NCBI GenBank assembly: GCA_004292955.1
Contig: RDXX01000081.1
Coordinates: 1-64,000, forward strand
DNA length: 64,000 bases
From: Oscillatoriales cyanobacterium
GTDB lineage: Bacteria > Cyanobacteriota > Cyanobacteriia > Cyanobacteriales > Microcoleaceae
Reading direction: 5' to 3'
Part shown: one piece after another, positions 1-64,000 of the stretch
Numbering within the stretch: the first letter of the stretch is position 1
How the letters are laid out: every line of letters starts with the position of its first letter
Program-made: the position numbers and the translations under genes
Notes under the pieces: generated by a model
What the model saw: only the letters and a program-made list of their open reading frames with translations
What the model was told of the DNA's origin: nothing
The model's database searches: none

Positions 1-1
1 G

Positions 2-61
2 AGCCGACTCCCTTGGGTGAAGCAGGAAGCAGACCCTTCAAGAGCAATCTTGATTGAATAG
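2..61 (+). pseudogene. Possible 3' end of a TnpB-like transposase (partial)
   Basis: The first 20 codons of the window in frame 2 read as a short basic tail containing LPWVKQEA and end in TAG. Cyanobacterial IS200/IS605 TnpB proteins often end in a similar VKQEA-type tail. The call rests on that resemblance alone because the rest of the gene lies outside the window. It could also be chance reading of non-coding DNA. Confidence 0.22.
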
Positions 62-558
62 TGAGACTTGAGAAAGTTTAGCTAAGTTTTGTGTAGCAGA
101 AACAGAGTTGGCTAGGGAATAGTGGGAAAATTTGGATTTTAGCCGTGTTTTCCGCTACTTAGTAGCTAGGCTGTTGATTTATACAGCCGTACTGCGCTTA
201 TTTACCTATAGCCAATATAACAGGCTGGAAGCCTGAGTGGGATCAGCCTAGCGGGGGGAAAACCCTCAATATGGGTATCGCAGCCGATTTGACAGCTAAT
301 TTTTTTGGCGAATTCCCCTCTGTTCAATCCTTTGAGGGCTTTTGTCAGGGCGATCGCATTTTAGAGGGCCTATGCAAAGAACCAATTTTTATTAACAACT
401 CGACTGATGCAGAGATTGTCCACCAGTCGAGTTGTCAACAAACAGGCGGCTATTATCTACCCTAGAAGTCGAATCTCTAGCTGAGTCCAGTTAACTGTTC
501 AGCTACTGCTAGAAAGTGGCAGAGTTCGGTAGGCTATATGTAGCAGCCCAATAGCTAA
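62..558. other. Intergenic region with one hairpin
   Basis: I see no convincing gene here. A 12-bp perfect stem (ACAACTCGACTG at 395-406 pairing with 424-435) has a 17-nt loop and no T-run, so it is a weak terminator candidate. A short open frame at 271-465 lacks a ribosome binding site and any family resemblance. Confidence 0.4.
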
Positions 559-1707
559 TTAGTCAAATTCTTGATTTAATCGCTTCTGATATTTCATCCA
601 CTGAATTTTGTGTACAGTGGCTTGAGGGTTCAGCACTGTTGTGGCAATTCCGTAAATTAGAGTAGGCAAAATCTCACGATTTAACCAGCTTTCTCCGGCT
701 TTTCTCATGAAGCGAGTTGCCACAATCTCTCTTAACTTATTGAGTTTTTTTAACGGCGACAGATTTTGGAAAAAGATTTCTTGGTATTGGCTCAAGGTTA
801 ACTCTGATTGACCGCGAATTCTGCGTTGCTGGTTTTCTTTAACGCAGTCTATCGCTAGACGCTTGTTAAACCAATATTTATCGGTTAACGAATTGCCCAA
901 AACTCGGTAGTTTCCTAAGGGCATCTTTGTGCTTAGCATCCCGTGCTTTTGAGCTAGTCTGGCCATCAGTTCGGTATCTGCACCTACTTTCCAGTCGTCT
1001 AAAAATCCTCCGATTTCTAGGATAGCTTCTCGTTCTACTACTAAAGCTGTAGGAAAAACCCAAGGAAGCGCGCCGTTTTCTTGAACATCCTGCAATTCTT
1101 CCCGATTTGTGGGATACGTGGGAATGTAGCTGACTTTCTCGCCTTCCTTGTTGAGATAGCGGAGGGCGTGACCGACTGATTTAACTTCTGGGTGTTTTTT
1201 GAGGAGATTCAAACATTCTTCTAGTTTGTTTGGTTCCCAGGTGTCGTCACTGTCTAAAAATGCGATAAATTTTCCGGTTGCTGCTTCGAGCATTAAATTT
1301 CTAGATTTGTAAGCTCCTAGGTTTTTCGGATTTTTGTAATACTTAATTCGCGGATCTTGCCCCGCCATGTCAGTAACTATTTTGTCGGTGCCGTCGGTGG
1401 AACCGTCATCAATCACTAGGATTTCTATATTCCGGTGAGTCCCCTGGAGTGCGGAGGCGATCGCTTCGCCTATAGTGTCTTTGGCGTTGAATGCCGGCAT
1501 GATGATGCTAACTTTTTCGCGGGAAAAATTTGTGCTAATGGCAAGTGATGCTGCTTTTCTGACAATCCTGGGTGCGAGAATAGTGGGCGACGCAGTTTTG
1601 AGTTTTCCTGTGTTTAACTTGTTATCGATTGCACCTCCCATATCTCTATTCTTGATGTTTTTGAGATTAAATCCGGGGATGAATGCGCCGATGTTGTTTG
1701 CGTTCAT
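559..1707 (-). CDS. Family 2 glycosyltransferase
   Basis: This 382-aa protein probably transfers a sugar from a nucleotide-sugar donor to a surface glycan; the acceptor cannot be read from sequence. About 60 residues precede a GT-A domain that starts VSIIMPAFNAKDTI, continues with VIDDGSTDGT (donor binding) and reaches the metal-binding FLDSDDTWEP near residue 150. The C-terminal 120 residues are basic and lack a clear membrane segment, so it is probably cytoplasmic or peripheral. It is a single gene, convergent with nothing visible. The GT2 fold is clear; the specific reaction is not. Confidence 0.9.
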   Translation of the reverse strand: MNANNIGAFIPGFNLKNIKNRDMGGAIDNKLNTGKLKTASPTILAPRIVRKAASLAISTNFSREKVSIIMPAFNAKDTIGEAIASALQGTHRNIEILVIDDGSTDGTDKIVTDMAGQDPRIKYYKNPKNLGAYKSRNLMLEAATGKFIAFLDSDDTWEPNKLEECLNLLKKHPEVKSVGHALRYLNKEGEKVSYIPTYPTNREELQDVQENGALPWVFPTALVVEREAILEIGGFLDDWKVGADTELMARLAQKHGMLSTKMPLGNYRVLGNSLTDKYWFNKRLAIDCVKENQQRRIRGQSELTLSQYQEIFFQNLSPLKKLNKLREIVATRFMRKAGESWLNREILPTLIYGIATTVLNPQATVHKIQWMKYQKRLNQEFD

Positions 1708-1885
1708 AAAGCTTGATGGAGATGTTTATTTGAGATGATTGTTTGCTTCAATAGATTCCGATTAACTAACACTCCGGACAGTTTGGTAAACTGCTCACTA
1801 AAACTTTTTGTTTTTTTAAGTTCAAGGATTGCGCTTTTTTTTAAAGTTGGGTCTACGGCCTGACTTTTAAAAAAGATCCAGCCTA

Positions 1886-2036
1886 TTACCAGAAAGAATT
1901 GGTTGAAAGCCGTAACCCCGATCGGGAGAAATTAAAATCAGACTATTCATTACTCCAATCCTCTGACTTAAGGGTAGAGGTCGCTCTCAAACTGTCAACT
2001 GTCAAGCGGTCAACTGTCAACTGTCAACTGTTGAAG
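1886..2036 (+). repeat. Interspersed repeat, copy A, ending in a TCAACTG heptamer array
   Basis: About 150 bp here is repeated in inverted orientation at 6924-7067. Both copies share AGAAAGAATTGGTTGAAAGC, ATTAAAATCAGACTATTC and GGTCGCTCTCAAACTG, and both end in tandem copies of a TCAACTG-type heptamer. The heptamer array is the short tandem repeat type common in filamentous cyanobacteria. It looks like a small non-coding mobile or recombinogenic repeat. The rest of 1708-2348 holds no gene that I can support. Confidence 0.75.
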
Positions 2037-2348
2037 TAGATAGGACTTTGAGCCTTAAAATAACCCAAAATTTTGCTCAGAATATTTGTTAATAAAAAAT
2101 TAATAATTAATGTAGCCATAGTAGCACTCTTCCCACTCGGCTGCAACACTTTTGGCTATAAGTTTTTTTGATAATGCTTAATATTTCTGATCATTTAAAT
2201 TACCATGTAGTGTATTTAACAATTACCCTACTGAACATATTTGAGTTTGAGTAAACTTGTGGCTGTTAATGATTCTTCGCTGAAGTGAAATTAAATCTAT
2301 GTCTTTAGGATGATGTCATTTAATTGTCACTGTAATATCTCCTAAGAG

Positions 2349-2495
2349 AGCGGGGGGAAATGTTTTCAAAGTTAAGCAATAAAGTGCGTATCTATACTTG
2401 TTTCATCACGGTAATATCTACTGACAAAGCGGGGAGAAATGTTTTCAAAGTTAAGCAATAAAGTGCGTATTTATACTTGTTTCATCACGGTAATA
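2349..2495 (+). repeat. 68-bp tandem duplication over the ggt translation start
   Basis: Positions 2349-2416 and 2428-2495 are 68-bp direct copies, offset by 79 bp, with two mismatches. Each copy contains the same SD-like purine tract (GGGG..AAATG) and the first codons of the gamma-glutamyltransferase gene. The first ATG (2360) is in a different frame from the gene and soon meets a stop, so only the ATG at 2439 yields the enzyme. The upstream copy is a decoy start or very short upstream ORF. Confidence 0.85.
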
Positions 2496-4166
2496 CTGTT
2501 AGGTGGGTGCCACCAGCAGCTACAGCCAAACTTGCAGCAGCAGCGCAGCAAACAGGTCATGGCAGTTTCGGCTCACCCCCTGGCGAGCGCCGCGGGGCTG
2601 AGCGTGCTGCAACAGGGAGGCAATGCGGTGGATGCGGCGGCTGCTACGGCTTTGGCGATTTCGGTGGTGGAGCCTTTTTCGGCGGGTATCGGCGGCGGAG
2701 GTTTTTTGCTGCTGCGACGGGCCGAAACGGGGACTGTGCAAGCGCTGGATTTCCGGGAACGATCGCCCAAACGAGCAACGCGCGATATGTACCTGGACAA
2801 GCAAGGTAAGGTACGCAAGCGGGCAAGTCTGGACGGGCATTTGGCGGCGGGCATTCCGGGTACTGTGGCTGGACTTTATACGGTGCACCGCGAGTATGGT
2901 AAGTTACCTTGGGCGCAGGTGGTGGCTCCGGCGATCGCCCTTGCCCAAAAGGGTTTTCCAGTAAGTTCCCGCTTCACAAAGGCTACTCTGCAACGAAAGG
3001 ATGCGATTAACAAGAATCGGGCGGCACGGGATATTTTCACTCGTGGTGATGTTTTATACCAACCGGGGGAGGTTTTGGTGCAGCGAGATTTGGCGCGGAC
3101 ATTGCGACAAATTGCACAAAATCCCCAAAGTTTTTATCGCGGAGATATTGCGCGGGCGATCGCCACCGACATGGCTAAAAATGGTGGCATTATCACTCTC
3201 GAAGACCTGAAAAACTATACGCCGATTTGGCGCAATCCGGTTTGTGGCAAGTTTCGCACTTACGAAATTTGCGCGATGTCGCCTCCCTCTTCCGGTGGCG
3301 TTCATTTGTTGCAAATCCTCAATATTCTAGGCGATACCGATCTCAAGAGTTTGGGAAGGAAAAGCCCGGATGCGCTACATTTGCTGGCGGAATCGATGAG
3401 GATTGCCTATGCTGACAGGGCCGAATATTTGGGCGATCCAGATTTTGTCAGCGTACCTGTCAAAGCTCTGACTAACAGAAATTATGGGAAATTTCGCCGA
3501 TCGCAAATCGAAATTTCCAAAGCCAAACCTTCGAGCGAAGTAAAAGCTGTTGATGCTCAAACTTTGAGCCGCTTTGTGTACGAGTCGCCGGAAACTACGC
3601 ACCTGACGGTAGTTGACAAAGAGCGCAATGTTGTTAGTTTGACGTTTACGGTGAATGGAGGTTTTGGGGCTGGGGTTGTGGCGGCGGGTACGGGAATTTT
3701 GCTCAACAATGAGATGGATGATTTTGCTGCTGCGCCGGGAGTGCCGAATTTGTTTGGTTTGGTGGGCGGTGAGGCAAATGCGATCGCCCCTCTTAAAACT
3801 CCTTTATCCAGCATGACACCGGTTATCGTGACGGAAAATGGCCAATTTCGCCTTGCTGCGGGGGCTCCTGGAGGCAGCACGATTATTACCACGGTTTTGC
3901 AAATTGTCCTCAACCTGTTGGTTTACGACATGAATGTGGGCGAGGCTGTGTCTGCTCCCCGGGTGCACCATCAGTGGCAGCCGGATCGCCTGATGGTGGA
4001 ACGCGGAGGTTTTGAGGCTGGGACGCTTGAGGAGTTACGCAGGCGGGGACACCAGATTGTCGAACGTGACGGCTGGGGAAATGCAAATGCGATCGTCCTG
4101 ACTGATGACGGTTGGTTGGAAGGGGCTGCCGATCCGCGCGGGGAAGGAGAAGCAAGGGGGTTTTAG
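2439..4166 (+). CDS. ggt: Gamma-glutamyltransferase (glutathione hydrolase)
   Basis: This 575-aa enzyme cleaves the gamma-glutamyl bond of glutathione and can transfer the glutamyl group to amino acids or water. It is an autocatalytically cleaved N-terminal nucleophile hydrolase. Residues 1-25 form a lipoprotein signal ending in the lipobox LLGGC, so a periplasmic membrane anchor is likely. The processing and nucleophile site is Thr386 in ETTHLTVVD, and the oxyanion and substrate motifs PLSSMTPVIV and APGGSTI follow. Length matches the family. The start at 2439 is in frame with the signal peptide; the identical ATG at 2360 belongs to a tandem duplication and is out of frame. Confidence 0.95.
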   Translation: MFSKLSNKVRIYTCFITVILLGGCHQQLQPNLQQQRSKQVMAVSAHPLASAAGLSVLQQGGNAVDAAAATALAISVVEPFSAGIGGGGFLLLRRAETGTVQALDFRERSPKRATRDMYLDKQGKVRKRASLDGHLAAGIPGTVAGLYTVHREYGKLPWAQVVAPAIALAQKGFPVSSRFTKATLQRKDAINKNRAARDIFTRGDVLYQPGEVLVQRDLARTLRQIAQNPQSFYRGDIARAIATDMAKNGGIITLEDLKNYTPIWRNPVCGKFRTYEICAMSPPSSGGVHLLQILNILGDTDLKSLGRKSPDALHLLAESMRIAYADRAEYLGDPDFVSVPVKALTNRNYGKFRRSQIEISKAKPSSEVKAVDAQTLSRFVYESPETTHLTVVDKERNVVSLTFTVNGGFGAGVVAAGTGILLNNEMDDFAAAPGVPNLFGLVGGEANAIAPLKTPLSSMTPVIVTENGQFRLAAGAPGGSTIITTVLQIVLNLLVYDMNVGEAVSAPRVHHQWQPDRLMVERGGFEAGTLEELRRRGHQIVERDGWGNANAIVLTDDGWLEGAADPRGEGEARGF

Positions 4167-4600
4167 CGATCGGTGATTAGTGCTGTCCCCGCTCGCGAAC
4201 TTTCTCATCAGTCATTTGTCATCAGTCATTTGTTTTGATATCAGGTGGAGTCGATCGACCCCACTCGATATCAATTGCGGATTTACCCAAAAACCCCGGT
4301 TTTTTATTTTAGCAAAATCTTTTGTCAAGGGCGATCGTAAACCTCATAAAAACCAGGTTTCTTGGGTATCCTGTGCCTACTTCCTCAAATTATTAGTCTG
4401 TGTACGTATATTTTGGTATTAGTATTTTATCCTGAAGTTTATTGATTGAATAATTGCTAAGAAATACCCAAAATATTAACCATCCAAGCCGTAAAATTAC
4501 GTAGATGTAAAGTCATTGTAAAGGCACTAGACATTGATGCTTATCTAATGTAAAAATGAATTTAGACATTAAACAATCTTAGTCTTTTAAACAAAAATAT
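4167..4600. other. Intergenic region
   Basis: I see no gene. The stretch contains a degenerate AAACC(C)GG repeat pair around 4288-4365, similar to inverted repeats at 12585-12655 and 20639-20703, followed by an AT-rich probable promoter region for the PEP-CTERM gene. Confidence 0.4.
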
Positions 4601-5530
4601 ATGATAAGTTATCACAAAATTGCTGCCTTAACAGCTACCTTGACTGCTGCTCTGAGCTTTTTGGCATCACCAGTAATGGCATTTTCGGTAGGGGCAACTA
4701 ATAACACTGAGATTTTGAAAAATAATTTGTTAGGAAATAACATAGCAGGATTGAGTGATTTCTCTGTTTTAATTACCGGAAATCAGGCTGCCTTTGGTAC
4801 TTTTATTAATGACCCTTTTGGTTTGCAGTCAGGCGTTGTTCTCAGCACTGGCAAAGTCACCAATATACCGGGCCAGAATCGGAAAGATAACCTAATGACC
4901 AACGGCAGCGATCTAAACACCGACTTTGGAGTAAAGGGCGAAGCTGGGGATTTAACTCAGCTAGACCTCAGATTTTTTGCTGACGACACTGCTGAAAAAT
5001 TGTTCTTTGAGTATGTATTTGGTTCAGAGGAGTTTCCTGAGTTCGGCGGTTCTGAATACAATGACGATTTTGAACTGTTGCTGAATGGTCGTAATTTGGC
5101 AAAATTGAGCGACGGGAAAACAGTTACGATTAATAATCTCGTTCCCGATCCAAATAATCGCTCTACAGATCACTCAGACTATATTAACAACCCAAGTTTG
5201 ATGGGTATTGCTGCTAACATCATTAAGCTAGACGGTTTTACTAAAGTTTTAGGGTTTGAGGGTTTGCTCAAGCAAAATCAGACAAATGTTCTCAGCATCC
5301 GCATGAAAGATGTGGGCGACGGTAATTTTGATTCGGCTGTATTTATTAAAGGCGGTTCTGTGGGAACGATCAAAGCTGATACAATTCCCAAATCGGTGGC
5401 TGTATTGATTAAAGACAGTTCTGTGGAGACGGTAGAAGCTGAGCCAGTTCCAGAACCGATGACGGTCGGAGGTTTGATGGCGGGAGGTGCTATGCTGGCT
5501 GCTGGACGAAAGTTGCGTCGCCGGAAATAA
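4601..5530 (+). CDS. PEP-CTERM exported protein with a choice-of-anchor L-type domain
   Basis: This 309-aa protein is probably exported and displayed at the cell surface. Residues 1-28 form a signal peptide ending near PVMAFS. The main body resembles the choice-of-anchor L family: an early NNLLGNNIAGLS, then FGLQSGVVLSTG and FEYVFGSEEFPEFGGSEYND. The C-terminus is a PEP-CTERM sorting signal: VPEP, a hydrophobic helix, and the basic end RKLRRRK. PEP-CTERM signals are cut by an exosortase, which is not in this window. The gene stands alone. The domain call is by pattern; the function, adhesion or matrix formation, is inferred. Confidence 0.85.
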   Translation: MISYHKIAALTATLTAALSFLASPVMAFSVGATNNTEILKNNLLGNNIAGLSDFSVLITGNQAAFGTFINDPFGLQSGVVLSTGKVTNIPGQNRKDNLMTNGSDLNTDFGVKGEAGDLTQLDLRFFADDTAEKLFFEYVFGSEEFPEFGGSEYNDDFELLLNGRNLAKLSDGKTVTINNLVPDPNNRSTDHSDYINNPSLMGIAANIIKLDGFTKVLGFEGLLKQNQTNVLSIRMKDVGDGNFDSAVFIKGGSVGTIKADTIPKSVAVLIKDSSVETVEAEPVPEPMTVGGLMAGGAMLAAGRKLRRRK

Positions 5531-5742
5531 TCAATCACGGAAGCGTTCAATCAAAAAAAATCAAGATGGTTAAGTATGTAAAATTATTAGTTTGCAAACC
5601 CAATCAATTTCCCAAGTTTTGAGATAATAATTGTGAGAAAAGCCTCCCCCAAAAGCCTAAAAAGGTGAAAAGTCAGATCCAACTTGCTGTACATCTCTTG
5701 GGGGAGATTTTGGGAATGGAAAATTCGCTGCCGGCTATAGAT

Positions 5743-6030
5743 CAATACGGTTCACTTAAGATGGTCCGAAGAGAGGAACGAAGCATAAGCCCTAGCCCTT
5801 TCAGGGCAGCTTCGCCAACGGGCAGGCACGCGCCAACCCAGTATCTATTTTTCATGAGTTTTCCCTCTTGTCATATCATTTCCGGTTGCACTCCTTATGA
5901 TATAGAGGAGACGGCAGTGCCGTGTCCCTACCGTGATTAATCGTAGGGACACGGCACTGCCGTCTCCTAATTTCCGTTAATAATTCCGATGCAACCGGAA
6001 ACGATATCATCTCTTAAGTTAACCGTATTG
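5743..6030. repeat. Nested palindromic repeats (MITE within MITE)
   Basis: The outer element has inverted ends of the type CAATACGG..ACTTAAGAT (5743-5762 and 6012-6030) and is related to a second copy at 59126-59232. Inside it lies a second inverted repeat, ATATCATTTCCGGTTGCA at 5873-5890 facing its complement at 5990-6010. Inside that is a perfect 25-bp stem (5907-5931 with 5943-5967, starting GGAGACGGCAGTGCC). No transposase is encoded. This layering shows successive insertions of small non-autonomous elements. Confidence 0.8.
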
Positions 6031-6040
6031 GGCTATAGAT

Positions 6041-6181
6041 ATTATTAATTCAGCATGGCAACAACTAACCCCAATCAAAACAGTTACAATTGAGAGAGAA
6101 TTCCCAGCAGGTACTTCCCTCAAGCGTCTGAAAATCCAAGAATTTGACAATGACATGGAAGTATTCCAGGTAGTGCTGTGA
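6041..6181 (+). pseudogene. C-terminal fragment of an unidentified protein
   Basis: An open frame with no start codon runs directly out of the nested repeat at 5743-6030 and stops at 6179-6181. Its 46 residues (including LTPIKTVTIEREF and LKIQEFDNDMEVF) look like real protein with balanced composition. I do not recognise the family. The most likely reading is a gene whose 5' part was lost when the repeat inserted. Confidence 0.4.
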
Positions 6182-6359
6182 AGGAAAGGATGGAGTAAGC
6201 TACTCTTAGAGAGAATTGTTTGCTATTGGTTATATGACAGTAGAAATTCTTCAATTTTAGATTCGAGACTCAAGTTCAAGCTCCCAGATTTAATGCTGCA
6301 AGTAAATCTAAAATATAAAATACAAAATCGACTGACATATACAGTACAGGAAAAAAACA

Positions 6360-6803
6360 ATGGCTAGAATTAGACTGATGCACGCTAAGCTACATGGAGT
6401 GCGCGTAACCGATGCAAATGTTAATTATGTAGGCAGCGTCACCATTGACAATGAATTGATCGATAAGGTGGGAATTCTGCCTTTACAGGAGGTGGAAATT
6501 TGGAATGTTAGCAATGGGAACCGCTTGTCAACCTATGTGTTGCCAGGACAGCCGGGAAGTGGTATCATTTGTCTCAACGGTGCAGCATCTCATTTGTGCG
6601 ATCCTGGAGATTTTGTAATTATTGCTGCCTATGAAGAATGCGATCGCGCTGAGGTATTTCGCACCGGGCACGAGGCGCGAGTAGTAATTGCCGATGAACA
6701 CAATCGTTGTAAAAAGTTTTTCTACCAGACTTTAGTTCCCTGCGAGGGCAAACTTTTGTTTCAATCTGAGACAACCGAATTACCACCAACCACGAATTCC
6801 TAA
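6360..6803 (+). CDS. panD: Aspartate 1-decarboxylase proenzyme
   Basis: This 147-aa pyruvoyl enzyme makes beta-alanine from L-aspartate for pantothenate and CoA synthesis in the cytoplasm. The start IRLMHAKLHGVRVT and the self-cleavage site YVGSVTID are present; cleavage between Gly25 and Ser26 would create the pyruvoyl group. Lys10 and the GAASHL and GDFVIIAAY motifs match the family. Bacterial PanD is usually 115-130 aa, so this has a short extra C-terminal tail rich in Thr/Pro. The gene stands alone between repeat-rich spacers. Confidence 0.96.
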   Translation: MARIRLMHAKLHGVRVTDANVNYVGSVTIDNELIDKVGILPLQEVEIWNVSNGNRLSTYVLPGQPGSGIICLNGAASHLCDPGDFVIIAAYEECDRAEVFRTGHEARVVIADEHNRCKKFFYQTLVPCEGKLLFQSETTELPPTTNS

Positions 6804-6923
6804 CGTTTTATCACAAAAAAAGTAGGACTTACGCATGGGAACCCAGAAACCGGGTTTGTTACCGATATTAAAGACTCCCAGCGAATATTTGTGTGAAAAA
6901 ACGCGGTTTGTTCCATCGGAGGG

Positions 6924-7067
6924 CTTCAACAGTTGACAGTTGACAGTTGACAGTTGACAGTTTGAGAGCGACCTCTACCTATAAGTCCGAGGATTGGAGT
7001 AATGAATAGTCTGATTTTAATTTCTCTCTCGAAGGCGGGCGGGCTTTCAACCAATTCTTTCTGGTAA
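6924..7067 (-). repeat. Interspersed repeat, copy B (inverted relative to 1886-2036)
   Basis: This is the reverse complement of the repeat at 1886-2036, with four GTTGACA heptamers at 6932-6960 and the conserved TTTGAGAGCGACCTCTACC. The surrounding 6804-7463 spacer holds no gene I can support. It also contains an AGAAACCGGGTTTG half-repeat near 6845 and the palindrome at 7302-7363. Confidence 0.75.
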
Positions 7068-7301
7068 GTCCCGAAGAGGATTTTTGGCATCAGCTATGAA
7101 ATTTTTGGATCGAAACAATGAAATGCTGTTCTTTCAAGTTTTGAACCCATTTCCTTTAATGAGTTTTATCGGTTGGTATTACCTGTCTGCGAGCAAGCAG
7201 CAGATGAAGAAATCGGGATAAGATTCAAACATAAAGGTAATACTAAAGTGTGCAAGTTAAATGTGGAACAGCTTATAATTTGACATAACTTAACCGCTAT
7301 A

Positions 7302-7363
7302 GGTTCGTAGTGAGGACTTTAGTCCTCTCAATTTGAAGAGGACTAAAGTCCTCACTACGAACC
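7302..7363. repeat. Palindromic repeat, GTAGTGAGGACTTTAG family, copy 1
   Basis: This is a 62-bp near-perfect palindrome starting GGTTCGTAGTGAGGAC and ending with its complement. Related copies lie at 59570-59628, 61247-61302 and 63450-63508. It would fold into a long hairpin in DNA or RNA. Four intergenic copies in 64 kb mark it as an abundant small dispersed repeat. Confidence 0.9.
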
Positions 7364-7463
7364 GATTTTATGGGGGTTGTTTTAGGTGACACTATCTAAG
7401 TTGGGAGTAACAATTTGCCGAAACTAGATTTTTGGCTTCAGAATTGAGGAAAAACTCAATCCT

Positions 7464-8441
7464 TTAACTGTGTACGGTACCGTCGGGCAAGATTGTACCT
7501 GTTAATCTAGCTCCTGTGAGTTTTACCATGACGCGATCGCCATAACCGATTTTAGCACCCGTCAAATCCGCACCGCTCAAGTCTGCACCGCTCAAATCCG
7601 CTCCGATTAAATTGGTTTCTCTCAGGTTGGCATTAATCAAACAAGCTCCTAACAGGTTAGCCCTAAACAAGTTAGCTTTTTGTAAATTCGCACCTGTGAG
7701 GTTGATGTTGTGGAGAAAAGTATCGCTTAAGTCGGCTTCACTCAGGTTTGCATTGCTCAAGTTTCTCCCTGAAAAATCCTTTTCTTTTAAGGAAGCTCCT
7801 TTGAAGTTGGAACCGCTCAAATCGGGAGCTTGCGGCGCAGCTTGTCGGTAAGATTGAGATGGCTGCGGCTGTGGCGATTGGTAGCGGGAGGCATCGGAAT
7901 AAGGCCCCGTCGGATTTGGAGCATAGTTTCCACCATAATTTCCCGCATAATTACCAGCAGGTTTTCCTGAATAGGGTTCGGAAGAGTAGCGTGGCTCTTT
8001 TGGCGTTGCTGGTGGTGGCTGGGTGTTTCTGTACTGAGTGTTTTGTGGCTGGGTATTTTGTTGTTGGGTGTTTTGTTGTTGGGTGTTTTGATACTGAGTA
8101 TTTCTGTACTGGGTGTTTTGTTGCTGGGTGTTTTGATACTGAGTATTTCTGTACTGGGTGTTTTGTTGCTGGGTGTTTTGCTGCTGGGTGTGTTTGTGCT
8201 GAGTATTTTTATGCTGAGTGTTCTGATTTTGACCTCTTGGCTGAATCGATCGCAATTGTTCCCGAGCTTGATTAATTTCCTTAATCTTTTCTTCAGCTTT
8301 CTGGAGTAGTCTAGGATTATCTTTAGGGATGCGATCGGGGTGCCAAATGAACGCTAAATCCTTGTAAGCTTGAGTAATTTCTTCTCGGGAAGCTCCCGGT
8401 AATAGTCCCAGCACTCTATAGTATTGATCGAGGTCGTTCAT
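7464..8441 (-). CDS. DnaJ-domain protein with pentapeptide repeats
   Basis: This 325-aa protein has three parts. Residues 1-66 are a J domain with the essential HPD motif (FIWHPDRIP), which would stimulate a DnaK ATPase. Residues about 70-190 are a low-complexity linker with many N-T-Q triplets followed by a Pro/Tyr/Ser-rich section. Residues about 205-325 are pentapeptide repeats (SNANLSEADLS, LTGANLQKANLF, LIGADLSGADLS), which form a right-handed beta-helix. There is no J-protein zinc or substrate domain. This suggests a client-specific DnaK targeting factor whose client binds the helix; the client is unknown. The linker DNA is a tandem repeat and probably varies between strains. Confidence 0.92.
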   Translation of the reverse strand: MNDLDQYYRVLGLLPGASREEITQAYKDLAFIWHPDRIPKDNPRLLQKAEEKIKEINQAREQLRSIQPRGQNQNTQHKNTQHKHTQQQNTQQQNTQYRNTQYQNTQQQNTQYRNTQYQNTQQQNTQQQNTQPQNTQYRNTQPPPATPKEPRYSSEPYSGKPAGNYAGNYGGNYAPNPTGPYSDASRYQSPQPQPSQSYRQAAPQAPDLSGSNFKGASLKEKDFSGRNLSNANLSEADLSDTFLHNINLTGANLQKANLFRANLLGACLINANLRETNLIGADLSGADLSGADLTGAKIGYGDRVMVKLTGARLTGTILPDGTVHS

Positions 8442-8549
8442 ATTACCACCTTTCGCTTTAAGAAATTAGGAATTAAAAATTAAGATCGGAGCAAAAACGG
8501 CTATAAAAGCTTGTTTGTCCGATCGTACATTGGATGAACTATAACTCAG

Positions 8550-9398
8550 CTAAGCTGCTGCTGGCAAAAAGTCTCGGATTAGCTGCAAATATGTTGCGGC
8601 ATCCTCCAGCATTGGAAAGTGAGCTGTATTGGGAATTATAACAAATTCTACTTTTTTGCTGAGGGAGGCTGCTTGTTCTCCCATGGCGGCGGGGATAATT
8701 TGATCGAATTCTCCAGCTACCAGCAGTGTGGGCACACTCAACCGTGCAAATTCCTGGGGCATTTCCTCGGCTGCTCTTTTGCTAACTGCTGTCACCATTG
8801 TACCGATCGCAGCTTCCTCGTCTGCCATTAAGAAATCCTTGAGAAATGCTAAACTGACGGCTGTGGGGAGAGATTGGCGCAAAAACCGAGCCATAAAGAT
8901 GCGATCGGCAAACGGAATAGCAGCCAGCCAAGACGGGCGAAATTTGACTACATAGCCGCCGAATTTATGAAAAGTTGTGAAGGCTTTCTCATCGTATTCA
9001 AAAATGCCGCTGCAAGTGAGAATGGCTTTTTCTACTTTTTCGGGGTAAAGGTTGAGAAATAAAGTAGCAATAGATGCTCCTGTAGAGTGAGCGTTGAGAA
9101 AGACGCGGCTTAAATTCAGAGCTTCTAATAATTCGGCTAAGTCGCGGGCGTAGGTTTCGAGCTCGTAACTGGACTCAGGAGGTGATGGCGGTAAGGGCGA
9201 TCGACCAAAACCTCTCATATCGTACAGCAAACAATCAAAGTCATTGGCGATCGCCTGTGCAGTGCTTTCCCAGTAGCGGGCTGAGCCAGCCCAGCCGTGG
9301 AGAAATACCATAACTGGTTTGCCGCTGGGTTGGGCGCTATTGTCTGCTGTTATCCACTCGTAATAATGTTCTACACCGCGAACTGAAATGAAAGACAT
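8550..9398 (-). CDS. Alpha/beta-fold hydrolase
   Basis: This 282-aa protein shows the classic layout. The oxyanion loop is in VMVFLHGWAGSARYW, the DMRGFGRS motif follows, the nucleophile elbow is LNAHSTGAS (Ser in H-S-T-G), the acid is in VAGEFDQIIP and the catalytic His is in PNTAHFPMLED. The substrate is not predictable. There is no signal peptide, so it is cytoplasmic. It is oriented like its neighbours but separated by about 150-190 bp on each side, so it is probably transcribed alone. Confidence 0.92.
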   Translation of the reverse strand: MSFISVRGVEHYYEWITADNSAQPSGKPVMVFLHGWAGSARYWESTAQAIANDFDCLLYDMRGFGRSPLPPSPPESSYELETYARDLAELLEALNLSRVFLNAHSTGASIATLFLNLYPEKVEKAILTCSGIFEYDEKAFTTFHKFGGYVVKFRPSWLAAIPFADRIFMARFLRQSLPTAVSLAFLKDFLMADEEAAIGTMVTAVSKRAAEEMPQEFARLSVPTLLVAGEFDQIIPAAMGEQAASLSKKVEFVIIPNTAHFPMLEDAATYLQLIRDFLPAAA

Positions 9399-9584
9399 GA
9401 TATTGATTTTAGATTTTAGATTTTAGATTCTAACTCATAATTGTTCACTAAATACCCAAATTCCCGACTTCTTAAAGAAGTCAGGAATCTCAAAACTACA
9501 TTTATCCAAAAATCTGCGTTAATCTGCGTCAATCCGCCCACATCTGCGGTCAAAAATCATACACATAGAAACCAACCATAAAGC

Positions 9585-10313
9585 TTAAGCTGCCGAAGCG
9601 GCCAACCAGAATAAACCATCTACTAACAGCGTGCTAAAAACTGCTCCGCTGAAGGCGCGCCAGTGTAATTGACGATCGCGCAAACTGATCAAACCCACAG
9701 TCAAAAGTACAGCAATTAAAACGATCGCACAACCAATACCCCAAGGAGTGTCAATTTGCCCGATCGCACTTTGGAAAATCGGCATAGCCAATTCCGGTTC
9801 CGCGTGCATCACTTGTCTCCAGTAAGGCATCAAACCTGTCAAGTAAAAATATATGTCGGTAATAGCGGTTCCCAGTAACGAACCTAAATAAAAATATGCT
9901 CCAACTTTCCCCCAAGATTTACCCAAACACCAAATCGCAAATGGCAAACCAATTGCTTCTATCGGTAAGTGCAAAATTGGTTCCCATCTAAACCAGCCCC
10001 AATAAATCGAACCAGCCAGCCAACATCCGGCAAATCCCAATAATAAGTCTCCCCAAAGTTGAGTTTTTGGGCGGAAAATTAAGATTAAACTAAGTACGAA
10101 CCAGGGGATAGTTGATAGCAAACTGATGGTGGGATACAAACGCACTAATGGTGCTTGCACAAAGACTGGAATTGAGACTAAAAATGCTGATGCGCCAAAT
10201 ACCAACCACTGCTGAATGCTCTTGCTTCTATCTGAAGAAGATACAGGATTTTCTATGCCGGTAAAAGTAGCAGTAGATGCGATCGCCGATGATAATAAAT
10301 TAAAGTTAAACAA
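9585..10313 (-). CDS. DUF3120 integral membrane protein
   Basis: This 242-aa protein has about six hydrophobic segments and matches my recall of the cyanobacterial DUF3120 family through VFVQAPLVRLYP, WGDLLLGFAGCWLAGSIYWGW and EPILHLPIEAIGLPFA. The function is unknown. Its start overlaps the end of the upstream hydrolase-like gene by 8 bp, so the two are co-transcribed and probably translationally coupled. The variable N-terminal 30 residues contain no signal sequence. Confidence 0.85.
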   Translation of the reverse strand: MFNFNLLSSAIASTATFTGIENPVSSSDRSKSIQQWLVFGASAFLVSIPVFVQAPLVRLYPTISLLSTIPWFVLSLILIFRPKTQLWGDLLLGFAGCWLAGSIYWGWFRWEPILHLPIEAIGLPFAIWCLGKSWGKVGAYFYLGSLLGTAITDIYFYLTGLMPYWRQVMHAEPELAMPIFQSAIGQIDTPWGIGCAIVLIAVLLTVGLISLRDRQLHWRAFSGAVFSTLLVDGLFWLAASAA

Positions 10314-10890
10314 CTGATTGGACTCCGTACTGTTTCAATAAGTGAACTAAAAATGTTGCTGCGGTGGCTGGTTTCGTCGTCTCGATGCGATCGGCTGTTT
10401 GACTGATTTGCCAACCTTGCGCGGTTTGGGGCGATCGCCACAAATCCAAATGTTCAACGGGGCGATCGGCATAAAAACTGTCTTCACCGCCACCGAGAAT
10501 AGCTGAACTCCAGTGTGTAAAGCTATCGTGGCTGATCCGGTGAATCGGGAAATTGCCCCCCAGGGGTACTCCCCAACCGTCCAAAGCAATGAATGCAGCG
10601 ACTTTCCCGCCGATTTGTTGCCACATCCACGCAGCCCCGATCGCCCCGGCTACTCCAGCCGAAAAACTAACGAATACTAGACTTTCTCCTGTCAACTCTT
10701 GACTGCACAAAAAGTGGAATATGTCAAGGGCTGAAAAAGGTGGCTGTTTATGAGCTGGGAAAATCTTAACAGAGTAAGATCTTTGGATATTTTGCCGAGG
10801 TTCTACGTTTCCCCAAACTTCCGAAAGTCCCTCTAGGAAACAATCAGTGAGTTTTGGGTCGTGGATTCCGGGGCAAATTACCAGTCTCAT
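10306..10890 (-). CDS. Small alpha/beta-hydrolase-like protein
   Basis: This 194-aa protein begins with a hydrolase-type strand (MRLVICPGIHDP) and has a nucleophile-elbow-like FVSFSAGVAGA near residue 80. A later conserved His is harder to place, so activity is uncertain. It is the first gene of a two-gene unit with the DUF3120 membrane protein, overlapping it by 8 bp. The pairing suggests a shared role at a membrane, but nothing in the sequence names it. Confidence 0.75.
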   Translation of the reverse strand: MRLVICPGIHDPKLTDCFLEGLSEVWGNVEPRQNIQRSYSVKIFPAHKQPPFSALDIFHFLCSQELTGESLVFVSFSAGVAGAIGAAWMWQQIGGKVAAFIALDGWGVPLGGNFPIHRISHDSFTHWSSAILGGGEDSFYADRPVEHLDLWRSPQTAQGWQISQTADRIETTKPATAATFLVHLLKQYGVQSVV

Positions 10891-11374
10891 TGTGCTTCAA
10901 TAAAATTAATCAAGAGCTTAACATAACTTTACTTTATTGTACACCATAACTAATTATATGCCATACGGGGGGATAGGATATTAAACTCATGATAGCGCAA
11001 AGTTTGAAGAATATCCCCCCAAAATAAACGCTGGGAACGCTGCAAACCTGCGGAATCCGAGGCAAGGCGAAAGAGTCTTAAGAAAACATAAAACTTATCC
11101 CCCCTAACCCCATTCCCTGTCAGGCTGAATAAAGTCTGATTCTAGTTCTAGTCACCCTACGAGTTTCGGGTCGGAACCAAAAAACCGATTCACGACTGAC
11201 ACTCATCAACCCGGTTTCTAGGATAAATCAGAGGTTTAGCCCGGAATTATCGGTGCAGAAACCGGGAATCAGCCCAGCGCGCGCAACTCGTGCGATCGCC
11301 AACAATCAAAAATCTCAGATCCACTCTTCATCCTGTCTGGATCTCTTAGAATAAATAAAATTGAGGAATACAAA
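10891..11374. other. Intergenic region between divergent genes
   Basis: I see no gene. It holds the divergent promoters for the genes at 10890 (leftward) and 11375 (rightward) plus degenerate AACCGGGTTT-type repeats around 11160-11260. Confidence 0.4.
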
Positions 11375-12577
11375 GTGGTTGCTTCTCCAGAAAAAATTGA
11401 ATTCAAAACATCTGCCGCACCGGCAAACAGCGATCGCGTAGCCGTCTTGCTGATGGGTTACGGCGAAGTCGAAAGCTACGACGATTTTGCGAATTACAAC
11501 GAACAAGCTTTAAACTTACTGACGGCAAAGTTTGCGCCAGTACCAAATTGGATTTATCCGCCACTGGCGAAGATTTTGGCAATTTTTGACTTGCACGAGT
11601 GGAGTCACCAACACGGTAAATTCGTGTCGCCCCACAATGCAATTTTTGAACAACAACGGGCGGGGATTGAACAGAATTTGCAGGAGAAATGGGGCGATAA
11701 AGTAAAAGTGTTCAAAGCTTTTAACTTTTGCGCGCCGTTTTTGCCGGAACAAGTAATCCCGCAAATTAAAGCAGAAGGATTTGACAAAATTCTGATTTAT
11801 CCGCTGTTGGTTGTTGATTCTGTTTTCACTAGCGGGATTGCTGTGGAACAGGTAAACAATGCTTTAGCACAAACCTTTGATGGTAAAGAACATTGGGTAA
11901 CAGGACAGCGTTATATTCCTTCTTTTTACGATGAACCAGCTTACATCCAGCTAATGGCGGATTTGGTTGAAGAGGAAATTAAAAACGATTTAGCTGTAGC
12001 ACATTTGCCTTCTCAGATTGGGATTGTGCTGATGAATCACGGTTGTCCGCACAAGGCGAAGGGCTTCACTTCGGGGATTGTGGAAAGTCAAGCTTTGTAC
12101 GATCGCGTGCGGGAACGTTTGATGTATCGTTATCCTTTGATTTCGGTGGGCTGGCTGAATCATGACACGCCGCTGATTGAATGGACTCAGCCGGATGCGA
12201 CGTTGGCTGCGAAGAATTTGATTGATTTGGGTGCAACTGCGATCGTGTTTATGCCGATCGGATTTGCGACAGAAAACCACGAAACTTTGTTAGATGTAGA
12301 CCACATTATTGAGGGTTTACAGAAGCAACGTCAAGGAGTTACTTACCGCAAATTGCCTTGTGTTAACGACCATCCTGAGTTCCTGAAAATGGCGGCAGAG
12401 TGGGCAAATCCTCAAATTGAAGCGTTGTTGAGTGAAAGTGCTGTGGCTGTGAATCCGAATTTGGTTGTTCGGGATCACGTGCATTCTCATAGCGATCATG
12501 GGCATAATCATGGCGATCATGGTCATTCTCACGGCGATCATGGGCACAATCATGGTGGGCACGGGCACAATCATTAA
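11375..12577 (+). CDS. Ferrochelatase-like protein with a His-rich C-terminal tail
   Basis: This 400-aa protein has a chelatase-type fold: VAVLLMGYGEVESYDDF at the start, KILIYPLLVVDSVFTSG in the middle, and NHGCPHKAKGF plus MPIGFATENHETLLD near the presumed active site. The last 30 residues are a run of His-Gly/Asp/Asn units (HGHNHGDHGHSHG) that should bind divalent metals. It starts at GTG 11375 behind TTGAGGAA. The normal ferrochelatase role is iron insertion into protoporphyrin IX. The tail points to nickel, cobalt or iron handling, but the metal and porphyrin cannot be assigned. Confidence 0.75.
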   Translation: MVASPEKIEFKTSAAPANSDRVAVLLMGYGEVESYDDFANYNEQALNLLTAKFAPVPNWIYPPLAKILAIFDLHEWSHQHGKFVSPHNAIFEQQRAGIEQNLQEKWGDKVKVFKAFNFCAPFLPEQVIPQIKAEGFDKILIYPLLVVDSVFTSGIAVEQVNNALAQTFDGKEHWVTGQRYIPSFYDEPAYIQLMADLVEEEIKNDLAVAHLPSQIGIVLMNHGCPHKAKGFTSGIVESQALYDRVRERLMYRYPLISVGWLNHDTPLIEWTQPDATLAAKNLIDLGATAIVFMPIGFATENHETLLDVDHIIEGLQKQRQGVTYRKLPCVNDHPEFLKMAAEWANPQIEALLSESAVAVNPNLVVRDHVHSHSDHGHNHGDHGHSHGDHGHNHGGHGHNH

Positions 12578-12899
12578 TTAGGATTTCAGAAACCGGGTTT
12601 TTGGGATAATACTGCGTTGAAGACGACAGATTAAGTAAAAACCCGGTTTCTTTGTGGGAGTGCGTAATACTTTCTGACTCGGCGGTTGAAACCGCGTCTA
12701 CACGAACGAAGTCCGCCTACGCGGACTAAGAAATTTAACCAGAATTTGGTATAAGTCGAGATTGATTTAGGTGAAAGGTCGATCGTACTTTGGTTGTTTG
12801 GAGAAGAGGGGCGATCGCACTTTCATCGAGGTGTTGGCAAAAGTGCGATCGCTTTTTAATTAATTTTGCGAAAATATGGCGATAGCTTGTTCAGTTTAC
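12578..12899. other. Intergenic region with an AACCGGGTTT inverted repeat
   Basis: CAGAAACCGGGTTTTT at 12589-12604 faces AAAAACCCGGTTTCTTTG at about 12636-12653. The same pair occurs at 20639-20703. No gene is visible. HIP1-like GCGATCGC sites cluster at 12810-12850. Confidence 0.55.
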
Positions 12900-13127
12900 T
12901 TATAATAAATCCAAAAACTTATCGAGGTCTATACGAGCCTGTTTTAAAATGTGAGCTAGAGTAGAACGCTTAACTGAGCGATGAGCTGGGACAGTCAATT
13001 TCAAGACTTCATCTGGCATAGCTTTTTGCAGTCGAATGTGGCTACCCCGTTGGCGGACAAATACCCATCCATCGCGCTGTAGTGCAGCAATAATCTGAGT
13101 ATAAGGAAGATTGGGAACTTTGCTCAT
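12900..13127 (-). CDS. hicA: HicA-type mRNA interferase toxin
   Basis: This 75-aa protein has the double-stranded-RNA-binding-like HicA fold. The catalytic His30 lies in RQRGSHIRLQ, and the typical LTVPAHRSVKR and LAHILKQARID follow. HicA cleaves mRNA when not bound by HicB. The start overlaps the hicB stop by 4 bp (ATGA), so it is translationally coupled and toxin production should depend on antitoxin translation. The length is normal and no key residue is missing, so the toxin is probably functional. Confidence 0.92.
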   Translation of the reverse strand: MSKVPNLPYTQIIAALQRDGWVFVRQRGSHIRLQKAMPDEVLKLTVPAHRSVKRSTLAHILKQARIDLDKFLDLL

Positions 13128-13327
13128 ACCACCAATTCTCTCACAATTGCACCTTCGGAAATGCTCAATTCATCTGCCATCGGCTCTAAGTAAAGTTCGA
13201 TCGCTTCTTGGATATTTGCCAATGCTTCGTCAATCGTTTCCCCTTCACTGATGCAGCCTGACAGTGAGGGAACATAGACGGTATATCCACCTTCGTCACT
13301 GGGTTCTAATACGACTTTGATGTTCAT
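13124..13327 (-). CDS. hicB: HicB-type antitoxin
   Basis: This 67-aa antitoxin has the partly degraded RNase H-like fold: DEGGYTVYVPSLSGCISEGET followed by DEALANIQEAIELYLE. It lacks a C-terminal DNA-binding extension, so autorepression, if present, must use another route. It is transcribed before hicA. It probably neutralises the partner toxin by direct binding. Confidence 0.92.
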   Translation of the reverse strand: MNIKVVLEPSDEGGYTVYVPSLSGCISEGETIDEALANIQEAIELYLEPMADELSISEGAIVRELVV

Positions 13328-13409
13328 AATTTCGGTGTCATGAGCGCTGACTTTTCTATTATAGATGATTTCGGGCGATCGGACTACTTATAATAGCAAA
13401 TAGCTGTAG

Positions 13410-13465
13410 GGTGCGTCGCCATCAGATATCTTCAAATGCGATCGAACATCTCACAGCGACGCACC
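13410..13465. repeat. GGTGCGTCGC inverted repeat (copy 1)
   Basis: GGTGCGTCGC at 13410-13419 faces GCGACGCACC at 13456-13465. A second copy with the same ends spans about 58636-58696, and a half site occurs near 58800. It appears to have inserted into, or replaced, the 5' part of a gene whose remnant follows at 13466-13555. Confidence 0.7.
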
Positions 13466-13555
13466 ATAATAGGTAAGTCAGCAGAAGGACTGATGCTTGC
13501 TGACAACCTCTCAAATCTTGATGAGTTGCTTGAAGCTATTAGAGAAAAAATATGA
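13466..13555 (+). pseudogene. C-terminal remnant of a small gene, possibly an antitoxin
   Basis: Directly after the repeat a start-less frame reads AEGLMLADNLSNLDELLEAI and stops in a TGA that overlaps the ATG of the next gene (ATGA at 13552). That overlap is typical of a real operon junction. The leucine-rich tail resembles the ends of small HicB/DUF1902-like antitoxins, but this is too short for a firm call. The 5' part is missing. Confidence 0.45.
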
Positions 13556-14151
13556 CTGCAAAAACAATTACTGATACTGCACTAGAGCGAATTTTAGCAA
13601 TTAAATGGGAGCCTGACGATAGTCGCGTTAACTCTCATATTGCCCTTTTGCGAGAATACTTGAGGCGTGCCGCACTGTGGGCAAAAGCTTTAGATTGTAC
13701 AGATGAATGGCCGTTTTTTGATGTGGCTGCTCATATCTGCCCTTTAGAGTGTGCCGATGATACTAATGTTAAACTGCTTAAGACTCATTTCACAGAAACA
13801 CCGTTTTATGTGGCGGGTATGATTGAGAAAACCTGCGAGTGGTTTCTCCATTGGGAGCGGGTAAAAAATTTACCAAAAGTTAGTGAAGTTACTTTACCTG
13901 AACCCTACGAACCGCTAATCATAATGTATGAACGCGGTGGCATATTCTCTATGGAACATGGATTTTTTGATTTTGCTGTTGGGAGTTTTCCTAGAGGTAA
14001 ATGGCAGCAATATGAGGAAATTATACCTTTGCTGAAACTAGATACAATAACTCTCGATCGAGTAGATATTGATTCGGGAGATGGGTTAAATGTAATTAAC
14101 TGGACAGTAGAGGGCGATTACACATCTAGCAAACGGAAGTTGCATCAATGA
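13552..14151 (+). CDS. Hypothetical protein
   Basis: I do not recognise this 199-aa soluble protein. It has two helical blocks (LLREYLRRAALWAKALDC and MIEKTCEWFLHWERV) followed by a beta-rich C-terminus with GKWQQYEEIIPLLKLD. The start overlaps the stop of an upstream remnant, and its own end overlaps the DUF433 gene by 4 bp. It therefore sits in a toxin-antitoxin-like operon and is probably co-translated with the next gene. Confidence 0.75.
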   Translation: MTAKTITDTALERILAIKWEPDDSRVNSHIALLREYLRRAALWAKALDCTDEWPFFDVAAHICPLECADDTNVKLLKTHFTETPFYVAGMIEKTCEWFLHWERVKNLPKVSEVTLPEPYEPLIIMYERGGIFSMEHGFFDFAVGSFPRGKWQQYEEIIPLLKLDTITLDRVDIDSGDGLNVINWTVEGDYTSSKRKLHQ

Positions 14152-14546
14152 CATCCCACACCTTAAATTTACCCGTTCAGCTACAGCAAGAAGCTGAAAA
14201 ACTGGCTACACTCCAAGGCATTTCCTTCGATCAGTTTATTCTCTGGGCTGTAGCCGAAAAAGTCGCTACCCTCAACCAGCGGAATGACGATCGCACTTTT
14301 CCTGAAATCACCTATGTGCGGGGCGCTAGTGGGGAACTCATACCTGTTTTGCGCGGCACCCGGTTGCGGGTGCAAACAGTAGTCATTGCAGCGCAGAAAT
14401 GGGCTTTATCTCCAAAGGAAATTGCCACTGAGTATGACATTAGTGAAGCTCAAGTAAACGAAGTTCTGGCTTTTTATGCGGCACATTCTCAGGAAATAGA
14501 CGCATCTATTGCCGCCGAGCAAATTATCGAAGCTGCCAATGTCTAA
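14148..14546 (+). CDS. DUF433 antitoxin-like protein
   Basis: This 132-aa protein has an N-terminal ribbon-helix-helix-like segment (LNLPVQLQQEAEKLATLQ) and a C-terminal DUF433 helix-turn-helix domain (VLRGTRLRVQTVVIAAQKW, then LSPKEIATEYDISEAQVNEV). DUF433 proteins are usually the antitoxin of a pair with a DUF5615 PIN-like nuclease. Here the partner that follows is cut to 19 codons, so this is an orphan antitoxin. It overlaps both neighbours in ATGA or ATG..TAA fashion. Confidence 0.85.
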   Translation: MTSHTLNLPVQLQQEAEKLATLQGISFDQFILWAVAEKVATLNQRNDDRTFPEITYVRGASGELIPVLRGTRLRVQTVVIAAQKWALSPKEIATEYDISEAQVNEVLAFYAAHSQEIDASIAAEQIIEAANV

Positions 14547-14598
14547 ACCGCTATTGCATCTGGATGCTGATACTTCTATTAAAGCTTTGCAAAGCTAA
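14539..14598 (+). pseudogene. Truncated DUF5615 PIN-like toxin
   Basis: An ATG inside the end of the DUF433 gene opens a frame of 19 residues, MSKPLLHLDADTSIKAL.., ending in TAA. The HLDADTS start is the usual beginning of DUF5615 nucleases, in which the Asp is part of the active site. Everything after residue 19 is gone and the next gene begins 30 bp later on the opposite strand. It is the decayed toxin of the DUF433 pair. Confidence 0.6.
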
Positions 14599-14627
14599 AA
14601 AAATCTGGATGAGTTTTGTAAGAATTG

Positions 14628-17600
14628 TCAAACGCCAATGGCGGTGAAGGCAGCCCAATAATAAGGTTCAGCAAAGGGAAAGGGCTTGCGGTTCAGTGCG
14701 CTATGTAGAAGAGCATAAACAAAGCGTGTGCGTTCTTTTAGGGTCAATCTATCGAATACTTGGTCGATTTGAGGTTCGAGGTCTTTTAATAAGATTTTCA
14801 GCCCCTCTGAGGTCAGATTCCGCATCCATTGCTGTGCCTCATTGAGAGCAGTAACCGTTGACAGAGTTTCTAAGTTTTCATAGAACCGCATCAGTAATAA
14901 AGTGCTGGCGAGTTGATCTACCTCCCAAAGGGTACTGACGATACTAGGGCTACCTGCCAAGAGAAAGCCAAAAGGTAAACCGATATATTCATCGCTAGTT
15001 TTGGATTCTGTCAATCCAGTTTCGGAGGCGCAGAGGGTGACAAGACGACATTGATTTAGGTCAAGATTCAAGATTTCCAGCAGTGTCAAACGTTCGTTAT
15101 TTGCCAACACCAGGAATGATTCCAAAGGCGAGTCAGGCTCAAACTTGCTGTGACAGGCGAAATGGATACAGTTGGCAAGTCTGAGATGCGAGTTTAGAAT
15201 TGCGTTCTTGTTGGCATTATCTCTTACCAACAAATCATTAGATTGGAATTGGTGACAGATGTTAGTGGCTTGCAGTTCAAGTAAATAGAGGTCTTTGGTA
15301 GGATTGGCAATCGCGAACAGGTGAGAGAAATTAGGGCGTTGTCGCTGTTTCACCTGTTGCAGCAGTAGGCAACTGGGGGCATAGCTGACTCCACCAGGGA
15401 ATAAGTCGAGAAGGCACGACTCTGATTTGGACAGGGATACAGTGATAGAAGAATCGATTTCATCGGTGTATCCGCTTTTAAAATCCCTTTCGTGGGAGAT
15501 TGGCAACGCATGAAGGGGGAAAAGATGCAGGAAGCGATGGGGAATTAAAATTAATCGATCGCACTGTTTCGGAATATTCTCTAAAATCCGATCTAGCTGC
15601 AAAATCTCAGCTAGGTTTTGGAAGCGAGAGGCTAGTTTTTCCTGCCATTGAGGTTTTCTTTCTGGTGGTTTACTCTCTTCGTAATCTTTCCTATACTCGT
15701 CATACCAATTTACCAAGGCTTCAAAGTTTGCTGTTGAAGATTGCCAGATGATGGGTGTTGGGGTTTGCGGGGTGATGATGAAAGTGAAAAATTTGTCGCC
15801 TGTAATGTACCACTCAAGAATAGCGGTGTTTTCACCTGTCAGAGTTTGAATGTCTTTGTAGAGGATGGGCTGAACTTTTTGGGTTAGGCTGAAGTGAGGA
15901 TCGATCGGTGTAATTTCACGAGCAATCAATTCATCGAGTTGTTTACGCAGTTTGGTGAGATGAGTAAAATCGCGGCTAGTGGGTAGGCTGTCGATTTGGA
16001 GGCTGCGTTCTCCCGATATTGTGCCACCGTTGCTGTTACGATTTGTCTGTTGGTTGTCTAGTCGGCGCTGTTCGGCATCAATTTCTCGACGCAGGCGCGA
16101 GAGTTCGTTGATAACTGTTTCGGGAATATCGCCTTTGGGATATAAGTCGCGGGTGGCGAGGAGTTCTACTAAGTTGCGGGCTTTGCTGCGTTCGGCGTAT
16201 TCTATGGCTGCGGTGTAGTTTTTTAGTTCTATGCAAACTTCTACCATATTTTGGTAGAGTTTATTCCATTCTTCGGCTAATTTCTGTTTACTTTCATCTC
16301 CAGAATGAATCTCATCTCGCAAAATCTCAACATTATTAATCGCATCAGCAAAGGTATTATAAGCTAACTGTAGGTTAGGAACATCTCGATAGGCAAGCCC
16401 CAAATTTAATAAGGTTTCAGCATGGTTTTGGGGAAATGCTTGGCGGGTGATGACTTCGAGTGCAACGGTGTAAAATCCGATCGCTTTTTCTAGATTATCA
16501 GCTTTATCTCCCCTGATTCTGTTACGGTAGGCATTTGCCAGATTTATTTGCGTATTTGCCCAATATTCGGGAAAAGACTCACGGGTGTAGACGGTTAATG
16601 CAGCAGTGCAAGATGCGATCGCCATTTCGATATTCTGTGCTTTCTCTCCCATGATTCTGTTACTGTAGGCATTTCCCAGATTATTTTGCGTCATCGCCCA
16701 TTTTTCGGGAAAGGTATCGCGGCTGTAGACGGTTAATGCAGCATTGTAAGATGCGATCGCCATTTCGATATTATCAGCCCTATCTCCCCTGATTCTGTTA
16801 CTGTAGGCAATTGCCAGATTATTTTGCGTCATCGCCCATTGCTCGGGAAAGGTATCGCGGGTGTAGACGCATAATGCACTCTGATAACACTCCATCGACT
16901 GTTCGATATTCTCAGCTTTCTCACCCTTGATTCTATGACTGTAGGCTACTGCTAGATTATTTTGCGTCATCGCCCAATCTTCGGGAAAGGCATCGCGGGT
17001 GTAGACGATTAATGCAGCAGTGTAAAATGCGATCGCCCCTTCCAAATTATTCGCACGATCGCCTAGAGGATATTGTTGGTAAAGATTCCCCAGTCGCCCC
17101 AAAGCAGCCGCCTCTCGTAGGCTATCTTTGAAATTCCTAGCAATTGCTAAAGACTGCTCATATAGATCGAATACCCGTTCCCACAATCCTAAGTCACGGT
17201 AAATATCACCTAACTGTAACAAAGTGTCAGATTCCGCCAGGCGGAAGTTCAATTCTCTTTGCAAAACAAGTGACTTCTCAAAGAAATGAATTGCCCGATC
17301 GATCTCCTGTGAATAATCCTCATGTTGGCGCGTGTTTACCCGGTTTGCATAAGCATTAGCAACTCGATTGTATAGGGTTGCTAATGCAGGAGTTTCCAGA
17401 GTTTGTTGCTCTAGATTTTCTACTTGTTCTAACAGTTCATCTAGGGGTAAAGTCGGTCTTTTCTCAGGCTCAATCAGCAGAAAAATTTCCCCATTCCTGT
17501 TAATCACACCCGTTGCTTCCACCGTCGGTGCTACAAAGCGAAATACGCCACTCCGCCAACTCCAAAAATCCGGCGCTTCCAAACTCAAACGACTCAAAAT

Positions 17601-18041
17601 ATTCGGCGCAACCCAAATTACAATGGGATAAGGAAACTCTCGCAACGCCTCTCGTGTCCATTGCAAATAACCAAAAAAACGGCTTAACTCCGACCGATGG
17701 TTAGAATCAGCTTGTGACACAAACCCCATCAAAGCCTCCGTTCCTGTTACAGTAATTGCGGCTGATGCGTGGGGTTCTTTTAACTGTGGGTAATCTTCGA
17801 CAAGTTGCTCCAATGCAGCCCTGAGACTCGGTTCTTGTTGATTCAACACCACGCGATAACAGGGGATATTCGGAGCAAGTTCGGCTTCATAACGATTAAT
17901 CATCTGGGTTTGAAAATCTCCCGGTTGACAGGAAACAATCAACAATGACAATACACCTTTACTTGCTTCAATTAAAGAGACAAGACCATCGTAACTATCC
18001 TCATTGAGTGATTCATCGTCCACGATTTCACTGTCAACCAT
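14628..18041 (-). CDS. TPR-CHAT caspase-like protease
   Basis: This 1137-aa cytoplasmic protein has an N-terminal domain of about 200 residues (FWSWRSGVFRFVAP near its end) of the type seen before TPR repeats in cyanobacterial conflict proteins. Four or five TPR-like units of about 50 residues follow at 320-560, each with AMTQNNLAIAY-like cores. Residues 600-690 form a coiled coil, and a CHAT domain extends to the end. The probable catalytic pair is His964 (HFACH) and Cys1004 (LCASETG). CHAT proteases cleave protein targets and often trigger cell death or dormancy. The stop of the upstream ATPase abuts its start, so the two form one unit. Target unknown. Confidence 0.88.
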   Translation of the reverse strand: MVDSEIVDDESLNEDSYDGLVSLIEASKGVLSLLIVSCQPGDFQTQMINRYEAELAPNIPCYRVVLNQQEPSLRAALEQLVEDYPQLKEPHASAAITVTGTEALMGFVSQADSNHRSELSRFFGYLQWTREALREFPYPIVIWVAPNILSRLSLEAPDFWSWRSGVFRFVAPTVEATGVINRNGEIFLLIEPEKRPTLPLDELLEQVENLEQQTLETPALATLYNRVANAYANRVNTRQHEDYSQEIDRAIHFFEKSLVLQRELNFRLAESDTLLQLGDIYRDLGLWERVFDLYEQSLAIARNFKDSLREAAALGRLGNLYQQYPLGDRANNLEGAIAFYTAALIVYTRDAFPEDWAMTQNNLAVAYSHRIKGEKAENIEQSMECYQSALCVYTRDTFPEQWAMTQNNLAIAYSNRIRGDRADNIEMAIASYNAALTVYSRDTFPEKWAMTQNNLGNAYSNRIMGEKAQNIEMAIASCTAALTVYTRESFPEYWANTQINLANAYRNRIRGDKADNLEKAIGFYTVALEVITRQAFPQNHAETLLNLGLAYRDVPNLQLAYNTFADAINNVEILRDEIHSGDESKQKLAEEWNKLYQNMVEVCIELKNYTAAIEYAERSKARNLVELLATRDLYPKGDIPETVINELSRLRREIDAEQRRLDNQQTNRNSNGGTISGERSLQIDSLPTSRDFTHLTKLRKQLDELIAREITPIDPHFSLTQKVQPILYKDIQTLTGENTAILEWYITGDKFFTFIITPQTPTPIIWQSSTANFEALVNWYDEYRKDYEESKPPERKPQWQEKLASRFQNLAEILQLDRILENIPKQCDRLILIPHRFLHLFPLHALPISHERDFKSGYTDEIDSSITVSLSKSESCLLDLFPGGVSYAPSCLLLQQVKQRQRPNFSHLFAIANPTKDLYLLELQATNICHQFQSNDLLVRDNANKNAILNSHLRLANCIHFACHSKFEPDSPLESFLVLANNERLTLLEILNLDLNQCRLVTLCASETGLTESKTSDEYIGLPFGFLLAGSPSIVSTLWEVDQLASTLLLMRFYENLETLSTVTALNEAQQWMRNLTSEGLKILLKDLEPQIDQVFDRLTLKERTRFVYALLHSALNRKPFPFAEPYYWAAFTAIGV

Positions 18042-19376
18042 TTAATTAGTCCCCGCTCCAATTAAACCACGGCGCTGCAATATTTCCTGAACCACTGGAT
18101 GAACTCCAAACCACAAATCATCATTGCGATATTCTAGGATGTAGAGCGTGTGCAATAAATCCAAGAAATCCTGATCCATCCCATCTTTGGGTAAATATTT
18201 TTGGTATACATCCACTAGAATTTGATAGCGGTTTTGTCCAAGAGGTTCTGTTAAATTAATCCGATAGTCTTTAATCGCATTTTGCAAAATCTCAGGCGTA
18301 ATTTTCAAGTCTTGGTTGTCTGGTGTGCGACGTAACTGCTTCAAACATAACCCACAGCACAGACTAGCCAAACGAATAAATTCTCGCAATGCACCACCAC
18401 TTTTAACGATCATCATCTGAGTTGCTTCCGGTGCAATCAACTCCTTGGGGATTCGTTTGTAAAGAATTTGCTCAAATACTTTTACAGCTTCTGCGACAGG
18501 AGAGGCATTGGGAACTCTATCTTGTCCACGCGGAAACAACTTTGTCGCCCACATCGATTGAATCTTATTGTTTGTGGCATTCTGAATAATTCCTCGCAAC
18601 GACATATCTCGTGTCGCTGCCATTGGAATTGTATAAATAATCCGAAATTGAGGCTGAAACAACGCACTGATATTATTTCGATAAACTTTATCTACAATTT
18701 CTAGATCGAGTTTATCAAGGTCATCAATCACAACCAGAACTTCTTGTCCGCACGCCGCTTCAATCGCACTAGCGATATCGTTGATGCGATCGATCAACTC
18801 TGAAATTCGTCTCGAAAACTCAGTCGTAATGTCCTCACGAATTACAGAGTTTGCCTTCAACGTCGCTTTTAACTTAGAAAAGAATTTCACAAACCAAGCA
18901 TTGACACCAGCTTCTCCACTCGCTTCTTTCTCAATGATCGACTCAAATGAACTTCCCTCAGTTCGAGTATGCTTGCTAAACCATTTATAAAAATCTTCTT
19001 TTGTTTTAGAACCGATTTTAATCTGGCGTTCTTCTGCTGCTTCCATCAGCTTTACTGCCATAGCAAACAAAATGTTGACATGATTCACATCTGACATTTC
19101 AATCAGGTCAGAAATTGAAAAGAACACTACAAAGTATCGATTCTGCGTGTCCCGGCAAAACTGACCCAGCAAAGTCGATTTACCTGACCCACGATGTCCT
19201 GTAAAAATAATTTTGTTATTGTCTGGCGAGCAATCTTCAACCAAATGCTCCAATTCTTCTAAAATCTCAGTGCCATATTCCACATGAAATTTATTCAGTT
19301 GCTCTACGGTGACTAAAGGAAGTAACTGAAGATTCTGGAAGGCTGTTTGGAAGGATGCTAGGCGCTGGTTAGTCAT
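18042..19376 (-). CDS. P-loop ATPase partnered with the CHAT protease
   Basis: This protein is about 444 aa. Walker A is GHRGSGKST and Walker B is VLVVIDDLDKLD, followed by an arginine-containing sensor region (IPMAATRDMSLRG) and a helical C-terminus resembling a winged helix. It looks like an AAA/STAND-type ATPase. The ATG at 19376 is preferred; a TTG at 19400 would add 8 residues. The TAA is immediately followed by the first codon of the CHAT gene. By analogy with NTPase-effector conflict pairs it probably senses a trigger and controls the protease; that is inference. Confidence 0.82.
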   Translation of the reverse strand: MTNQRLASFQTAFQNLQLLPLVTVEQLNKFHVEYGTEILEELEHLVEDCSPDNNKIIFTGHRGSGKSTLLGQFCRDTQNRYFVVFFSISDLIEMSDVNHVNILFAMAVKLMEAAEERQIKIGSKTKEDFYKWFSKHTRTEGSSFESIIEKEASGEAGVNAWFVKFFSKLKATLKANSVIREDITTEFSRRISELIDRINDIASAIEAACGQEVLVVIDDLDKLDLEIVDKVYRNNISALFQPQFRIIYTIPMAATRDMSLRGIIQNATNNKIQSMWATKLFPRGQDRVPNASPVAEAVKVFEQILYKRIPKELIAPEATQMMIVKSGGALREFIRLASLCCGLCLKQLRRTPDNQDLKITPEILQNAIKDYRINLTEPLGQNRYQILVDVYQKYLPKDGMDQDFLDLLHTLYILEYRNDDLWFGVHPVVQEILQRRGLIGAGTN

Positions 19377-19506
19377 AGGGAATATATATATGCACTCCAA
19401 CTCTTAGTTTAGCACAATGCCCTGTAATCTCACCCCTCTACTGCTAATTCTGCCCTTGGACGTAAGTCCCACTTGAGTCGATCGGCAACATTTTAGTTAA
19501 ATCTCT

Positions 19507-20223
19507 TTATACTTCTTGTAAAATGCGACTATTCAAACGCTCATATTCATCCTCTAGCAGCCACATTTTAGCAGCTTCGTAATTGTCACTAGAAAAAATA
19601 ACTTTATAGTTTTGTGCCGGATTATAAATGCAAAATATCCCCGATCTTTCCTTAACTAACATCAGGATATAAGGAGGAGAGATCAGAGTATCAGCCCAGA
19701 TTTCCGCAAACTCCCACTCAGTAGCGATCGCAGATAAGCCAACCTCATTTTCCGGTACAGGTAGTACGAGAAATCCCTCTCTATTATTGTCCCATTTCAA
19801 GTTATTTTTAATCCGATCGATGCACTCACTAACATTCTGTTGATATAGACTATCTATGCGATCGCAGTGCCATTCAAATATCACCACCCATTGAGGTTGC
19901 TCAGTCAGAATCAACTTGAGAAATTCATCAAAAGTTTTGCCTTCCCAATCTATCTCAGAACCATTCACCTCGGATTCTAGCAAGTCTAATCCTTTCCCTT
20001 GCAGCGAAAAATTAAGCCATTGCATACTTCCATAAGCGGCGGGTAAGCGCTTGATTATATGGGGCGGAATTTCCCGCTCTACTAATTTTATATATTTGCC
20101 CCAAAGGTAACACTTTTCACCTTGGGGATATTCTACACCACCCCAAGTAAAAGTTTCCTGATGACATTCTAAATACTCAAGAGTCTGTCTTGTCGAAAGT
20201 AATATTTCAAAACAGGCATCCAT
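19507..20223 (-). CDS. Candidate immunity protein
   Basis: This 238-aa acidic soluble protein is rich in Trp, Glu and Leu, with no membrane segment. I do not recognise a family. It follows a polymorphic-toxin C-terminal segment by 14 bp and has a good ribosome binding site (AAAGGAG before ATG). Acidic composition, size and position fit an immunity protein that blocks the toxin; this rests on context. Confidence 0.55.
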   Translation of the reverse strand: MDACFEILLSTRQTLEYLECHQETFTWGGVEYPQGEKCYLWGKYIKLVEREIPPHIIKRLPAAYGSMQWLNFSLQGKGLDLLESEVNGSEIDWEGKTFDEFLKLILTEQPQWVVIFEWHCDRIDSLYQQNVSECIDRIKNNLKWDNNREGFLVLPVPENEVGLSAIATEWEFAEIWADTLISPPYILMLVKERSGIFCIYNPAQNYKVIFSSDNYEAAKMWLLEDEYERLNSRILQEV

Positions 20224-20237
20224 AATTTCTCCTTTAG

Positions 20238-20591
20238 TTAATCAACATCTCTGGGATACCACCAAAATTGTTGCAATCCAGATTCCCATCTTTTCTGTTC
20301 CCAATTGTAGCGGAATTCGTGGATATGCGGGTTGGGATGATCGAATGGGCGATCGTGATCCGTCCAATCGACTCTACCCCAAGGTACATTATAGCCATTA
20401 GCTTTCGGCCAAGTTGATGAGGGAAAGGTTGCTGACTGGCGGTAACAAATGCGATCGCTTCCATCTCTTTTTCCAAGTGTTGTATGGGGTTGTCCTTCTG
20501 CTAGTGGATCTGGTAAGGGGATATCCTCTCCCTGTATTGTTTGTTGTATCAGAGAGAATTCTGGTATATAATACTCGCTGTTTCTTGCCAG
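20238..20591 (-). CDS. Orphan polymorphic-toxin C-terminal domain
   Basis: A frame of about 118 codons has no ATG at a sensible place. An AAGGAG stands just before ATT/CTG candidates at 20594/20591, and the frame stays open upstream into a repeat. The protein part has PLAEGQPHTTLGKRDGS, then WGRVDWTDHDRPFDHPNPHI and HEFRYNWEQKRW. The HTTLG..DWTDH.RP..HPNPH pattern occurs at the end of RHS- and CDI-like toxins. It is either a delivered-toxin remnant or a cassette awaiting recombination, followed by its presumed immunity gene. Confidence 0.55.
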   Translation of the reverse strand: MARNSEYYIPEFSLIQQTIQGEDIPLPDPLAEGQPHTTLGKRDGSDRICYRQSATFPSSTWPKANGYNVPWGRVDWTDHDRPFDHPNPHIHEFRYNWEQKRWESGLQQFWWYPRDVD

Positions 20592-20638
20592 AATATTCTC
20601 CTTTTTATTAAGTGTAACGCGACTTACGCACTTCGACC

Positions 20639-20703
20639 AAAGAAACCGGGTTTTTTGCGCGGTTCAAGGGCTATAACCAAGTATTCTCGAAAAACCCGGT
20701 TTC
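20639..20703. repeat. AGAAACCGGGTTTTTT inverted repeat
   Basis: AAAGAAACCGGGTTTTTT at 20640-20657 faces AAAAACCCGGTTTCT at about 20688-20702. The same pair occurs at 12589-12653 and degenerate copies lie near 4288, 6845 and 11165. It is a small dispersed palindromic repeat and lies immediately upstream of the orphan toxin segment. Confidence 0.7.
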
Positions 20704-20745
20704 TGACTACCCGTGCATCCAGGAGTATAAATAAACCCACTCCGG

Positions 20746-21969
20746 CTATACTAATTGAATGGCGATCGCCCCAACCAACTTATCAATCTCTGCCTCAGTG
20801 GTAAAATAGTGAACGCAAGCCCGCACGCAATCAGGATTCAGAATTGTCCGCACCATAATTCCCTGCTTCTCCAACAAATCGACAAGCTTTTTATGCGGCA
20901 TCCCGTTAGTCAATCGAAACGAAACCAAACCCGCTTCCGGTGCCGAAGTCCGCAAACATTCTACATGGCTAATTTCCGACAAACGTTCCCAGAGATACTT
21001 GCTCAAACGGCAAATTTCTGCATACCTTTCCTCGATCGGACCCCATTCATGTTGCAGGGCGATCGCACTTCGCAAACCCGCATACAAAGGATAAGCCGAA
21101 GTCGCAATTTCGTAACGTTGAGTTCCCGGTTTAAAGCCAATCGGTTTAGCATTAGCATCCGTCACAATTCCCCGCCAACCGATAAACACCGGCTGCAAAT
21201 CTGCCAAAGCTTCTGCACTTACATAGAGTCCACCCAAACCTTCCGGGCCGCACCACCATTTATGACCCGTGAAAGCATAAAAATCAACTCCCGACTCAAT
21301 CAAATTCAAAGGCAAAACTCCCACAGATTGAGCCGCATCAACTAATACTCTGACTTTGTGATTCTGCACAGGCAAATCTTCTTGTCCCCCCCCTTGCCAA
21401 GGGGGGGTTAGGGGGGGTTCATAGCCTTCATGGCACACTTTCACAATCTCAGTCAGAGGCAAAACTTGGCCAGTATTCCACAAGATGTGACTGATTACCA
21501 ACAAACGAGTATTCGGCTGCAAATAATCAGCAATTACCGCCACCGCATCGCCCTGATTCAAAGTAGCCGCCAACGGACAAACCGAAACCTCAAGGTTGAA
21601 ACGGCGCTGAAGTTCCATTACACTAGCTACAATGCCCGGATGTTCGCAGTCAGAGAGCAATAAATGGTCGCCAGGATGCCAATCAATGCCCCACAGAGCA
21701 ATATTGCAGCCGACGGTGACATCTTCAGTCAGGGCGATCGTTTCGGGAGGGACGGCTAACTCGTTTGCGATCGCACGTCGCGTCAGCATCGCCTCCTGAG
21801 CCACCCAAGCACCGATTTCCCCCGAAAACGGCCCCCCAAGCTGCACCCGCTTATAGGCCTCATAAATCGCCTCTAAAGCAGTCTCAGGCAACGGCCCTTG
21901 TCCGCCGTAGTTAAAATAAGCTTTATTGGCCAAAGCTGGAAATTGTTGCCGATATTTGTCCTTAGTCAT
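20746..21969 (-). CDS. Class V aminotransferase (cysteine desulfurase/epimerase-like)
   Basis: This 407-aa PLP enzyme has YFNYGGQGPLPE at the N-terminus, the PLP-phosphate region ALTEDVTVGCNIA, the aspartate in VLVDAAQSVG and the Schiff-base lysine in AFTGHKWWCGPEG. It resembles the class V subgroup that includes SufS- and isopenicillin N epimerase-like proteins; the substrate is unknown. Between residues about 183 and 196 there is an extra PPLTPPWQGGG segment encoded by a G/C palindrome that is also a dispersed repeat. The insertion keeps the frame and falls in a surface loop ahead of the active site. Confidence 0.88.
   Translation of the reverse strand: MTKDKYRQQFPALANKAYFNYGGQGPLPETALEAIYEAYKRVQLGGPFSGEIGAWVAQEAMLTRRAIANELAVPPETIALTEDVTVGCNIALWGIDWHPGDHLLLSDCEHPGIVASVMELQRRFNLEVSVCPLAATLNQGDAVAVIADYLQPNTRLLVISHILWNTGQVLPLTEIVKVCHEGYEPPLTPPWQGGGQEDLPVQNHKVRVLVDAAQSVGVLPLNLIESGVDFYAFTGHKWWCGPEGLGGLYVSAEALADLQPVFIGWRGIVTDANAKPIGFKPGTQRYEIATSAYPLYAGLRSAIALQHEWGPIEERYAEICRLSKYLWERLSEISHVECLRTSAPEAGLVSFRLTNGMPHKKLVDLLEKQGIMVRTILNPDCVRACVHYFTTEAEIDKLVGAIAIQLV
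21385..21423. repeat. In-frame CCCCC/GGGGG palindrome inside the aminotransferase gene
   Basis: CCCCCCCCTTGCCAAGGGG and a following GGTTAGGGGGGG tract form the same repeat type that lies between genes at about 61136-61214. Here it is read as Pro-Leu-Thr-Pro-Pro-Trp-Gln-Gly-Gly without disturbing the frame. Confidence 0.75.
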
Positions 21970-22383
21970 TTTTTCTGGGGAATTATTGATAGCGTTAATA
22001 TTGATAGAACTTACACCAATACTCCGGACAGTTCTTGGAACGATACTACAAGCTTTACAGGCTAAGGATCATGAAAAAGTCGAATTAAATGCAAGTCAGG
22101 GGTGGACATGACTGTCCGAAGTATTGTTACACAATAACCCTAGGAATACGCAACTACGGGGATTGCCCCTACAAAATACTATATATGGACTGTGTGTGCG
22201 GCATGACAGATTGAATAAATATTAATGTCAAAAACTTCTCTCAAAAAGCCTTCTTACTTCTATCTTTTACATCCATGACATCTGTTACATCCGTTATATA
22301 ATCAATCGATTGCCAAACCTTCTATCTTTTACATCCGTGACATCCGTGACACAATCCGTTGACGAACCTTCTGTAAACACTAA
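21970..22383. other. Intergenic region between divergent genes
   Basis: It contains the promoters of the aminotransferase (leftward) and the nuclease (rightward). From about 22260 to 22380 two units of a repeat (ACATCCGTGACATCCG-type) lie antisense to the nuclease. The same repeat is found inside that nuclease gene and at 58539-58575. Confidence 0.6.
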
Positions 22384-24195
22384 ATGTTAATAACTGACAA
22401 ACTACTACTTTCCTATCAACGATGTAATCTCCGAGCATTTTTAGATATATTGGGAGATTGGAAACAACAAGATCCACCAAGTGACTTTTTGCTAAAATTG
22501 ATGCGAGATAGCTCGACATACCAGCAGCAAACTTTAGAATCCGAAACCTACGAACAACCATATTATCCTAGAGGGGATTGGGCGGCTGGTGCGGCGGCTA
22601 CTTTGAGTTTAATGCAGCAAGGAGTCGATCGCATTTATCGAGGAGTCCTTTGCCAAGATGAATTAGGTAAAACCAATGGTGAAACAGCTTCTATATCAGG
22701 GATTGACGGTCAATATTTGCCAGACATTGGCGAGATTCCCGAAACTTCAGTGCATCTTTCCTCCTCAATCCTGCACTCTTCCGAAATCACTCTCGTCAGT
22801 CGCCCGCACTTATTAATCAAACAGCCTGGAGATTCCAATTTTGGTAATTGGAGTTATGCGACAGCCGATATGTGGTTAAGTAAAAAACCAAAACTAGACT
22901 ATCAAATTATTGCTGCTTTTCATGCGAAAGTCTTAGCTTCCATGCAGGGAACAATGCCCGAAACTGCGTGGCTGATGCTGCGGACAAAAGGGCTTTGGGC
23001 GGTGAATCTCTACCAGCGAATGCCTCAAATGTTCCAGATTTTGGATGAGTGCATTGAGATGTTAGAAAATCGGCAGAAACCGGAGGTTTTCATTTCTCGG
23101 CAAAAGTGTACTCTTTGCGGTTGGTATACGGCTTGTCACGAGGAAGCCGAATCGATTAAACATCTTTCGCTATTGCCGGGAGTTACGGCTAAGCGATATG
23201 CTATATTAAAAGTTCTAGGATTGACTGATTTAGCATCTTTGGCTAATGCTAATTCCGATTTATTAGCGAGTTATCCTGAGTTTGTGGCGGGAGTGGCTGT
23301 CGATGTGGTGCAACAAGCGCGATCGACTTTGTTAAATCAACCGTTTGTGCGAGAAGCAGGAAGTTCGGCAACGGATTTTGTAACGGATTTAACGGATGTC
23401 AAAGAAGGAAGTTCGGCAGCGGATTATGTAACGAATTTAACGGATGTTAAAGATAGAGGTTCGGCAACGACAGCGGTTAATCAGTTTATCAGAATACCAG
23501 AAGTTGCAGGGAATAGTTTAGTAATAGCTAAAATTGAGTCCGTAAAGATTACAGAAAATAAATCTGCTGCACCTTCTATACCTGCGCCGATTCTCCGCAA
23601 AAAACCAATTCCTTATTCACAATCTGTCTTTTTGCCGATCGCCCCAATCGAACTCTACTTTGACATCGAAGCCGAACCGGAGTTAAATTTAGATTATCTC
23701 CACGGAGTATTAGTTGTTGACAGGTACAACAACACTGAAAAATTCCACGGCTTCCTTGCAGAATCACCGGCTGAGGAAGGTGCAATCTGGGAGCAATTTT
23801 TAGAACTAATGTGGGCTTATCCCATTGCTCCGATTTTCCACTTTTGTGACTACGAAGTCAAGACTTTTAAGCGACTGGCTAAACTTTACAACACTCCAGC
23901 TTACTTGTGGAAGCCTGTGCTGAAAAGGTTTGTGGATATTCACAAGCAAGTGACGCAGCAAGCGATTATGCCGGTGGAAAGTTACGCACTCAAACCCATT
24001 GCGCGCTGGTTGGGTTTTGACTGGCGCGATGCTAAGGCTAACGGTGCTCAGTGTGTCTGTTGGTACGATGATTGGCTCAAAACGGGCGATCGCGATCTCT
24101 TGGAGGCGATCGTCCGCTACAATGAGGACGACTGTCGCGCTACTTACATCGTTAAAGATTGGTTGACTAATTTTTTGTTGAGTCAGAAACAGTAA
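22384..24195 (+). CDS. TM0106-family RecB-like nuclease
   Basis: This 603-aa protein begins with a RecB/PD-(D/E)XK-like region containing YQRCNLRAFL and later YATADMWLSKK, then a cysteine cluster (KCTLCGWYTAC, with the LxC motif of the Fe-S nuclease group). A helix-hairpin-helix-like part (LLPGVTAKRYAILKVLGL) follows, and a C-terminal RNase H-like exonuclease domain has ELYFDIEAEPE, HFCDYEVKTF and YNEDDCRATY. It probably processes DNA ends. Residues about 323-362 are an acidic Thr/Val-rich linker built from a DNA repeat that also exists outside genes. A single gene with its own promoter region. Confidence 0.85.
   Translation: MLITDKLLLSYQRCNLRAFLDILGDWKQQDPPSDFLLKLMRDSSTYQQQTLESETYEQPYYPRGDWAAGAAATLSLMQQGVDRIYRGVLCQDELGKTNGETASISGIDGQYLPDIGEIPETSVHLSSSILHSSEITLVSRPHLLIKQPGDSNFGNWSYATADMWLSKKPKLDYQIIAAFHAKVLASMQGTMPETAWLMLRTKGLWAVNLYQRMPQMFQILDECIEMLENRQKPEVFISRQKCTLCGWYTACHEEAESIKHLSLLPGVTAKRYAILKVLGLTDLASLANANSDLLASYPEFVAGVAVDVVQQARSTLLNQPFVREAGSSATDFVTDLTDVKEGSSAADYVTNLTDVKDRGSATTAVNQFIRIPEVAGNSLVIAKIESVKITENKSAAPSIPAPILRKKPIPYSQSVFLPIAPIELYFDIEAEPELNLDYLHGVLVVDRYNNTEKFHGFLAESPAEEGAIWEQFLELMWAYPIAPIFHFCDYEVKTFKRLAKLYNTPAYLWKPVLKRFVDIHKQVTQQAIMPVESYALKPIARWLGFDWRDAKANGAQCVCWYDDWLKTGDRDLLEAIVRYNEDDCRATYIVKDWLTNFLLSQKQ
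23353..23470 (+). repeat. Dispersed repeat embedded in the nuclease coding sequence
   Basis: Three imperfect units beginning GGAAGTTCGGCAACGGAT code for SSATDFVTDLTDVK-like peptides. The same DNA occurs antisense upstream of the gene (22260-22380) and in the spacer at 58539-58575, where it is not translated. Confidence 0.8.
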
Positions 24196-24261
24196 TTTTC
24201 TGATTGAACGAACCGCGAAGACGCAAAGGCCGCGAAGCAAGAAAGATAAGAAGATAGTAAG

Positions 24262-25389
24262 ATGCACAATTTAGGGAAAATACTTATATTTATTGCCTGT
24301 TTTTTGATGGCAGCAACTGTTGCTATTTTTGTCAATCTTTCGGCCCAATCTTTCGCTGTTACCAAAATAGATTTTATCGGTAGGGCAATATTTCCAACAG
24401 GTTCTCCCTTTGGGGGGACAGAAATTGGCGGACTTTCGGGAATTACCTATGATGCGGAGAAACAAGTTTATTATGCTATTTCTGATGACCGCAGCAGCAA
24501 GGCTCCGGCGCGCTTCTATTCTCTGAAAATTAACTTGGCATCTGGTAAGCTGGAGAAAGACAATATTGAATTTACTGGTGTGACGACTTTATTAGATGAA
24601 AACGGTAAAAGTTTTCCCGAATTCAGTTTAGATCCCGAAGGGATAACTTTTACTGGCAAAAGCGTGTTTGTTTCTTCTGAGGGAGATGTCGATCGCCAAA
24701 TCGCTCCTTTCATCAAAGAATTCTCCCTGGATGGTAAACTGCTGAAAACGCTTTTAATTCCTGACCTATTTTTGCCCGATGCCAAAGGCACCAAAGGCAT
24801 CCGCAACAATCTCGCCTTTGAAAGCTTGACTTTAACTGCCGATCGCAAATACCTATTCACCGCCACCGAAAACGCTACAGTTCAAGATGGCGCCGTAACT
24901 TCCCTGGAAAAAGGCAGCCCGTGCCGGATTTTGCGGTACGATGCTGCGAGTGGCAATCCAGATGCCTCCTTTGCCTACATCACGGAACCGCTACCCCCTG
25001 GTGCCAATCCTGTGGGAAAATTAACTAGCAACGGTTTAGTGGATTTATTGGCGATCGACGACAAGCGCTTGCTGAGTTTAGAGCGCGCTTTCTCCCTGGA
25101 AACCGGCACGACGATCAGAATTTTTGAGATTTCTTTGGAAAAAGCCGATCGCATTGAAGCACTCCCAAGCCTCAAAACCCGTATCAGCGAGGTTTCCCCC
25201 GCCCAAAAACGGCTGCTGCTGGATTTGGAAACTCTGAAAATTCCCCTAGACAACATTGAGGGCTTGACATTTGGCCCCGATTTAGCCGATGGTACCAGAG
25301 GCCTGATTTTGGTAAGCGACAACAACTTCAGTCCCCTGCAAGAGACTCAAATTTTGGGCTTCCAAATAAAAGTTCAAAAAACCTCTTGA
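24262..25389 (+). CDS. Exported phytase/esterase-like beta-propeller protein
   Basis: This 375-aa protein has an N-terminal membrane signal ([18 protein letters not shown]) and matches the 'esterase-like activity of phytase' family: [20 protein letters not shown], then [10 protein letters not shown] and [14 protein letters not shown], ending in [12 protein letters not shown] and LILVSDNNF. The family folds as a beta-propeller and may hydrolyse phosphate or carboxyl esters outside the cytoplasm; the true substrate is not known. It ends 56 bp before tRNA-Asp. Confidence 0.88.
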
Positions 25390-25445
25390 CAAACGGTGCA
25401 GTTATCTGCATAATAGAAATTGTGCCTGAAACAAAGGCAAAACGA

Positions 25446-25519
25446 GGGACAGTAGTTCAATTGGTTAGAGCACCGCCCTGTCACGGCGGAAGTTGCGGGT
25501 TCGAGCCCCGTCTGTCCCG
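25446..25519 (+). tRNA. tRNA-Asp (GTC)
   Basis: The 74-nt gene folds into a standard cloverleaf. The acceptor stem is GGGACAG with CTGTCCC, the anticodon loop is CTGTCAC with GTC, the T-loop is TTCGAGC, and G is the discriminator base as usual for tRNA-Asp. CCA is not encoded. From 25474 onward the sequence is the attachment core of the integrated element, which restores the 3' end on integration. Confidence 0.97.
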
Positions 25520-25527
25520 TTCTCTCG
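25474..25527 (+). repeat. attL: 54-bp attachment core
   Basis: The 54 bp from the anticodon stem of tRNA-Asp to 8 bp past its end are identical to 52582-52635. The flanks diverge at once on both sides (TAGC here, AAAG at the other copy). This is the typical attachment site of a tyrosine integrase that uses the 3' half of a tRNA gene. Confidence 0.95.
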
Positions 25528-25602
25528 TAGCAAAGCTTTTAAAGTTTTGATAGATTTGTCGGATCTACCGCTAACGTAGTTTGCGCTCAAAATCCGCTCA
25601 AA

Positions 25603-26718
25603 ATGAATATTAATCCGTCAAAAGATAGGAAAGCGATCCGGCTTCAATTTACTGTTGAGGGCGCTAGGTTTTCGTTCTCGCCTTTGCCCGGTGGAAAATG
25701 GGAGAATAAGCGCGATCGGCAATTGGTCGCAGCGATCGCCACAAAAATCGAAAATGATATTCTTGCTGGAAATTTTGATCCATCCCTAGGAAGGTATCGC
25801 CACAAGTTATCTGCCGCTCAAACTCCGCTTCGGGTAAAAGCTAATCCCAAGATTTGCTGGCTTGAACTTTGGGATGCTTGGGTTGTTTCTCTTGACTTGC
25901 CAATTTCAACCGCAGCAGATCATTATGCTTGTGTCCGAGCCATGCTTGTAAAATCGGGAAATCCTTCGCTTGATAATACTGAATGGCTGCAAATTAGTGA
26001 GTTGGCTGCGAGCACGTTTAATCGCAGATTGTCTATGTTGCGATCGTGCTTGTTGTGGGCCGTAGAAGAGGGCTTGATTAAGCCAGCGGATAATCCTTTG
26101 AAAAGGGTTCGCTCTCGCACGGCAACAGAAGATGAGCGACAGCGATCGGACAAGAAAAAAGCGCCATTGTCAGACGCTGAAATCGAAAAAATATTAAATT
26201 ACGTCGATCGGGTCTATATCACTTACGCACCGTTTGTGCGATTTTTACTTTTTTCGGGAGTGAGGACTGGGGAAGCTGTCGGGTTAACTTGGGACAGTGT
26301 TGATTTAGAAAAGCGCCTGATTTTTATCAGGCAGTCGGTGTCTCGGCAGCGGGGGAAATACCAGAAAATTTGTAAATCTCCTAAGACCAAAGAATCTGTC
26401 CGCACTTTGAAGATGTCCGATCGTGTCTTTGTTCTCTTTAGCTCAATAATTACCGAGAATGCTTGTGGTCTAATTTTTAAAAGCCCCAAGGGACAAATTA
26501 TAGATCATGGCAATTTTCGTTCTCAATGTTGGATGCCCACATTATTGTTTTTGGATATTCCTTACAGAAAGCCCTACGCTACGCGACACACTCTTCTGAG
26601 CCAAGCCCTTGAAAGTGGCTTGTCGGTGCCACAAGTTGCTCAAATTGCTGGGCATCGCGACGGTAAAATGATCCTTCAGCACTACGGCCACGTTATAAAT
26701 CAGCCACAATTGCCTTAG
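25603..26718 (+). CDS. int: Tyrosine recombinase (integrase)
   Basis: This 371-aa recombinase has an N-terminal arm-binding region, a SAM-like core-binding domain (residues about 95-170) and a catalytic domain. Catalytic motifs are SGVRTGEAVGL (Arg), PYATRHTLLS (Arg; Tyr replaces the usual first His, as in other cyanobacterial relatives) and GHRDGKMILQHYGH (His and nucleophile Tyr). It probably recombines the 54-bp core. It lies 83 bp downstream of tRNA-Asp in the same direction, so in the integrated state read-through from the tRNA promoter could express it. It overlaps the next, convergent gene by 4 bp. Confidence 0.96.
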   Translation: MNINPSKDRKAIRLQFTVEGARFSFSPLPGGKWENKRDRQLVAAIATKIENDILAGNFDPSLGRYRHKLSAAQTPLRVKANPKICWLELWDAWVVSLDLPISTAADHYACVRAMLVKSGNPSLDNTEWLQISELAASTFNRRLSMLRSCLLWAVEEGLIKPADNPLKRVRSRTATEDERQRSDKKKAPLSDAEIEKILNYVDRVYITYAPFVRFLLFSGVRTGEAVGLTWDSVDLEKRLIFIRQSVSRQRGKYQKICKSPKTKESVRTLKMSDRVFVLFSSIITENACGLIFKSPKGQIIDHGNFRSQCWMPTLLFLDIPYRKPYATRHTLLSQALESGLSVPQVAQIAGHRDGKMILQHYGHVINQPQLP

Positions 26719-27158
26719 TGATAGTTAACCGAGAGTGGAATTGACTTGATGCCGGATTTTGTGATCGCCTCCATGCGATCGCAGAATCTCTCCCATCCCG
26801 AGAAATTTTTGAGCACGATGCACCCTGCGCTTCCCGGTGCATTAGCGTCAAAATGGATACCTAATTCGCTCCTGATATCGCCAGAGCTTGATACTGGGTC
26901 AGGTGTGATATGGAAAAAATACCCTTCTATTCCTCTTGTGGGGAGCCAATAAGGTACTGTCGGGATTTTGTACTCAAAGCCTGCCGGAATTGGCCCTTTT
27001 CCTCTCGCCCATTCATCGCCCGGTTGCTGCCACTGTGTGCATCCAGATGTCGCCAAATAATCAATAAATTTTTTGTCGGGGTAAGTCAATCTCAAGCTGC
27101 CGTAAATCAAGTCATTGGATGCGGCTAAAGTCATCGCAAAGGCGAGTGAATGGCTCAT
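26715..27158 (-). CDS. L,D-transpeptidase-like cell-wall enzyme
   Basis: This 147-aa protein has the pattern ELGIHFDANAPGSAGCIVL, with His102 and Cys113 placed like the catalytic pair of L,D-transpeptidase folds and the related phage-associated DUF5675 type. It would cut or exchange peptidoglycan peptides. The N-terminus is not strongly hydrophobic. It is the last gene of the leftward block, just after two small membrane proteins, which suggests a role in host lysis or virion entry. Sequence support is one motif, so the exact activity is uncertain. Confidence 0.6.
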   Translation of the reverse strand: MSHSLAFAMTLAASNDLIYGSLRLTYPDKKFIDYLATSGCTQWQQPGDEWARGKGPIPAGFEYKIPTVPYWLPTRGIEGYFFHITPDPVSSSGDIRSELGIHFDANAPGSAGCIVLKNFSGWERFCDRMEAITKSGIKSIPLSVNYH

Positions 27159-27169
27159 GTGGGACTCCG

Positions 27170-27352
27170 TTATTTTTGTAGGGGCGACGGAGCCAAAAAA
27201 GCTCCTATGACGGCGATCATGGTAATTATTAATTCAATTAAGCTGGCTGGAATTGGCTGCGCTTCTAATATTACAATTATCAGTCCTAGGCACGAAACGA
27301 AAGTGCAAAGGCATATGCAAAATAATGCAATACGTAGTGAGATTCTATCCAT
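27170..27352 (-). CDS. Small two-helix membrane protein (holin-like)
   Basis: This is a 60-aa protein from the ATG at 27352, which overlaps the TAA of the upstream gene (TAATG); a farther ATG at 27391 would add 13 residues. Two transmembrane helices (LRIALFCICLCTFVSCLGLIIVIL-like and LIELIITMIAVIGAFL) are joined by a short turn. Size and topology fit a class II holin. Position directly before the peptidoglycan enzyme supports that. There is no family signature, so holin is an inference. Confidence 0.55.
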   Translation of the reverse strand: MDRISLRIALFCICLCTFVSCLGLIIVILEAQPIPASLIELIITMIAVIGAFLAPSPLQK

Positions 27353-27654
27353 TAGTCTTTCCTGTTCTGGAATGTAATTTTGGAGACCCAATCGAGAATT
27401 TGAGCTATTTGTTCCCCTTGGAATTTCACCTGTTGAGCTTGCAGTTTCATTTGCTGCGCCATGTGTTCCCGTTGTTTAACTGCTTCCTTTATCTCTATTT
27501 CCCTTAATCGAATTTCTTCTAAGTGTTCTTTTCTTTGCTGTTTTCTGGCTTGCCAGAAACTTATTGACAATCCAAGAAGGGCAACTACCAGCCCAAAGAA
27601 AGCAATTACCGTGGTGGCAATATCTGCCTTGATTAGGTCAACGAGTTTCTGCAT
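27352..27654 (-). CDS. Membrane-anchored coiled-coil protein (spanin/holin-accessory-like)
   Basis: This 100-aa protein has one N-terminal transmembrane helix (TVIAFFGLVVALLGLSISF) followed by about 60 residues of charged coiled coil (KEHLEEIRLREIEIKEAVKQ and on). That topology matches inner-membrane spanin subunits and some phage accessory proteins. It overlaps the upstream gene by 17 bp and the downstream one by 1 bp, so the three are translated together. Confidence 0.55.
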   Translation of the reverse strand: MQKLVDLIKADIATTVIAFFGLVVALLGLSISFWQARKQQRKEHLEEIRLREIEIKEAVKQREHMAQQMKLQAQQVKFQGEQIAQILDWVSKITFQNRKD

Positions 27655-28015
27655 TTTGTCTCACGCTAGCAAGAGTCAAATATTCTTTTAAAACTACTGT
27701 TGTGTCAAGGAAAAGTAGGGCTGCTGTAGGTACTGACTTCACCAGTTCTTCATCTATCTGAAGAAATCTCGGAGGTGTTGAGCAAAGAGCTCCATTCCAT
27801 GTAAATGGGTAGTATTTGTCTTTCCCCCCGTCATATACCCCCCATCTTCTTAATCCAAACGGCTTGGCTTGCCAGTGCACCAAGCAAAAACTGCCTGCGA
27901 GGTGGAACTTGTCAATTATTGGATTGAAGTCCATCTTTAGCTCGAAGTCTGGGAGGTGTGGGTATGTTAGTTTTACCCGCCCTTTCTCTGTTTCTGCAAC
28001 TACAATTGGTTTCAT
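27638..28015 (-). CDS. Hypothetical element protein
   Basis: A 125-aa soluble protein that I do not recognise. It is beta-rich with many aromatic residues (FHLAGSFCLVHWQAKPF, then YYPFTWNGALC). It is the first gene after a strong hairpin at 28036-28075 and overlaps the coiled-coil membrane gene, so it may belong to the same lysis-like unit. Confidence 0.6.
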   Translation of the reverse strand: MKPIVVAETEKGRVKLTYPHLPDFELKMDFNPIIDKFHLAGSFCLVHWQAKPFGLRRWGVYDGGKDKYYPFTWNGALCSTPPRFLQIDEELVKSVPTAALLFLDTTVVLKEYLTLASVRQNAETR

Positions 28016-28035
28016 TTTTCTTGCTGACCATATTG

Positions 28036-28075
28036 ATTCAATGATGGCGAAATCCGTATTTCGCCATCATTGAAT
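28036..28075. terminator. 18-bp perfect hairpin between element genes
   Basis: ATTCAATGATGGCGAAAT at 28036-28053 pairs perfectly with 28058-28075 across a 4-nt loop. No long T-run follows. It lies between the 69-aa and 125-aa genes and could attenuate transcription, stabilise mRNA ends or bind a protein dimer. Confidence 0.6.
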
Positions 28076-28084
28076 TGGGAAGTG

Positions 28085-28294
28085 CTACGCGACTGGTTGC
28101 TCAGTCTGTCCTGTTTGTACTGGAGCATCAATCTGCTCGCCGACCTGATTGACTAGGTTTTCTAAAGCCATGATGGCTTCGTTAAGCGAGGCTTCGTTTT
28201 GCCCAGAACCCCCGGTTCTTTCGTCCACTTGTTTCGTGTAATTGAAGTTGGCAGAAATTGCGGCTAAAATTACCCGTGCGAATCTTGGTTCCAT
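28085..28294 (-). CDS. Small hypothetical protein
   Basis: A 69-aa protein with no recognised family. It is mostly helical with an acidic, Gln-rich C-terminus (ALENLVNQVGEQIDAPVQTG). It follows the 143-aa gene at about 74 bp spacing. Its tail resembles the helical tail of the 143-aa neighbour (LEDITEQLENLVDN), so the two may share an interaction surface. Confidence 0.55.
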   Translation of the reverse strand: MEPRFARVILAAISANFNYTKQVDERTGGSGQNEASLNEAIMALENLVNQVGEQIDAPVQTGQTEQPVA

Positions 28295-28368
28295 TGGTTT
28301 AACTGGGTTTGATTGTTTGCTTGACTGGCTATCAAACGTATCTTTGACGTTGACTAGCTTCGTTTATT

Positions 28369-28800
28369 TTAAGGTATTTGTTGTGGATTGTCCACTAGGT
28401 TTTCAAGTTGTTCGGTGATGTCTTCTAACTGCCCAATAATATCATCAAAGCCTGGGCTGCTATCGTCACTTACAGCGATGATTCGACAGTGGAATCCTGT
28501 CGAAGGGTTTATCAATAGGCGCATCGAAAACAGGTCGTTCCGATATCGAAAACTTGGAATCCGAATGAAGTCGATTGTGTTTATAGAGCCCTGAAAAGCA
28601 CACAGTCTTTCAATCAATGGTGCTTCTTGTATTCGAGAAAATAAAGCTACCGCTACCTCGACGAATTCCCCTGTTTCCACATATTCACCCGTGTCATCGG
28701 ACTGGAACACCAAGAACAATGTGTTCGGCGGAAACCAGTCCGTGTAAACCGGAGTAGCGGTGATGATTTGCGTGTCTATAATAACAGTAAGTGCAGGCAT
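28369..28800 (-). CDS. Hypothetical element protein
   Basis: This 143-aa protein is beta-rich for 120 residues (VIIDTQIITATPVYTDWF, FIRIPSFRYRNDLF) and ends in a short amphipathic helix. It is directly adjacent to the 137-aa gene (no gap). A structural role is plausible from composition and block position. No family is recognised. Confidence 0.6.
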   Translation of the reverse strand: MPALTVIIDTQIITATPVYTDWFPPNTLFLVFQSDDTGEYVETGEFVEVAVALFSRIQEAPLIERLCAFQGSINTIDFIRIPSFRYRNDLFSMRLLINPSTGFHCRIIAVSDDSSPGFDDIIGQLEDITEQLENLVDNPQQIP

Positions 28801-29214
28801 TTAGCCATAGTTTTCGCCGTGATAGGTCAAGCTCAAAGGGGATTTTGGTGATAAGAATGTGCTAGTAGAAGTATAATCGTACACCTCTTTTATTTGTTCG
28901 ATTTGATTGTTGTCCCCTGGCGCGTAAGGGACGACAATCTTAAAGTTACTCTCGCCAGTCTTGTTGTCAGGTGAGCCGAAACACGCGGAGATATGACGCG
29001 GTTCCGCATTGCTAAGACGGTCAATCGTTGGGTTGTTGGTTGCCACTTGACGGGCTAAGAGTGACGGTGTTACGGGAGTTAATTCGTCGCCATTCTCATC
29101 GTAGTATTGCCTTTGGTTAATTAAAGCGTCCTCTAAGTTGTCCTGAGTGTATCTAATCTTTAAATCTCTACCCCTGACCGTTCTGCGCGTCTTAATCTTG
29201 CTGGCGCTACTCAC
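28801..29214 (-). CDS. Hypothetical element protein, possibly structural
   Basis: This 137-aa protein has a basic N-terminus (KIKTRRTVRGRDLKIRYT) and a beta-rich rest including FKIVVPYAPGDNNQIEQIK. The N-terminal basic arm would suit nucleic acid or membrane contact. Its start overlaps the 85-aa gene by 4 bp. No family is recognised. Confidence 0.6.
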   Translation of the reverse strand: MSSASKIKTRRTVRGRDLKIRYTQDNLEDALINQRQYYDENGDELTPVTPSLLARQVATNNPTIDRLSNAEPRHISACFGSPDNKTGESNFKIVVPYAPGDNNQIEQIKEVYDYTSTSTFLSPKSPLSLTYHGENYG

Positions 29215-29468
29215 TCAGTCTCAACACCTACGATACAGACGTTTTCCACGCCGGACATCTCAGTATCATCCAAGAAATCGACGGCGGATTCGGCATCGTC
29301 AAACGACAGCAAATCGCACAAATCCGGCTCAATAGTGTTAGTTTTAGCTTCACGCAAATCTATCCAGTTAATAGAATTGCCCGACGCGCGCCGGACGGAT
29401 TGATTCGCCCCAAAAAAGGAAATGATACCATCCGAATTGCATTCGGTTTTGAGTATGATAAATCTCAT
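29211..29468 (-). CDS. Small hypothetical protein
   Basis: An 85-aa acidic protein with LLSFDDAESAVDFLDDT near the C-terminus. It overlaps both neighbours by 4 bp (ATGA junctions), so it is translated in sequence with them. No family is recognised. Confidence 0.55.
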   Translation of the reverse strand: MRFIILKTECNSDGIISFFGANQSVRRASGNSINWIDLREAKTNTIEPDLCDLLSFDDAESAVDFLDDTEMSGVENVCIVGVETE

Positions 29469-29791
29469 AAGTCCCTCAAGTTTAATTGAATGCGTTCTCC
29501 AATATTTTTATTGGTGACAATTTCTGGATTTTGGTTTATCTCATTCCAGAAATCAAGCCATTCCGGGGTTCCGGGTTGAAATGGATATTGGATTTTGTGT
29601 CCCTCCCCCGAAGCATCCCAGAGTAGCGCTTCCCTTGGTCGAACTGTTCGTGGCAAAGCGCAAAATCCTGCGCTTTGTGAAGAGTTGCTTTTGAATATTT
29701 CGGGCAAAAAAGACTCTTTCGCGAGCACCGATAACGATGCGAAAAAATAAGTTTTGCCCGTGTCCGTGACGTAATTTGCCCGGTACAGCAT
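29465..29791 (-). CDS. Hypothetical element protein
   Basis: A 108-aa protein with no recognised family. It contains TDTGKTYFFASLSVLAKESF at the N-terminus and a Pro/Trp-rich middle. It overlaps the 85-aa gene by 4 bp and the 306-aa gene by 1 bp. The position right after the largest leftward protein suggests an accessory to it. Confidence 0.55.
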   Translation of the reverse strand: MLYRANYVTDTGKTYFFASLSVLAKESFLPEIFKSNSSQSAGFCALPRTVRPREALLWDASGEGHKIQYPFQPGTPEWLDFWNEINQNPEIVTNKNIGERIQLNLRDL

Positions 29792-30711
29792 TACGGAGTA
29801 GCAGTAGGGAGAGCAGTGGGATTTTTAGAGGAAAATCGCTTGTCCCACTCCCCTCTGTATCCCAGGCACATTGTGTGCGGCACGGCTCGCAGCGCTAATC
29901 CACAAGCCCTAATCAATTCAGGATCGCGACTGCTCATGGGAACGAGCATTTCAGATTTTGCGGCCTTGATCTCTGAAGCCGCACCTGGGGTAGCCCCATC
30001 AGCTTTCTCGACAACTCTGCGGTTCTGTAGCATCACTACCCTGAATCGCCTGTGCTCGAAGGTCACTTGTCTGAATCCAGGGCATCTGGCACTTGACGTG
30101 TTGATTGGACCACCACTTGCAGTTAAGCAGTTGTTGATTGCTGTTGCGTACTGGGCATAAGGGATATTTCCTGCCAAGTTGGTAGCCATCTTGAAGGCTT
30201 TTGAAGCCATTTCAAACGAGCCGTCTGTTTCGTAGTTCATGCTACCCACATACGACGTTTCCTTCTCGCCTGCGTCGGTGTCCGTTATGGGTAGTGGCAC
30301 AGGAGGCAACACGCTTGATGTGGGATCTAGTAAATCGATGATATTCCGCCAAGTCTCACCTTCAAGTGATACGCAAATAACCCGAGCAATTTGATTTAAT
30401 TGGCCTGCAATAGTAGCCGACGCTGCTACTAAGTTAGTTTTGCTGGGAACAGGGATACTCACTGTTTTCCCCGCTTCAAACCAAAACTTAAGTTTTCTCG
30501 GGCTCCACGAGTATCCCTCTTCGTCTTCGCAGGGCACCCCCCTGGTATTGATCACGGTTCCGCCGACGGCGGCAATGATCGCATTAATCATTGCATCAGT
30601 GGTGCCGTCCGGTATCTTGAACGTGTATTTGTAATTAAAAGTTTGAGTCGCCGTACCCCAGTCAGGAAGATAATTGTTTCCCCGGAAGGTAATGCCTTCA
30701 GGCCTTGCCAT
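29791..30711 (-). CDS. 306-aa protein, candidate structural protein
   Basis: The largest protein of the leftward block. The first 170 residues are beta-rich (FNYKYTFKIPDGTTDAMIN, LKFWFEAGKTVSIPVPS), then a helical stretch at about 165-200 and a second basic beta-rich part (FRQVTFEHRRFRVVMLQNRR). There is no signal peptide or membrane helix. Size, place and lack of enzyme motifs make it a candidate capsid or base protein, but no homology is visible to me. It starts 2 bp after the 111-aa gene. Confidence 0.6.
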   Translation of the reverse strand: MARPEGITFRGNNYLPDWGTATQTFNYKYTFKIPDGTTDAMINAIIAAVGGTVINTRGVPCEDEEGYSWSPRKLKFWFEAGKTVSIPVPSKTNLVAASATIAGQLNQIARVICVSLEGETWRNIIDLLDPTSSVLPPVPLPITDTDAGEKETSYVGSMNYETDGSFEMASKAFKMATNLAGNIPYAQYATAINNCLTASGGPINTSSARCPGFRQVTFEHRRFRVVMLQNRRVVEKADGATPGAASEIKAAKSEMLVPMSSRDPELIRACGLALRAVPHTMCLGYRGEWDKRFSSKNPTALPTATP

Positions 30712-30713
30712 CG

Positions 30714-31049
30714 TTAGACCTCACTTGCTAATTCAAGTGCAACTGGCATCAGATCGAAGGCCAGATTGTACGACTGCCTTAACGTGCCAGGGGCTACATT
30801 AAGCCCGGAAGCGATCGACGGATTAGGCTTTGTAACCGTCGCTTTGGTAGGCCGCGCTGTTGGTGCTAGAGCCGTTAATGCTGAGTGAGTGCGATCGACA
30901 ATTTGCCGAATCACCTCCATCCCGTTACCTGTAGTGGCATTTGCCTCAGCCTCTGAGAGGCCGGGGAGAGATGTGAGAGGAATACGGATTTCGCCAGCGG
31001 CCGTGTCGAATGTATATCCAGCGAAAATCTCGTTCGGTGCAATTTGCAT
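30714..31049 (-). CDS. First gene of the leftward block, hypothetical
   Basis: A 111-aa protein with FAGYTFDTAAGEIRIPLTSL at the start and a helical middle. I do not recognise it. It begins the tightly packed leftward run of eleven genes. Its promoter must lie in the 31050-31250 spacer, next to the inverted AT-rich sites and the ribbon-helix-helix gene. Confidence 0.6.
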   Translation of the reverse strand: MQIAPNEIFAGYTFDTAAGEIRIPLTSLPGLSEAEANATTGNGMEVIRQIVDRTHSALTALAPTARPTKATVTKPNPSIASGLNVAPGTLRQSYNLAFDLMPVALELASEV

Positions 31050-31220
31050 AAATCGAAAGTCGAAGTGATCTGTTGACTCTTTAAGCCTAGCGAAAAGCGC
31101 CGTTTATGTCCGTTTTCTGAAGCAAAAACGACTCGTCGGGTTTAAAGGTAAAAACACTCGACGACCAGTTCGCGATGCTAGCTTCAGACGTTGATATGTA
31201 ATAGGACAACATGCCATAAT

Positions 31221-31380
31221 TATTTAAATATTTATTTATTGTAGGCAGCCCTTATGCAGTCAACCTTGATGACGGTAAAGATAACGAGCGACCTTCTGCT
31301 CAAGCTCAAACAGCGAGCTCTGAACGAAAAAAAGAAGATGTGGGAAGTCGTGGCAGACGCTTTAAATAAATATTTAAATA
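31221..31380. promoter_or_regulatory. Pair of 18-bp inverted AT-rich sites around the RHH gene
   Basis: TATTTAAATATTTATTTA at 31221-31238 is the exact reverse complement of 31363-31380. The sites flank the 43-aa ribbon-helix-helix gene, one upstream of its start and one covering its last codons. They lie at the divergence of the two structural blocks, so they are good operator candidates for that regulator. Confidence 0.6.
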
Positions 31381-31385
31381 CATAA
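31254..31385 (+). CDS. 43-aa ribbon-helix-helix-like regulator
   Basis: A very short gene starting ATG 31254 and ending TAA 31385. The protein has the RHH signature: a short strand (VKIT), then a helix (SDLLLKLKQRALNEKKK) and a second helix (WEVVADALNKYL). RHH dimers bind DNA through the paired strands. The gene stands at the divergent junction, is flanked by exact 18-bp inverted repeats and is followed by a terminator at 31413-31443, so it is an independent unit. It probably controls the two structural blocks or its own promoter. Confidence 0.7.
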   Translation: MQSTLMTVKITSDLLLKLKQRALNEKKKMWEVVADALNKYLNT

Positions 31386-31412
31386 ATATTTTTATAAATA
31401 TCAATTTATGTT

Positions 31413-31443
31413 ACCTGTCGGTTGATCGGCAGGTATTTTTTTT
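31413..31443 (+). terminator. Rho-independent terminator after the RHH gene
   Basis: ACCTGTCG at 31413-31420 pairs with CGGCAGGT at 31427-31434 (one G-U) across a 6-nt loop, followed by eight T residues. It separates the RHH gene from the rightward block. Confidence 0.8.
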
Positions 31444-31454
31444 ATCGTGTATAG

Positions 31455-31676
31455 ATGCAAAAAGAAAACAAAAGGCGCGCTCGAACTTATCCCAGCACTT
31501 TTTATGCGGGTGCCGGGGCGCAAGCAAATCCGCCCTCTTGTATTTCGCTTCGGAATTATTGCGCCAAGTATTTTTTGAGCAAGCCTCAGGTTTTGCGATT
31601 GCTCAAGAAAAAAGAGTTGTGCGCCGTAAGTTTCAAAAAAAAGCTTTTTATCGTTGACCAACTACCGGAGGAATAA
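31455..31676 (+). CDS. Small DNA-binding-like protein
   Basis: A 73-aa basic protein. The second half (ISLRNYCAKYFLSKPQVLRL then KKKELCAVSFKKKLFIVD) has the layout of MerR/excisionase-like helix-turn-helix domains: helix, recognition helix, then a wing. It could be an excisionase or a regulator. The next gene starts 6 bp downstream behind GGAGGAATAAG, so they are one transcript. Confidence 0.5.
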   Translation: MQKENKRRARTYPSTFYAGAGAQANPPSCISLRNYCAKYFLSKPQVLRLLKKKELCAVSFKKKLFIVDQLPEE

Positions 31677-31682
31677 GAAATA

Positions 31683-32018
31683 ATGGGAGCACTTTACAAC
31701 CTTAACCCCACACAGTCTCAACAACAGCCACCGCTGTCTCGAAATGCAAAAACCCCCGTTACTGTCAGTGTGACTACAACGGCATCGGTTGCGCTTGCCG
31801 CTAACGCTAGCAGAGCTAATTTCTCCTTTTATAACGCAGGCCCCGCCACGGTCTTCATGCGCGAAGGATCGACCGTAACTCCCCTCCTTCACGAACAGCC
31901 AGTGCCTGCCGGGTATCACTATGATAGTGAGCCAAGTGCTTTTCGCTATACGGGGGCTGTGAGCTTGGTTACGGCGTCTGGGACGGCAAGTGTGATGATG
32001 AGCGAGGCCACTGTTTAA
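31683..32018 (+). CDS. Small beta-rich protein, candidate virion protein 1
   Basis: A 111-aa protein dominated by beta-strands (VTVSVTTTASVALAANASR, then FSFYNAGPATVFMREGS). The same plan (TVxVxT..L.AN..R.....V.VR.G) appears in the 120-aa protein at 34308. Such short jelly-roll-like proteins are common as capsid spikes or decoration. It has a strong ribosome binding site and its stop touches the next start. Function is inferred from fold-like composition only. Confidence 0.6.
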   Translation: MGALYNLNPTQSQQQPPLSRNAKTPVTVSVTTTASVALAANASRANFSFYNAGPATVFMREGSTVTPLLHEQPVPAGYHYDSEPSAFRYTGAVSLVTASGTASVMMSEATV

Positions 32019-32338
32019 TGGGGACAATTACTAACTTAAATAGTGGTGTAGCAGGTCTTCAATTTAAAGTTGTAAATACAACTATTCCTGCTACGGCGTC
32101 GGGTCAGACGGGTGTCGATCTCAGTCCGATTTTTGGCGCTGGCTTCGATTATTCGAGAATCAGGGCCGTAAGTGCAGTCGCTACTACGGGGCCTCTCCGT
32201 GTTTTTCCTGGAGGCATTGGTTTGCCAGGGCATAGTTACTTCCTGTCAGTATCGAATACTTTTCTTCTTGTTCGCACAACGACTGATTCTGCGTCGATCC
32301 TGAAGATACCAGTAAGAGTTATTATTTGGTATGAATAA
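32018..32338 (+). CDS. Small beta-rich protein, candidate virion protein 2
   Basis: A 106-aa protein with LQFKVVNTTIPATASGQTGV, then FSVS-like strands and VRVIIWYE at the end. No charged helices and no membrane segment. It overlaps the previous gene by 1 bp (TAATG). Together with its neighbours it forms a run of five proteins of 106-120 aa. Confidence 0.6.
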   Translation: MGTITNLNSGVAGLQFKVVNTTIPATASGQTGVDLSPIFGAGFDYSRIRAVSAVATTGPLRVFPGGIGLPGHSYFLSVSNTFLLVRTTTDSASILKIPVRVIIWYE

Positions 32339-32340
32339 TC

Positions 32341-32682
32341 ATGCCTTCTGAACCTTTATTCACAAACTTTTTCGGCGCCGGCGCAACCCAAACCGCCACT
32401 CAACTCATTATCCTAAAAAATGATTTGATTGCTCCAGTCGGTCTTGTTCCCAGCTACGATTTTACTCCTACTGCAAGCAACCGCAGTGAACAGTTGGCAC
32501 TCGCTTTAATGCTGCGGTGGCTGAGGAACCAAGACCAAAGTACAGATTCTCAATTTGTTATTAAGCCATTTGAACAAACCCTAGAATTTCGATTCAACAA
32601 ATGGCAGCGAAGGTATGTTAGTGAAATTGAGGTATTCCAGGATGATACTGTTTCCACATTCCCTAATCCCAATTTAATTTAG
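32341..32682 (+). CDS. Small paralogue A of a tandem pair
   Basis: A 113-aa protein. Its start (FTNFFGAGATQTATQLIILK) matches that of the next protein (LTSFFGATATQTAT). Both continue with a helix containing LALALMLRWL or LVTAILLRSW, then DSQ and a C-terminal end of the type PNPN-I. Tandem duplication is clear. Function unknown; structural role inferred from place. Confidence 0.65.
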   Translation: MPSEPLFTNFFGAGATQTATQLIILKNDLIAPVGLVPSYDFTPTASNRSEQLALALMLRWLRNQDQSTDSQFVIKPFEQTLEFRFNKWQRRYVSEIEVFQDDTVSTFPNPNLI

Positions 32683-32683
32683 T

Positions 32684-33034
32684 ATGGCGATCGATAAACC
32701 TCTTACTTCATTCTTCGGCGCTACGGCGACTCAAACAGCGACGACTGTAACCTTCACCAAGGCTGACTTGCGAAGCTTGCGGACTCCGCCAGCTTTTACC
32801 GCCCTAGCACCTCTCTTGATTAACACCGGCGAGAGTTTGGTTACAGCCATCTTGTTGCGCTCATGGGAAGAGCAAGATACTAGCCAGGATTCTCAACTGT
32901 CAATATTTGGACCAGAGGTTTCGCTGGTGGAAGTTGTCTCAGATGGCGTCGCGAAGCCTTTCGAGCAGTACGTTTTTCAAGTTCGGATTTTAGTGCCGCG
33001 AGGCGTGGCAATGCCGAATCCGAACTCTATTTAA
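32684..33034 (+). CDS. Small paralogue B of a tandem pair
   Basis: A 116-aa protein, paralogous to the gene 1 bp upstream by the shared FFGA-TATQTAT start, the EQDTSQDSQ/NQDQSTDSQ middle and the MPNPNSI/FPNPNLI end. The two have diverged strongly elsewhere, so the duplication is old and both copies are kept. Confidence 0.65.
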   Translation: MAIDKPLTSFFGATATQTATTVTFTKADLRSLRTPPAFTALAPLLINTGESLVTAILLRSWEEQDTSQDSQLSIFGPEVSLVEVVSDGVAKPFEQYVFQVRILVPRGVAMPNPNSI

Positions 33035-33060
33035 TCTAGGTAAACAACAGGTAGAAATTT

Positions 33061-33747
33061 ATGGCAGCAGCAGAGCAACCGGTTTACGGTCAATACGATC
33101 CAGCGTCAGGTGGTTATACGGCGATCGGCGGGCCTCAAATTAATTCTATCAAGATGATAGGGACTGTGACATCGGGCCCTCCAATAATTATCAATCCAGA
33201 AACAGGGAAGCCGTATCCTCCTGGGTTTATCCCAAACGAACAAGCGAAAGGAACATTTGAACTGTGGACAATGGGGTCTAGTTTGGCTGAGAACAATAAG
33301 TTGCAAACTGCTCGGCTTCGTGAAATTACGAGGGCTGCGATAGAAAAAGGGATAAGACCTCATGAAGAGAAGCTTGTCAACGAACTCAATAAAGGTGTGG
33401 ATAGTTACGAGCAAGCTGTTATGACATTTGGCAATGCATTTGGCAAAGACCCCGGGAAAGCCGTCAGTAACTTGCTAGGTGGCGGCGCCGCTCAGTTAGC
33501 TGGAGGTGCGACGAAAATTGGAAGCCAGGCAATTCAGTCCGGCCAACAACTTGCAGGACAAGCCCTGAAAACTGGGCAGCAACTTGCAGGACAAGTTTCC
33601 GCATCTTTTGGTGGCGGGACGCCTCAGGCAAAGTTTAATAGTGGCAGTGGCGGTGGGATGACTTCGGCACTTGTTTCCAAGGCTCCTGAACGGGCACTTA
33701 CTGGCGGGACTGGGCCGGTATTTACTAGCGGAGCTAGGAGGAATTAA
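33061..33747 (+). CDS. Gly/Gln-rich protein with an amphipathic repeat
   Basis: This 228-aa protein has a beta-rich first half (PPIIINPETGKPYPPGF), a helix at about 85-130, then a low-complexity Gly/Ala/Gln part with a twice-repeated QLAGQALKTGQ-type unit and a Gly/Ser end. It could be an internal scaffold or a membrane-interacting virion protein. No family is recognised. It starts 26 bp after the previous gene and the next ATG directly follows its stop. Confidence 0.6.
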   Translation: MAAAEQPVYGQYDPASGGYTAIGGPQINSIKMIGTVTSGPPIIINPETGKPYPPGFIPNEQAKGTFELWTMGSSLAENNKLQTARLREITRAAIEKGIRPHEEKLVNELNKGVDSYEQAVMTFGNAFGKDPGKAVSNLLGGGAAQLAGGATKIGSQAIQSGQQLAGQALKTGQQLAGQVSASFGGGTPQAKFNSGSGGGMTSALVSKAPERALTGGTGPVFTSGARRN

Positions 33748-34311
33748 ATGGCGATCGATATGCCCGATCGCCTTTCTCAAATTGCAGCCAGAATCACTCC
33801 GGCAACTAGCAATCAGGAAGCGATTTTATATACCCCAAGCAACGCATCTGTACTCGGAACAAACATCAATTACCAAGGGCATATGGCGGTGATTCGAGTA
33901 GCCTGCTATCTCGATTCAGTACCTCCAACTTTTGCGCCGATGATCCTTGCTACCGATACGCTGGCACAGAAAGAGCAAAAGAATCAGATGTTTCGTGCAA
34001 ATCCCAAAAAAGGGCTGCTTGTTTCCTTACAAAATCCAAGCGGTCAAAACTTTGAAGTGGGAATGATTGACCTCTACAATGTGAAGCCAATTTTTCTTAC
34101 TGGGATTAACGAATTTTTCACTGATTTAGAATTCTACGGTATTAGGTTCGGTTGGAGAATCCATGCAATGGTAGTCGATCGAGGGCATGGATTGCTCCAA
34201 AATAATACCGGCGGACAGCAGAATGACTGGGTATCGATTACCGGATACGTCGTAGAGAAGTCGAGTTTTTTGCAAGACCACAACAATATTGTTTATAACT
34301 ATGTTGTATGA
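33748..34311 (+). CDS. 187-aa beta-rich protein, candidate capsid protein
   Basis: A soluble, beta-rich protein (HMAVIRVACYLDSVPPTFAP, LVSLQNPSGQNFEVGMIDLY, FYGIRFGWRIHAMVVDRG). It has no enzyme motif. Its size is that of single jelly-roll major capsid proteins in tailless dsDNA viruses, which makes it the best candidate in the rightward block, but this is composition and context only. It overlaps the next gene by 4 bp. Confidence 0.6.
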   Translation: MAIDMPDRLSQIAARITPATSNQEAILYTPSNASVLGTNINYQGHMAVIRVACYLDSVPPTFAPMILATDTLAQKEQKNQMFRANPKKGLLVSLQNPSGQNFEVGMIDLYNVKPIFLTGINEFFTDLEFYGIRFGWRIHAMVVDRGHGLLQNNTGGQQNDWVSITGYVVEKSSFLQDHNNIVYNYVV

Positions 34312-34670
34312 ATTGTTGTAATAATCTTAACCGAGGTGTTGGTGTCCCGTCTGTTTCTGTTGGCGAGCGTCCAATAGAACGCTTGACGGATGATTTTCCT
34401 ACGACAGTTACTGTTTCGACATCCTCAACAACTCTTTTGACTGCAAATCCTAACAGAAGGATAATTAAGATTTATTGCTTGTCTTTGACAGTCCCTTCGG
34501 CTGAGGTTTGGATCAGATATGGAACTGGTGCGACATTGCTTGATTCTTCGCATCCTTTACTTTTTAAGAATTTACTGATTGTTGATTCTGGTCAGGCTGC
34601 AAATGCAATTTCTGCTATTTGCTCGGCTGGTACGGCGCAGTTGAGGGTAAGTTCAGCGGAGAGAGTATGA
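34308..34670 (+). CDS. Small beta-rich protein, candidate virion protein 5
   Basis: A 120-aa protein similar in plan to the one at 31683: TTVTVSTSSTTLLTANPNRR then AEVWIRYGTG. The first 25 residues contain Cys-Cys. It overlaps both neighbours by 4 bp. Probably another decoration or spike-like subunit. Confidence 0.6.
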   Translation: MNCCNNLNRGVGVPSVSVGERPIERLTDDFPTTVTVSTSSTTLLTANPNRRIIKIYCLSLTVPSAEVWIRYGTGATLLDSSHPLLFKNLLIVDSGQAANAISAICSAGTAQLRVSSAERV

Positions 34671-35647
34671 GGAGGCAGGGAAATAGAAATCTTGGGGTTT
34701 ATGCGCCCCCAACTGGAGAGGATGGTATTCGGCGGTCTACACAGGTCGATCTTGATTTAATGAGTAGACTCAACAATATCCAGTCAGGTAGGGAACTGGG
34801 CATTACTCAGGTATTGATAGACCCTAACGAAGGGAGTGTGCAGCGGTCTAGTCAAGTCGGCCTTGACCTGATAAATAGAATCAATAATATTAGTAAGGAT
34901 TTCGAGGGAATGATTCGTCAGGGATGGGGAGGCAATATCCCTGGCGCATCCCTTCAATCTCCCTCGCCGTCGCCATCACCCCCGTCCTCTTTTATTCCTT
35001 TACCCCCTGGGAATCTGTTTTCGCCTGAAATCAATGCTGCAATGCAGACCAGAACTTGCTCGAACCCCTGTATCACTTTTCATTTTAGCTTCCTGGACGA
35101 TCAGCCCTGGGATGCTGAAAAGCAAGAGTGGATCGTTCCACCAACTTTTGGTCGTCTAGTAACTTTGTGCTGGGGAAGTGTGCCTGGAGAAACGGGGCCT
35201 AGTGACGAAGAATTTGGCTGGATATATCCGCCCGATGGGAATTTGGGGGCAGACTTTCTCGACCCGGACGGATACCACAGAGCGGAAATCGTCCCGGAAT
35301 CCTTCTTCACTGTTGATAGTGCCACCAGATCCAGGTGCTTTTCTCCCCCTCCTCTCCCCTCGCCATCGCCTTCTCTCGGCGGGAACGCTGCTCCACCTCC
35401 ACCACCAGGAAAAAATATGTGCGGATGCGACTGTAACACTATTGCTTCGATAATTGCCGAACACATGGCAGAAAAGCAAAGACTGCTTGATGCTATCAGG
35501 GAACACATTGATAGTCGAGCAATCGAGCAATTGCAGCATATTAATAAAATGCTTCAAGATATTGATATGGATCTCGATTTGCAGCCCGTAATTGACGAAA
35601 TTAAACGGGTTGAGAAAAACCTTTGGAATGGAATTAATGGAGTATAA
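34667..35647 (+). CDS. Proline-rich protein with Cys cluster and coiled coil
   Basis: This is a 326-aa protein from ATG 34667, which overlaps the preceding stop (ATGA); an ATG at 34619 would add 16 residues. The N-terminus has two related units around LDLMSRLNNI and LDLINRINNI. Then come a Pro/Ser linker, a beta domain rich in Trp/Pro, a second Pro-rich segment, a CGCDC cluster and a C-terminal coiled coil (MAEKQRLLDAIREHIDSR). The design, repeats plus flexible linkers plus trimer-like coil, suits an elongated fibre or adhesin. Family unknown. Confidence 0.65.
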   Translation: MRRQGNRNLGVYAPPTGEDGIRRSTQVDLDLMSRLNNIQSGRELGITQVLIDPNEGSVQRSSQVGLDLINRINNISKDFEGMIRQGWGGNIPGASLQSPSPSPSPPSSFIPLPPGNLFSPEINAAMQTRTCSNPCITFHFSFLDDQPWDAEKQEWIVPPTFGRLVTLCWGSVPGETGPSDEEFGWIYPPDGNLGADFLDPDGYHRAEIVPESFFTVDSATRSRCFSPPPLPSPSPSLGGNAAPPPPPGKNMCGCDCNTIASIIAEHMAEKQRLLDAIREHIDSRAIEQLQHINKMLQDIDMDLDLQPVIDEIKRVEKNLWNGINGV

Positions 35648-38038
35648 ATGCCAGCACCACTCGCTTTCATTCCGCTAGCAATTAAGCTCGGTGTCGGTGC
35701 TGCTAAGGCGGCTACTGCAACCAAGGTGGCGACTGCCGCCGGTGTGGGAGCGAAAGTCGGCCTTGGGGTGCTCCCGCTGACGGCGGCACCGATCGTCCCT
35801 GTAGCGAAAGTTGTCGCCACGGGGGCGGCCGCTGCCAAAGTATCTGTTGTCACCGGTGCTGTACCGCTCGGCTTGAAAAGTGCGGCTGTAACCGGCGTGA
35901 CGGCCAAAGTGTCCGCTGGACTTGGTAGTGGAAAAATTGGACAGGTGCTCGGCATCGCTGCCTTAAAAGGCGTCGCGGCGGTTCAAGTAGACCAAGCTTT
36001 GAAGGGAGATCAGAAACCTAAAGTTGCCACGCGCGCACCGATCGGCGACCCCAGACAAGCGAATCGAACTCAAACTCAGCCTCAAACTCAGCCTCAGACT
36101 CGATCGCCGATCGGCGACCCCAGACAAGCGAATCGAACTCAAACCCAGCCTCAAGCTATTGGAAGGGCAGATCCTTTCGCGCCGATCGCCCCTGAGTTTG
36201 ATGAGCCTACGATTGGGTCGCGATCGCCGAAAATGTCTCCCATCAAGGGCCTCGACACAACACCCGCAGGAGCGCTGAGTATTCCCGGTGGCAAAGCAGG
36301 AGGCCGGATAAACTTAGGTGCGATCGACTCTTCTAGGCAAGGACTGTCTACACCTACATCTCTCGATCAGGTCGAGAAAGGTGGGATTAATTTATTGACT
36401 CCAATTGTTGACTTTCTGAAGGGATTAGATTTAGATATCCAAGAATTAAAAAATCCAGATTTTAGCCCATTGTTGGAACAAATCCAGCAAATGATTAATC
36501 CAGTATCAGAACAGGTAAAGGAACTACCTAAAACTATTTTATCTGGAATCACCGAACTGCTTAATCCTATTGTTGGCTTGATTACTACCACGTTAGAAGG
36601 AGTAATCAAAATTCCTCAGTTGAATGCTGATGCTATGATTGAGACAATAGCTCCCCTGCTTTTGGGTCTTCTGATTCTAGAATCGCTTTTTGAAAATCTG
36701 ACAGACACTATTAAGGGGTTAAACCTAAAAATGCAGGTAGAAATTCCGCAGGGCTTAGCAATGCAAGTGGAGGTTCCGCAGGGGCTGGCGATGCAAATGG
36801 AAGTTCCGCAGGGGCTGGCGATGCAAATGGAGGTTCCTCAAGGCTTGGCGATGCAAGTAGAAGTTCCCCAAGGCTTGGCGATGCAAGTAGAAGTTCCCCA
36901 AGGCTTGGCGATGCAAGTAGAAGTTCCCCAAGGCTTAGCGATGCAAGTGGAAGTTCCGCAGACTTTGACTGTGGCGACAGACTTACCTAATCCGGACATT
37001 GAAACTAAGTTGAAGAAGCTTCAGAAAACGGCGGAGGAGACTAAGAAAGAATTAGAAAAATGCTGCAAAGACATTGCCGACAAGTTGAAGAAGAAGAAAA
37101 AAGAAGATGATGACAGGTTCCCAGAATTCAAAAGCTCGGGTTCCATCGAATGCGACGGCGTGACGATTCCTTACAGTTATTCTGGCCCGGGTTTGGTAGG
37201 GCTGCACAAACAGTTAGATGTGATTCTAGGTGTCAACAAGATGGCACTCAAGAAAATTTGCGATATAGAATATTCGGCGTCGTTTCCTGATATTTTTGGT
37301 GGCGGAACTTACGCCTGTGGTAGCACTATTTTCAATTATGATTATTCCGGCGCTGGCTTACTTGGATTGAGCGACCAAGTTGAAGAGTTGACGGCGCTAA
37401 ATAAAAAAATACTGGCGGAGGTTTGCGGCGACGATATTGACATTGCTGGCGAAATTGATTTTGTGGATTGCAATGGCGGTACACAAATTTTGCTTTATAG
37501 CGGCGATGGGATTGCCGGCTTGTCGAGCCAAATTTCAGCGTTTACCGAGCTACAAAAATTGACTTACGCCAAAGCTTGCGAGACTCCTGGTTGCTACCCA
37601 GTCCAGCCCGGGGATGAATTCGCAGAGTTTGACGTGCCGAGGCAATTGGTGCTCACCTGGGGGCAAGATTATCCCAAGCAAACCGGCAGTTTGTGGCACA
37701 CTCAAATCCCGAATCCCCGCGAGGATTTGGAATGGTGCCGGGATTTCGATAACTTGATTTATACCAAGGGGAATATCTACGGCCGCTTGCTGTGGGGCGC
37801 TTCCAAAATCAAATCCGGTGTGCGTGCGGAGACAGAGGAAGAGGCCGAAAGGATTCTAGGTTTGATTGATGATTTGTCTGTTTCCGAAGGTAAGCTGCGG
37901 ATAACAAAAGGCGGCGCGGTCAAACTAAATCCGGCAGTTCGATCGGTGCGCTGTGTTCGCGCTGCGATCGCACAACTCGGCGCGAATGGGGTTCCCGAGA
38001 CGGTAAAATGCTTCGTTCCGCCGATCGAGGGGTGTTAA
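35648..38038 (+). CDS. 796-aa repeat-rich protein, candidate fibre or spike
   Basis: The largest product of the rightward block. The first 120 residues are Ala/Val/Gly-rich and membrane-active in look. Two copies of an R-x-PIGDPRQANRTQ unit follow at about 130-170. A hydrophobic helix lies at about 335-350, then eight tandem 10-residue units (MQVEVPQGLA) at 361-440 and a charged coil (KLKKLQKTAEETKKELEKC). Three Cys-bounded units with YSG-GL-GL--Q occur at about 497-640, and a Trp-rich C-terminal domain ends the protein. There is no enzyme motif. A surface fibre or receptor-binding role is inferred. Confidence 0.7.
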   Translation: MPAPLAFIPLAIKLGVGAAKAATATKVATAAGVGAKVGLGVLPLTAAPIVPVAKVVATGAAAAKVSVVTGAVPLGLKSAAVTGVTAKVSAGLGSGKIGQVLGIAALKGVAAVQVDQALKGDQKPKVATRAPIGDPRQANRTQTQPQTQPQTRSPIGDPRQANRTQTQPQAIGRADPFAPIAPEFDEPTIGSRSPKMSPIKGLDTTPAGALSIPGGKAGGRINLGAIDSSRQGLSTPTSLDQVEKGGINLLTPIVDFLKGLDLDIQELKNPDFSPLLEQIQQMINPVSEQVKELPKTILSGITELLNPIVGLITTTLEGVIKIPQLNADAMIETIAPLLLGLLILESLFENLTDTIKGLNLKMQVEIPQGLAMQVEVPQGLAMQMEVPQGLAMQMEVPQGLAMQVEVPQGLAMQVEVPQGLAMQVEVPQGLAMQVEVPQTLTVATDLPNPDIETKLKKLQKTAEETKKELEKCCKDIADKLKKKKKEDDDRFPEFKSSGSIECDGVTIPYSYSGPGLVGLHKQLDVILGVNKMALKKICDIEYSASFPDIFGGGTYACGSTIFNYDYSGAGLLGLSDQVEELTALNKKILAEVCGDDIDIAGEIDFVDCNGGTQILLYSGDGIAGLSSQISAFTELQKLTYAKACETPGCYPVQPGDEFAEFDVPRQLVLTWGQDYPKQTGSLWHTQIPNPREDLEWCRDFDNLIYTKGNIYGRLLWGASKIKSGVRAETEEEAERILGLIDDLSVSEGKLRITKGGAVKLNPAVRSVRCVRAAIAQLGANGVPETVKCFVPPIEGC
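36730..36969 (+). repeat. Eight 30-bp tandem units in the 796-aa gene
   Basis: Eight consecutive 30-bp units code for MQVEVPQGLA with few substitutions (QME in two units). Units in the middle are nearly identical at DNA level, so the number of copies is likely to vary. Confidence 0.95.
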
Positions 38039-38043
38039 TTGGA

Positions 38044-38076
38044 CAAGGAAAAGTGTCCCATTTCTGGGACGTTTTC
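38044..38076. promoter_or_regulatory. GTCCCA..TGGGAC palindrome, site 1
   Basis: AAAGTGTCCCA at 38050-38060 faces TGGGACGTTTT at 38065-38075. It lies between two convergent genes. Two stronger copies occur at 45531-45564 and 45729-45758. It could be a bidirectional terminator or a protein binding site. The rest of 38077-38289 is T-rich with no gene. Confidence 0.55.
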
Positions 38077-38289
38077 TGCTTACTGTTGAGCCATGATCAT
38101 TTTTGCTTTTCCTTCTTCTGGTTTTTTTGTTTACCGGGGGGGCTTTTCTTTTGGGATCTAGTTTTTTTGTTTTTAAATAACTTTCCGATCTAGTCTTCTA
38201 GTTTTAAAAAAACCTTACAAACTAGGATCTTATAAGTAAAAGTTATTCTCTAAATTTCCCGGCAAAAATTTTTAAACCATAAATTTCCC

Positions 38290-39747
38290 TTATCTATCTT
38301 TTGGACAAATTCGGCTCCTCCGACGACGCGCCGAGATTAGATGATGATCCAGTAGGTAGATATTAGGATGAGGCTCCCACCAATCTTGATGCAAAAATAT
38401 CAAACCTGCTTTTGTAAAAAATCGGCTTGGGATTTCTTGAAGTGTCGGCAATTTTTCCAATAATTGCTTTTTGATTATTGGAGAAATTCCCGAGCGCTTT
38501 TTTTGAACTGGTGTCGCTTCCATGCGGTAGGAGTTGGAGAGGTGACGGCTAACACTTGCAGGGGACAATCCCCGATTATCAGCAATGACCTCCTGACTCC
38601 CACCGTAAAAGCGAAAATCCGACTCGCAATAAACAAATCGAGTGCCCCTTCCCAGTACCCGCGCCAGATGATCGCAGGTGTGCAGGTCAGTCGGTTTGAT
38701 TATTTCTGACGGAGTTTTCTCAGGATCTAATCCCTGAGTTTTCATTTGCTCGATCTCTTCCATCCTCTGACGGTGGAGAGATGCGCGTTGCAAATACTGG
38801 GCTTCCACTTCCGTAGCGAGTATGTGGATATTAGCCAAATCATCAATATTTATGGCGGCGATCGGGCCGAGTTTCTCTATCCCGGTGAGAGCGATCGCTT
38901 TTTCCAAGCTTGCATAATAAACTGTGACCCAGTTCCCCGACTGCGAATAGGCACGAATCAATCCCGATCTTTTCGCGACGCACAGTAACTTCCTGATATG
39001 TCCCTGGCTGCGATCCAAAATTTTACTCGCCGCTGCCAGCGAAAATTTCCCGATTCCCGATCCTTTGGATTTTCCGCCGTGGCTCCAACGCGAAATATCG
39101 AAGCGACGCGCGAGCAGCCAGACGCTTAGTTTGCGGCCAAAATGCGGGAATAATCGTGCCGGGAAGCGCACCAAATCTAGCTCCTTGTCGCTGACATACT
39201 CGCTATGCCAGTTTTCACAAAGTTCGATCAGCCATTCCGGCGCTGGTAGGGGTGGATGTTGCAGCGGATTTTTGAGCCAAATGTAAGGTTTGTTTGTGGT
39301 TGGGTGGACGCTCGGTGGCAAAACGCTCTGAGTTCCCAGCCAACGAAATTCTAAGCATTCTTCCTTGCCGTCGTCACCCGCAATTCCAGTGCCGATTCTC
39401 AGATTGCGTAAGCGGCACCAGTCTTTTTCTGGTACTGAGAATAGGCACTGCTTTCGGCTTTGGCGGCCGCTTGTCCATGCGGTTGTTCGTGGGAAATCTG
39501 TGAGGCTGTTTTCACCGGCTAGTTTGACTAGGAGTTTGGCGGCTGATTCGCCGTCAATGTCTACTGCCAGCAATCCGTTTCCCAGCTTTAGTCCGAGACC
39601 AGTTGCCTTGCCACTTTCTAGTTCGGCGAGAATTTCCAGGCGATCGTACTGCTTAGAATTCCATCCTTTCTGGTAAGGTTTTTTCCCCCGTACAGGCACG
39701 AGAGACCAATTCTCGGGAATTTCTAACAGGGCGGGGAGAGTTTGCAT
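38290..39747 (-). CDS. PrimPol-type primase-polymerase
   Basis: A 485-aa protein from ATG 39747, 5 bp after the stop of the upstream gene; an ATG at 39816 would add 23 residues inside that gene. The N-terminal half is a bifunctional primase-polymerase domain: WSLVPVRGKKPYQKGW, then GLGLKLGNGLLAVDIDG (catalytic Asp pair) and LGTQSVLPPSVHPTTNKPY. The C-terminal half has helix-turn-helix segments (FSLAAASKILDRSQGHIRKL) and a basic end. It probably primes replication of the element after excision. No helicase is encoded nearby, so a host helicase is implied. Confidence 0.85.
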   Translation of the reverse strand: MQTLPALLEIPENWSLVPVRGKKPYQKGWNSKQYDRLEILAELESGKATGLGLKLGNGLLAVDIDGESAAKLLVKLAGENSLTDFPRTTAWTSGRQSRKQCLFSVPEKDWCRLRNLRIGTGIAGDDGKEECLEFRWLGTQSVLPPSVHPTTNKPYIWLKNPLQHPPLPAPEWLIELCENWHSEYVSDKELDLVRFPARLFPHFGRKLSVWLLARRFDISRWSHGGKSKGSGIGKFSLAAASKILDRSQGHIRKLLCVAKRSGLIRAYSQSGNWVTVYYASLEKAIALTGIEKLGPIAAINIDDLANIHILATEVEAQYLQRASLHRQRMEEIEQMKTQGLDPEKTPSEIIKPTDLHTCDHLARVLGRGTRFVYCESDFRFYGGSQEVIADNRGLSPASVSRHLSNSYRMEATPVQKKRSGISPIIKKQLLEKLPTLQEIPSRFFTKAGLIFLHQDWWEPHPNIYLLDHHLISARRRRSRICPKDR

Positions 39748-39752
39748 CGCTG

Positions 39753-40859
39753 TTAGTCTTCCTCTATTGCCAGCATATTCACTATTTGGGAGGTGGAGGT
39801 AGTTTGTCCTTCCCACCGCACAAATATGATGGGTATGCCACCTGTCGATAGGGCGACTCCTCTTACAAACCCTGGAAGATATTCGATTCGGTTTGTCTCA
39901 ATGACTTTCTGTCCAATTCTGAAAAATAGAAATTTATCTAAAATTTCAATGTGTTGCTGTGCTCTTATCTCTGACAATTCTATGGCTTTTAATTCTTTTG
40001 GTTTCTTGGTACTTTTTTTTGCCTTTTTGCACTGCTCTATGTTTTGCAATAGCTTCTCTTTTGTCTCCTGGATCTGAGTGAGAATCGCGTCTGGAAAAGT
40101 TTTATCAAAAGTTTCTACGCTGGCTTGGTTGCCATCCTCGTCTAATGTTGGTGGCCCCACAGCCCACATATCAAGGTATTCTTCCCCTAATCTCATTCCT
40201 TTGAGCCGAACCTTCTTTTGTTCAGGTAGAAATACTTCTATCTCCCTGTATTGATTGCTATAGAAGCAATTTTGCACTCCATTTAAAAGCCAAGAAAAGT
40301 TATCTTTTTCCCATTGGTTCCAGCCTTCAGGAAAGGCGGTGTCTACAGCCATGCCTAGTATCGCTTCGCTGGCGTTATGTTTCGACCAGTCGTCATAGTC
40401 AGTTTCTCTTTGGTTTTCTGAGAATGTCGCCGATTTTTCAGGCTCTAGGGGTGCGACCGCAGGGACTGCATTTTCTGCAATTAATTCCGGTTTTTCTTCG
40501 GTGGCTGCACCGCCTGCGATCTCTACTTTCAGTGGCATTAATTTTTCTAAATGCCTTACTTGCACTTCGGATTCTCTCCCATCGTCGAATCGTACTTTGA
40601 CTATGGCAAAAGGTTCATATTTCCCTGAGTAAATCTCCGAGACAATTTCTCCGTATGTGATGAGGTAATCCAGTGTTTTACCCCAGTCGGGATTGTTCAA
40701 GTCGTACTTGATTCGGTCGCCAAGGGTGAATTTTCTCATGGCTTCAGCCATACTCTTTTTAAGTGTCTCGCTGAACCAATTAGCTCCCCTGGCTGGCGGC
40801 ATTTCATTGGCTTCTGCGGTGTCTACAGTCGCGTCAAGTGCTGTGTCTACAATCTCCAC
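39753..40859 (-). CDS. SH3/KOW-like domain protein (downstream half of a split gene)
   Basis: A 368-aa product if translation starts at GTG 40859. It begins with the same EIVDTALDAT-VDTAEA repeat that ends the upstream frame. An SH3-like unit follows (FTLGDRIKYDLNNPDWG and KVRFDDGRESEVQVRHLEKL), then a helical middle, then a second SH3-like unit (FRIGQKVIETNRIEYLPGFV). Restoring one base in the repeat at about 40907 would fuse it to the preceding frame as a single protein of 976 aa. It may therefore be the 3' half of one gene. Confidence 0.65.
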   Translation of the reverse strand: MEIVDTALDATVDTAEANEMPPARGANWFSETLKKSMAEAMRKFTLGDRIKYDLNNPDWGKTLDYLITYGEIVSEIYSGKYEPFAIVKVRFDDGRESEVQVRHLEKLMPLKVEIAGGAATEEKPELIAENAVPAVAPLEPEKSATFSENQRETDYDDWSKHNASEAILGMAVDTAFPEGWNQWEKDNFSWLLNGVQNCFYSNQYREIEVFLPEQKKVRLKGMRLGEEYLDMWAVGPPTLDEDGNQASVETFDKTFPDAILTQIQETKEKLLQNIEQCKKAKKSTKKPKELKAIELSEIRAQQHIEILDKFLFFRIGQKVIETNRIEYLPGFVRGVALSTGGIPIIFVRWEGQTTSTSQIVNMLAIEED

Positions 40860-40976
40860 ATCCGAGGCTTCTGCGGTGTCTACAGTCGCGTCAAGTGCTG
40901 TGTCTACGTCGCGTCAAGTGCTGTGTCTACAATCTCCACATCCGAGGCTTCTGCGGTGTCTACAGTCGCGTCTACA
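40821..40976. repeat. 57-bp repeat array with a frame-breaking base loss
   Basis: Units start at 40821, 40878 (24-bp partial), 40902 and 40958. The normal unit is 57 bp (19 codons); the unit at 40902 is 56 bp because GTCTACAGTCGCG is GTCTACGTCGCG there. That missing A puts the two flanking coding frames out of register. Confidence 0.85.
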
Positions 40977-42682
40977 ATGTTTACACCCAATGCTTTGACC
41001 GTATTGTCTGGTAAGAAGTCGGTGTGTGCTGCGGACTCCAAGAGCGAGGGTGAGGAAGCTGCACTCACCATTGTCTGAATTGTTAATTCTGCCTCTGCCA
41101 ATTGTTCCCGCAGCCGCTGGTTTTCCTCTGTTAATAAAGATGTGTTACCGCCGGCAGGTGTGGACAGAAACTCGAAGTGCAGCACCCAGACTAACTTGTC
41201 CTGCCCCTCGAAATATGTGTCAATAAATTCTTGTGCTGTCGCAACCATGCCACCTTCTTCTTTCAAGTCAGTTGCCGTCATTTCTGACAGATACTGTTGG
41301 TATGGGCGCTGAGTAAGCTTAATAAATCCCAGTTCGTACCCCCCACGTTGGCGGCCCTTATTTAGTGCTGGGATGGCAATATTTTTGTCGAAATATCTAA
41401 TGAAGTTTTTTGCATAATCATCTTGCCACGCGCGCCGAGTTTGCGTTTTCTTGCCGGAAGTCAACTCGTTTATTGTCAAGGCAAAGCTTATTCCCATGGC
41501 CTTGGGCTTGGACGCTTGGGGAAATAATTGATTCAGACTGGCTATCAAATCAGCAGCGAATTCCTTACCTTCATCCTCTGGGAGTTCGATCGCCTGCGCG
41601 AGTGCTAGTGTCTTCAATCTTGCTGGAGTTCCAAGAGCTTCGAGTAGGTCGCCTGCGAATTTATCTTCCCAGTTTTTGATAAATTCAATGGGGCTTTTCT
41701 CATGGAAGTGAGGTTTCAGGGCTAAACCCTGCGGCCACTTGTCGCTATATATCGTGTCTTCCTGTGGGAAATAATAATATGTGTTTTTCCCGGTATTCCA
41801 AACTAATTCCGAATCCCAGTTAGTATCTTTTTGCTCACCCGGAACCAGCTCCATCTCTGCATAGGCGATAGTAAATAGCTCATCTTCCCCGTCCACTGTG
41901 ACAAGTGCTTGGCATTCATCTTTCCATTTGTGAATAATTCCTTTTTTGCCTTCTAGCCCCTTGGCAAAAATCAACACTCTATCGCCCTTGCTGGCAGTGA
42001 TTTCGTTCAGTGGAGTGGTAGGCTTTTCCGCTTTCGTTAGTATTCTCAGGTCACTGGCGCCAAGTGGTTTTGGGTAGACTCCTCCGCTGTAAAGTGCGAC
42101 GTGAATCTTGCCTAATTTGTCTACTTTTTTGACTAATCCTCTGTCGCTTTTTACGTCTTTTGTCTCGACTATCTCGACTGGCACGCCCTTCGTAAAGCCT
42201 AAGCTTTGAATTGCGGCTTTGTAATCCTGACTGCGCTTACCGGATATCTCAAATACTGCTATTTCTAAATGTTTTTTAGTAGCCTTTTTACCTTCCGCTG
42301 CCGCTAAATTTTTTGCATATTCGATCGCTTTAAGTTTATTGCCGATATCTGGAATTTCTTTTAGGGGGCGAAGGCAAGCGCTGGGGATATTTAAGGTGAT
42401 CGGTTCGTCGTATTGTTTGGCAATTTCAGCCTCTAATCGTGCTACTACTTTCGCGTCCTCAATCAATCTGTAAGCACTGGAACTTGACTTGCCAAATTCA
42501 GTTTTGCAGTAGCTTTCAAAGGTTCTGTACCCGAGGGCTTTGTAGGCTTTTCGATCTCTTGCTTCTATGAGCATTGAACCCAGGCTATCAAAGTTACCCT
42601 TGATATCCTGCGTGATTGAATCTGCCTCTGCTCTCCCCATTTCGGTAATGCGTGCTGGTCGATCGACTGTCGCAACTGTCAT
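40904..42682 (-). CDS. DUF3102-like / ASCH-domain protein (upstream half of a split gene)
   Basis: A 592-aa product. Residues 10-80 resemble plasmid-type DUF3102 helical domains (FDSLGSMLIEARDRKAYKALG). An SH3/KOW-like unit follows at about 225-275 (KGDRVLIFAKGLEGKKG). Residues about 395-510 look like an ASCH domain (LTINELTSGKKTQTRRAW and DKLVWVLHFEF), a fold that binds RNA or modified bases. The end is a VDTAEAS repeat that hits a TAG through a one-base loss. Position before PrimPol suggests replication, partition or RNA-level control. Confidence 0.7.
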   Translation of the reverse strand: MTVATVDRPARITEMGRAEADSITQDIKGNFDSLGSMLIEARDRKAYKALGYRTFESYCKTEFGKSSSSAYRLIEDAKVVARLEAEIAKQYDEPITLNIPSACLRPLKEIPDIGNKLKAIEYAKNLAAAEGKKATKKHLEIAVFEISGKRSQDYKAAIQSLGFTKGVPVEIVETKDVKSDRGLVKKVDKLGKIHVALYSGGVYPKPLGASDLRILTKAEKPTTPLNEITASKGDRVLIFAKGLEGKKGIIHKWKDECQALVTVDGEDELFTIAYAEMELVPGEQKDTNWDSELVWNTGKNTYYYFPQEDTIYSDKWPQGLALKPHFHEKSPIEFIKNWEDKFAGDLLEALGTPARLKTLALAQAIELPEDEGKEFAADLIASLNQLFPQASKPKAMGISFALTINELTSGKKTQTRRAWQDDYAKNFIRYFDKNIAIPALNKGRQRGGYELGFIKLTQRPYQQYLSEMTATDLKEEGGMVATAQEFIDTYFEGQDKLVWVLHFEFLSTPAGGNTSLLTEENQRLREQLAEAELTIQTMVSAASSPSLLESAAHTDFLPDNTVKALGVNIVDATVDTAEASDVEIVDTALDAT

Positions 42683-42698
42683 GCTGAACGCTCCTGTT

Positions 42699-42923
42699 TT
42701 ATTTGATCAATAATTCATCTTTTTGGATAATTGAAGGATATTTTTTGGATACCCAGTCGCTTGATATCCAGCTCCATGAACGTATTATTTTATTCCCCGC
42801 TATTTCCCATCTAACGAATAGTGATTTCTCACGAACTTCCTCTAAAACACCTATTCTTTTGATTCTTCCGATCAGCATTGACACTGTGTCGCCGACGGCG
42901 AATTTAGTTTTGTTCGTTTTCAT
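42699..42923 (-). CDS. Small SH3-like protein
   Basis: A 74-aa protein with an SH3/KOW-like pattern (FAVGDTVSMLIGRIKRIGVL then SLFVRWEIAGNKII). It is similar in plan to the SH3 units of the large proteins downstream. It probably belongs to the same replication block. Confidence 0.6.
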   Translation of the reverse strand: MKTNKTKFAVGDTVSMLIGRIKRIGVLEEVREKSLFVRWEIAGNKIIRSWSWISSDWVSKKYPSIIQKDELLIK

Positions 42924-43032
42924 GAATCCTCAAACAGTCGGTCTTGGTGAGTAAGGAAGCGATCGCACTTTCTACAACAGCGCGATCGCGGAGAAAAAAT
43001 GTAGCTTCAATTCACATCGATTGTTTGTTTCC

Positions 43033-43362
43033 CTACGCTTCAAGTTCAAAGTCATCTTGCAGAATATCCCCGGCTAATTCGGCCAGTGCCGACGGGGAAA
43101 GGGCTTTCAATAATTTCATTGCTTCTGCGACAGGTGCCGCAAATTCGCCGTGGCGCGGATTGATTTCTATCAATTGCGCGGAGGTTTGGTCGATGCGGTG
43201 ATAGGCGGCCAAGCCCACTGCCATTTTTTCGTTCCAGGCGAGCTTTTCTAGCTTGAGAAAAAGTAAGCCGAGAGTGGTTATATCTCGCACAAGGATTTTG
43301 ACCAATTCGTCGTCTATGTCGTAGGTGCTTTTGAAAGTATCTAGGGGGTTGACTTGACTCAT
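43033..43362 (-). CDS. Hypothetical protein
   Basis: A 109-aa helical protein from ATG 43362, which overlaps the preceding stop (ATGA). It has YDIDDELVKILVRDITTLGL and LLKALSPSALAELAGDI. No family is recognised; an acidic helical build is typical of small regulatory or anti-host proteins. Confidence 0.55.
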   Translation of the reverse strand: MSQVNPLDTFKSTYDIDDELVKILVRDITTLGLLFLKLEKLAWNEKMAVGLAAYHRIDQTSAQLIEINPRHGEFAAPVAEAMKLLKALSPSALAELAGDILQDDFELEA

Positions 43363-43574
43363 TTGATTTCCCATACGTCTCCGAAATTTGTTACTTTTCC
43401 TGCTGCCTGTAACTCGCGTAGACGGCACATGGTTGAACCTGTGGAATAGAATCCGGGCATCTTGAGAGAGATTTTGTAGGCTGTTTTAGGGCCGTCTTTG
43501 AGGATTTCTAAGATGTCCTTTCTTCTGATTTCGTTGATTGCTATGTGGTTGGCGATGCTTCGTCCTGTGTTCAT
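43359..43574 (-). CDS. Small winged-helix-like protein
   Basis: This 71-aa protein starts at ATG 43574, overlapping the upstream stop (CCATGAAC). RRKDILEILKDGPKTAYKIS and STMCRLRELQAAGKV followed by VWEI form a winged-helix plan, so DNA binding is likely. It lies in an early leftward operon near the XRE regulator. Confidence 0.6.
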   Translation of the reverse strand: MNTGRSIANHIAINEIRRKDILEILKDGPKTAYKISLKMPGFYSTGSTMCRLRELQAAGKVTNFGDVWEIK

Positions 43575-43900
43575 GGGTTTTCGATAGTGGGGATGTGTAA
43601 AACCAGGTGTACTTTGAGTCTCCAGGCGATCGCCCGAAACGTTTTGCTTGGAAGGTAAAAAAGGCCCCACGCCTTGAAAAGCCATGAGTCGAATACGGGT
43701 TTCATGGCGTTCATGTAGCTTTCTACCAAGTCCAAGTCGGAAAGATCTGCCAGGTCGGGGTGATCTTTTGTGTAGGCTTGCTTCCAGATGTCAAAAGCCT
43801 CCCAAGCCTCAGTACGGAAATCGCCTCTGTCAAGATTTAGATAGTCCCAAAACCACATTCCGTACCAATTCCAGTTAGTCGTGTTTGTTGCTGTTTGCAT
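43571..43900 (-). CDS. Hypothetical protein, first of the leftward replication block
   Basis: A 109-aa protein rich in Trp, Phe and Tyr (WNWYGMWFWDYLNLDRGDF). No family is recognised. It is the promoter-proximal gene of the leftward block that runs to PrimPol and it overlaps the winged-helix gene by 4 bp. Confidence 0.55.
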   Translation of the reverse strand: MQTATNTTNWNWYGMWFWDYLNLDRGDFRTEAWEAFDIWKQAYTKDHPDLADLSDLDLVESYMNAMKPVFDSWLFKAWGLFYLPSKTFRAIAWRLKVHLVLHIPTIENP

Positions 43901-44429
43901 GGGTTAGCTCGTTGATAAAAAAGGCAATCGCACGTCCTGCCGCGCGATCGCCGGCGAATGATAGGAAGGAAGTTTATAGGCAGTCCAGGTATTAGGTCAT
44001 AGGCATCACCTCTGCTTTTGTGGAATCCCTGCGACCGCTTCCCGGTGGTGGCGGTGTGTCGGGGGTGTTCGTCGCTAATCGCCCACTGAAAATCAGGGCT
44101 ACTGATACCGCAATGGCACGTGACCCGATCGATAAAGTCCGCATTTTCACGGAATTCCTTTCTAAAAGGCAGAGTTTGTCTACGTGAAAAGACGTAGGTT
44201 AACTTGTTTGTGCTGTGGAGTTGCCGGAACCGACCGCTTCTTGTCGCTCATGCTCATCAGGTCTTACAGAGCTAGTTGCCAAAGACGGTTTGCTTGCTGG
44301 AAACTCTTATATTTGTAGTAAGCAGGCCGTAGACGCTAATCACCAGCCTGCTTACTTTTTGTGGTCGAACACCAGCCTCAAAAAACTTGTTCTCTCAAAC
44401 TTGCTTTTAAAAGCTAGTTCTTATATACT
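43901..44429. promoter_or_regulatory. Divergent control region of the element
   Basis: This 0.5-kb gap separates the leftward replication block from the rightward XRE gene, the usual place for early promoters and operators of a temperate element. It contains a terminator-like hairpin at 44317-44361. A short RNA ending there is possible. A 73-codon open frame at 44215-44436 lacks protein-like composition and I do not accept it. Confidence 0.5.
44317..44361 (+). terminator. Rho-independent terminator in the control region
   Basis: AGTAAGCAGGC at 44317-44327 pairs perfectly with GCCTGCTTACT at 44346-44356, followed by TTTTT. No coding gene ends just before it on this strand, so it may end a small non-coding transcript started in 44150-44300. 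Confidence 0.75.
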
Positions 44430-44678
44430 ATGGTAAGTCAACTAAAAAATCAAGCAAATCTTCTAACACCTGTGTGGATTCGCAAAAGAGCCAACAAAAC
44501 TCAAAGGCAAATAGCCGTCGAGTTAGGTATTACTGAGTCTGTTATCAGTAAATGGGAGCGAGGTATTACCGTGCCTAGTCCCTCTCTGACTGATATTCCT
44601 AGGTATTGCCAGGCATATGATTGCACTCTTGAAGAGCTGATTGAGGCGTTCAGTAATATAAGTCGCAAACCCGCCTAA
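44430..44678 (+). CDS. XRE-family transcriptional regulator
   Basis: An 82-aa protein with a complete helix-turn-helix: IRKRANKTQRQIAVELGITE, SVISKWERGITVPSPS, and the trailing helices DCTLEELIEAF. It has no effector domain, so it works like a small Cro/CI-type repressor. It faces away from the leftward replication block and is followed by a bidirectional terminator. It is the likely switch between integrated and replicating states. Confidence 0.88.
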   Translation: MVSQLKNQANLLTPVWIRKRANKTQRQIAVELGITESVISKWERGITVPSPSLTDIPRYCQAYDCTLEELIEAFSNISRKPA

Positions 44679-44702
44679 CGGAACCTTGAAAATTAAATAG
44701 TT

Positions 44703-44733
44703 AAGCCTCCCCAGGTAGTTTCTGGGGAGGCTT
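44703..44733. terminator. Bidirectional terminator
   Basis: AAGCCTCCCCAG at 44703-44714 pairs with CTGGGGAGGCTT at 44722-44733, a 12-bp perfect stem. It separates the XRE gene from the converging 225-aa gene and can serve both. Confidence 0.8.
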
Positions 44734-44767
44734 GATCACAGTCTATTGTTTTGTCTAGCACCGTTGT

Positions 44768-45445
44768 CTAGTGCGACCGAAACGAGTTCAGGAATGTCTG
44801 CGTGTTCTGATTGTAAGGACTCACAACCCCCATCATGTACAGGCGATCTCTCACCATCACCTTTCGGAACGTCATCTTGAGCGGTTTAGACCTGTGTTGC
44901 AAGTTAACCTCTATTCCTGGGTTTCCGTTTAGACCAAAGTGTCTTTGTGAAACGATCGAAAACTGTTCCCCAAAGGTAGTTCCTGAATTCCATTGCTTGC
45001 TGACAACTTCCGTCATAAGAGCCTGTTTGCGATCGGGGCTAATGAATTCGGAGTTTTCAATTGTCTTGTACCCAAAAGTGTAAAATTCGTCTTTTTGCTC
45101 GATCGAGTACATCACGCCGTCAGCATCTGTCACTTGCTTAACTTTGTGTGGTGGCACTATTATCGAAAACCGCCCATTTTGGTCATAAAAATCGTTCCAT
45201 CCCTGCTGCCCAGGCTCGGAAGTGGAACTGAAGGACTGCCGGGGTTGCTGGTATATCTGAACCAGTCGAGGCGCTGTCCCTGTGGTAGTTGGTACAAGAT
45301 ACTGCGTCCGACTTCCCGCCAAGTGATTCTCTAGATTCCGCGCCATCCGGCTGAGCTGTTCCGGCCGCCCGATGAAGTAGCCCAACGCTACCCATCCCGC
45401 CACCCCTAGCCATTTGCGCCATTCGATTCGTCTCTTGAAGTTCAT
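44768..45445 (-). CDS. Membrane-anchored PsbP-like fold protein
   Basis: A 225-aa protein with a basic start and one transmembrane helix (LGVAGWVALGYFIGR). A Pro/Thr linker leads to a domain of about 140 residues with NGRFSIIVPPHKVKQVTDAD and MTFRKVMVRDRLYMMGVVS, a plan like PsbP/DUF1795 domains. It would sit on the outer face of a membrane. It stands alone between terminators, facing the XRE gene, and looks like a cargo or lysogenic-conversion gene rather than a core function. Confidence 0.55.
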   Translation of the reverse strand: MNFKRRIEWRKWLGVAGWVALGYFIGRPEQLSRMARNLENHLAGSRTQYLVPTTTGTAPRLVQIYQQPRQSFSSTSEPGQQGWNDFYDQNGRFSIIVPPHKVKQVTDADGVMYSIEQKDEFYTFGYKTIENSEFISPDRKQALMTEVVSKQWNSGTTFGEQFSIVSQRHFGLNGNPGIEVNLQHRSKPLKMTFRKVMVRDRLYMMGVVSPYNQNTQTFLNSFRSH

Positions 45446-45920
45446 ATTAAAACCCAGGTATTAGTTTCTGGATTTTATAGCGATTTCAGCCACCAGCGGA
45501 ACCGCGCAACCACGCAAATAACGCAGGTTTACGAAAAATGTCCCAAAGGTGGGACATTTTTCGTGAACCTTTCTCAATCAAGGTTTCGCTCTCTCGGTGG
45601 CGGCAATGATTTTTACTGCGGCCGTGGCGAAAATAATCAGGCATTTCCTCGATGCTGAAATAGCAAAAGCTCTGTTTTTCAAGCTCTTGCTCCAGTTTTT
45701 TAGCCTTGTCTGAAAAGAATGATTCATACAAAAATGTCCCAAAAATGGGACATTTTTGATAACCAAGCTTATTGACAATTAGATACTGAGGCTCGCTACA
45801 CGCCTCTCCAGACTTGCGGGTGACACCGCAAGATTAACGCTCTAACCAAGCACACGGGCGATCGCTCTGGGTAGATCCGGCGATCGCCCTTCCTTTTCCA
45901 GCTACTGACAATCATACCCT
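45446..45920. promoter_or_regulatory. Spacer with two strong TGTCCCA/TGGGACA palindromes
   Basis: ACGAAAAATGTCCCA (45531-45545) pairs perfectly with 45550-45564, and CAAAAATGTCCCA (45729-45741) with 45746-45758. Both have 4-nt loops and A/T arms. A TTG-started frame of 81 codons (45731 down to 45486) runs between and through them with a partly protein-like start (FFSDKAKKLEQELEKQ), but I do not count it as proven. HIP1 sites lie near 45860 and 45890. Confidence 0.6.
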
Positions 45921-46073
45921 ATGCCTAAAATCAAGCTCAAAAAATACGAGCAGGCTCTTGCTCTCCTCCCAGGATGCAAGGGCTTGGATCGGGATCCATC
46001 AATCCTTTATGCCAATCTCAAGACTCTCGGTTATCGGTGGAGTGGTAGCGATCGTAAGTGGTTGCTGAAGTGA
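45921..46073 (+). CDS. 50-aa protein related to the end of the next gene
   Basis: It starts at ATG 45921 and ends at TGA 46073, 4 bp before the next start. The protein is basic (KIKLKKYEQALALLPGC) and ends LKTLGYRWSGSDRKWLLK. The same plan, a helix followed by a GY/GF.W/Y..W turn, closes the next protein (IKACGFKYDHKHSIWEF). The domain is unknown. Translational coupling is likely. Confidence 0.65.
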   Translation: MPKIKLKKYEQALALLPGCKGLDRDPSILYANLKTLGYRWSGSDRKWLLK

Positions 46074-46077
46074 TGCC

Positions 46078-46476
46078 ATGGCAGACCTACCCAACCACCC
46101 CCGCTTCTTCGACGACGACAGCGAATACCTCGATCTGGGTTCCGGCGAGCTCGCCGCCAAGCGATACCTGCGGTTGATTTGTTCTGCTGATTATCGATCG
46201 AAGCCCTTCGTGGATGATGACCCCGATCGGGAAGGTCTGGCATCGCCTACCAATAACCTCCCATTGCCACCTAATGTAATCACGATCGGCAGGAGAGTTA
46301 CTCCAGCACTCAGAGTCAAGATTTTAGGTGCGTTAGATTTGTACCCTACAAAGAGTCAAATCAGGATTTATCAGTTATTTGCCGAAATCAAAGCTTGTGG
46401 ATTTAAGTACGACCACAAGCATAGTATTTGGGAGTTTCGATCTAAATGGAAGAATTCACTACCGAACAAAAACTAA
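46078..46476 (+). CDS. Hypothetical element protein
   Basis: A 132-aa protein. The first 75 residues are acidic and disordered-looking; the rest (VTPALRVKILGALDLYPTKS, then FAEIKACGFKYDHKHSIWEF) shares its end motif with the 50-aa upstream protein. No family is recognised. It overlaps the next gene by 31 bp. Confidence 0.6.
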   Translation: MADLPNHPRFFDDDSEYLDLGSGELAAKRYLRLICSADYRSKPFVDDDPDREGLASPTNNLPLPPNVITIGRRVTPALRVKILGALDLYPTKSQIRIYQLFAEIKACGFKYDHKHSIWEFRSKWKNSLPNKN

Positions 46477-46757
46477 AAATCCGTGACTATTTTGACGACC
46501 CCAATTACTCACAACCCCACGGTGAATTTGTCGCAACGCAATTGTTGGCGGCAATGATTGCCTCCGGCAAATACGAACTCGAAGAATACCCTAGGCTCGC
46601 CGAAGCCGCTATCAGGTTGACAGCTATCTTGGTGGTTCGATTCGACGACGAAGTGAAGCGTGAGGTGCGAGAAACGACAAACCCAAAACCTTCAGCCTCA
46701 GAGAAAGATACGAATTCTGATCCTGACTCTGAGGCTTGTGACCCAATTCCCTTTTAA
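46446..46757 (+). CDS. Hypothetical element protein
   Basis: A 103-aa acidic protein with a helical first half (EFVATQLLAAMIASGKYELE) and an acidic, Ser-rich tail ending in DPIPF. Such an end resembles the acidic tails of single-stranded DNA-binding proteins, but the OB fold is not seen. Unknown function. Confidence 0.55.
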   Translation: MEEFTTEQKLKIRDYFDDPNYSQPHGEFVATQLLAAMIASGKYELEEYPRLAEAAIRLTAILVVRFDDEVKREVRETTNPKPSASEKDTNSDPDSEACDPIPF

Positions 46758-46885
46758 CGAACTGGCGACACCTGCCAGATAAATAAAAGTGGTGTGACAA
46801 CCCAGAGAGACGGGTTTATTCTCCCTATCTGTCTCTTGCGATCGTGTTTGCTTCAAGTGCGATCGCTTATTTTTTAGGAGTTTGC

Positions 46886-47194
46886 ATGATTACCGAAGAT
46901 ACCCGCATTGATTATGAGCGCGTCGGCGATATTACTTCGCCCCCAGTCTTTAAGGTCTTGAGTGATGTTTACGGCTCTGATTTTGGCGACGCCACTCAGG
47001 AGGAGCGATTAGTCTTAGTGGAAGCGATCGCTTATAGCCTGCGTGTAGGAGGCGCATTTCGCGATAACTTGCGGAATGTGGTAAACGGCGATCTAGATAT
47101 GCCCTGTGGCATCTTTACCTCTGCTGGAGTCGGGAGAAATGAGGGGCTGAAGCTATTGGCTATCTTACAGGTAGCGATCGTTGAATGTTACTAG
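46886..47194 (+). CDS. Hypothetical protein
   Basis: A 102-aa protein from ATG 46886 behind AGGAG; an ATG at 46844 would add an unlikely hydrophobic leader. It contains VGDITSPPVFKVLSDVYGSD and LVLVEAIAYSLRVGGAFRDN. No family is recognised. It is followed by a hairpin at 47293-47321. Confidence 0.55.
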   Translation: MITEDTRIDYERVGDITSPPVFKVLSDVYGSDFGDATQEERLVLVEAIAYSLRVGGAFRDNLRNVVNGDLDMPCGIFTSAGVGRNEGLKLLAILQVAIVECY

Positions 47195-47355
47195 ATTTTA
47201 GCCGCCAAAAGAGAAGGGTTGTGAGCCAAGACAGCTTTTGTCTCGCCGATGAGTTGAAGCTCTACTTTTGAGTGAACTAATTAAATTAAAATGCCCCTGC
47301 GCTGCATTAACAGCCAGGGGCGCGACCATCCCAATAGTTTCAAGCAGAGGATAGT

Positions 47356-47565
47356 ATGAAAATCATATCAGAAATATCACTTTCGCCGCAAGAATTTCGT
47401 AAATTAACTGGCTGGTCGGTTTACAAAATTAGCAGAGAAACTGGCATTCCTTTACAAACCCTTTATTGTTATCTGAGAGAACCCGGAGCCCCTGGATATC
47501 GCGAACCCAAGCCTCAAATAACTCTTCTGTTTGGATTACTGCACAAAGTTTTATGCACCGCGTAA
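47356..47565 (+). CDS. Small helix-turn-helix protein
   Basis: A 69-aa protein whose core FRKLTGWSVYKISRETGIPL then QTLYCYLREP is a typical short HTH. It is followed by a terminator at 47586-47614, so it is a separate unit. It is probably a regulator acting on the ATCGATT repeats just downstream or on its own promoter. Confidence 0.65.
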   Translation: MKIISEISLSPQEFRKLTGWSVYKISRETGIPLQTLYCYLREPGAPGYREPKPQITLLFGLLHKVLCTA

Positions 47566-47585
47566 AATTATGCTCTGCATAGTAT

Positions 47586-47614
47586 ACCCGCCCCTCAAAG
47601 GCGGGTTATTTTTT
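47586..47614 (+). terminator. Rho-independent terminator
   Basis: ACCCGCC at 47586-47592 pairs with GGCGGGT at 47600-47606 and is followed by ATTTTTT. It ends the small HTH gene. Confidence 0.8.
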
Positions 47615-47624
47615 GTCTATACGA

Positions 47625-47663
47625 ATCGATTCAAATCGATTCAATCGATTCAAATCGATTTAA
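47625..47663. promoter_or_regulatory. Iteron-like AATCGATTC repeat array
   Basis: Four closely spaced ATCGATT units (AATCGATTCAAATCGATTC and on) cover 47627-47662, each itself a near palindrome. They lie between a terminator and the start of the 178-aa gene. Such arrays serve as replication iterons, partition sites or operators. Confidence 0.65.
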
Positions 47664-47686
47664 ACTCAAAGGCAAAAAGGCGAAAA

Positions 47687-48223
47687 ATGGAACCTGAAGA
47701 CCAAGCCGTGATTGACGTAGACAGCGAATTAATCGATTCCTCTCTCCCTGAATCGATTGAACAATGGTACTCGGCGCAGTATATGATGTTCCTCCTCCGG
47801 TTGAGCAAAGCTGACTTGCAGAAGTCGATTTGCAAACTTCAGGATGTCTACGGATTGAATCTTGCTACTTTACGCCGTGGTGCTGCCCGGGCAACCGAAT
47901 ACTCGCAGCTTGCTCTTGATGCAACTAAACTGCTCAATGCCGGCAAGTTTACTCAATTGCGCCAGTTGGTAGAGCAAGCACCCGTAGTACCATCTCCCAC
48001 AGCATCAACGGCGATTGTGTTCGTTGACCAACACAATGCCATTGCCCAAACTGCGGCAACTGTTGCTGATAGTAATTTGACTCAAATTGCTTCTTTTAAA
48101 TCTGGTTTGTTGAACAACTACCGCGAGTTGGGGCGGGCGCTTGGCAAGCAGGCAGCAGCAGAAGTAAAGCTGGGATTTACTGAGGAAGTTAAAGCAGCCC
48201 TTTCGGATTTACAGGATTCTTAA
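47687..48223 (+). CDS. Hypothetical element protein
   Basis: A 178-aa protein from ATG 47687; a longer frame upstream runs back through the repeat array and a terminator and is rejected. It is helical with LSKADLQKSICKLQDVYGLN and a Thr/Ala-rich centre. An iteron-binding or partition role is possible from its position behind the ATCGATT array but is not shown by motifs. Confidence 0.6.
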   Translation: MEPEDQAVIDVDSELIDSSLPESIEQWYSAQYMMFLLRLSKADLQKSICKLQDVYGLNLATLRRGAARATEYSQLALDATKLLNAGKFTQLRQLVEQAPVVPSPTASTAIVFVDQHNAIAQTAATVADSNLTQIASFKSGLLNNYRELGRALGKQAAAEVKLGFTEEVKAALSDLQDS

Positions 48224-48224
48224 G

Positions 48225-48401
48225 ATGGCTTTTTACAAGGTTCGGGTACAGCGCGAAAGTAATACACCAAGGCATCTCAATGTTGTTGCCAGCAAATCTC
48301 AGGAGGCTCTGCAAGTAGCAGTATTGCAATTGAGAGATGAGGGGATTACTGACGCTAAGGGTGTGGAGGTTATAGGTCAAGTACAAAGTTTAAGAGGTTG
48401 A
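48225..48401 (+). CDS. 58-aa hypothetical protein
   Basis: It starts at ATG 48225, 1 bp after the previous stop, and ends at TGA 48401. The protein (MAFYKVRVQRESNTPRHLNV, then QEALQVAVLQLRDEGI) has a strand-helix plan. Family unknown. The next ATG follows 2 bp later. Confidence 0.65.
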   Translation: MAFYKVRVQRESNTPRHLNVVASKSQEALQVAVLQLRDEGITDAKGVEVIGQVQSLRG

Positions 48402-48403
48402 AT

Positions 48404-48607
48404 ATGTTCGGAAAAATATTGGATCTATTGCCCGCTGGTGTTGTCGAGCAGATAGGCAACGCGAGCTTCCGATCTTTAGCGGATAGAGGCGAAGTAGATA
48501 GTTGGTCTGTTTCTTACGAGCCCGAAGGTGAGATAGCGACAAAAGAGAGAAAGGAATACGAAAGAGAAAGAAGCACGGAAGTAAAACCAATCGAGGGACA
48601 GAAATGA
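48404..48607 (+). CDS. 67-aa hypothetical protein
   Basis: It starts at ATG 48404 (a TTG at 48398 is less likely) and overlaps the next gene by 4 bp. It is hydrophobic at the start (FGKILDLLPAGVVEQIG) and highly charged at the end (KERKEYERERSTEVK). A short amphipathic membrane contact is possible. Confidence 0.55.
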   Translation: MFGKILDLLPAGVVEQIGNASFRSLADRGEVDSWSVSYEPEGEIATKERKEYERERSTEVKPIEGQK

Positions 48608-49275
48608 TTACAAGTGGTATCTCTCGGGTTGTCGGTTACAATCCTATGTCGCCGGTTATCCGACAAAACTTAGGCGATATCGGTCTCGCCAAGGTAGCGA
48701 ATTGCACGGATGAAGAAGTTCACGAAAGTTCGGTTAATAAGAAGAAGTGGCAGCAGCAAGCCCGACGCTCAAAGATTTATGTTGCGAATCAAAAGGCGAT
48801 TTTGGATTGCATCAAAAGGATCGAAGAGCTTGCGCTGGAGCTTCTTGAATACGGATTTGATACAGATGAAAAAATAACGGGGCTTGTTGCCAAGGGCATT
48901 GAAGGGGGAGCCAAATATAAGGCTGCGGTACTTTACCGCAAGGAGCAAGCAAGGCTTTCTGTACTCAAAACCGAGGCTCAATTTGCTGCCGACATGGGAT
49001 TCGCGCAAGCGAAGACAGGCGGAGAAATCGGCTTGATAGCCGATCGCTACGGCATTGATATCAAGTTTCTCCAAGCTGGCTTTAAAACTCAGTCGGCCGC
49101 CTTAGAACCACAGCTTAAAGCCAGTGCGGATGCCAAAAATCAAGAGGCGATCGCCCGCCAGCAGCAAGAAGCTTACTGGAAAGGCGAAACCACTACTTCT
49201 GGAGGCCAAAAAACTTTGGGTGGCGGCTTGTTTGGCTCGATTTCTAAATCTTTGGCTGGATGGTTTAAAGTATGA
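48604..49275 (+). CDS. Helical element protein
   Basis: A 223-aa protein, largely helical (RIEELALELLEYGFDTDEKI, AARLSVLKTEAQFA-like), with a Gly/Ser-rich end and a C-terminal amphipathic segment (FGSISKSLAGWFKV). It overlaps its neighbours by 4 bp at both ends and precedes two membrane proteins, so it may assist their assembly. Family unknown. Confidence 0.6.
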   Translation: MITSGISRVVGYNPMSPVIRQNLGDIGLAKVANCTDEEVHESSVNKKKWQQQARRSKIYVANQKAILDCIKRIEELALELLEYGFDTDEKITGLVAKGIEGGAKYKAAVLYRKEQARLSVLKTEAQFAADMGFAQAKTGGEIGLIADRYGIDIKFLQAGFKTQSAALEPQLKASADAKNQEAIARQQQEAYWKGETTTSGGQKTLGGGLFGSISKSLAGWFKV

Positions 49276-49472
49276 AGTTTCCATTTTTTAGAGATCGCGA
49301 TCGCGAAAAGCTTGAGGCTTATCGCAGAGTCTTGGAAGCTTACGCTGACCCAAATAACTGGTCAAATGTCAGTTGTTTTGGACACATTAAACGCCGACGG
49401 TGGTGCGGTGGCAACGACGGCATGGATTTAGCTAAAAAAGTATTGGAGCAAGATGATGGACGGAACTCTTGA
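49272..49472 (+). CDS. 66-aa hypothetical protein
   Basis: A basic protein (FRDRDREKLEAYRRVLEAYA) with two Cys residues. It overlaps the previous gene by 4 bp and the membrane protein gene by 20 bp. Family unknown. Confidence 0.55.
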   Translation: MKFPFFRDRDREKLEAYRRVLEAYADPNNWSNVSCFGHIKRRRWCGGNDGMDLAKKVLEQDDGRNS

Positions 49473-49914
49473 AGGGTACGCAGCTTACGAGGACTGGGAG
49501 GCTCAGCAACCGAAACCACAAGTTGCCGAGCCGGGAGAAAAGCGGATCGCATTTTCTCGGAATGCTTACAGAGTAGCTCATTTTGGCTTGATAGCCAGTG
49601 GCACTGCATCCGCGGTACTTATTTTTAGAATGATTCCCTGGTTGTCGTTTGGCAGTTTTGCTATCCGAATAATTGCGACCGCGGTGGTTGGCAAGGAGGC
49701 TCTTTTTGGCGCGGACGACGATCGTCCTGGATATCAGGCGGCTGCCACCGCGATCGCTCTCGGCTCTGCGGCTGGTGAGTGGGATGCAATTTTGGCAATC
49801 TTTGGTGCTGTTGGTGACTTCCTCTCTTTGTACGGGGGGTCGATCGTGGTTGGGTTGTTGATGGTGTGTGTCCTTGTGGCGTGGCTGTGGGGAGGTCGCA
49901 ATGTCTCGACTTAA
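49453..49914 (+). CDS. Integral membrane protein
   Basis: A 153-aa protein with an acidic N-terminal 45 residues and three or four transmembrane helices (FGLIASGTASAVLIF, FAIRIIATAVVG, then IVVGLLMVCVLVAWLW). It overlaps the ATPase gene, so the two are likely partners in one membrane complex. Family unknown. Confidence 0.7.
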   Translation: MMDGTLEGYAAYEDWEAQQPKPQVAEPGEKRIAFSRNAYRVAHFGLIASGTASAVLIFRMIPWLSFGSFAIRIIATAVVGKEALFGADDDRPGYQAAATAIALGSAAGEWDAILAIFGAVGDFLSLYGGSIVVGLLMVCVLVAWLWGGRNVST

Positions 49915-51529
49915 GATTTCACTTGCTCTGCTTGCTGGTTGCGCTGGCTTTGTTCTTGCCGGCGCAAGCCTTCCGGTTGACACCCAACTAACGATTCGCA
50001 CCAAACTTGGCAAGCGAACTTATCCTCACTGGTTAGTCCAGCCCGATAGCAAGATTGTCAAAACTGAGGGCGCTTCCGGCTTGATTCGGCTGCTTGGTGG
50101 GTTAGCTAGCTTCGCTAGCTTTGGGGCTGCTCTACACTTCGCTGGCAGTGACGAACGCGAACAGCGGCTATTTTGGGCTGGACAGGTTGCCAGCGACGAT
50201 ATCCAGCAAAAAGAAAATCAGACAACGGCCGAAATCGGTGCAGGGGTTCGCCTCAAAAAATTACAACTTGAGGCGCAGGCAGATATCGATCTTTTTACTT
50301 TGCAGCTTCAGCAAAAATTCAAGGAGGCGATCGGATTTACTCCAGTGCCATCCCAGCCAGCGTTACCTCACGGTAAGCCGGGAACACTGGATGACATTAC
50401 AAATCCAGGTGACAAAATTGATGTCGGAGAACAAGTTAAAAGTGCGATCGAACCCGGTGATTCCCTGACTCAATCTTTGCTGAAAAGCCAAATCAGTAGC
50501 GCAGTTTTTGCAGGGTTTTTGAAGCTTATTGGAACCCCTGGATCGGGAAAGACTACTCTAACGAGCGCGTTGATTCGTTGTCGCATCAGTCGAGGACATC
50601 GATTGATAATTATAAACTCCCACAAGCGTAAATCAATGTACCGAGGAATTGAAAAATTCCTCATCAAAGGGACGAAGATTTACGGTATTGGTTTGGGTGA
50701 CAAGGAACGGGCGAAAAGCTTGCTGGATGGCTTGAATAAAATTCTTGAGATTTTATCCAAGCGATACGATGAATATCAGAATGATGATGAGGGAACTTAC
50801 CATCATTTTCCTATCACCTTACTCCTTGAGGAGATAGGTGAGTGGCAGCCTCTTTTGGCTTTAATCTTGCCGCCTACTGAGGTTGAAAATATCTTGCAAA
50901 CTTTTTGGCTAAAGCTTTTTATAGCGGCCAGGAAGGGAAAGGTTTTTCCTCTTGTTACAGCTCAGACTGATACTCAGGCAATGTTCAAGGCGAAAAATTT
51001 GTCGGAATTGTTTAAACAGTCCGGTGCTATTACCTTGTTGCTGACCGCCGTACCAGATAAGGACTCTGAAGACGGGTGGAAGCCTTCGGGGCAAGGCAAA
51101 CTTAAATCACCCAATTCTGTACCAATTGATGTTTCTATTCCTGATGCACGATCGCTGATTGACGATGTGGATCATTTTGGGGATTGCGAAATATTTCTCG
51201 AATCATTTGCTACAGATTATCCCACTGAGTCAGTGGTGGAGATTCCACCAGTCTCCACCACCTCTCCACCGCCTCTCCACCAACCTATTCACCACCTGGA
51301 ATCCTTGCTGCACCGGAAATACAACGCAGTCAACCCGATTCCGGAAAATTGGGAGTTTCCTGATCCAACGCAGTCATTGACCCCCGAAGTGCGTGCGGTG
51401 GTGGTTGCCTGTAAGCGTAGCGGACTATCTCAGAATGCTGCTATTTTGGCGATATGGGGGGTTGCTAAATCTGGTAGCGATAAGCGCTACGAGTCTGCTA
51501 GAAATCACTATCAATCCGTAGTTATTTAG
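49901..51529 (+). CDS. Membrane-anchored P-loop ATPase (FtsK/HerA-like, possible DNA packaging or export motor)
   Basis: A 542-aa protein from ATG 49901 behind GAGG, overlapping the previous gene; an ATG at 49868 is less likely. Two N-terminal helices (ISLALLAGCAGFVLAGASL and RLLGGLASFASFGAAL) anchor it. A coiled stretch follows, then Walker A GTPGSGKTT at 211-219, Walker B FPITLLLEEIGEW, and a sensor region PLVTAQTDTQAMF. A His/Pro-rich linker leads to a C-terminal helical domain (SGLSQNAAILAIWGVAKSG). The plan suits a DNA pump, as in membrane-containing viruses or transfer systems. No relaxase accompanies it. Confidence 0.75.
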   Translation: MSRLKISLALLAGCAGFVLAGASLPVDTQLTIRTKLGKRTYPHWLVQPDSKIVKTEGASGLIRLLGGLASFASFGAALHFAGSDEREQRLFWAGQVASDDIQQKENQTTAEIGAGVRLKKLQLEAQADIDLFTLQLQQKFKEAIGFTPVPSQPALPHGKPGTLDDITNPGDKIDVGEQVKSAIEPGDSLTQSLLKSQISSAVFAGFLKLIGTPGSGKTTLTSALIRCRISRGHRLIIINSHKRKSMYRGIEKFLIKGTKIYGIGLGDKERAKSLLDGLNKILEILSKRYDEYQNDDEGTYHHFPITLLLEEIGEWQPLLALILPPTEVENILQTFWLKLFIAARKGKVFPLVTAQTDTQAMFKAKNLSELFKQSGAITLLLTAVPDKDSEDGWKPSGQGKLKSPNSVPIDVSIPDARSLIDDVDHFGDCEIFLESFATDYPTESVVEIPPVSTTSPPPLHQPIHHLESLLHRKYNAVNPIPENWEFPDPTQSLTPEVRAVVVACKRSGLSQNAAILAIWGVAKSGSDKRYESARNHYQSVVI

Positions 51530-51544
51530 GGAGGCAAATAACAA

Positions 51545-51718
51545 ATGGAAGAAGGGTCGTTGACAAAAGATATTCAATGCCCGCAATGTGGATCGGTGGA
51601 TATTAAGTTCGACAAAGATTATGGATTTTACACCTGTAATGCTTGTGATCATGCTTGGGCTTATTCCAAGGATGACCCAGATTTTGATGAGCTTGATGAA
51701 GATATTGACTTAAATTAA
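51545..51718 (+). CDS. 57-aa zinc-ribbon protein
   Basis: It starts at ATG 51545, 15 bp after the ATPase stop, and ends at TAA 51718. CPQCGSVDIKFDKDYGFYTC then NACDHAW form a four-Cys zinc ribbon, followed by an acidic tail (DPDFDELDEDIDLN). Transcription-factor-like ribbons of this size often modulate RNA polymerase. It is too small to be noticed by length cut-offs. Confidence 0.75.
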   Translation: MEEGSLTKDIQCPQCGSVDIKFDKDYGFYTCNACDHAWAYSKDDPDFDELDEDIDLN

Positions 51719-51751
51719 CAGCGTAATTGCAAGGTCGCTCCTTGTTTCTTT

Positions 51752-52504
51752 ATGTTTGAGCGAAAGTTGAAATGGGGTATCCAAAGATATTTGAACCCGG
51801 TCACGACGAGGGGTTCAAGGAGTTCAGCCAAAACAATGATTATGAGATTGCTGAATGATGCGTCTGCAACAGATTTAATGTTGGTTCCTGGAATTCTGAA
51901 AGAATTTGAGGAGTTGCCTGCATGGCTTAAATTGCGATTCCAAAAAGGTTCCCTTTATCAAGACGAGGATCGAGTTTTTGGGTGGTGTAGGGATGATCAA
52001 ATTCAGGCAGTTGAGTTGCCTGTGTACTTGGATATGTTTTCTTACGACAATGGAAATGAGAATCGCATTGTTAAATATATTAGGGTTGGTGTATCAGACG
52101 AAGAAGGTTTTGCCCCCGCTATTGATTTACCTTTTGATGGAGTTCGTGTTGAAGTCCCTGTTGCCCCTGGTTATGATTTTGACTATACTTTTTTCACCAT
52201 GTGGGAGCACGGCTGGGCGTCACCTTGCGAAATTCAATGGAGCTGGTTTGAGAGACCTCGTTGCTCGGATCTAGATGGGTATGTGGTAGAACGATCGATC
52301 ATTCCTCATGGCTTTTGGAAAGCTTGGGAATGGTATCCAGATTGCTGGCGGGATTACTACGACAAACGTCCTGAGCTTTTTGAGGATGCTGAGTGGTGGG
52401 GTACCCCGATGCCGATTCGTCACGAGCCACCGAATGACCCCTATGCAGCGGTACTGGGTGGAGCAAATAAGCACGACGTTGAAATATTTTTTCTTGACTC
52501 TTGA
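51752..52504 (+). CDS. Trp-rich hypothetical protein
   Basis: A 250-aa protein with a basic N-terminus and many Trp/Tyr/Asp residues (FFTMWEHGWASPCEIQWSWF, FWKAWEWYPDCWRDYYDKR). No family is recognised. It is the last gene before attR and ends 77 bp inside it, the usual place for cargo. After excision it would lie upstream of the integrase gene in the same direction, across attP. Confidence 0.6.
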   Translation: MFERKLKWGIQRYLNPVTTRGSRSSAKTMIMRLLNDASATDLMLVPGILKEFEELPAWLKLRFQKGSLYQDEDRVFGWCRDDQIQAVELPVYLDMFSYDNGNENRIVKYIRVGVSDEEGFAPAIDLPFDGVRVEVPVAPGYDFDYTFFTMWEHGWASPCEIQWSWFERPRCSDLDGYVVERSIIPHGFWKAWEWYPDCWRDYYDKRPELFEDAEWWGTPMPIRHEPPNDPYAAVLGGANKHDVEIFFLDS

Positions 52505-52581
52505 CTTTTCGGTCAGGGTGAGATAGATTTTTTGTTGTGCAGGGACAGTTGAAAGCAGGCGAACACTTGATCTGGAAGTGT

Positions 52582-52635
52582 CGCCCTGTCACGGCGGAAG
52601 TTGCGGGTTCGAGCCCCGTCTGTCCCGTTCTCTCG
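52582..52635 (+). repeat. attR: 54-bp attachment core with tRNA-Asp 3' remnant
   Basis: Identical to 25474-25527 over 54 bp. It holds the anticodon arm to the discriminator base of tRNA-Asp (through 52628) plus 7 bp, without the 5' half, so it is not a functional tRNA gene. It marks the right end of the element. Confidence 0.95.
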
Positions 52636-52685
52636 AAAGTTTAGGGTTGTAATAAACTTTTTTCTGGATTAAGCAGGAGGCAAAC

Positions 52686-53345
52686 ATGACTGCGACGCTC
52701 ATTCATCCCTCTCCAGAAAAAACCACACAACGGGTGGTACTATCTAGTATCAGTTGGCAGACTTACCAAAGCTTGTTAGCAGAAGCTGGAGACAACAGGT
52801 CTTCGCGGTTTTCATATTTTCAAGAAGTATTAGAAATTATCATGCCATCAGATTTGCATGAAACTGTTAATTGTTTGCTAAAACAGTTTGTGACTACTTT
52901 AAGCGATGAATTAAAGTTGAAACGTAAGGGATTTGGTTCGACAACTCTCAATCGTGAAGATTTAAAACAAGGTGCCGAACCAGATTCCTGTTTTTATATC
53001 CAAAATGTCGATCGCATTCGTGGCAGAAAAATTAACTTATCAATTGACCCGCCACCAGATTTAATCATTGAAGTCGATCTTACCAGTCCATCTACTAATC
53101 GCTTTAGTATTTACAAAAACCTGGGAGTTCCTGAAATTTGGAGATATCTCGGAGAGACTGTACAATTTTTTCAATTTCAGAACGGAGAATATGTAATCTG
53201 TGAATGTAGTGCCACTTTTCCGATTGTTTCTTCAGAAATAATCACTCAATTTTTGCAGATGGCCGAGACGGAGGATGATATGACTATAATTGACGCTTTG
53301 CGAGTATGGGTGAGGGAGCAGTTGCGATCGCCCGAAAATGAATAA
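52686..53345 (+). CDS. Uma2-family (DUF820) endonuclease-like protein
   Basis: A 219-aa protein of the PD-(D/E)XK-type Uma2 family, abundant in cyanobacteria. Visible motifs are FSYFQEVLEIIMPSDLHE, AEPDSCFYIQN, DPPPDLIIEVDLTSPST (catalytic acidic residues) and YKNLGVPEIWRY. It has no partner gene nearby and begins 50 bp after attR. Cellular role unknown. Confidence 0.9.
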   Translation: MTATLIHPSPEKTTQRVVLSSISWQTYQSLLAEAGDNRSSRFSYFQEVLEIIMPSDLHETVNCLLKQFVTTLSDELKLKRKGFGSTTLNREDLKQGAEPDSCFYIQNVDRIRGRKINLSIDPPPDLIIEVDLTSPSTNRFSIYKNLGVPEIWRYLGETVQFFQFQNGEYVICECSATFPIVSSEIITQFLQMAETEDDMTIIDALRVWVREQLRSPENE

Positions 53346-53391
53346 TACTTAACTTAATTTAACTAATTCCTTTCTCCCACGGACGATCGAC

Positions 53392-53601
53392 TCAAAGGTG
53401 TGGGATAATAAACGGTCGGAATATCTGATATGTCAAAACCAGGGCGATCGGCACTAGGATCGGAATAGCCACTAGCAGTCCCCATTTACCAAACTTAAGT
53501 TTTTGACCGTCCGATTTGAACAGGAAAGTCACAGCGACAATTCCCATGAGTACCCAAAGACCACCGAAGCCCATGAAGACTGTATATCCTGCGTCTTCCA
53601 T
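53392..53601 (-). CDS. Small two-helix membrane protein
   Basis: A 69-aa protein from ATG 53601 behind GGGGGA; a longer start at 53625 is possible. Two membrane helices (GFGGLWVLMGIVAVTFLF and WGLLVAIPILVPIALVLTY) are joined by a basic loop. Family unknown. Confidence 0.65.
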   Translation of the reverse strand: MEDAGYTVFMGFGGLWVLMGIVAVTFLFKSDGQKLKFGKWGLLVAIPILVPIALVLTYQIFRPFIIPHL

Positions 53602-53701
53602 TTTTCCCCCTGCTTTTAGTAGCAATCAATCTTTAATCTTAGTTGCAGTTTGTTTCTGTTGAAATCTGCAAATCGGTCGATCGCACTTACTCAATTTAAC
53701 T

Positions 53702-54217
53702 CTATTCCAACTTTGCCCGACAGCGACCTTCAATTTCGCACTCGATCCGCGCAGTTCGATCGCTCATAATACTTGCTAAGTCCGGTCTTCCCGTCAAAGG
53801 CAGCCGCCAATCAGCCCAAATTCCGTACAGCCAATTCGCGATCGCCCCAACAATCGGCAACTTAGTCACAGCATAGACCCAACCAATCCCCAAAATCTCG
53901 TAGATCCGCCGAAATACCTCAACATTTTTAATTGCCGTACCGTCGGGTAACACCGCGTGAATCCGGCCCATCGCCGTTTCGTAGTCGATTCCGCCGTGGG
54001 CTTGGGGGTTGTAGTCATCCTCCGCAATATCCACAAACGACACCAAACCTCGGCCCGCGTCCCGCTTTTTCAAGAAATTGACCTCCCGCACGCACAGCGG
54101 ACATTCACCGTCGTACAAAAGCTCAATCTGCCAAGATGGCTTAATTTCAACAGATTCGGGAAATTCAGTTTTAGCAGTAGACATAGGGAAATTTATTTTA
54201 ATGGCGATCGCACACAA
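53702..54217 (-). CDS. DCC-family thiol-disulfide oxidoreductase-like protein (DUF393)
   Basis: A 171-aa protein (or 160 aa from the ATG at 54184) with the family start ELLYDGECPLCVREVNFLKK, in which CPLC is the redox pair, followed by ISEVD-like FVDIAEDDYNPQAHG and RIHAVLPDGT. DCC proteins have a thioredoxin-like fold and probably reduce or exchange disulfides in the cytoplasm. The partner is unknown. Confidence 0.9.
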   Translation of the reverse strand: MCAIAIKINFPMSTAKTEFPESVEIKPSWQIELLYDGECPLCVREVNFLKKRDAGRGLVSFVDIAEDDYNPQAHGGIDYETAMGRIHAVLPDGTAIKNVEVFRRIYEILGIGWVYAVTKLPIVGAIANWLYGIWADWRLPLTGRPDLASIMSDRTARIECEIEGRCRAKLE

Positions 54218-54382
54218 ACATTTTACCTGAAGACGAGCGGAAAGCCGCTGACTTCAGGCTCAGGCATGGGGATGAACGCGGCCCAGACTTGAGTCGCAAG
54301 AGAAACGATTACCAGGCTGTTTCTCGCAGTCAAATTTATAAACTAGCACGCTTATTTTATCAAAAAATGATATCATAGATTC

Positions 54383-55525
54383 ATGTTAACAGTAACTCAC
54401 GAGTACAAACTTCGACCTAATAAACACCAAGTCGAAATATTTGAGACTTGGTTAAACGTTTGTCGTCAGGTATATAACTATGCCTTGAGAGAACGGAAGG
54501 ATTGGGTAAATTCTCGCAAGTCTCCTGTTAATGCTTGTTCGATAGTTGGTGAATATATCATCTCACCAGACACACCTAGACCTACCTATGCTAGTCAGTG
54601 TAAAAATCTAGCAAGAGCTAAGAAGATTTATTCCGAATTAAAGGTTCCGCATTCGCAAGTGTTGCAGCAAACATTAAAGGTGTTAGAATCGGCATTTGTG
54701 GCAATGTGGGATCGAGGACATGGTTTTCCACGCTTTAAAAAAAGGCTGCGCTCGTTTGTGTTTCCGGCTGTCAAAGATGCAGCAGTGGAGAATGGACGGG
54801 TTAATCTGCCAAAAATTGGTTGGGTCAGGTTGAAGATGTCTAGGCCTGTACCAGAGGGTTTTCTCCTGGCGCAAATTAGAGTAGTTAAAAAGGCTTCTGG
54901 TTATTTTGTAATGCTGACTTATCGGTTAGCGGTAAATATACCGGACATTCTCCCGTCGGGACATCCTCTAGGTGTGGATATCGGACTAGATAAATACTTG
55001 GCAACCTCTGATGGAGAATTGGTAAATCGACCGAGATTCTTTAATGCACTTCACCGCGAGTTGAAATTACTGCAACGAAGATTAAAGCATAAGAGAAAAG
55101 GGTCTAATAACTGGCTAAAGCTTCAAAGAAAAATTGCTCAAATTTATCAAAGAATTAGCGATACTCGAAAGGATTGGCATTATAAATTAGCTCATCGGCT
55201 GTGCGACCAAGCGTCCATGATATTTGTTGAAAATATCAATTTTAAGGCTTGGGCTAAGGGGTTGTTTGGTAAACATACTTTAGATGCAGCTTATGGTCAA
55301 TTTTTTTCCATCCTGTCTCATGTGTGCTGGAAGCGTGGGGTGTATTTTGCCCAAGTAGACAAGAACTATACCAGTCAAACCTGCCCTAATTGTGGAACCT
55401 TGACTGGTAAGAAAAGCCTAGATGTCAGGGTTCATTCTTGCCCTGAATGTGGGTATAGCGGATCAAGCGAAAGATTCGCGGACGTTGTTGGGAAGAGAGC
55501 CCTCTTGGTTTCAGTGGTTATATAA
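54383..55525 (+). pseudogene. tnpB: TnpB RNA-guided nuclease, damaged at the C-terminus
   Basis: The frame reads as TnpB from residue 1 (HEYKLRPNKHQVEIFETWLN). The RuvC-I Asp is in HPLGVDIGLDKYLATSDGE, the RuvC-II Glu in MIFVENINFKAWAKG, and zinc-finger pairs are in TCPNCG and CPECGY. The RuvC-III part, normally a DRD-type motif right after CPECGY, is replaced by SGSSERFADVVG and a short unrelated end. A small deletion with a frame change explains this. Without the third catalytic Asp the nuclease should be dead. Target-site binding might remain. Confidence 0.8.
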
Positions 55526-55685
55526 CCTGTCAGTCATACCTCACCTTTTTGACAGGTGATTAGAAATCGAGGTATCCTTGCGGTTGGACAGCCCGTGAGT
55601 CAAATTGCTTCGGGAGGCGTACTGTCGGGAGTCCATAGGAATATCGGGCTAGATAAGGAATAGAAATTAAATAACTTAAGCAAAT

Positions 55686-55742
55686 TTGTGGGATGGGCGT
55701 CCCGCCCGTGCAGAAAGGACGGGCGGGACGCCCATCCCACAA
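55686..55742. repeat. 24-bp-stem palindrome (TGTGGGATGGGCGTCCC)
   Basis: TTGTGGGATGGGCGTCCCGC and on at 55686-55709 pairs perfectly with 55719-55742 across a 9-nt loop. The unit sits inside the 3' region of the tnpB element. It is a separate small repeat that inserted there. Confidence 0.9.
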
Positions 55743-55802
55743 CAATCATCGAGCTGCCTTTGAGAGAAGAATCCCCCCGATTCATCGGTGGGGAGTGTCA
55801 AA

Positions 55803-56108
55803 AGAATTAATAATTATCGATCGCGCCGACCGCATCCCTGCCGCAGTTATTCCTGCTTTAAAAAATAGGCCCAAAGGTCAATCCAGTCTTGGGCGCCGAC
55901 AATGCTAATATCGTCAAGATGCCGTCTGCTCAAAAAGCCCGAGACTTTCGCCCGATCGCTAATTAGCCTATTTATCGAGCAATTCCAGGCAAACCAACTG
56001 GCAAACACAATTTTTAAGGCGGCAACAAAATATAATAAAATTTGTAGTCACAGCCACAGCAAATCCCCCAACCAGTAAATTGCCCCCAATCTAAAAGCAA
56101 AAAGATAA
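55803..56108. other. Intergenic region upstream of gltX
   Basis: No gene is visible. A stop-free stretch around 55803-55905 (IIIDRADRIPAAVIPAL-like) may be a decayed coding fragment but has no start or family match. The gltX promoter must lie in the last 150 bp. Confidence 0.35.
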
Positions 56109-58460
56109 ATGAACGTCAGAGTCCGTCTAGCCCCCAGTCCCACCGGAAACCTCCACATCGGTACCGCCAGAACCGCCGTATTTAACTGGCTGTTTGCCCG
56201 CAACCAAGGCGGAACATTCATCCTGCGGGTAGAAGACACAGACGTAGAACGTTCTAAAAGCGAATACACCGACAACATCCTCGAAGGACTCACCTGGCTG
56301 GGTATGAACTGGGACGAAGGCCCGAGTTTTCAGTCCCAGCGTCTGGAAATCTACCGCCAAACAGTCCAAACCCTTCTCGACAAAGGACTCGCTTACCGCT
56401 GCTACACCACGTCAGCAGAACTTGACGAGATGCGGGAAGCACAAAAAGCCAACAAACAGGCCCCCCGCTACGACAACCGCCACCGCCACCTGACGGAGGA
56501 ACAGCGCGCAGCTTTTGAAGCAGAAGGGCGGCAAGCTGTGATTCGGTTTATCATTGAGGACGATCGCACGATCGCGTGGAACGACATGGTGCGCGACACC
56601 GTAACCTGGAAAGGTAGCGACCTCGGCGGCGATATGGTAATCGCCCGCGCATCCAGCGGCGGCCTCATCGGCCAGCCCCTCTACAACCTCGCCGTAGTCG
56701 CCGACGACATCGACATGGCCATCACCCACGTCATCCGCGGCGAAGATCACATCGGCAATACTCCGAAACAAATATTGCTTTACGAAGCTTTGGGCGCGAC
56801 AATCCCAGAATTTGCCCACACACCGCTGATTTTAAACGCGCAAGGGCAAAAACTTTCTAAACGCGACGGCGTTACCTCGATTTCTGACTTCAAAGATATG
56901 GGTTACATCCCCGAAGCTTTAGTCAATTACATGACTTTGCTGGGTTGGACTGCGCCGGATTCTACGCAAGAAATATTTACATTGTCCGAAGCTGCGGCAG
57001 TCTTTACATTCGATCGAGTCAACAAAGCCGGTGCAAAATTTGATTGGGATAAACTCAATTGGCTTAACGGTCAATACCTGCACAAGATGCCTGTGCCGCA
57101 ATTGACAGATTTGCTGATACCTTATTGGCAGAAAGCCGGTTATGAGTTTGATTCTAAGGCCGATCGCCCTTGGCTCGAACAAATAGCTGCTTTAATCGGC
57201 CCGAGTCTCGTTCGCTTAACCGATGCTGTCGGTATGTGCAAGTTGTTCTTCTTGCCAACTTTGGAATACGAAGAAGAAGCACTCGCACAGTTGCAGCAAT
57301 CAGGCGCTGCACAGGCTTTACAAGCAGTTCAAGAAGCTCTGGAAAGTCATCCCACCCTAATAGCAGCAGAAGCTCAGAAAATCACTAAAAAGCTCAGTAA
57401 AGAGAAAAATCTTAACAAAGGGCTGATTATGCGATCGCTCAGAGCCGCTCTGACAGGTGCAATGCACGGCCCCGACCTGATAGAATCTTGGGTAATCCTT
57501 CACCAGCGGGGGACGGCTAAAACCCGCTTGCTTGATGCCATTAGCAACTTGAATTTGCCGGCAGTTGGTGTTGCGGCCGAAACTCCTAGCCTAGAACAAC
57601 CCAAAGCCGAAACTCCCGCCGAAATTTCCGAGCGGGAACAGCCAGCAGTCGAGGTTTCAACAGTCGAAACACAGGCGGTTGAACTATCAGCAGCAGAGGT
57701 TACAGCAGTCGAAACACCGACTCTTGAAACAGTCGAAACGCCTTTGGTAGAACCAGCAGCAGAGGTTACAGCAGTCGAAACACCGACTCTTGAACCAGCA
57801 GCGGAAGTTACAGCAGTCGAAACGCCGACTCTTGAACCAGCAGCGGAAGTTACAGCAGTCGAAACGCCGACTCTTGAACCAGCAGCGGAAGTTACAGCAG
57901 TCGAAACACCGGCTGTTTCAACAGTCGGAACGGAGGTTTCAGCAGTCGATATTTCGGCAGTTGAAACAGCCGCAGCAGCAGTTGAAATACCTGCCGCCAA
58001 TCAGCAAAAAACTATTGCGAGTGGAGAAATGACTTCATCAAACGAACCAGAAACAACCGTTATCATCACCGAAATTCCTGCTGAAAATGAAGCAGACAGT
58101 TCGAGCGGTAGCACAAAAGTCATCATTACCGAAGAACCAAATCAGACACAGCAGATCAAAGAACAAATTATTTCAATTTTGTCGGAGTTTCCTGCTTACA
58201 TCGGCAGCTTTTACGAGCAGTACAAAAGTCCCTTGACAGTTGTCGGTGTCATATTAGCCTCGATTGTTTCTTTGAAAGTGCTTTTGGGCATTGTAGACGA
58301 ACTCAACGACATCCCCCTGCTAGCACCCACATTCGAGCTAATTGGTATCGGATACAGCGCCTGGTTTATCTACCGCTATTTGCTCCGCTCTTCCAACCGC
58401 CAACAATTAGGTCAAGAAATTCAAGCTTTGAAAGAACAAGTTTTTGGCAAAAAGTCCTAA
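56109..58460 (+). CDS. gltX: Glutamyl-tRNA synthetase with repeat linker and CAAD membrane domain
   Basis: A 783-aa protein. Residues 1 to about 480 are a complete class I GluRS: the HIGH-type motif [14 protein letters not shown] near residue 8 and the KMSKS-type motif KLSKRDG near residue 252. It charges tRNA-Glu for protein and tetrapyrrole synthesis. Residues about 490-670 are a Val/Glu/Thr/Pro linker with tandem 14-residue units ([14 protein letters not shown]). From about 682 the CAAD domain follows, with two helices ([18 protein letters not shown] and [16 protein letters not shown]) that anchor some cyanobacterial aminoacyl-tRNA synthetases in thylakoids. A terminator lies at 58490-58534. 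Confidence 0.97.
57753..57920 (+). repeat. 42-bp tandem repeats in the gltX linker
   Basis: About four 42-bp units (GCAGTCGAAACGCCGACTC and on) code for 14-residue Val-Glu-Thr-Pro units. Two units are almost identical at DNA level, so the linker length probably varies by recombination. The enzyme core and CAAD domain are outside the array. Confidence 0.85.
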
Positions 58461-58489
58461 ATTTTTGTTGGTAATTTGTTGATTTTGTA

Positions 58490-58535
58490 CCCGATACTGA
58501 CAAGTTTAAATATGTTGTCAGTGTCGGGTTTTTTA
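58490..58535 (+). terminator. Rho-independent terminator of gltX
   Basis: CCCGATACTGACAA at 58490-58503 pairs with TTGTCAGTGTCGGG at 58515-58528 (with one mismatch or G-U), followed by TTTTTT. It lies 30 bp after the gltX stop. Confidence 0.88.
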
Positions 58536-58892
58536 ATGAAGGAAGTTCGGCAACGGATTGTGTAACGGATGGAAGGTAGAAGGTAGAAGGTAGAAGGTAG
58601 AAGGTAGAAGGTAGAAGGTAGAAGGTAGTAGCCGTAGGGTGCGTCGAAGAAAGAAAAATCCCTCAATACAAACCCAAAATCTGACAGCGACGCACCAGCC
58701 ATAGCGAGCAGACTCGTAAACAAAACAACTGTTTGTCTTGTTTGCTTAACTATCGTTTCATACCAAATTCTGGTTATTCATCCCCGTTATGAATTGTCTG
58801 GTGCGTCGCTGTTTGGGGCATGAAAACTGAATAACTTAAGCAACTTTGCTTCCCGATTTTTGTTCCAGTAAGGACGAAGGGGGGATAGTCGC
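58536..58892. repeat. Repeat cluster: dispersed unit, heptamer array, GTGCGTCGC palindrome
   Basis: No gene. In order it has the unit seen in the nuclease gene (GGAAGTTCGGCAACGGAT at 58541), eight or so GAAGGTA heptamers (58570-58627), and the GGTGCGTCG..CGACGCACC inverted repeat (58636-58696) also found at 13410. A further GGTGCGTCGC half site lies near 58800. Confidence 0.75.
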
Positions 58893-59121
58893 CTAGGTTA
58901 TTAAATTTTCATTCCTTAGATGTTCGGGCAATATTCTCTTTCCGATTAGATGTGATGTTGCTTTTCCTACTAAAAATTTATCGAATATGTATAATGGTGC
59001 ACTTAAAAATCCTAATTTATTCAAAATCATTGCTTTCATGACTTGTCCTGGGTTCAGAAGTTCTTGGGTTCTTATTCCTACTATGAAAGTTGAATTCTTC
59101 TACTAATTCCATCTCGTCCAT
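58893..59121 (-). pseudogene. Fragment of an IS1634-type transposase (DUF4277)
   Basis: On the minus strand the sequence reads MDEMELVEEFNF, then after one frame change TQELLNPGQVMKAMILNKLG, FLSAPLYIFDKFLVGKATSH and LIGKRILPEHLRNENL, ending at a TAG at 58893. This is the N-terminal DUF4277 region of IS1634-family transposases. Only about 75 residues are left. The MITE at 59126 begins 5 bp from its start codon. Confidence 0.7.
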
Positions 59122-59125
59122 AGCA

Positions 59126-59232
59126 CAATACCGTTTACTTAAGACCGCCCTGGGGGTAAAACCCTATGAAAAATAGATACGGAGATTGCTTCGTTCCTCT
59201 CGAAGTAGCATCTTAAGTAAACCGTATTGGTC
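59126..59232. repeat. MITE-like element, copy 2
   Basis: AATACCGTTTACTTAAGA at 59127-59144 and TCTTAAGTAAACCGTATT at 59210-59228 are inverted ends with one mismatch. The internal GGAACGAAGC-type sequence and the ATCTATTTTTCAT motif match the copy at 5743-6030 in the opposite orientation. No coding capacity. Confidence 0.8.
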
Positions 59233-59336
59233 TATAGCAATCCTAAATCATTTGTAAATTTCTTACTCCCTCCCCGAACTCGCTCTGAGGGTTGGGGTGG
59301 GGTAAAAAAATTACGACTCCTGCAAAGATTGCTATA

Positions 59337-59492
59337 GTAGAAGATTTAATTCGAGCAGAAGAAGCACATCTACAGCAACTCGAACAGCAAAATCAGCAAC
59401 TAGAACAGCAAGTTAATGCAGAAAGGTAGCACGTAGAAAGATTGAAACAGTGGCTTCGAGAATTGGAGGTAGACCTGGATACAGCACTTTAA
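59337..59492 (+). pseudogene. C-terminal remnant of a Uma2-family gene
   Basis: A frame with one internal TAG reads LIRAEEAHLQQLEQQNQQLE, then after the stop VERLKQWLRELEVDLDTAL and TAA. Many cyanobacterial Uma2 proteins end in such a coiled coil closing with an L-R-x-L-G/E-x-D-x-D pattern. The nuclease domain is gone. The reading is by resemblance to that tail. Confidence 0.5.
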
Positions 59493-59569
59493 ATTGCAAT
59501 GCAAAGTCTGATGTAACGTCTGGATTAATTGGTCAGCTCTTTTCTGAAGATAGCAATCACAATCATATT

Positions 59570-59628
59570 GGTTCGTAGTGAGGAATTTAGTCCTCATAAT
59601 TAAAGGACTAAATTCCTCACTACGAACC
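59570..59628. repeat. Palindromic repeat, GTAGTGAGGA family, copy 2
   Basis: A 59-bp palindrome GGTTCGTAGTGAGGAATTTA and complement. It is a variant of the copy at 7302 in which ACTTTAG is AATTTAG on both arms; the paired changes keep the hairpin. Confidence 0.85.
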
Positions 59629-59768
59629 GTTTTTATTAGGAATGATTGATTGGACGCGATCTGATATAGAGTCTGATTTTTTAAAGAAGTCGAGCCTGTG
59701 GGTATTCTATGAATGCCTGGTTATCATACAATGATTGTAGATTAAGTGATTTTCTACGGGTCAAAGTC

Positions 59769-61085
59769 GTGGCTTTCAAAATTGGTTTGCTAGGTTTGGG
59801 TACGGTTGGCGCGGGAACAGCAGAGATTTTGCTCTCCCCAGATGGGCGCCATCCGCTGTTGCAGGAATTGGAAATCTATCGGGTGGGAGTGCGCGATATT
59901 TCTCGAACTCGGTCTTTACAATTGCCAGAAAATGTGCTGACAACTGACCTAGAGGCGATCGCGACTGACCCGGAAATTGATATTGTAGTAGAACTGATTG
60001 GCGGATTGGAACCGGCGCGATCGCTCATTCTGAAAGCGATCGACAACGGGAAGCACGTAGTCACCGCCAACAAAGCAGTTATCGCCCGCTACGGTAATGA
60101 AATCTTCGACGCTGCTAATGCAAAAGGCGTTTATGTAATGCTAGAAGCTGCGGTGGGCGGCGGCATTCCGGTCATTCAAACCCTCAAACAATCTTTAGGT
60201 GCAAACCGCATCAAAAGTGTCACCGGCATCGTTAACGGCACAACTAATTACATCCTGACGCGGATGCAGACAGAAGGTGCAGACTTTGGCGAAGTCCTCG
60301 CGGACGCTCAGCAATTAGGTTATGCTGAAGCTGACCCTACAGCAGATGTGGATGGATGGGATGCTGCTGATAAAATTGCTATTTTAGCTTCGTTAGCTTT
60401 TGGCGGACGCATCAATTTAGCAGATATTCACTGCGAAGGTATCAGGCAAGTTAGCGCGGCTGATATTGACTACGCCGACAAGCTGGGATTTACGATCAAA
60501 TTGCTGGCTATTGCTCAAGAAACTAGCAAAATTTCCGAACATAATGGGGATGCAGAAGGGGAACTCCTCTCGATTCGGGTGCATCCTACTTTTGTGCCGA
60601 AAGCTCATCCGCTGGCTAGTGTGAACGGCGTTTACAATGCAATTTTAGTCGAAGGAGATGCGATCGGGCAATTGATGCTCTACGGGCGCGGTGCGGGGGC
60701 TGGGCCCACAGCCAGCGCGGTAGTATCCGACATTTTGAATGTGGCTGCTATCCTGAAAACCGAAACTGTGCCGATTCCCCATCCTTTGCTGAGTTGCACT
60801 CACCAACACTACTGCAAAATAGCAGAAATGCAGGAACTTGTGACTCGGTTTTACGCGCGTTTTCTGACGCGGGATACGCCCGGGGTAATTGGCAAACTTG
60901 GCACTTGTTTCGGCAACCACCAAGTTAGTTTGGAGTCCATTGTGCAGACGGGAATTCACGGCGATTTAGCAGAAATTGTTGTCGTGACTCACGATGTTCG
61001 GGAAGGTAATTTCCAACAAGCACTCGATGAAATTCGCGCGATGGAAGCAGTCGATAGTATTGCGAGCACGTTGCGAGTTTTGTAA
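59769..61085 (+). CDS. hom: Homoserine dehydrogenase
   Basis: A 438-aa enzyme from GTG 59769; an ATG at 59709 would add 20 residues that do not fit the family start. It reduces aspartate semialdehyde to homoserine in threonine and methionine synthesis. The NAD(P)-binding start is IGLLGLGTVGAGTAEIL. The central part has HVVTANKAVIARYG, GGGIPVIQTLKQSL and GIVNGTTNYILTRM, with the catalytic region AEADPTADVDGWDAADK. The C-terminal ACT domain (RDTPGVIGKLGTCFGNHQVS) is the usual allosteric threonine site. Length is normal. Confidence 0.97.
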   Translation: MAFKIGLLGLGTVGAGTAEILLSPDGRHPLLQELEIYRVGVRDISRTRSLQLPENVLTTDLEAIATDPEIDIVVELIGGLEPARSLILKAIDNGKHVVTANKAVIARYGNEIFDAANAKGVYVMLEAAVGGGIPVIQTLKQSLGANRIKSVTGIVNGTTNYILTRMQTEGADFGEVLADAQQLGYAEADPTADVDGWDAADKIAILASLAFGGRINLADIHCEGIRQVSAADIDYADKLGFTIKLLAIAQETSKISEHNGDAEGELLSIRVHPTFVPKAHPLASVNGVYNAILVEGDAIGQLMLYGRGAGAGPTASAVVSDILNVAAILKTETVPIPHPLLSCTHQHYCKIAEMQELVTRFYARFLTRDTPGVIGKLGTCFGNHQVSLESIVQTGIHGDLAEIVVVTHDVREGNFQQALDEIRAMEAVDSIASTLRVL

Positions 61086-61135
61086 GAATTGCACAAGGTT
61101 ATACCAATTTTTTATGAGGTTGCATAGAATCCGAT

Positions 61136-61214
61136 CCCCCCTAGCCCCCCTTAATAAGGGGGGGACAAGATTCCGATCAAAGTCCCCCTTCTTAAGGGGG
61201 ATTTAGGGGGATCG
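61136..61214. repeat. Pyrimidine/purine repeat (CCCCCCTTAATAAGGGGGG)
   Basis: Two C/G palindromic units lie 20-30 bp apart (CCCCCTAGCCCCCCTT and CCCCCTTCTTAAGGGGG). A related unit is inserted in frame in the aminotransferase gene at 21385-21423. No gene lies in 61086-61341. Confidence 0.75.
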
Positions 61215-61246
61215 AGATATGTGCAACTTCACATTAAATTGGTATT

Positions 61247-61302
61247 AGTAGTGAGGACTTTAGTCATTCTTTTCCTGAGGACTAAAGTCCTCACTACGAA
61301 CC
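61247..61302. repeat. Palindromic repeat, GTAGTGAGGA family, copy 3
   Basis: TAGTAGTGAGGACTTTAGTC at 61247 faces GGACTAAAGTCCTCACTACG and AACC up to 61302. The left end is slightly decayed. It lies about 40 bp upstream of the lipase-like gene. Confidence 0.85.
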
Positions 61303-61341
61303 TTTTTTAGATTGTTTTTAATTTAGTATGGATCAATAAAA

Positions 61342-62178
61342 TTGGATTTTGTCGATCGCCCTACAGGAAGGCACTTGCTAGATTCCCTCTACGAAAAGTT
61401 TGCCAAACCCCAACTCCACGATACTGAGGATCCCAGCAATCCGTCAATTTATGTTCGGCACGCAGAGGGGCAAGTTGTTGATGGAAATTATACCATAGAA
61501 AAAGTGTTTGAAGACTCGCGCACTGGTTTTTATGCTGAAAGTCGCCTTCCGGTTTCTGGGAATAATCCGCCCGTGCTCGTGATTCGCGGATACGGTTCGT
61601 GGTATCCTTTCGATCGCGTTTTGGAAGATACACCCGATGTATTTATGGCCAAAGTACAACGCCAGTTAAAAGCGGCGGAAACTGTAGGCGCTATAGATTG
61701 GCTTAAACAGCAATTTCGCAGCGGAAATCCGGCGGATGTCATCGGAGAAAGTTTGGGCGGCAAAGTTGCTCAGCAAATTGTAGCAAAATATCCGGGTTAT
61801 CTGCGATCGACTGTAACGTTTAATTCTTTGGGCGTTGCGGAAAAGTTAGCTGAAACTTGCACCGCTAACAATGTTTTTCACTACTTTACTTTAGGCGAAA
61901 GGTATGCTTTCTGGGCAAATGGAGGCGATTACATACCGGGAACGATTTTTGTGATTTCCCAAAAAGGGAAAAACTGGTGGTATAAAATCGAAGAGGCGAT
62001 CGTCCGAATGGCCCGTTTTGAAGGCAAGTTTCGCAAAAGGCGAGTCCTGGTGGTAATGTTGGCTCAGTTGCTGTTGTTAAATCGGCATAATGCGATCGTC
62101 CTCAACAAGAAAAAGCCGGTAGTCGTTGAGATCGATCGCGCGCAACTGCAAATTTTCCGAAAAAGCCGCTTCACCTAA
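61342..62178 (+). CDS. Lipase-like alpha/beta protein, possibly truncated at the 5' end
   Basis: A 278-aa frame that starts at TTG 61342 with no good ATG. The nucleophile elbow is VIGESLGGKVAQQI and a strand VLVIRGYGSWYPF precedes it. The C-terminal 60 residues are basic (FRKRRVLVVMLAQLLLL). The start lies just after a palindromic repeat, so the native 5' end may have been lost. Substrate unknown. It converges on, and overlaps by 4 bp, the 165-aa gene. Confidence 0.65.
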   Translation: MDFVDRPTGRHLLDSLYEKFAKPQLHDTEDPSNPSIYVRHAEGQVVDGNYTIEKVFEDSRTGFYAESRLPVSGNNPPVLVIRGYGSWYPFDRVLEDTPDVFMAKVQRQLKAAETVGAIDWLKQQFRSGNPADVIGESLGGKVAQQIVAKYPGYLRSTVTFNSLGVAEKLAETCTANNVFHYFTLGERYAFWANGGDYIPGTIFVISQKGKNWWYKIEEAIVRMARFEGKFRKRRVLVVMLAQLLLLNRHNAIVLNKKKPVVVEIDRAQLQIFRKSRFT

Positions 62179-62672
62179 ACCCCTACCAAAGCCTTCGATG
62201 CGCCCGGTGACTGATTTTCCCGCGCTGCGACGGCGAGTACCAGACAAAGCGCTGCGATCGCTTTTTCCCACTCTTCCTTGACGGCGGTGGGTTGAACCCC
62301 ATCAAAGGCGCTAACTAACCGAGGAATCGATCGATCTAATGCAAGTCTTGGAATCGATTTGTGCATCTCAACTAAATCAGTTAAACTCTCTTGATTCTTC
62401 AGAAAACCGACTACCCATTTTGTAGCATGATCTGGACTATCTGGGACATTTTTAATTCCTAATTCAGTTTGCAACCAATCATAAAAAGCTGGGAGTTTTT
62501 GGGATAATATAGCCCCAGCAGTAGGCAAACTTTCTTTAAGCAAAGCAGTATCCAGACTTCCCAAGAGTTGATTGAATTCCGGTGAATCCAGCAAGCTGGT
62601 TAATGGAAGTGCAAGCAGGGCTTCGGAAGCATCAGAGGATAAATTTAAAGTGCGCGAAAATGTTGATAGCAT
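62175..62672 (-). CDS. Hypothetical helical protein
   Basis: A 165-aa protein made almost only of helices (ASEALLALPLTSLLDSPEF, WVVGFLKNQESLTDLVEMH) with a hydrophobic C-terminal segment (AIAALCLVLAVAA). No family is recognised. It is separate from its neighbours by more than 100 bp upstream. Confidence 0.6.
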   Translation of the reverse strand: MLSTFSRTLNLSSDASEALLALPLTSLLDSPEFNQLLGSLDTALLKESLPTAGAILSQKLPAFYDWLQTELGIKNVPDSPDHATKWVVGFLKNQESLTDLVEMHKSIPRLALDRSIPRLVSAFDGVQPTAVKEEWEKAIAALCLVLAVAARENQSPGASKALVGV

Positions 62673-62787
62673 TGGAAAGTCTCTCAGAAAGATGATGCTT
62701 TCACTATGCCAGTAACGCAGAGCAATGAATATGAGCTACCTCATATTAACCCATTTTGATTAGGAATAATTAAATTGAACCCATTTT

Positions 62788-63363
62788 TTACGCTAGCAAC
62801 TCATCGACGGCAATACTAAAACCTGGCAAAACTATTTGAGTGCTGACGACTTCACCTATGGTAAATAAAAGTCTCTGCTGTTGAGTGACAACAACAATCC
62901 ACTGACTCTCAGGAAGTACCAGCCATATTTCTTGACAGCCCGATTGCAGGTATTCATTGGTTTTGGCAAATACTTCTTCCGCTTTATCAGTAGGAGAAAT
63001 AATTTCAGCAATCAACGGAAAACTTTGAGGAAGTATGGTAAAATCATTAAATTGGGCGACTAATTCTGGTGTCAAGTAGGAAACATCAGGACAGCGACCT
63101 CTCCCTACTGTACGGCAACCTGTTTCTGTGTAAACTTCTCCACCTTGTCCGCTGGAAATTGCGTAATTTCCCCAGTAGCGGGATAGCCGAGATTGAATCC
63201 GACCAGTTTTTGCTGTCATGCCGTTTTTTTCTACTAATTCTCCATCGATCCATTCTGTGCTGTCAGGCGGGTTTTCCATCCATTCTTCTAGGGAAATTCT
63301 GGGAGATTCAATAACTTGAATTTCCCTGGATTCGATGAGTGAACTTACCATCATGTGAGTCAA
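62788..63363 (-). CDS. Uma2-family (DUF820) endonuclease-like protein
   Basis: A 191-aa protein with the family pattern ISLEEWMENPPDSTEWIDGE, GRIQSRLSRYWGNY, CRTVGRGRCPDVSYL, FPLIAEIISPTDKAEEV and LQSGCQEIWLVLP. The Glu and Asp in these motifs are the presumed metal ligands. The third Uma2 trace in this 12 kb, together with 52686 and the remnant at 59337. Biological role not known. Confidence 0.92.
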   Translation of the reverse strand: MTHMMVSSLIESREIQVIESPRISLEEWMENPPDSTEWIDGELVEKNGMTAKTGRIQSRLSRYWGNYAISSGQGGEVYTETGCRTVGRGRCPDVSYLTPELVAQFNDFTILPQSFPLIAEIISPTDKAEEVFAKTNEYLQSGCQEIWLVLPESQWIVVVTQQQRLLFTIGEVVSTQIVLPGFSIAVDELLA

Positions 63364-63449
63364 TCCTTCTATATGTGTACTATCTCACAATTTGAGCGGA
63401 ATATTAAGTTTTCTAGAGTGAAGACCGGGGCGGGTTTATAATAAAATAG

Positions 63450-63508
63450 GTTTGTAGTGAGGACTTTAGTCCGCAACAAATAAGGACTAAAGTCCTCACT
63501 ACGAACCT
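63450..63508. repeat. Palindromic repeat, GTAGTGAGGA family, copy 4
   Basis: GGTTTGTAGTGAGGACTTTA at 63450 faces its complement ending ACTACGAACC at 63508, with a short AT-rich loop. It lies just beyond the 3' end of the PhzF gene. Confidence 0.88.
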
Positions 63509-63533
63509 ATATAGGAAGCTATATTTGAATGTT

Positions 63534-64000
63534 TTAAACAAATTCTCCTTTCGCCACCATCACCACTTTACCTCCCACCAAAACTTCTATTTCTTCCTGA
63601 TTTTTTTGAGCTTTCAACAACAGCAACGAAGGTCTACCAATTTCATAACCCTGTTCGACTCTCACATCAATCTTTGATTCCCCGCAATAAGTATATTCTA
63701 CCAAATATCCAGCCAAACAGCCATTGGCACTGCCCGTCGCCGGATCTTCGGGGATTCCTAAGGAATGGGCGAAAACTCGGACGTTTAAATCATTAATGTC
63801 GCTGTAAGTTTCTGGGCAGAATATCAAAATTTCTTTGGCTTCTGTGGTATTAATTAATTCAAAATATTTATCTAAGTTGACTTGAGCTTTTTTGACGGCT
63901 GCGAGGGTTTTTAACGGGACAATTATAAACGGTACTCCGGTAGAAACTTCTTGAATTGGGAAGTTTGTCTCAATCTCATCGGGTTGTAAATTTAGGACGC
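63534..64000 (-). CDS. PhzF-family isomerase/epimerase (5' part beyond the window)
   Basis: The 3' 155 codons of a gene whose start lies beyond position 64000. The frame holds VSTGVPFIIVPLKTLAAV, then VRVFAHSLGIPEDPATGSAN, where DPATGSA is the signature loop of PhzF/diaminopimelate-epimerase-like folds, and ends GGKVVMVAKGEFV. These small enzymes isomerise or epimerise diverse metabolites; the substrate is unknown. The catalytic N-terminal Glu is outside the window. Confidence 0.9.
   Translation of the reverse strand, partial: VLNLQPDEIETNFPIQEVSTGVPFIIVPLKTLAAVKKAQVNLDKYFELINTTEAKEILIFCPETYSDINDLNVRVFAHSLGIPEDPATGSANGCLAGYLVEYTYCGESKIDVRVEQGYEIGRPSLLLLKAQKNQEEIEVLVGGKVVMVAKGEFV

Follow-up and report, generated by a model that had tools for sequence, protein, structure and literature searches.

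The 27-kb element described here is integrated at a tRNA-Asp gene of a filamentous cyanobacterium. We read it as a provirus, apparently intact, from a so far undescribed cyanobacterial virus lineage that would be temperate and tail-less, and assign this reading a probability of about 0.6. The window analysed is a stretch of 64,000 nucleotides (contig RDXX01000081.1); coordinates refer to it, and other genomes are designated by G numbers.

Insertion site

The element lies between perfect 54-bp direct repeats with a spacing of 27,108 bp. Both ends were located by repeat search and are supported by a probe made of the joined flanks.

25474..25527, + strand: attL, 54-bp repeat, inside the 3' part of tRNA-Asp
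52582..52635, + strand: attR, 54-bp repeat identical to attL

The left repeat contains the 3' part of the tRNA gene because tRNA-Asp(gtc) spans positions 25446-25519. The joined-flank probe (493 nt) was matched unbroken in six of 29 genomes of the genus, a set that includes the window's own genome, at 80-87% identity (G277, G200, G371, G326 and G219 over 1-493; G308 over 1-487). These six genomes have the site empty. In the window's own genome the probe match is split in two. The sibling G001 carries an element at the same tRNA-Asp, flanked by matching repeats. An earlier interpretation made from the DNA letters (the sequence-only reading) had proposed a tRNA-Asp element with 54-bp att repeats; the called tRNA, the perfect repeats and the empty sites of congeners bear this out.

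Integration, replication, regulation and lysis genes

The following genes were assigned outside the structural blocks.

25603..26718, + strand: tyrosine integrase, 371 aa (PF00589, E 1.9e-15; PHROG integrase, E 6.7e-46)
26715..27158, - strand: putative lysin of YkuD type (L,D-transpeptidase fold), 147 aa (weak YkuD match, E 0.022)
27352..27654, - strand: holin-like protein, 100 aa (phrog_4237, E 4.6e-5; one predicted membrane segment by hydropathy)
38290..39816, - strand: PrimPol replication protein, 508 aa (Prim-Pol PF09250, E 1.3e-23)
40904..42682, - strand: 592-aa protein with parts in phage families without assigned function (phrog_11705, E 5.7e-10; phrog_464, E 2.4e-8)
44430..44678, + strand: XRE-type regulator, 82 aa (HTH_3 and repressor matches, placed by clustering and sequence)
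51752..52504, + strand: 250-aa protein adjoining attR (homolog in G001)

The integrase, PrimPol and XRE regulator of the sequence-only reading were thus recovered by PF00589, PF09250 and HTH_3, the last with E 1.9e-12 in one ORF of the Pfam scan of 42 window ORFs. The same scan returned no RHH match, and the RHH regulator that had been proposed is unconfirmed. A lysis-like trio had also been named: two of its members, the YkuD-like and the holin-like, have some support in the matches listed above. Homologs of the 147-aa protein occur in G303 and G047, and one of 109 ORFs from six relatives matches YkuD in Pfam (E 8.1e-5).

Structural blocks

Two divergent blocks hold the candidate structural proteins, and 33 ORFs of the element are conserved in G001.

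27638..29791, - strand: conserved small-protein block, 125, 69, 143, 137, 85 and 108 aa (matched in relatives)
29791..30711, - strand: second candidate structural protein, 306 aa (modelled as two beta-alpha runs)
30714..31049, - strand: conserved small protein, 111 aa (67-83% identity in G001, G228 and G264)
31455..31676, + strand: 73-aa protein, first of the forward block (conserved to G136)
31683..33034, + strand: small proteins of 111, 106, 113 and 116 aa (conserved in relatives)
33061..33747, + strand: structural candidate, 228 aa (homologs in G001, G264 and G136)
33748..34311, + strand: predicted single jelly-roll protein, 187 aa, candidate capsid protein and family marker (65 homologs; model; fold matches)
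34308..35647, + strand: proteins of 120 and 342 aa (matched in G001, G228 and G264)
35648..38038, + strand: 796-aa protein (two predicted membrane segments, 30-bp repeats)

Structures were predicted for the 187- and 306-aa proteins. The 187-aa model is a single jelly roll (pLDDT 87.1), and its structural neighbours in the PDB include many viral shell proteins; a jelly-roll-like fold is predicted for this protein. The VIA-align rows for the model list no P23-77 or SH1 capsid proteins, an absence that carries no evidential weight. The 306-aa model is alpha/beta, neither a single nor a double jelly roll, and has no good match among solved folds. A search of PDB chain sequences with the jelly-roll profile gave chance matches only (best E 0.4). 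In hhalign comparisons, the jelly-roll and 306-aa profiles reached probabilities of 0.1-0.3% against VP16, VP17, VP7 and VP4 of P23-77 and SH1, and the element profiles reached at most 0.4% against P2, P3, P31, P5 and P1 of PRD1 and PM2; these values apply to sequence profiles and are compatible with a common fold that has left no sequence signal. Of the likeness to PRD1, P23-77 and PM2 raised by the sequence-only reading, a jelly-roll-like model for the 187-aa protein was obtained, and neither a profile link to those capsid proteins (<=0.4%) nor a jelly roll in the 306-aa protein.

Among the smaller proteins, those of 125, 143, 137, 85 and 108 aa have matches in G001, G228 and G264, and the 69-aa protein of the same block is matched in G001 only. 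The 73-aa protein, which we read as helix-turn-helix, has no PHROG match. In the forward block the 113- and 116-aa proteins are paralogs, the 111-aa protein resembles the later 120-aa protein, and the profile of this 111-aa protein also matches the jelly-roll ORF of G303 (E 1e-6). The 796-aa gene, correctly called a repeat protein at the outset, contains 7.7 copies of a 30-bp repeat. Its C-terminal domain is probably related, by profile comparison, to the C-domain of a protein of about 500 aa in the wider family: hhalign gave 83% for the cut-out domain (reversed control 0.4%) and 32% for the whole protein. Homology over the full length of the 796-aa protein was not supported, as only the C-domain reached 83%; nor was homology of the 306- and 111-aa proteins to like-placed proteins of the wider family (at most 4%).

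The ATPase and its upstream genes

48604..49914, + strand: proteins of 223 and 153 aa, upstream of the ATPase (like-placed genes precede the G001 and G081 ATPases)
49868..51529, + strand: membrane-anchored FtsK/HerA-like ATPase, 553 aa (28 homologs; hydropathy; profile comparison)

The membrane-anchored P-loop ATPase of the sequence-only reading holds up, with a membrane anchor by hydropathy and an FtsK/HerA-like profile. It has weak generic Pfam matches only, including a weak TrwB row (E 0.022), and a sequence search of PDB chains gave chance matches (best E 0.055). By hhalign the motor scored 78% over 118 columns against PM2 P9 and 3% against PRD1 P9; the score of 84% against the P23-77 ATPase covers only 34 columns around the P-loop, and SH1 gave 1.1%. 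The C-terminal tail is conserved. The motor is exchanged among relatives that have the same membrane anchor, being of a different type in G001, and no standard P-loop occurs in any ORF of an apparently complete relative of 18 kb present in tandem copies. Because relatives swap the motor and one apparently complete relative is without it, we regard the ATPase as a helper module and not as core. A 179-aa protein beside the integrase in G372 was tried as a motor-less form of the ATPase and rejected (hhalign at most 0.4%). Of the two upstream proteins, the 153-aa protein is a predicted membrane protein (hydropathy) whose profile matches G081 (E 1.8e-4), and the 223-aa protein is, as we read it, coiled-coil.

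Genes looked for and absent

In 42 of the 43 called window ORFs (all except the 69-aa ORF at 48398), no terminase, portal, HK97 capsid, tape-measure or tail family was found at E<=1e-3 in Pfam or PHROGs, and no relaxase or type IV secretion family at E<=1e-3 in Pfam. The reported lack of terminase, portal, tape-measure, relaxase and pilus or type IV secretion genes is thereby upheld. Contrary findings named with it (a hidden terminase, portal or HK97 fold, or a relaxase) were looked for at the level of sequence and not found, a level at which hidden folds are possible. The Pfam families for terminase, portal and HK97 were likewise absent from the 109 ORFs of the six relatives. These form part of 128 ORFs of at least 70 aa; of the other 19, six were scanned separately with Pfam, two with PHROGs only and 11 short ones lay outside the scans, as did two G081 ORFs that cross the fetched stretches. 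In the PHROG scan of the 109 ORFs, 25 of 63 families are among the matches listed.

Relatives and database searches

The 187-aa marker is present in 54 of 388 genomes of the order and 34 of 388 genomes of the class. The same large gene lies within 2.7 kb of it in all 20 distant stretches retrieved (16 genomes), downstream on the same strand in 17. Two relatives are closed circles of 20.8 kb deposited as plasmids (pMIC7113.08; Tolypothrix PCC 7601), one occupies a contig of 18.3 kb that bears a terminal repeat of 141 bp, and the tandem relative consists of near-exact copies of 18,006 bp. Relatives are carried by the laboratory strains Kamptonema UHCC 0994, Tolypothrix PCC 7601 and Allocoleopsis PCC 7113. 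CRISPR spacers from nine arrays of the genus match the element in 13 of 323 cases at >=80%, with no match for the host flanks or for one shuffled copy.

Five queries were run by tblastn against INPHARED, all without a match: the 187-aa protein, the ATPase, the ~500-aa protein, one Pro-rich protein and one distant jelly-roll protein. IMG/VR yielded no confirmed relative of the 187-aa protein, its alignment, the ATPase, the ~500-aa protein or a distant jelly-roll protein; distant relatives could escape these scans because they require short exact peptide patterns. PLSDB gave no 187-aa match and one weak ATPase match on a Nostoc plasmid (E 4e-3). The Nostocales HT-58-2 plasmid pHT582-2 was rejected as a member, as its likeness is confined to the C-terminal part of the ~500-aa protein and it has no jelly-roll match. 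No description of this family was found in titles and abstract openings in a literature search whose scope excluded subscription journals and most preprints. These virus-like elements occur in many cyanobacteria; the family, which carries a capsid-type (jelly-roll) protein and none of the recognizable tailed-phage genes, is apparently new.

Comparison with known systems

The element resembles Simuloviridae and Matshushitaviridae (P23-77) in its predicted small jelly-roll protein and putative lysis genes (P23-77 record), and possibly in its FtsK/HerA-like ATPase. Simuloviridae (SNJ1) are temperate, with episomal circular dsDNA of 16-19 kb (PMC12642351), and an FtsK/HerA-type packaging ATPase is described for single-jelly-roll, membrane-containing viruses in PMC8328091. 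The element differs from these families in having no profile homology to VP16/VP17 or VP7/VP4 (compared for P23-77 and SH1), in its tyrosine integrase and PrimPol/DnaB/VapE as against RepA rolling-circle replication, and in belonging to a family of 18-28 kb elements in which the ATPase is not core. Corticoviridae and Tectiviridae (PM2, PRD1), Odin and FLiP are also tail-less and small, but no double jelly-roll protein was found in the element. The Odin and FLiP groups are described without a packaging ATPase in PMC5894146, whose main text does not mention cyanobacteria.

Charybdis is a group of marine circular elements that encode a single-jelly-roll protein and, as second key protein, a two-domain Greek-key protein. 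Some are integrated beside tRNA genes in marine group II archaea; they are found almost only in vesicle fractions, and the text makes no mention of cyanobacteria (PMC12324425). Likenesses and differences are drawn from that description. Cryoconite phage-plasmids, as described in PMC4490671, are small and circular, encode integrase and primase, and have cyanobacteria among their inferred hosts; Group 8 is described without phage structural genes and several other groups with terminase. They are set beside the element by this description, and overlap is possible.

With Caudoviricetes the element has in common tRNA integration, integrase, XRE repressor and lysis genes, and phage minor-tail-type domains occur in relatives G136 and G303; it differs in that the 42 window ORFs scanned include no terminase, portal, HK97 capsid, tape-measure or tail family. 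PICI/P4-type satellites and AICEs carry an integrase, a PrimPol or VapE/D5-type replicase and a regulator; by these general features the element differs in its own structural blocks and lysis proteins.

Interpretation

In the proposed provirus, the tyrosine integrase inserts the element at tRNA-Asp, as the repeats and the empty sites in congeners show. On induction it would be excised as a circle and replicated by PrimPol. The particle would be encoded by the two divergent blocks: its shell would probably consist of the 187-aa jelly-roll protein, the 306-aa protein would be a further shell component or lie inside, and the small beta proteins with the 228- and 342-aa proteins would serve as vertex, spike or decoration. 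The 796-aa protein, with its membrane segments, may serve DNA delivery, the YkuD-like enzyme and holin-like protein may open the host, and the ATPase would drive DNA across the membrane or into the particle. More tentatively, and at somewhat less than even odds, the lineage is widespread and of family rank or higher: a jelly-roll shell without sequence kin among the known capsid proteins tried, a second protein whose fold has no counterpart in the PDB, integration in tRNA genes as well as existence as plasmids, and DNA packaged without an own motor or with swapped membrane-anchored motors. Of the original proposal of a new temperate tailless lineage or satellite, the new virus-like lineage stands, without tail or conjugation genes and extending beyond one genus; the link to PRD1, P23-77, PM2 and SH1 capsid proteins does not (<=0.4%).

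If the provirus reading is correct, about one in seven sampled genomes of the order (54/388) carries the marker of a provirus family that none of the searched phage records, viral contigs or phage protein families shows, and two or more sequenced 'plasmids' from known strains would be viral genomes. Cyanobacteria would have tailless temperate viruses of their own, the uncharacterized shell protein could be tested in strains that grow in culture, and a natural series would be available for studying the exchange or loss of a viral DNA motor.

It is unlikely that the element is a phage satellite that has its own integration, replication, decoration, fibre and lysis functions and borrows capsid and motor from a helper, tailed or other. 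VapE and D5-like replicases in relatives and PrimPol here would suit this, such enzymes being also seen in satellites, as would the compact relative in G303 (apparently about 8 kb, without ATPase) and the tandem 18-kb element without a standard P-loop ORF; large conserved structural blocks, own lysis proteins, sizes of 18-28 kb and the lack of any recognized terminase or capsid family count against it. Transfer by an FtsK/TraB-type DNA translocase alone is the hallmark of AICEs, and the element has an AICE-like set in its insertion at a tRNA gene, its integrase and PrimPol, and a membrane-anchored motor whose C-terminal tail is conserved. An element whose ATPase pumps dsDNA between cells of the filament, with the beta proteins as surface structures, is nevertheless improbable, given that the motor is missing in the tandem element and of another type in G001, that relatives have an endolysin (PHROG match in G081, E 1.3e-30) and minor-tail-type domains, and that no relaxase or type IV secretion family was found.

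Slightly less probable again is an element carried in membrane vesicles that lack a protein shell; membrane proteins would line the lipid vesicle, and the jelly-roll protein would act as a spike or otherwise at the surface. Predicted membrane proteins occur in both elements checked, no dedicated packaging motor would be needed, nucleoplasmin-like rows are also present among the fold matches of the 187-aa model, and the marine single-jelly-roll family, partly tRNA-adjacent and almost confined to vesicle fractions (PMC12324425), is a precedent. Against this, many small proteins lie in two conserved blocks, and the 55-91% identity within the near subgroup of the jelly-roll protein would suit a lattice more than a spike.

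Integration site and apparent intactness

The element is bordered by perfect 54-bp direct repeats (25474–25527 and 52582–52635), the left copy of which lies within tRNA-Asp(gtc) at 25446–25519; no other tRNA was found in the window. Empty sites were sought with a 493-nt probe joining both flanks, which was compared with 29 genomes of the genus, the window's own among them. An unbroken match was obtained in six of the 29 (80–87% identity; positions 1–493 in five and 1–487 in one), whereas in the window's own genome the probe matched only as two pieces; the site is thus empty in these relatives and filled in the window genome. The sibling genome G001 carries an element at the same tRNA-Asp with matching flanking repeats. 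The att repeats and the empty sites agree with the integrated tRNA-Asp element proposed in the sequence-only reading, and the element is real, integrated and apparently intact. Its host is probably Microcoleus, judging from near-identical named proteins (98% to one from a Microcoleus MAG, for example).

Gene content of the element

The features used below are as follows.
27352–27654, holin PHROG match
29791–31049, 306- and 111-aa proteins
33748–34311, 187-aa jelly-roll protein (predicted single jelly roll, candidate capsid protein)
35648–38038, 796-aa protein; its gene holds a 30-bp repeat (7.7 copies) at 36731–36960
38049–38076, 45534–45561 and 45730–45757, 28-bp palindromes
40815–40972, two tandem copies of an 80-bp repeat (97% matches)
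40904–42682, 592-aa protein
49868–51529, 553-aa ATPase

Searches of Pfam and PHROGs identified the integrase, Prim-Pol, XRE-type regulator and holin PHROG, besides a weak YkuD match and generic P-loop matches. In 42 of the 43 called ORFs, nothing matched a family for terminase, portal, HK97 capsid, tail, relaxase or type IV secretion at E ≤ 1e-3, in keeping with the earlier statement that recognisable virion-core and conjugation genes are missing. The integrase, PrimPol and XRE assignments were likewise recovered; two members of the lysis-like trio have some support, through the YkuD and holin matches, and the RHH regulator was not borne out, as no RHH domain was found. PADLOC reported RmrA (E = 1.7e-4) and HTH_VI (E = 8.3e-7) and no further matches.

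Two of the palindromes are near-identical (core TGTCCCA...TGGGACA) and the third is 75% alike; matches to them also occur in the G001 element, and they are possible operators or terminators. The 80-bp repeat overlaps the 592-aa gene at its end and a 368-aa gene at its start, so that both have one sequence stretch in common. By eye, the homologue of the 796-aa gene in the relative G136 has another short repeat in a like place.

Conservation and extent of the family

The putative structural blocks are conserved among relatives. Of the 43 window ORFs, 33 had tblastn matches in G001 (counted before the final 8.8 kb of its contig was added), 17 in G264 and 14 in G228 (in both, these blocks are found at the end of a contig and the counts cover the visible part only) and seven in the more distant G136, where profiles matched two further window proteins.

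A jelly-roll profile of this near subgroup (Microcoleus/G136) matched nine of 388 order genomes. Profile A4, made by adding five distant jelly-roll domains from that search, matched 54 of 388 genomes (39 of 149 genera) in the order, genomes that built the profile included, 34 of 388 in the class and 17 of 339 in the phylum draw; the three draws overlap and count the window's own genome. Weak matches were checked in 20 stretches from 16 genomes, hand-chosen among the listed order and class places. All 20 held a jelly-roll ORF together with a Pro-rich protein of one cluster (570–705 aa; two ORFs in one stretch), which was not a target of the jelly-roll search. The Pro-rich gene lay within 2,682 bp of the jelly-roll gene in all 20, and in 17 it followed that gene on the same strand. 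Among 29 loci compared, the Pro-rich cluster occurred in 24 and a cluster of mostly ~500-aa proteins in 20.

Jelly-roll, small beta and YkuD-like proteins, XRE regulators and integrases are sequence families common to the near subgroup and the wider family, as, in part, is the ATPase; replication genes differ among members (PrimPol, DnaB, VapE, D5-like). By hhalign, homology was not supported for the 306- and 111-aa proteins, which have like positions only; the same applies to the 796-aa protein save its C-domain (83% to the wider family; reversed control 0.4%). The lineage is widespread, and no published description of it was found in the literature searched.

Free, circular and tandem forms

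Two plasmids carry the jelly-roll, Pro-rich and ~500-aa families: Tolypothrix PCC 7601 unnamed14 (circular, 20,757 bp) and Allocoleopsis franciscana pMIC7113.08 (circular, 20,803 bp). Both are annotated for the most part with hypothetical proteins, unnamed14 also with a transposase gene. An 18,455-bp contig of G047 has an exact 141-bp terminal repeat, which we read as expected of a k-mer-assembled circle. In G372, two element copies lie 18,006 bp apart and are at least 99% identical per 200-bp step from 401 to 18,200. Equal-score jelly-roll genes lie 18.0, 20.3 and 21.5 kb apart in G372, G379 and G087, resembling tandem lysogens; the spacing was confirmed in sequence for G372 and comes from profile-match places in the other two. 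Plasmid pHT582-2 (CP019638.1; 15.6 kb, ParA/ParB) has in common, at plasmid positions 2566–3390, nothing but the C-part of the ~500-aa protein, perhaps as a result of modules passing between such elements and ordinary plasmids.

The ATPase and its motor

The Walker region of the window ATPase resembles FtsK/HerA-type motors. Using hhalign, the ATPase scored 78% against PM2 P9 over 118 columns, 84% against the P23-77 ATPase over just 34 columns, 3% against PRD1 P9 and 1% against SH1. In ten of 22 aligned homologues the N-terminal membrane part is 56–70% identical to the window protein and the motor 17–26%, with a clearly different P-loop in most of the ten. Homologue P0091 has an 86% identical C-tail and a 22% identical motor; P0093 has a 50% identical motor and a 19% identical N-part. 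The simplest reading is that recombination occurred at both motor borders. G001 encodes a different but related motor protein (motor hhalign 97%) between like neighbours. The tandem 18-kb element of G372 has no standard P-loop in any ORF and encodes a 977-aa replicase with a variant P-loop. Since the motor differs in G001 and the standard P-loop is missing from the tandem element, the ATPase motor is not a core gene.

Viral traits of relatives and probable nature of the element

In G303, a protein of 143 aa that includes a collagen-like stretch matched a minor tail protein family (phrog_3285, E = 8.3e-12), and a G136 protein matched another (phrog_3639, E = 4.2e-7), although a family of unknown function scores better; we read both as putative receptor-binding fibre tips. 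G081 encodes an endolysin (VanY and peptidoglycan-binding; phrog_2649, E = 1.3e-30). Among 109 ORFs of six relatives, none matched a Pfam family for tail, terminase, portal or relaxase, and the first 25 of the 63 PHROG families of these ORFs are regulators, primases/polymerases, integrases, excisionase or unknown.

A temperate tailless virus is the best reading, with a probability of roughly 60%. The element is judged to work like the SNJ1-type single-jelly-roll temperate viruses; the SNJ1 provirus is an episome (PMC12642351). Capsid profiles were compared with P23-77 and SH1 and no homology was found at profile level, so the element is not filed as a member. For viruses without a packaging motor, the Odin and FLiP groups offer precedent (PMC5894146).

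That the element is instead a satellite is unlikely. The compact G303 relative, apparently ~8 kb, has a short integrase, a YkuD protein, a jelly-roll protein, a Pro-rich protein and the minor-tail-type domain, with no replicase or ATPase seen; it is itself perhaps a satellite or a remnant. An AICE-like element is improbable, and a membrane-vesicle element slightly more so; the latter has a precedent in a marine single-jelly-roll family with tRNA integration that is enriched in vesicles (PMC12324425).

CRISPR spacers against the element

When the element was compared by BLAST with the 29 genomes of the genus, many short matches were obtained. Twelve sites were picked for spacer-like lengths or several matches per contig, and nine proved to be CRISPR arrays. 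Among their 323 spacers (eight genomes), 13 gave full-length matches to the element at ≥80% and 16 at ≥75%, against none at either threshold for an equal-length host flank or for one triplet-shuffled element copy; because the arrays were picked for having element matches, this rate is no population estimate. The excess over the controls is clear. The spacers target integrase, structural, replication and ATPase-region genes, and some of the targets overlap (PrimPol, repeats of the 796-aa gene). Near contig position 6229 in G001, a spacer matches that genome's own integrated element at 33 of 33 bases; G001 is a lysogen with a self-targeting spacer.
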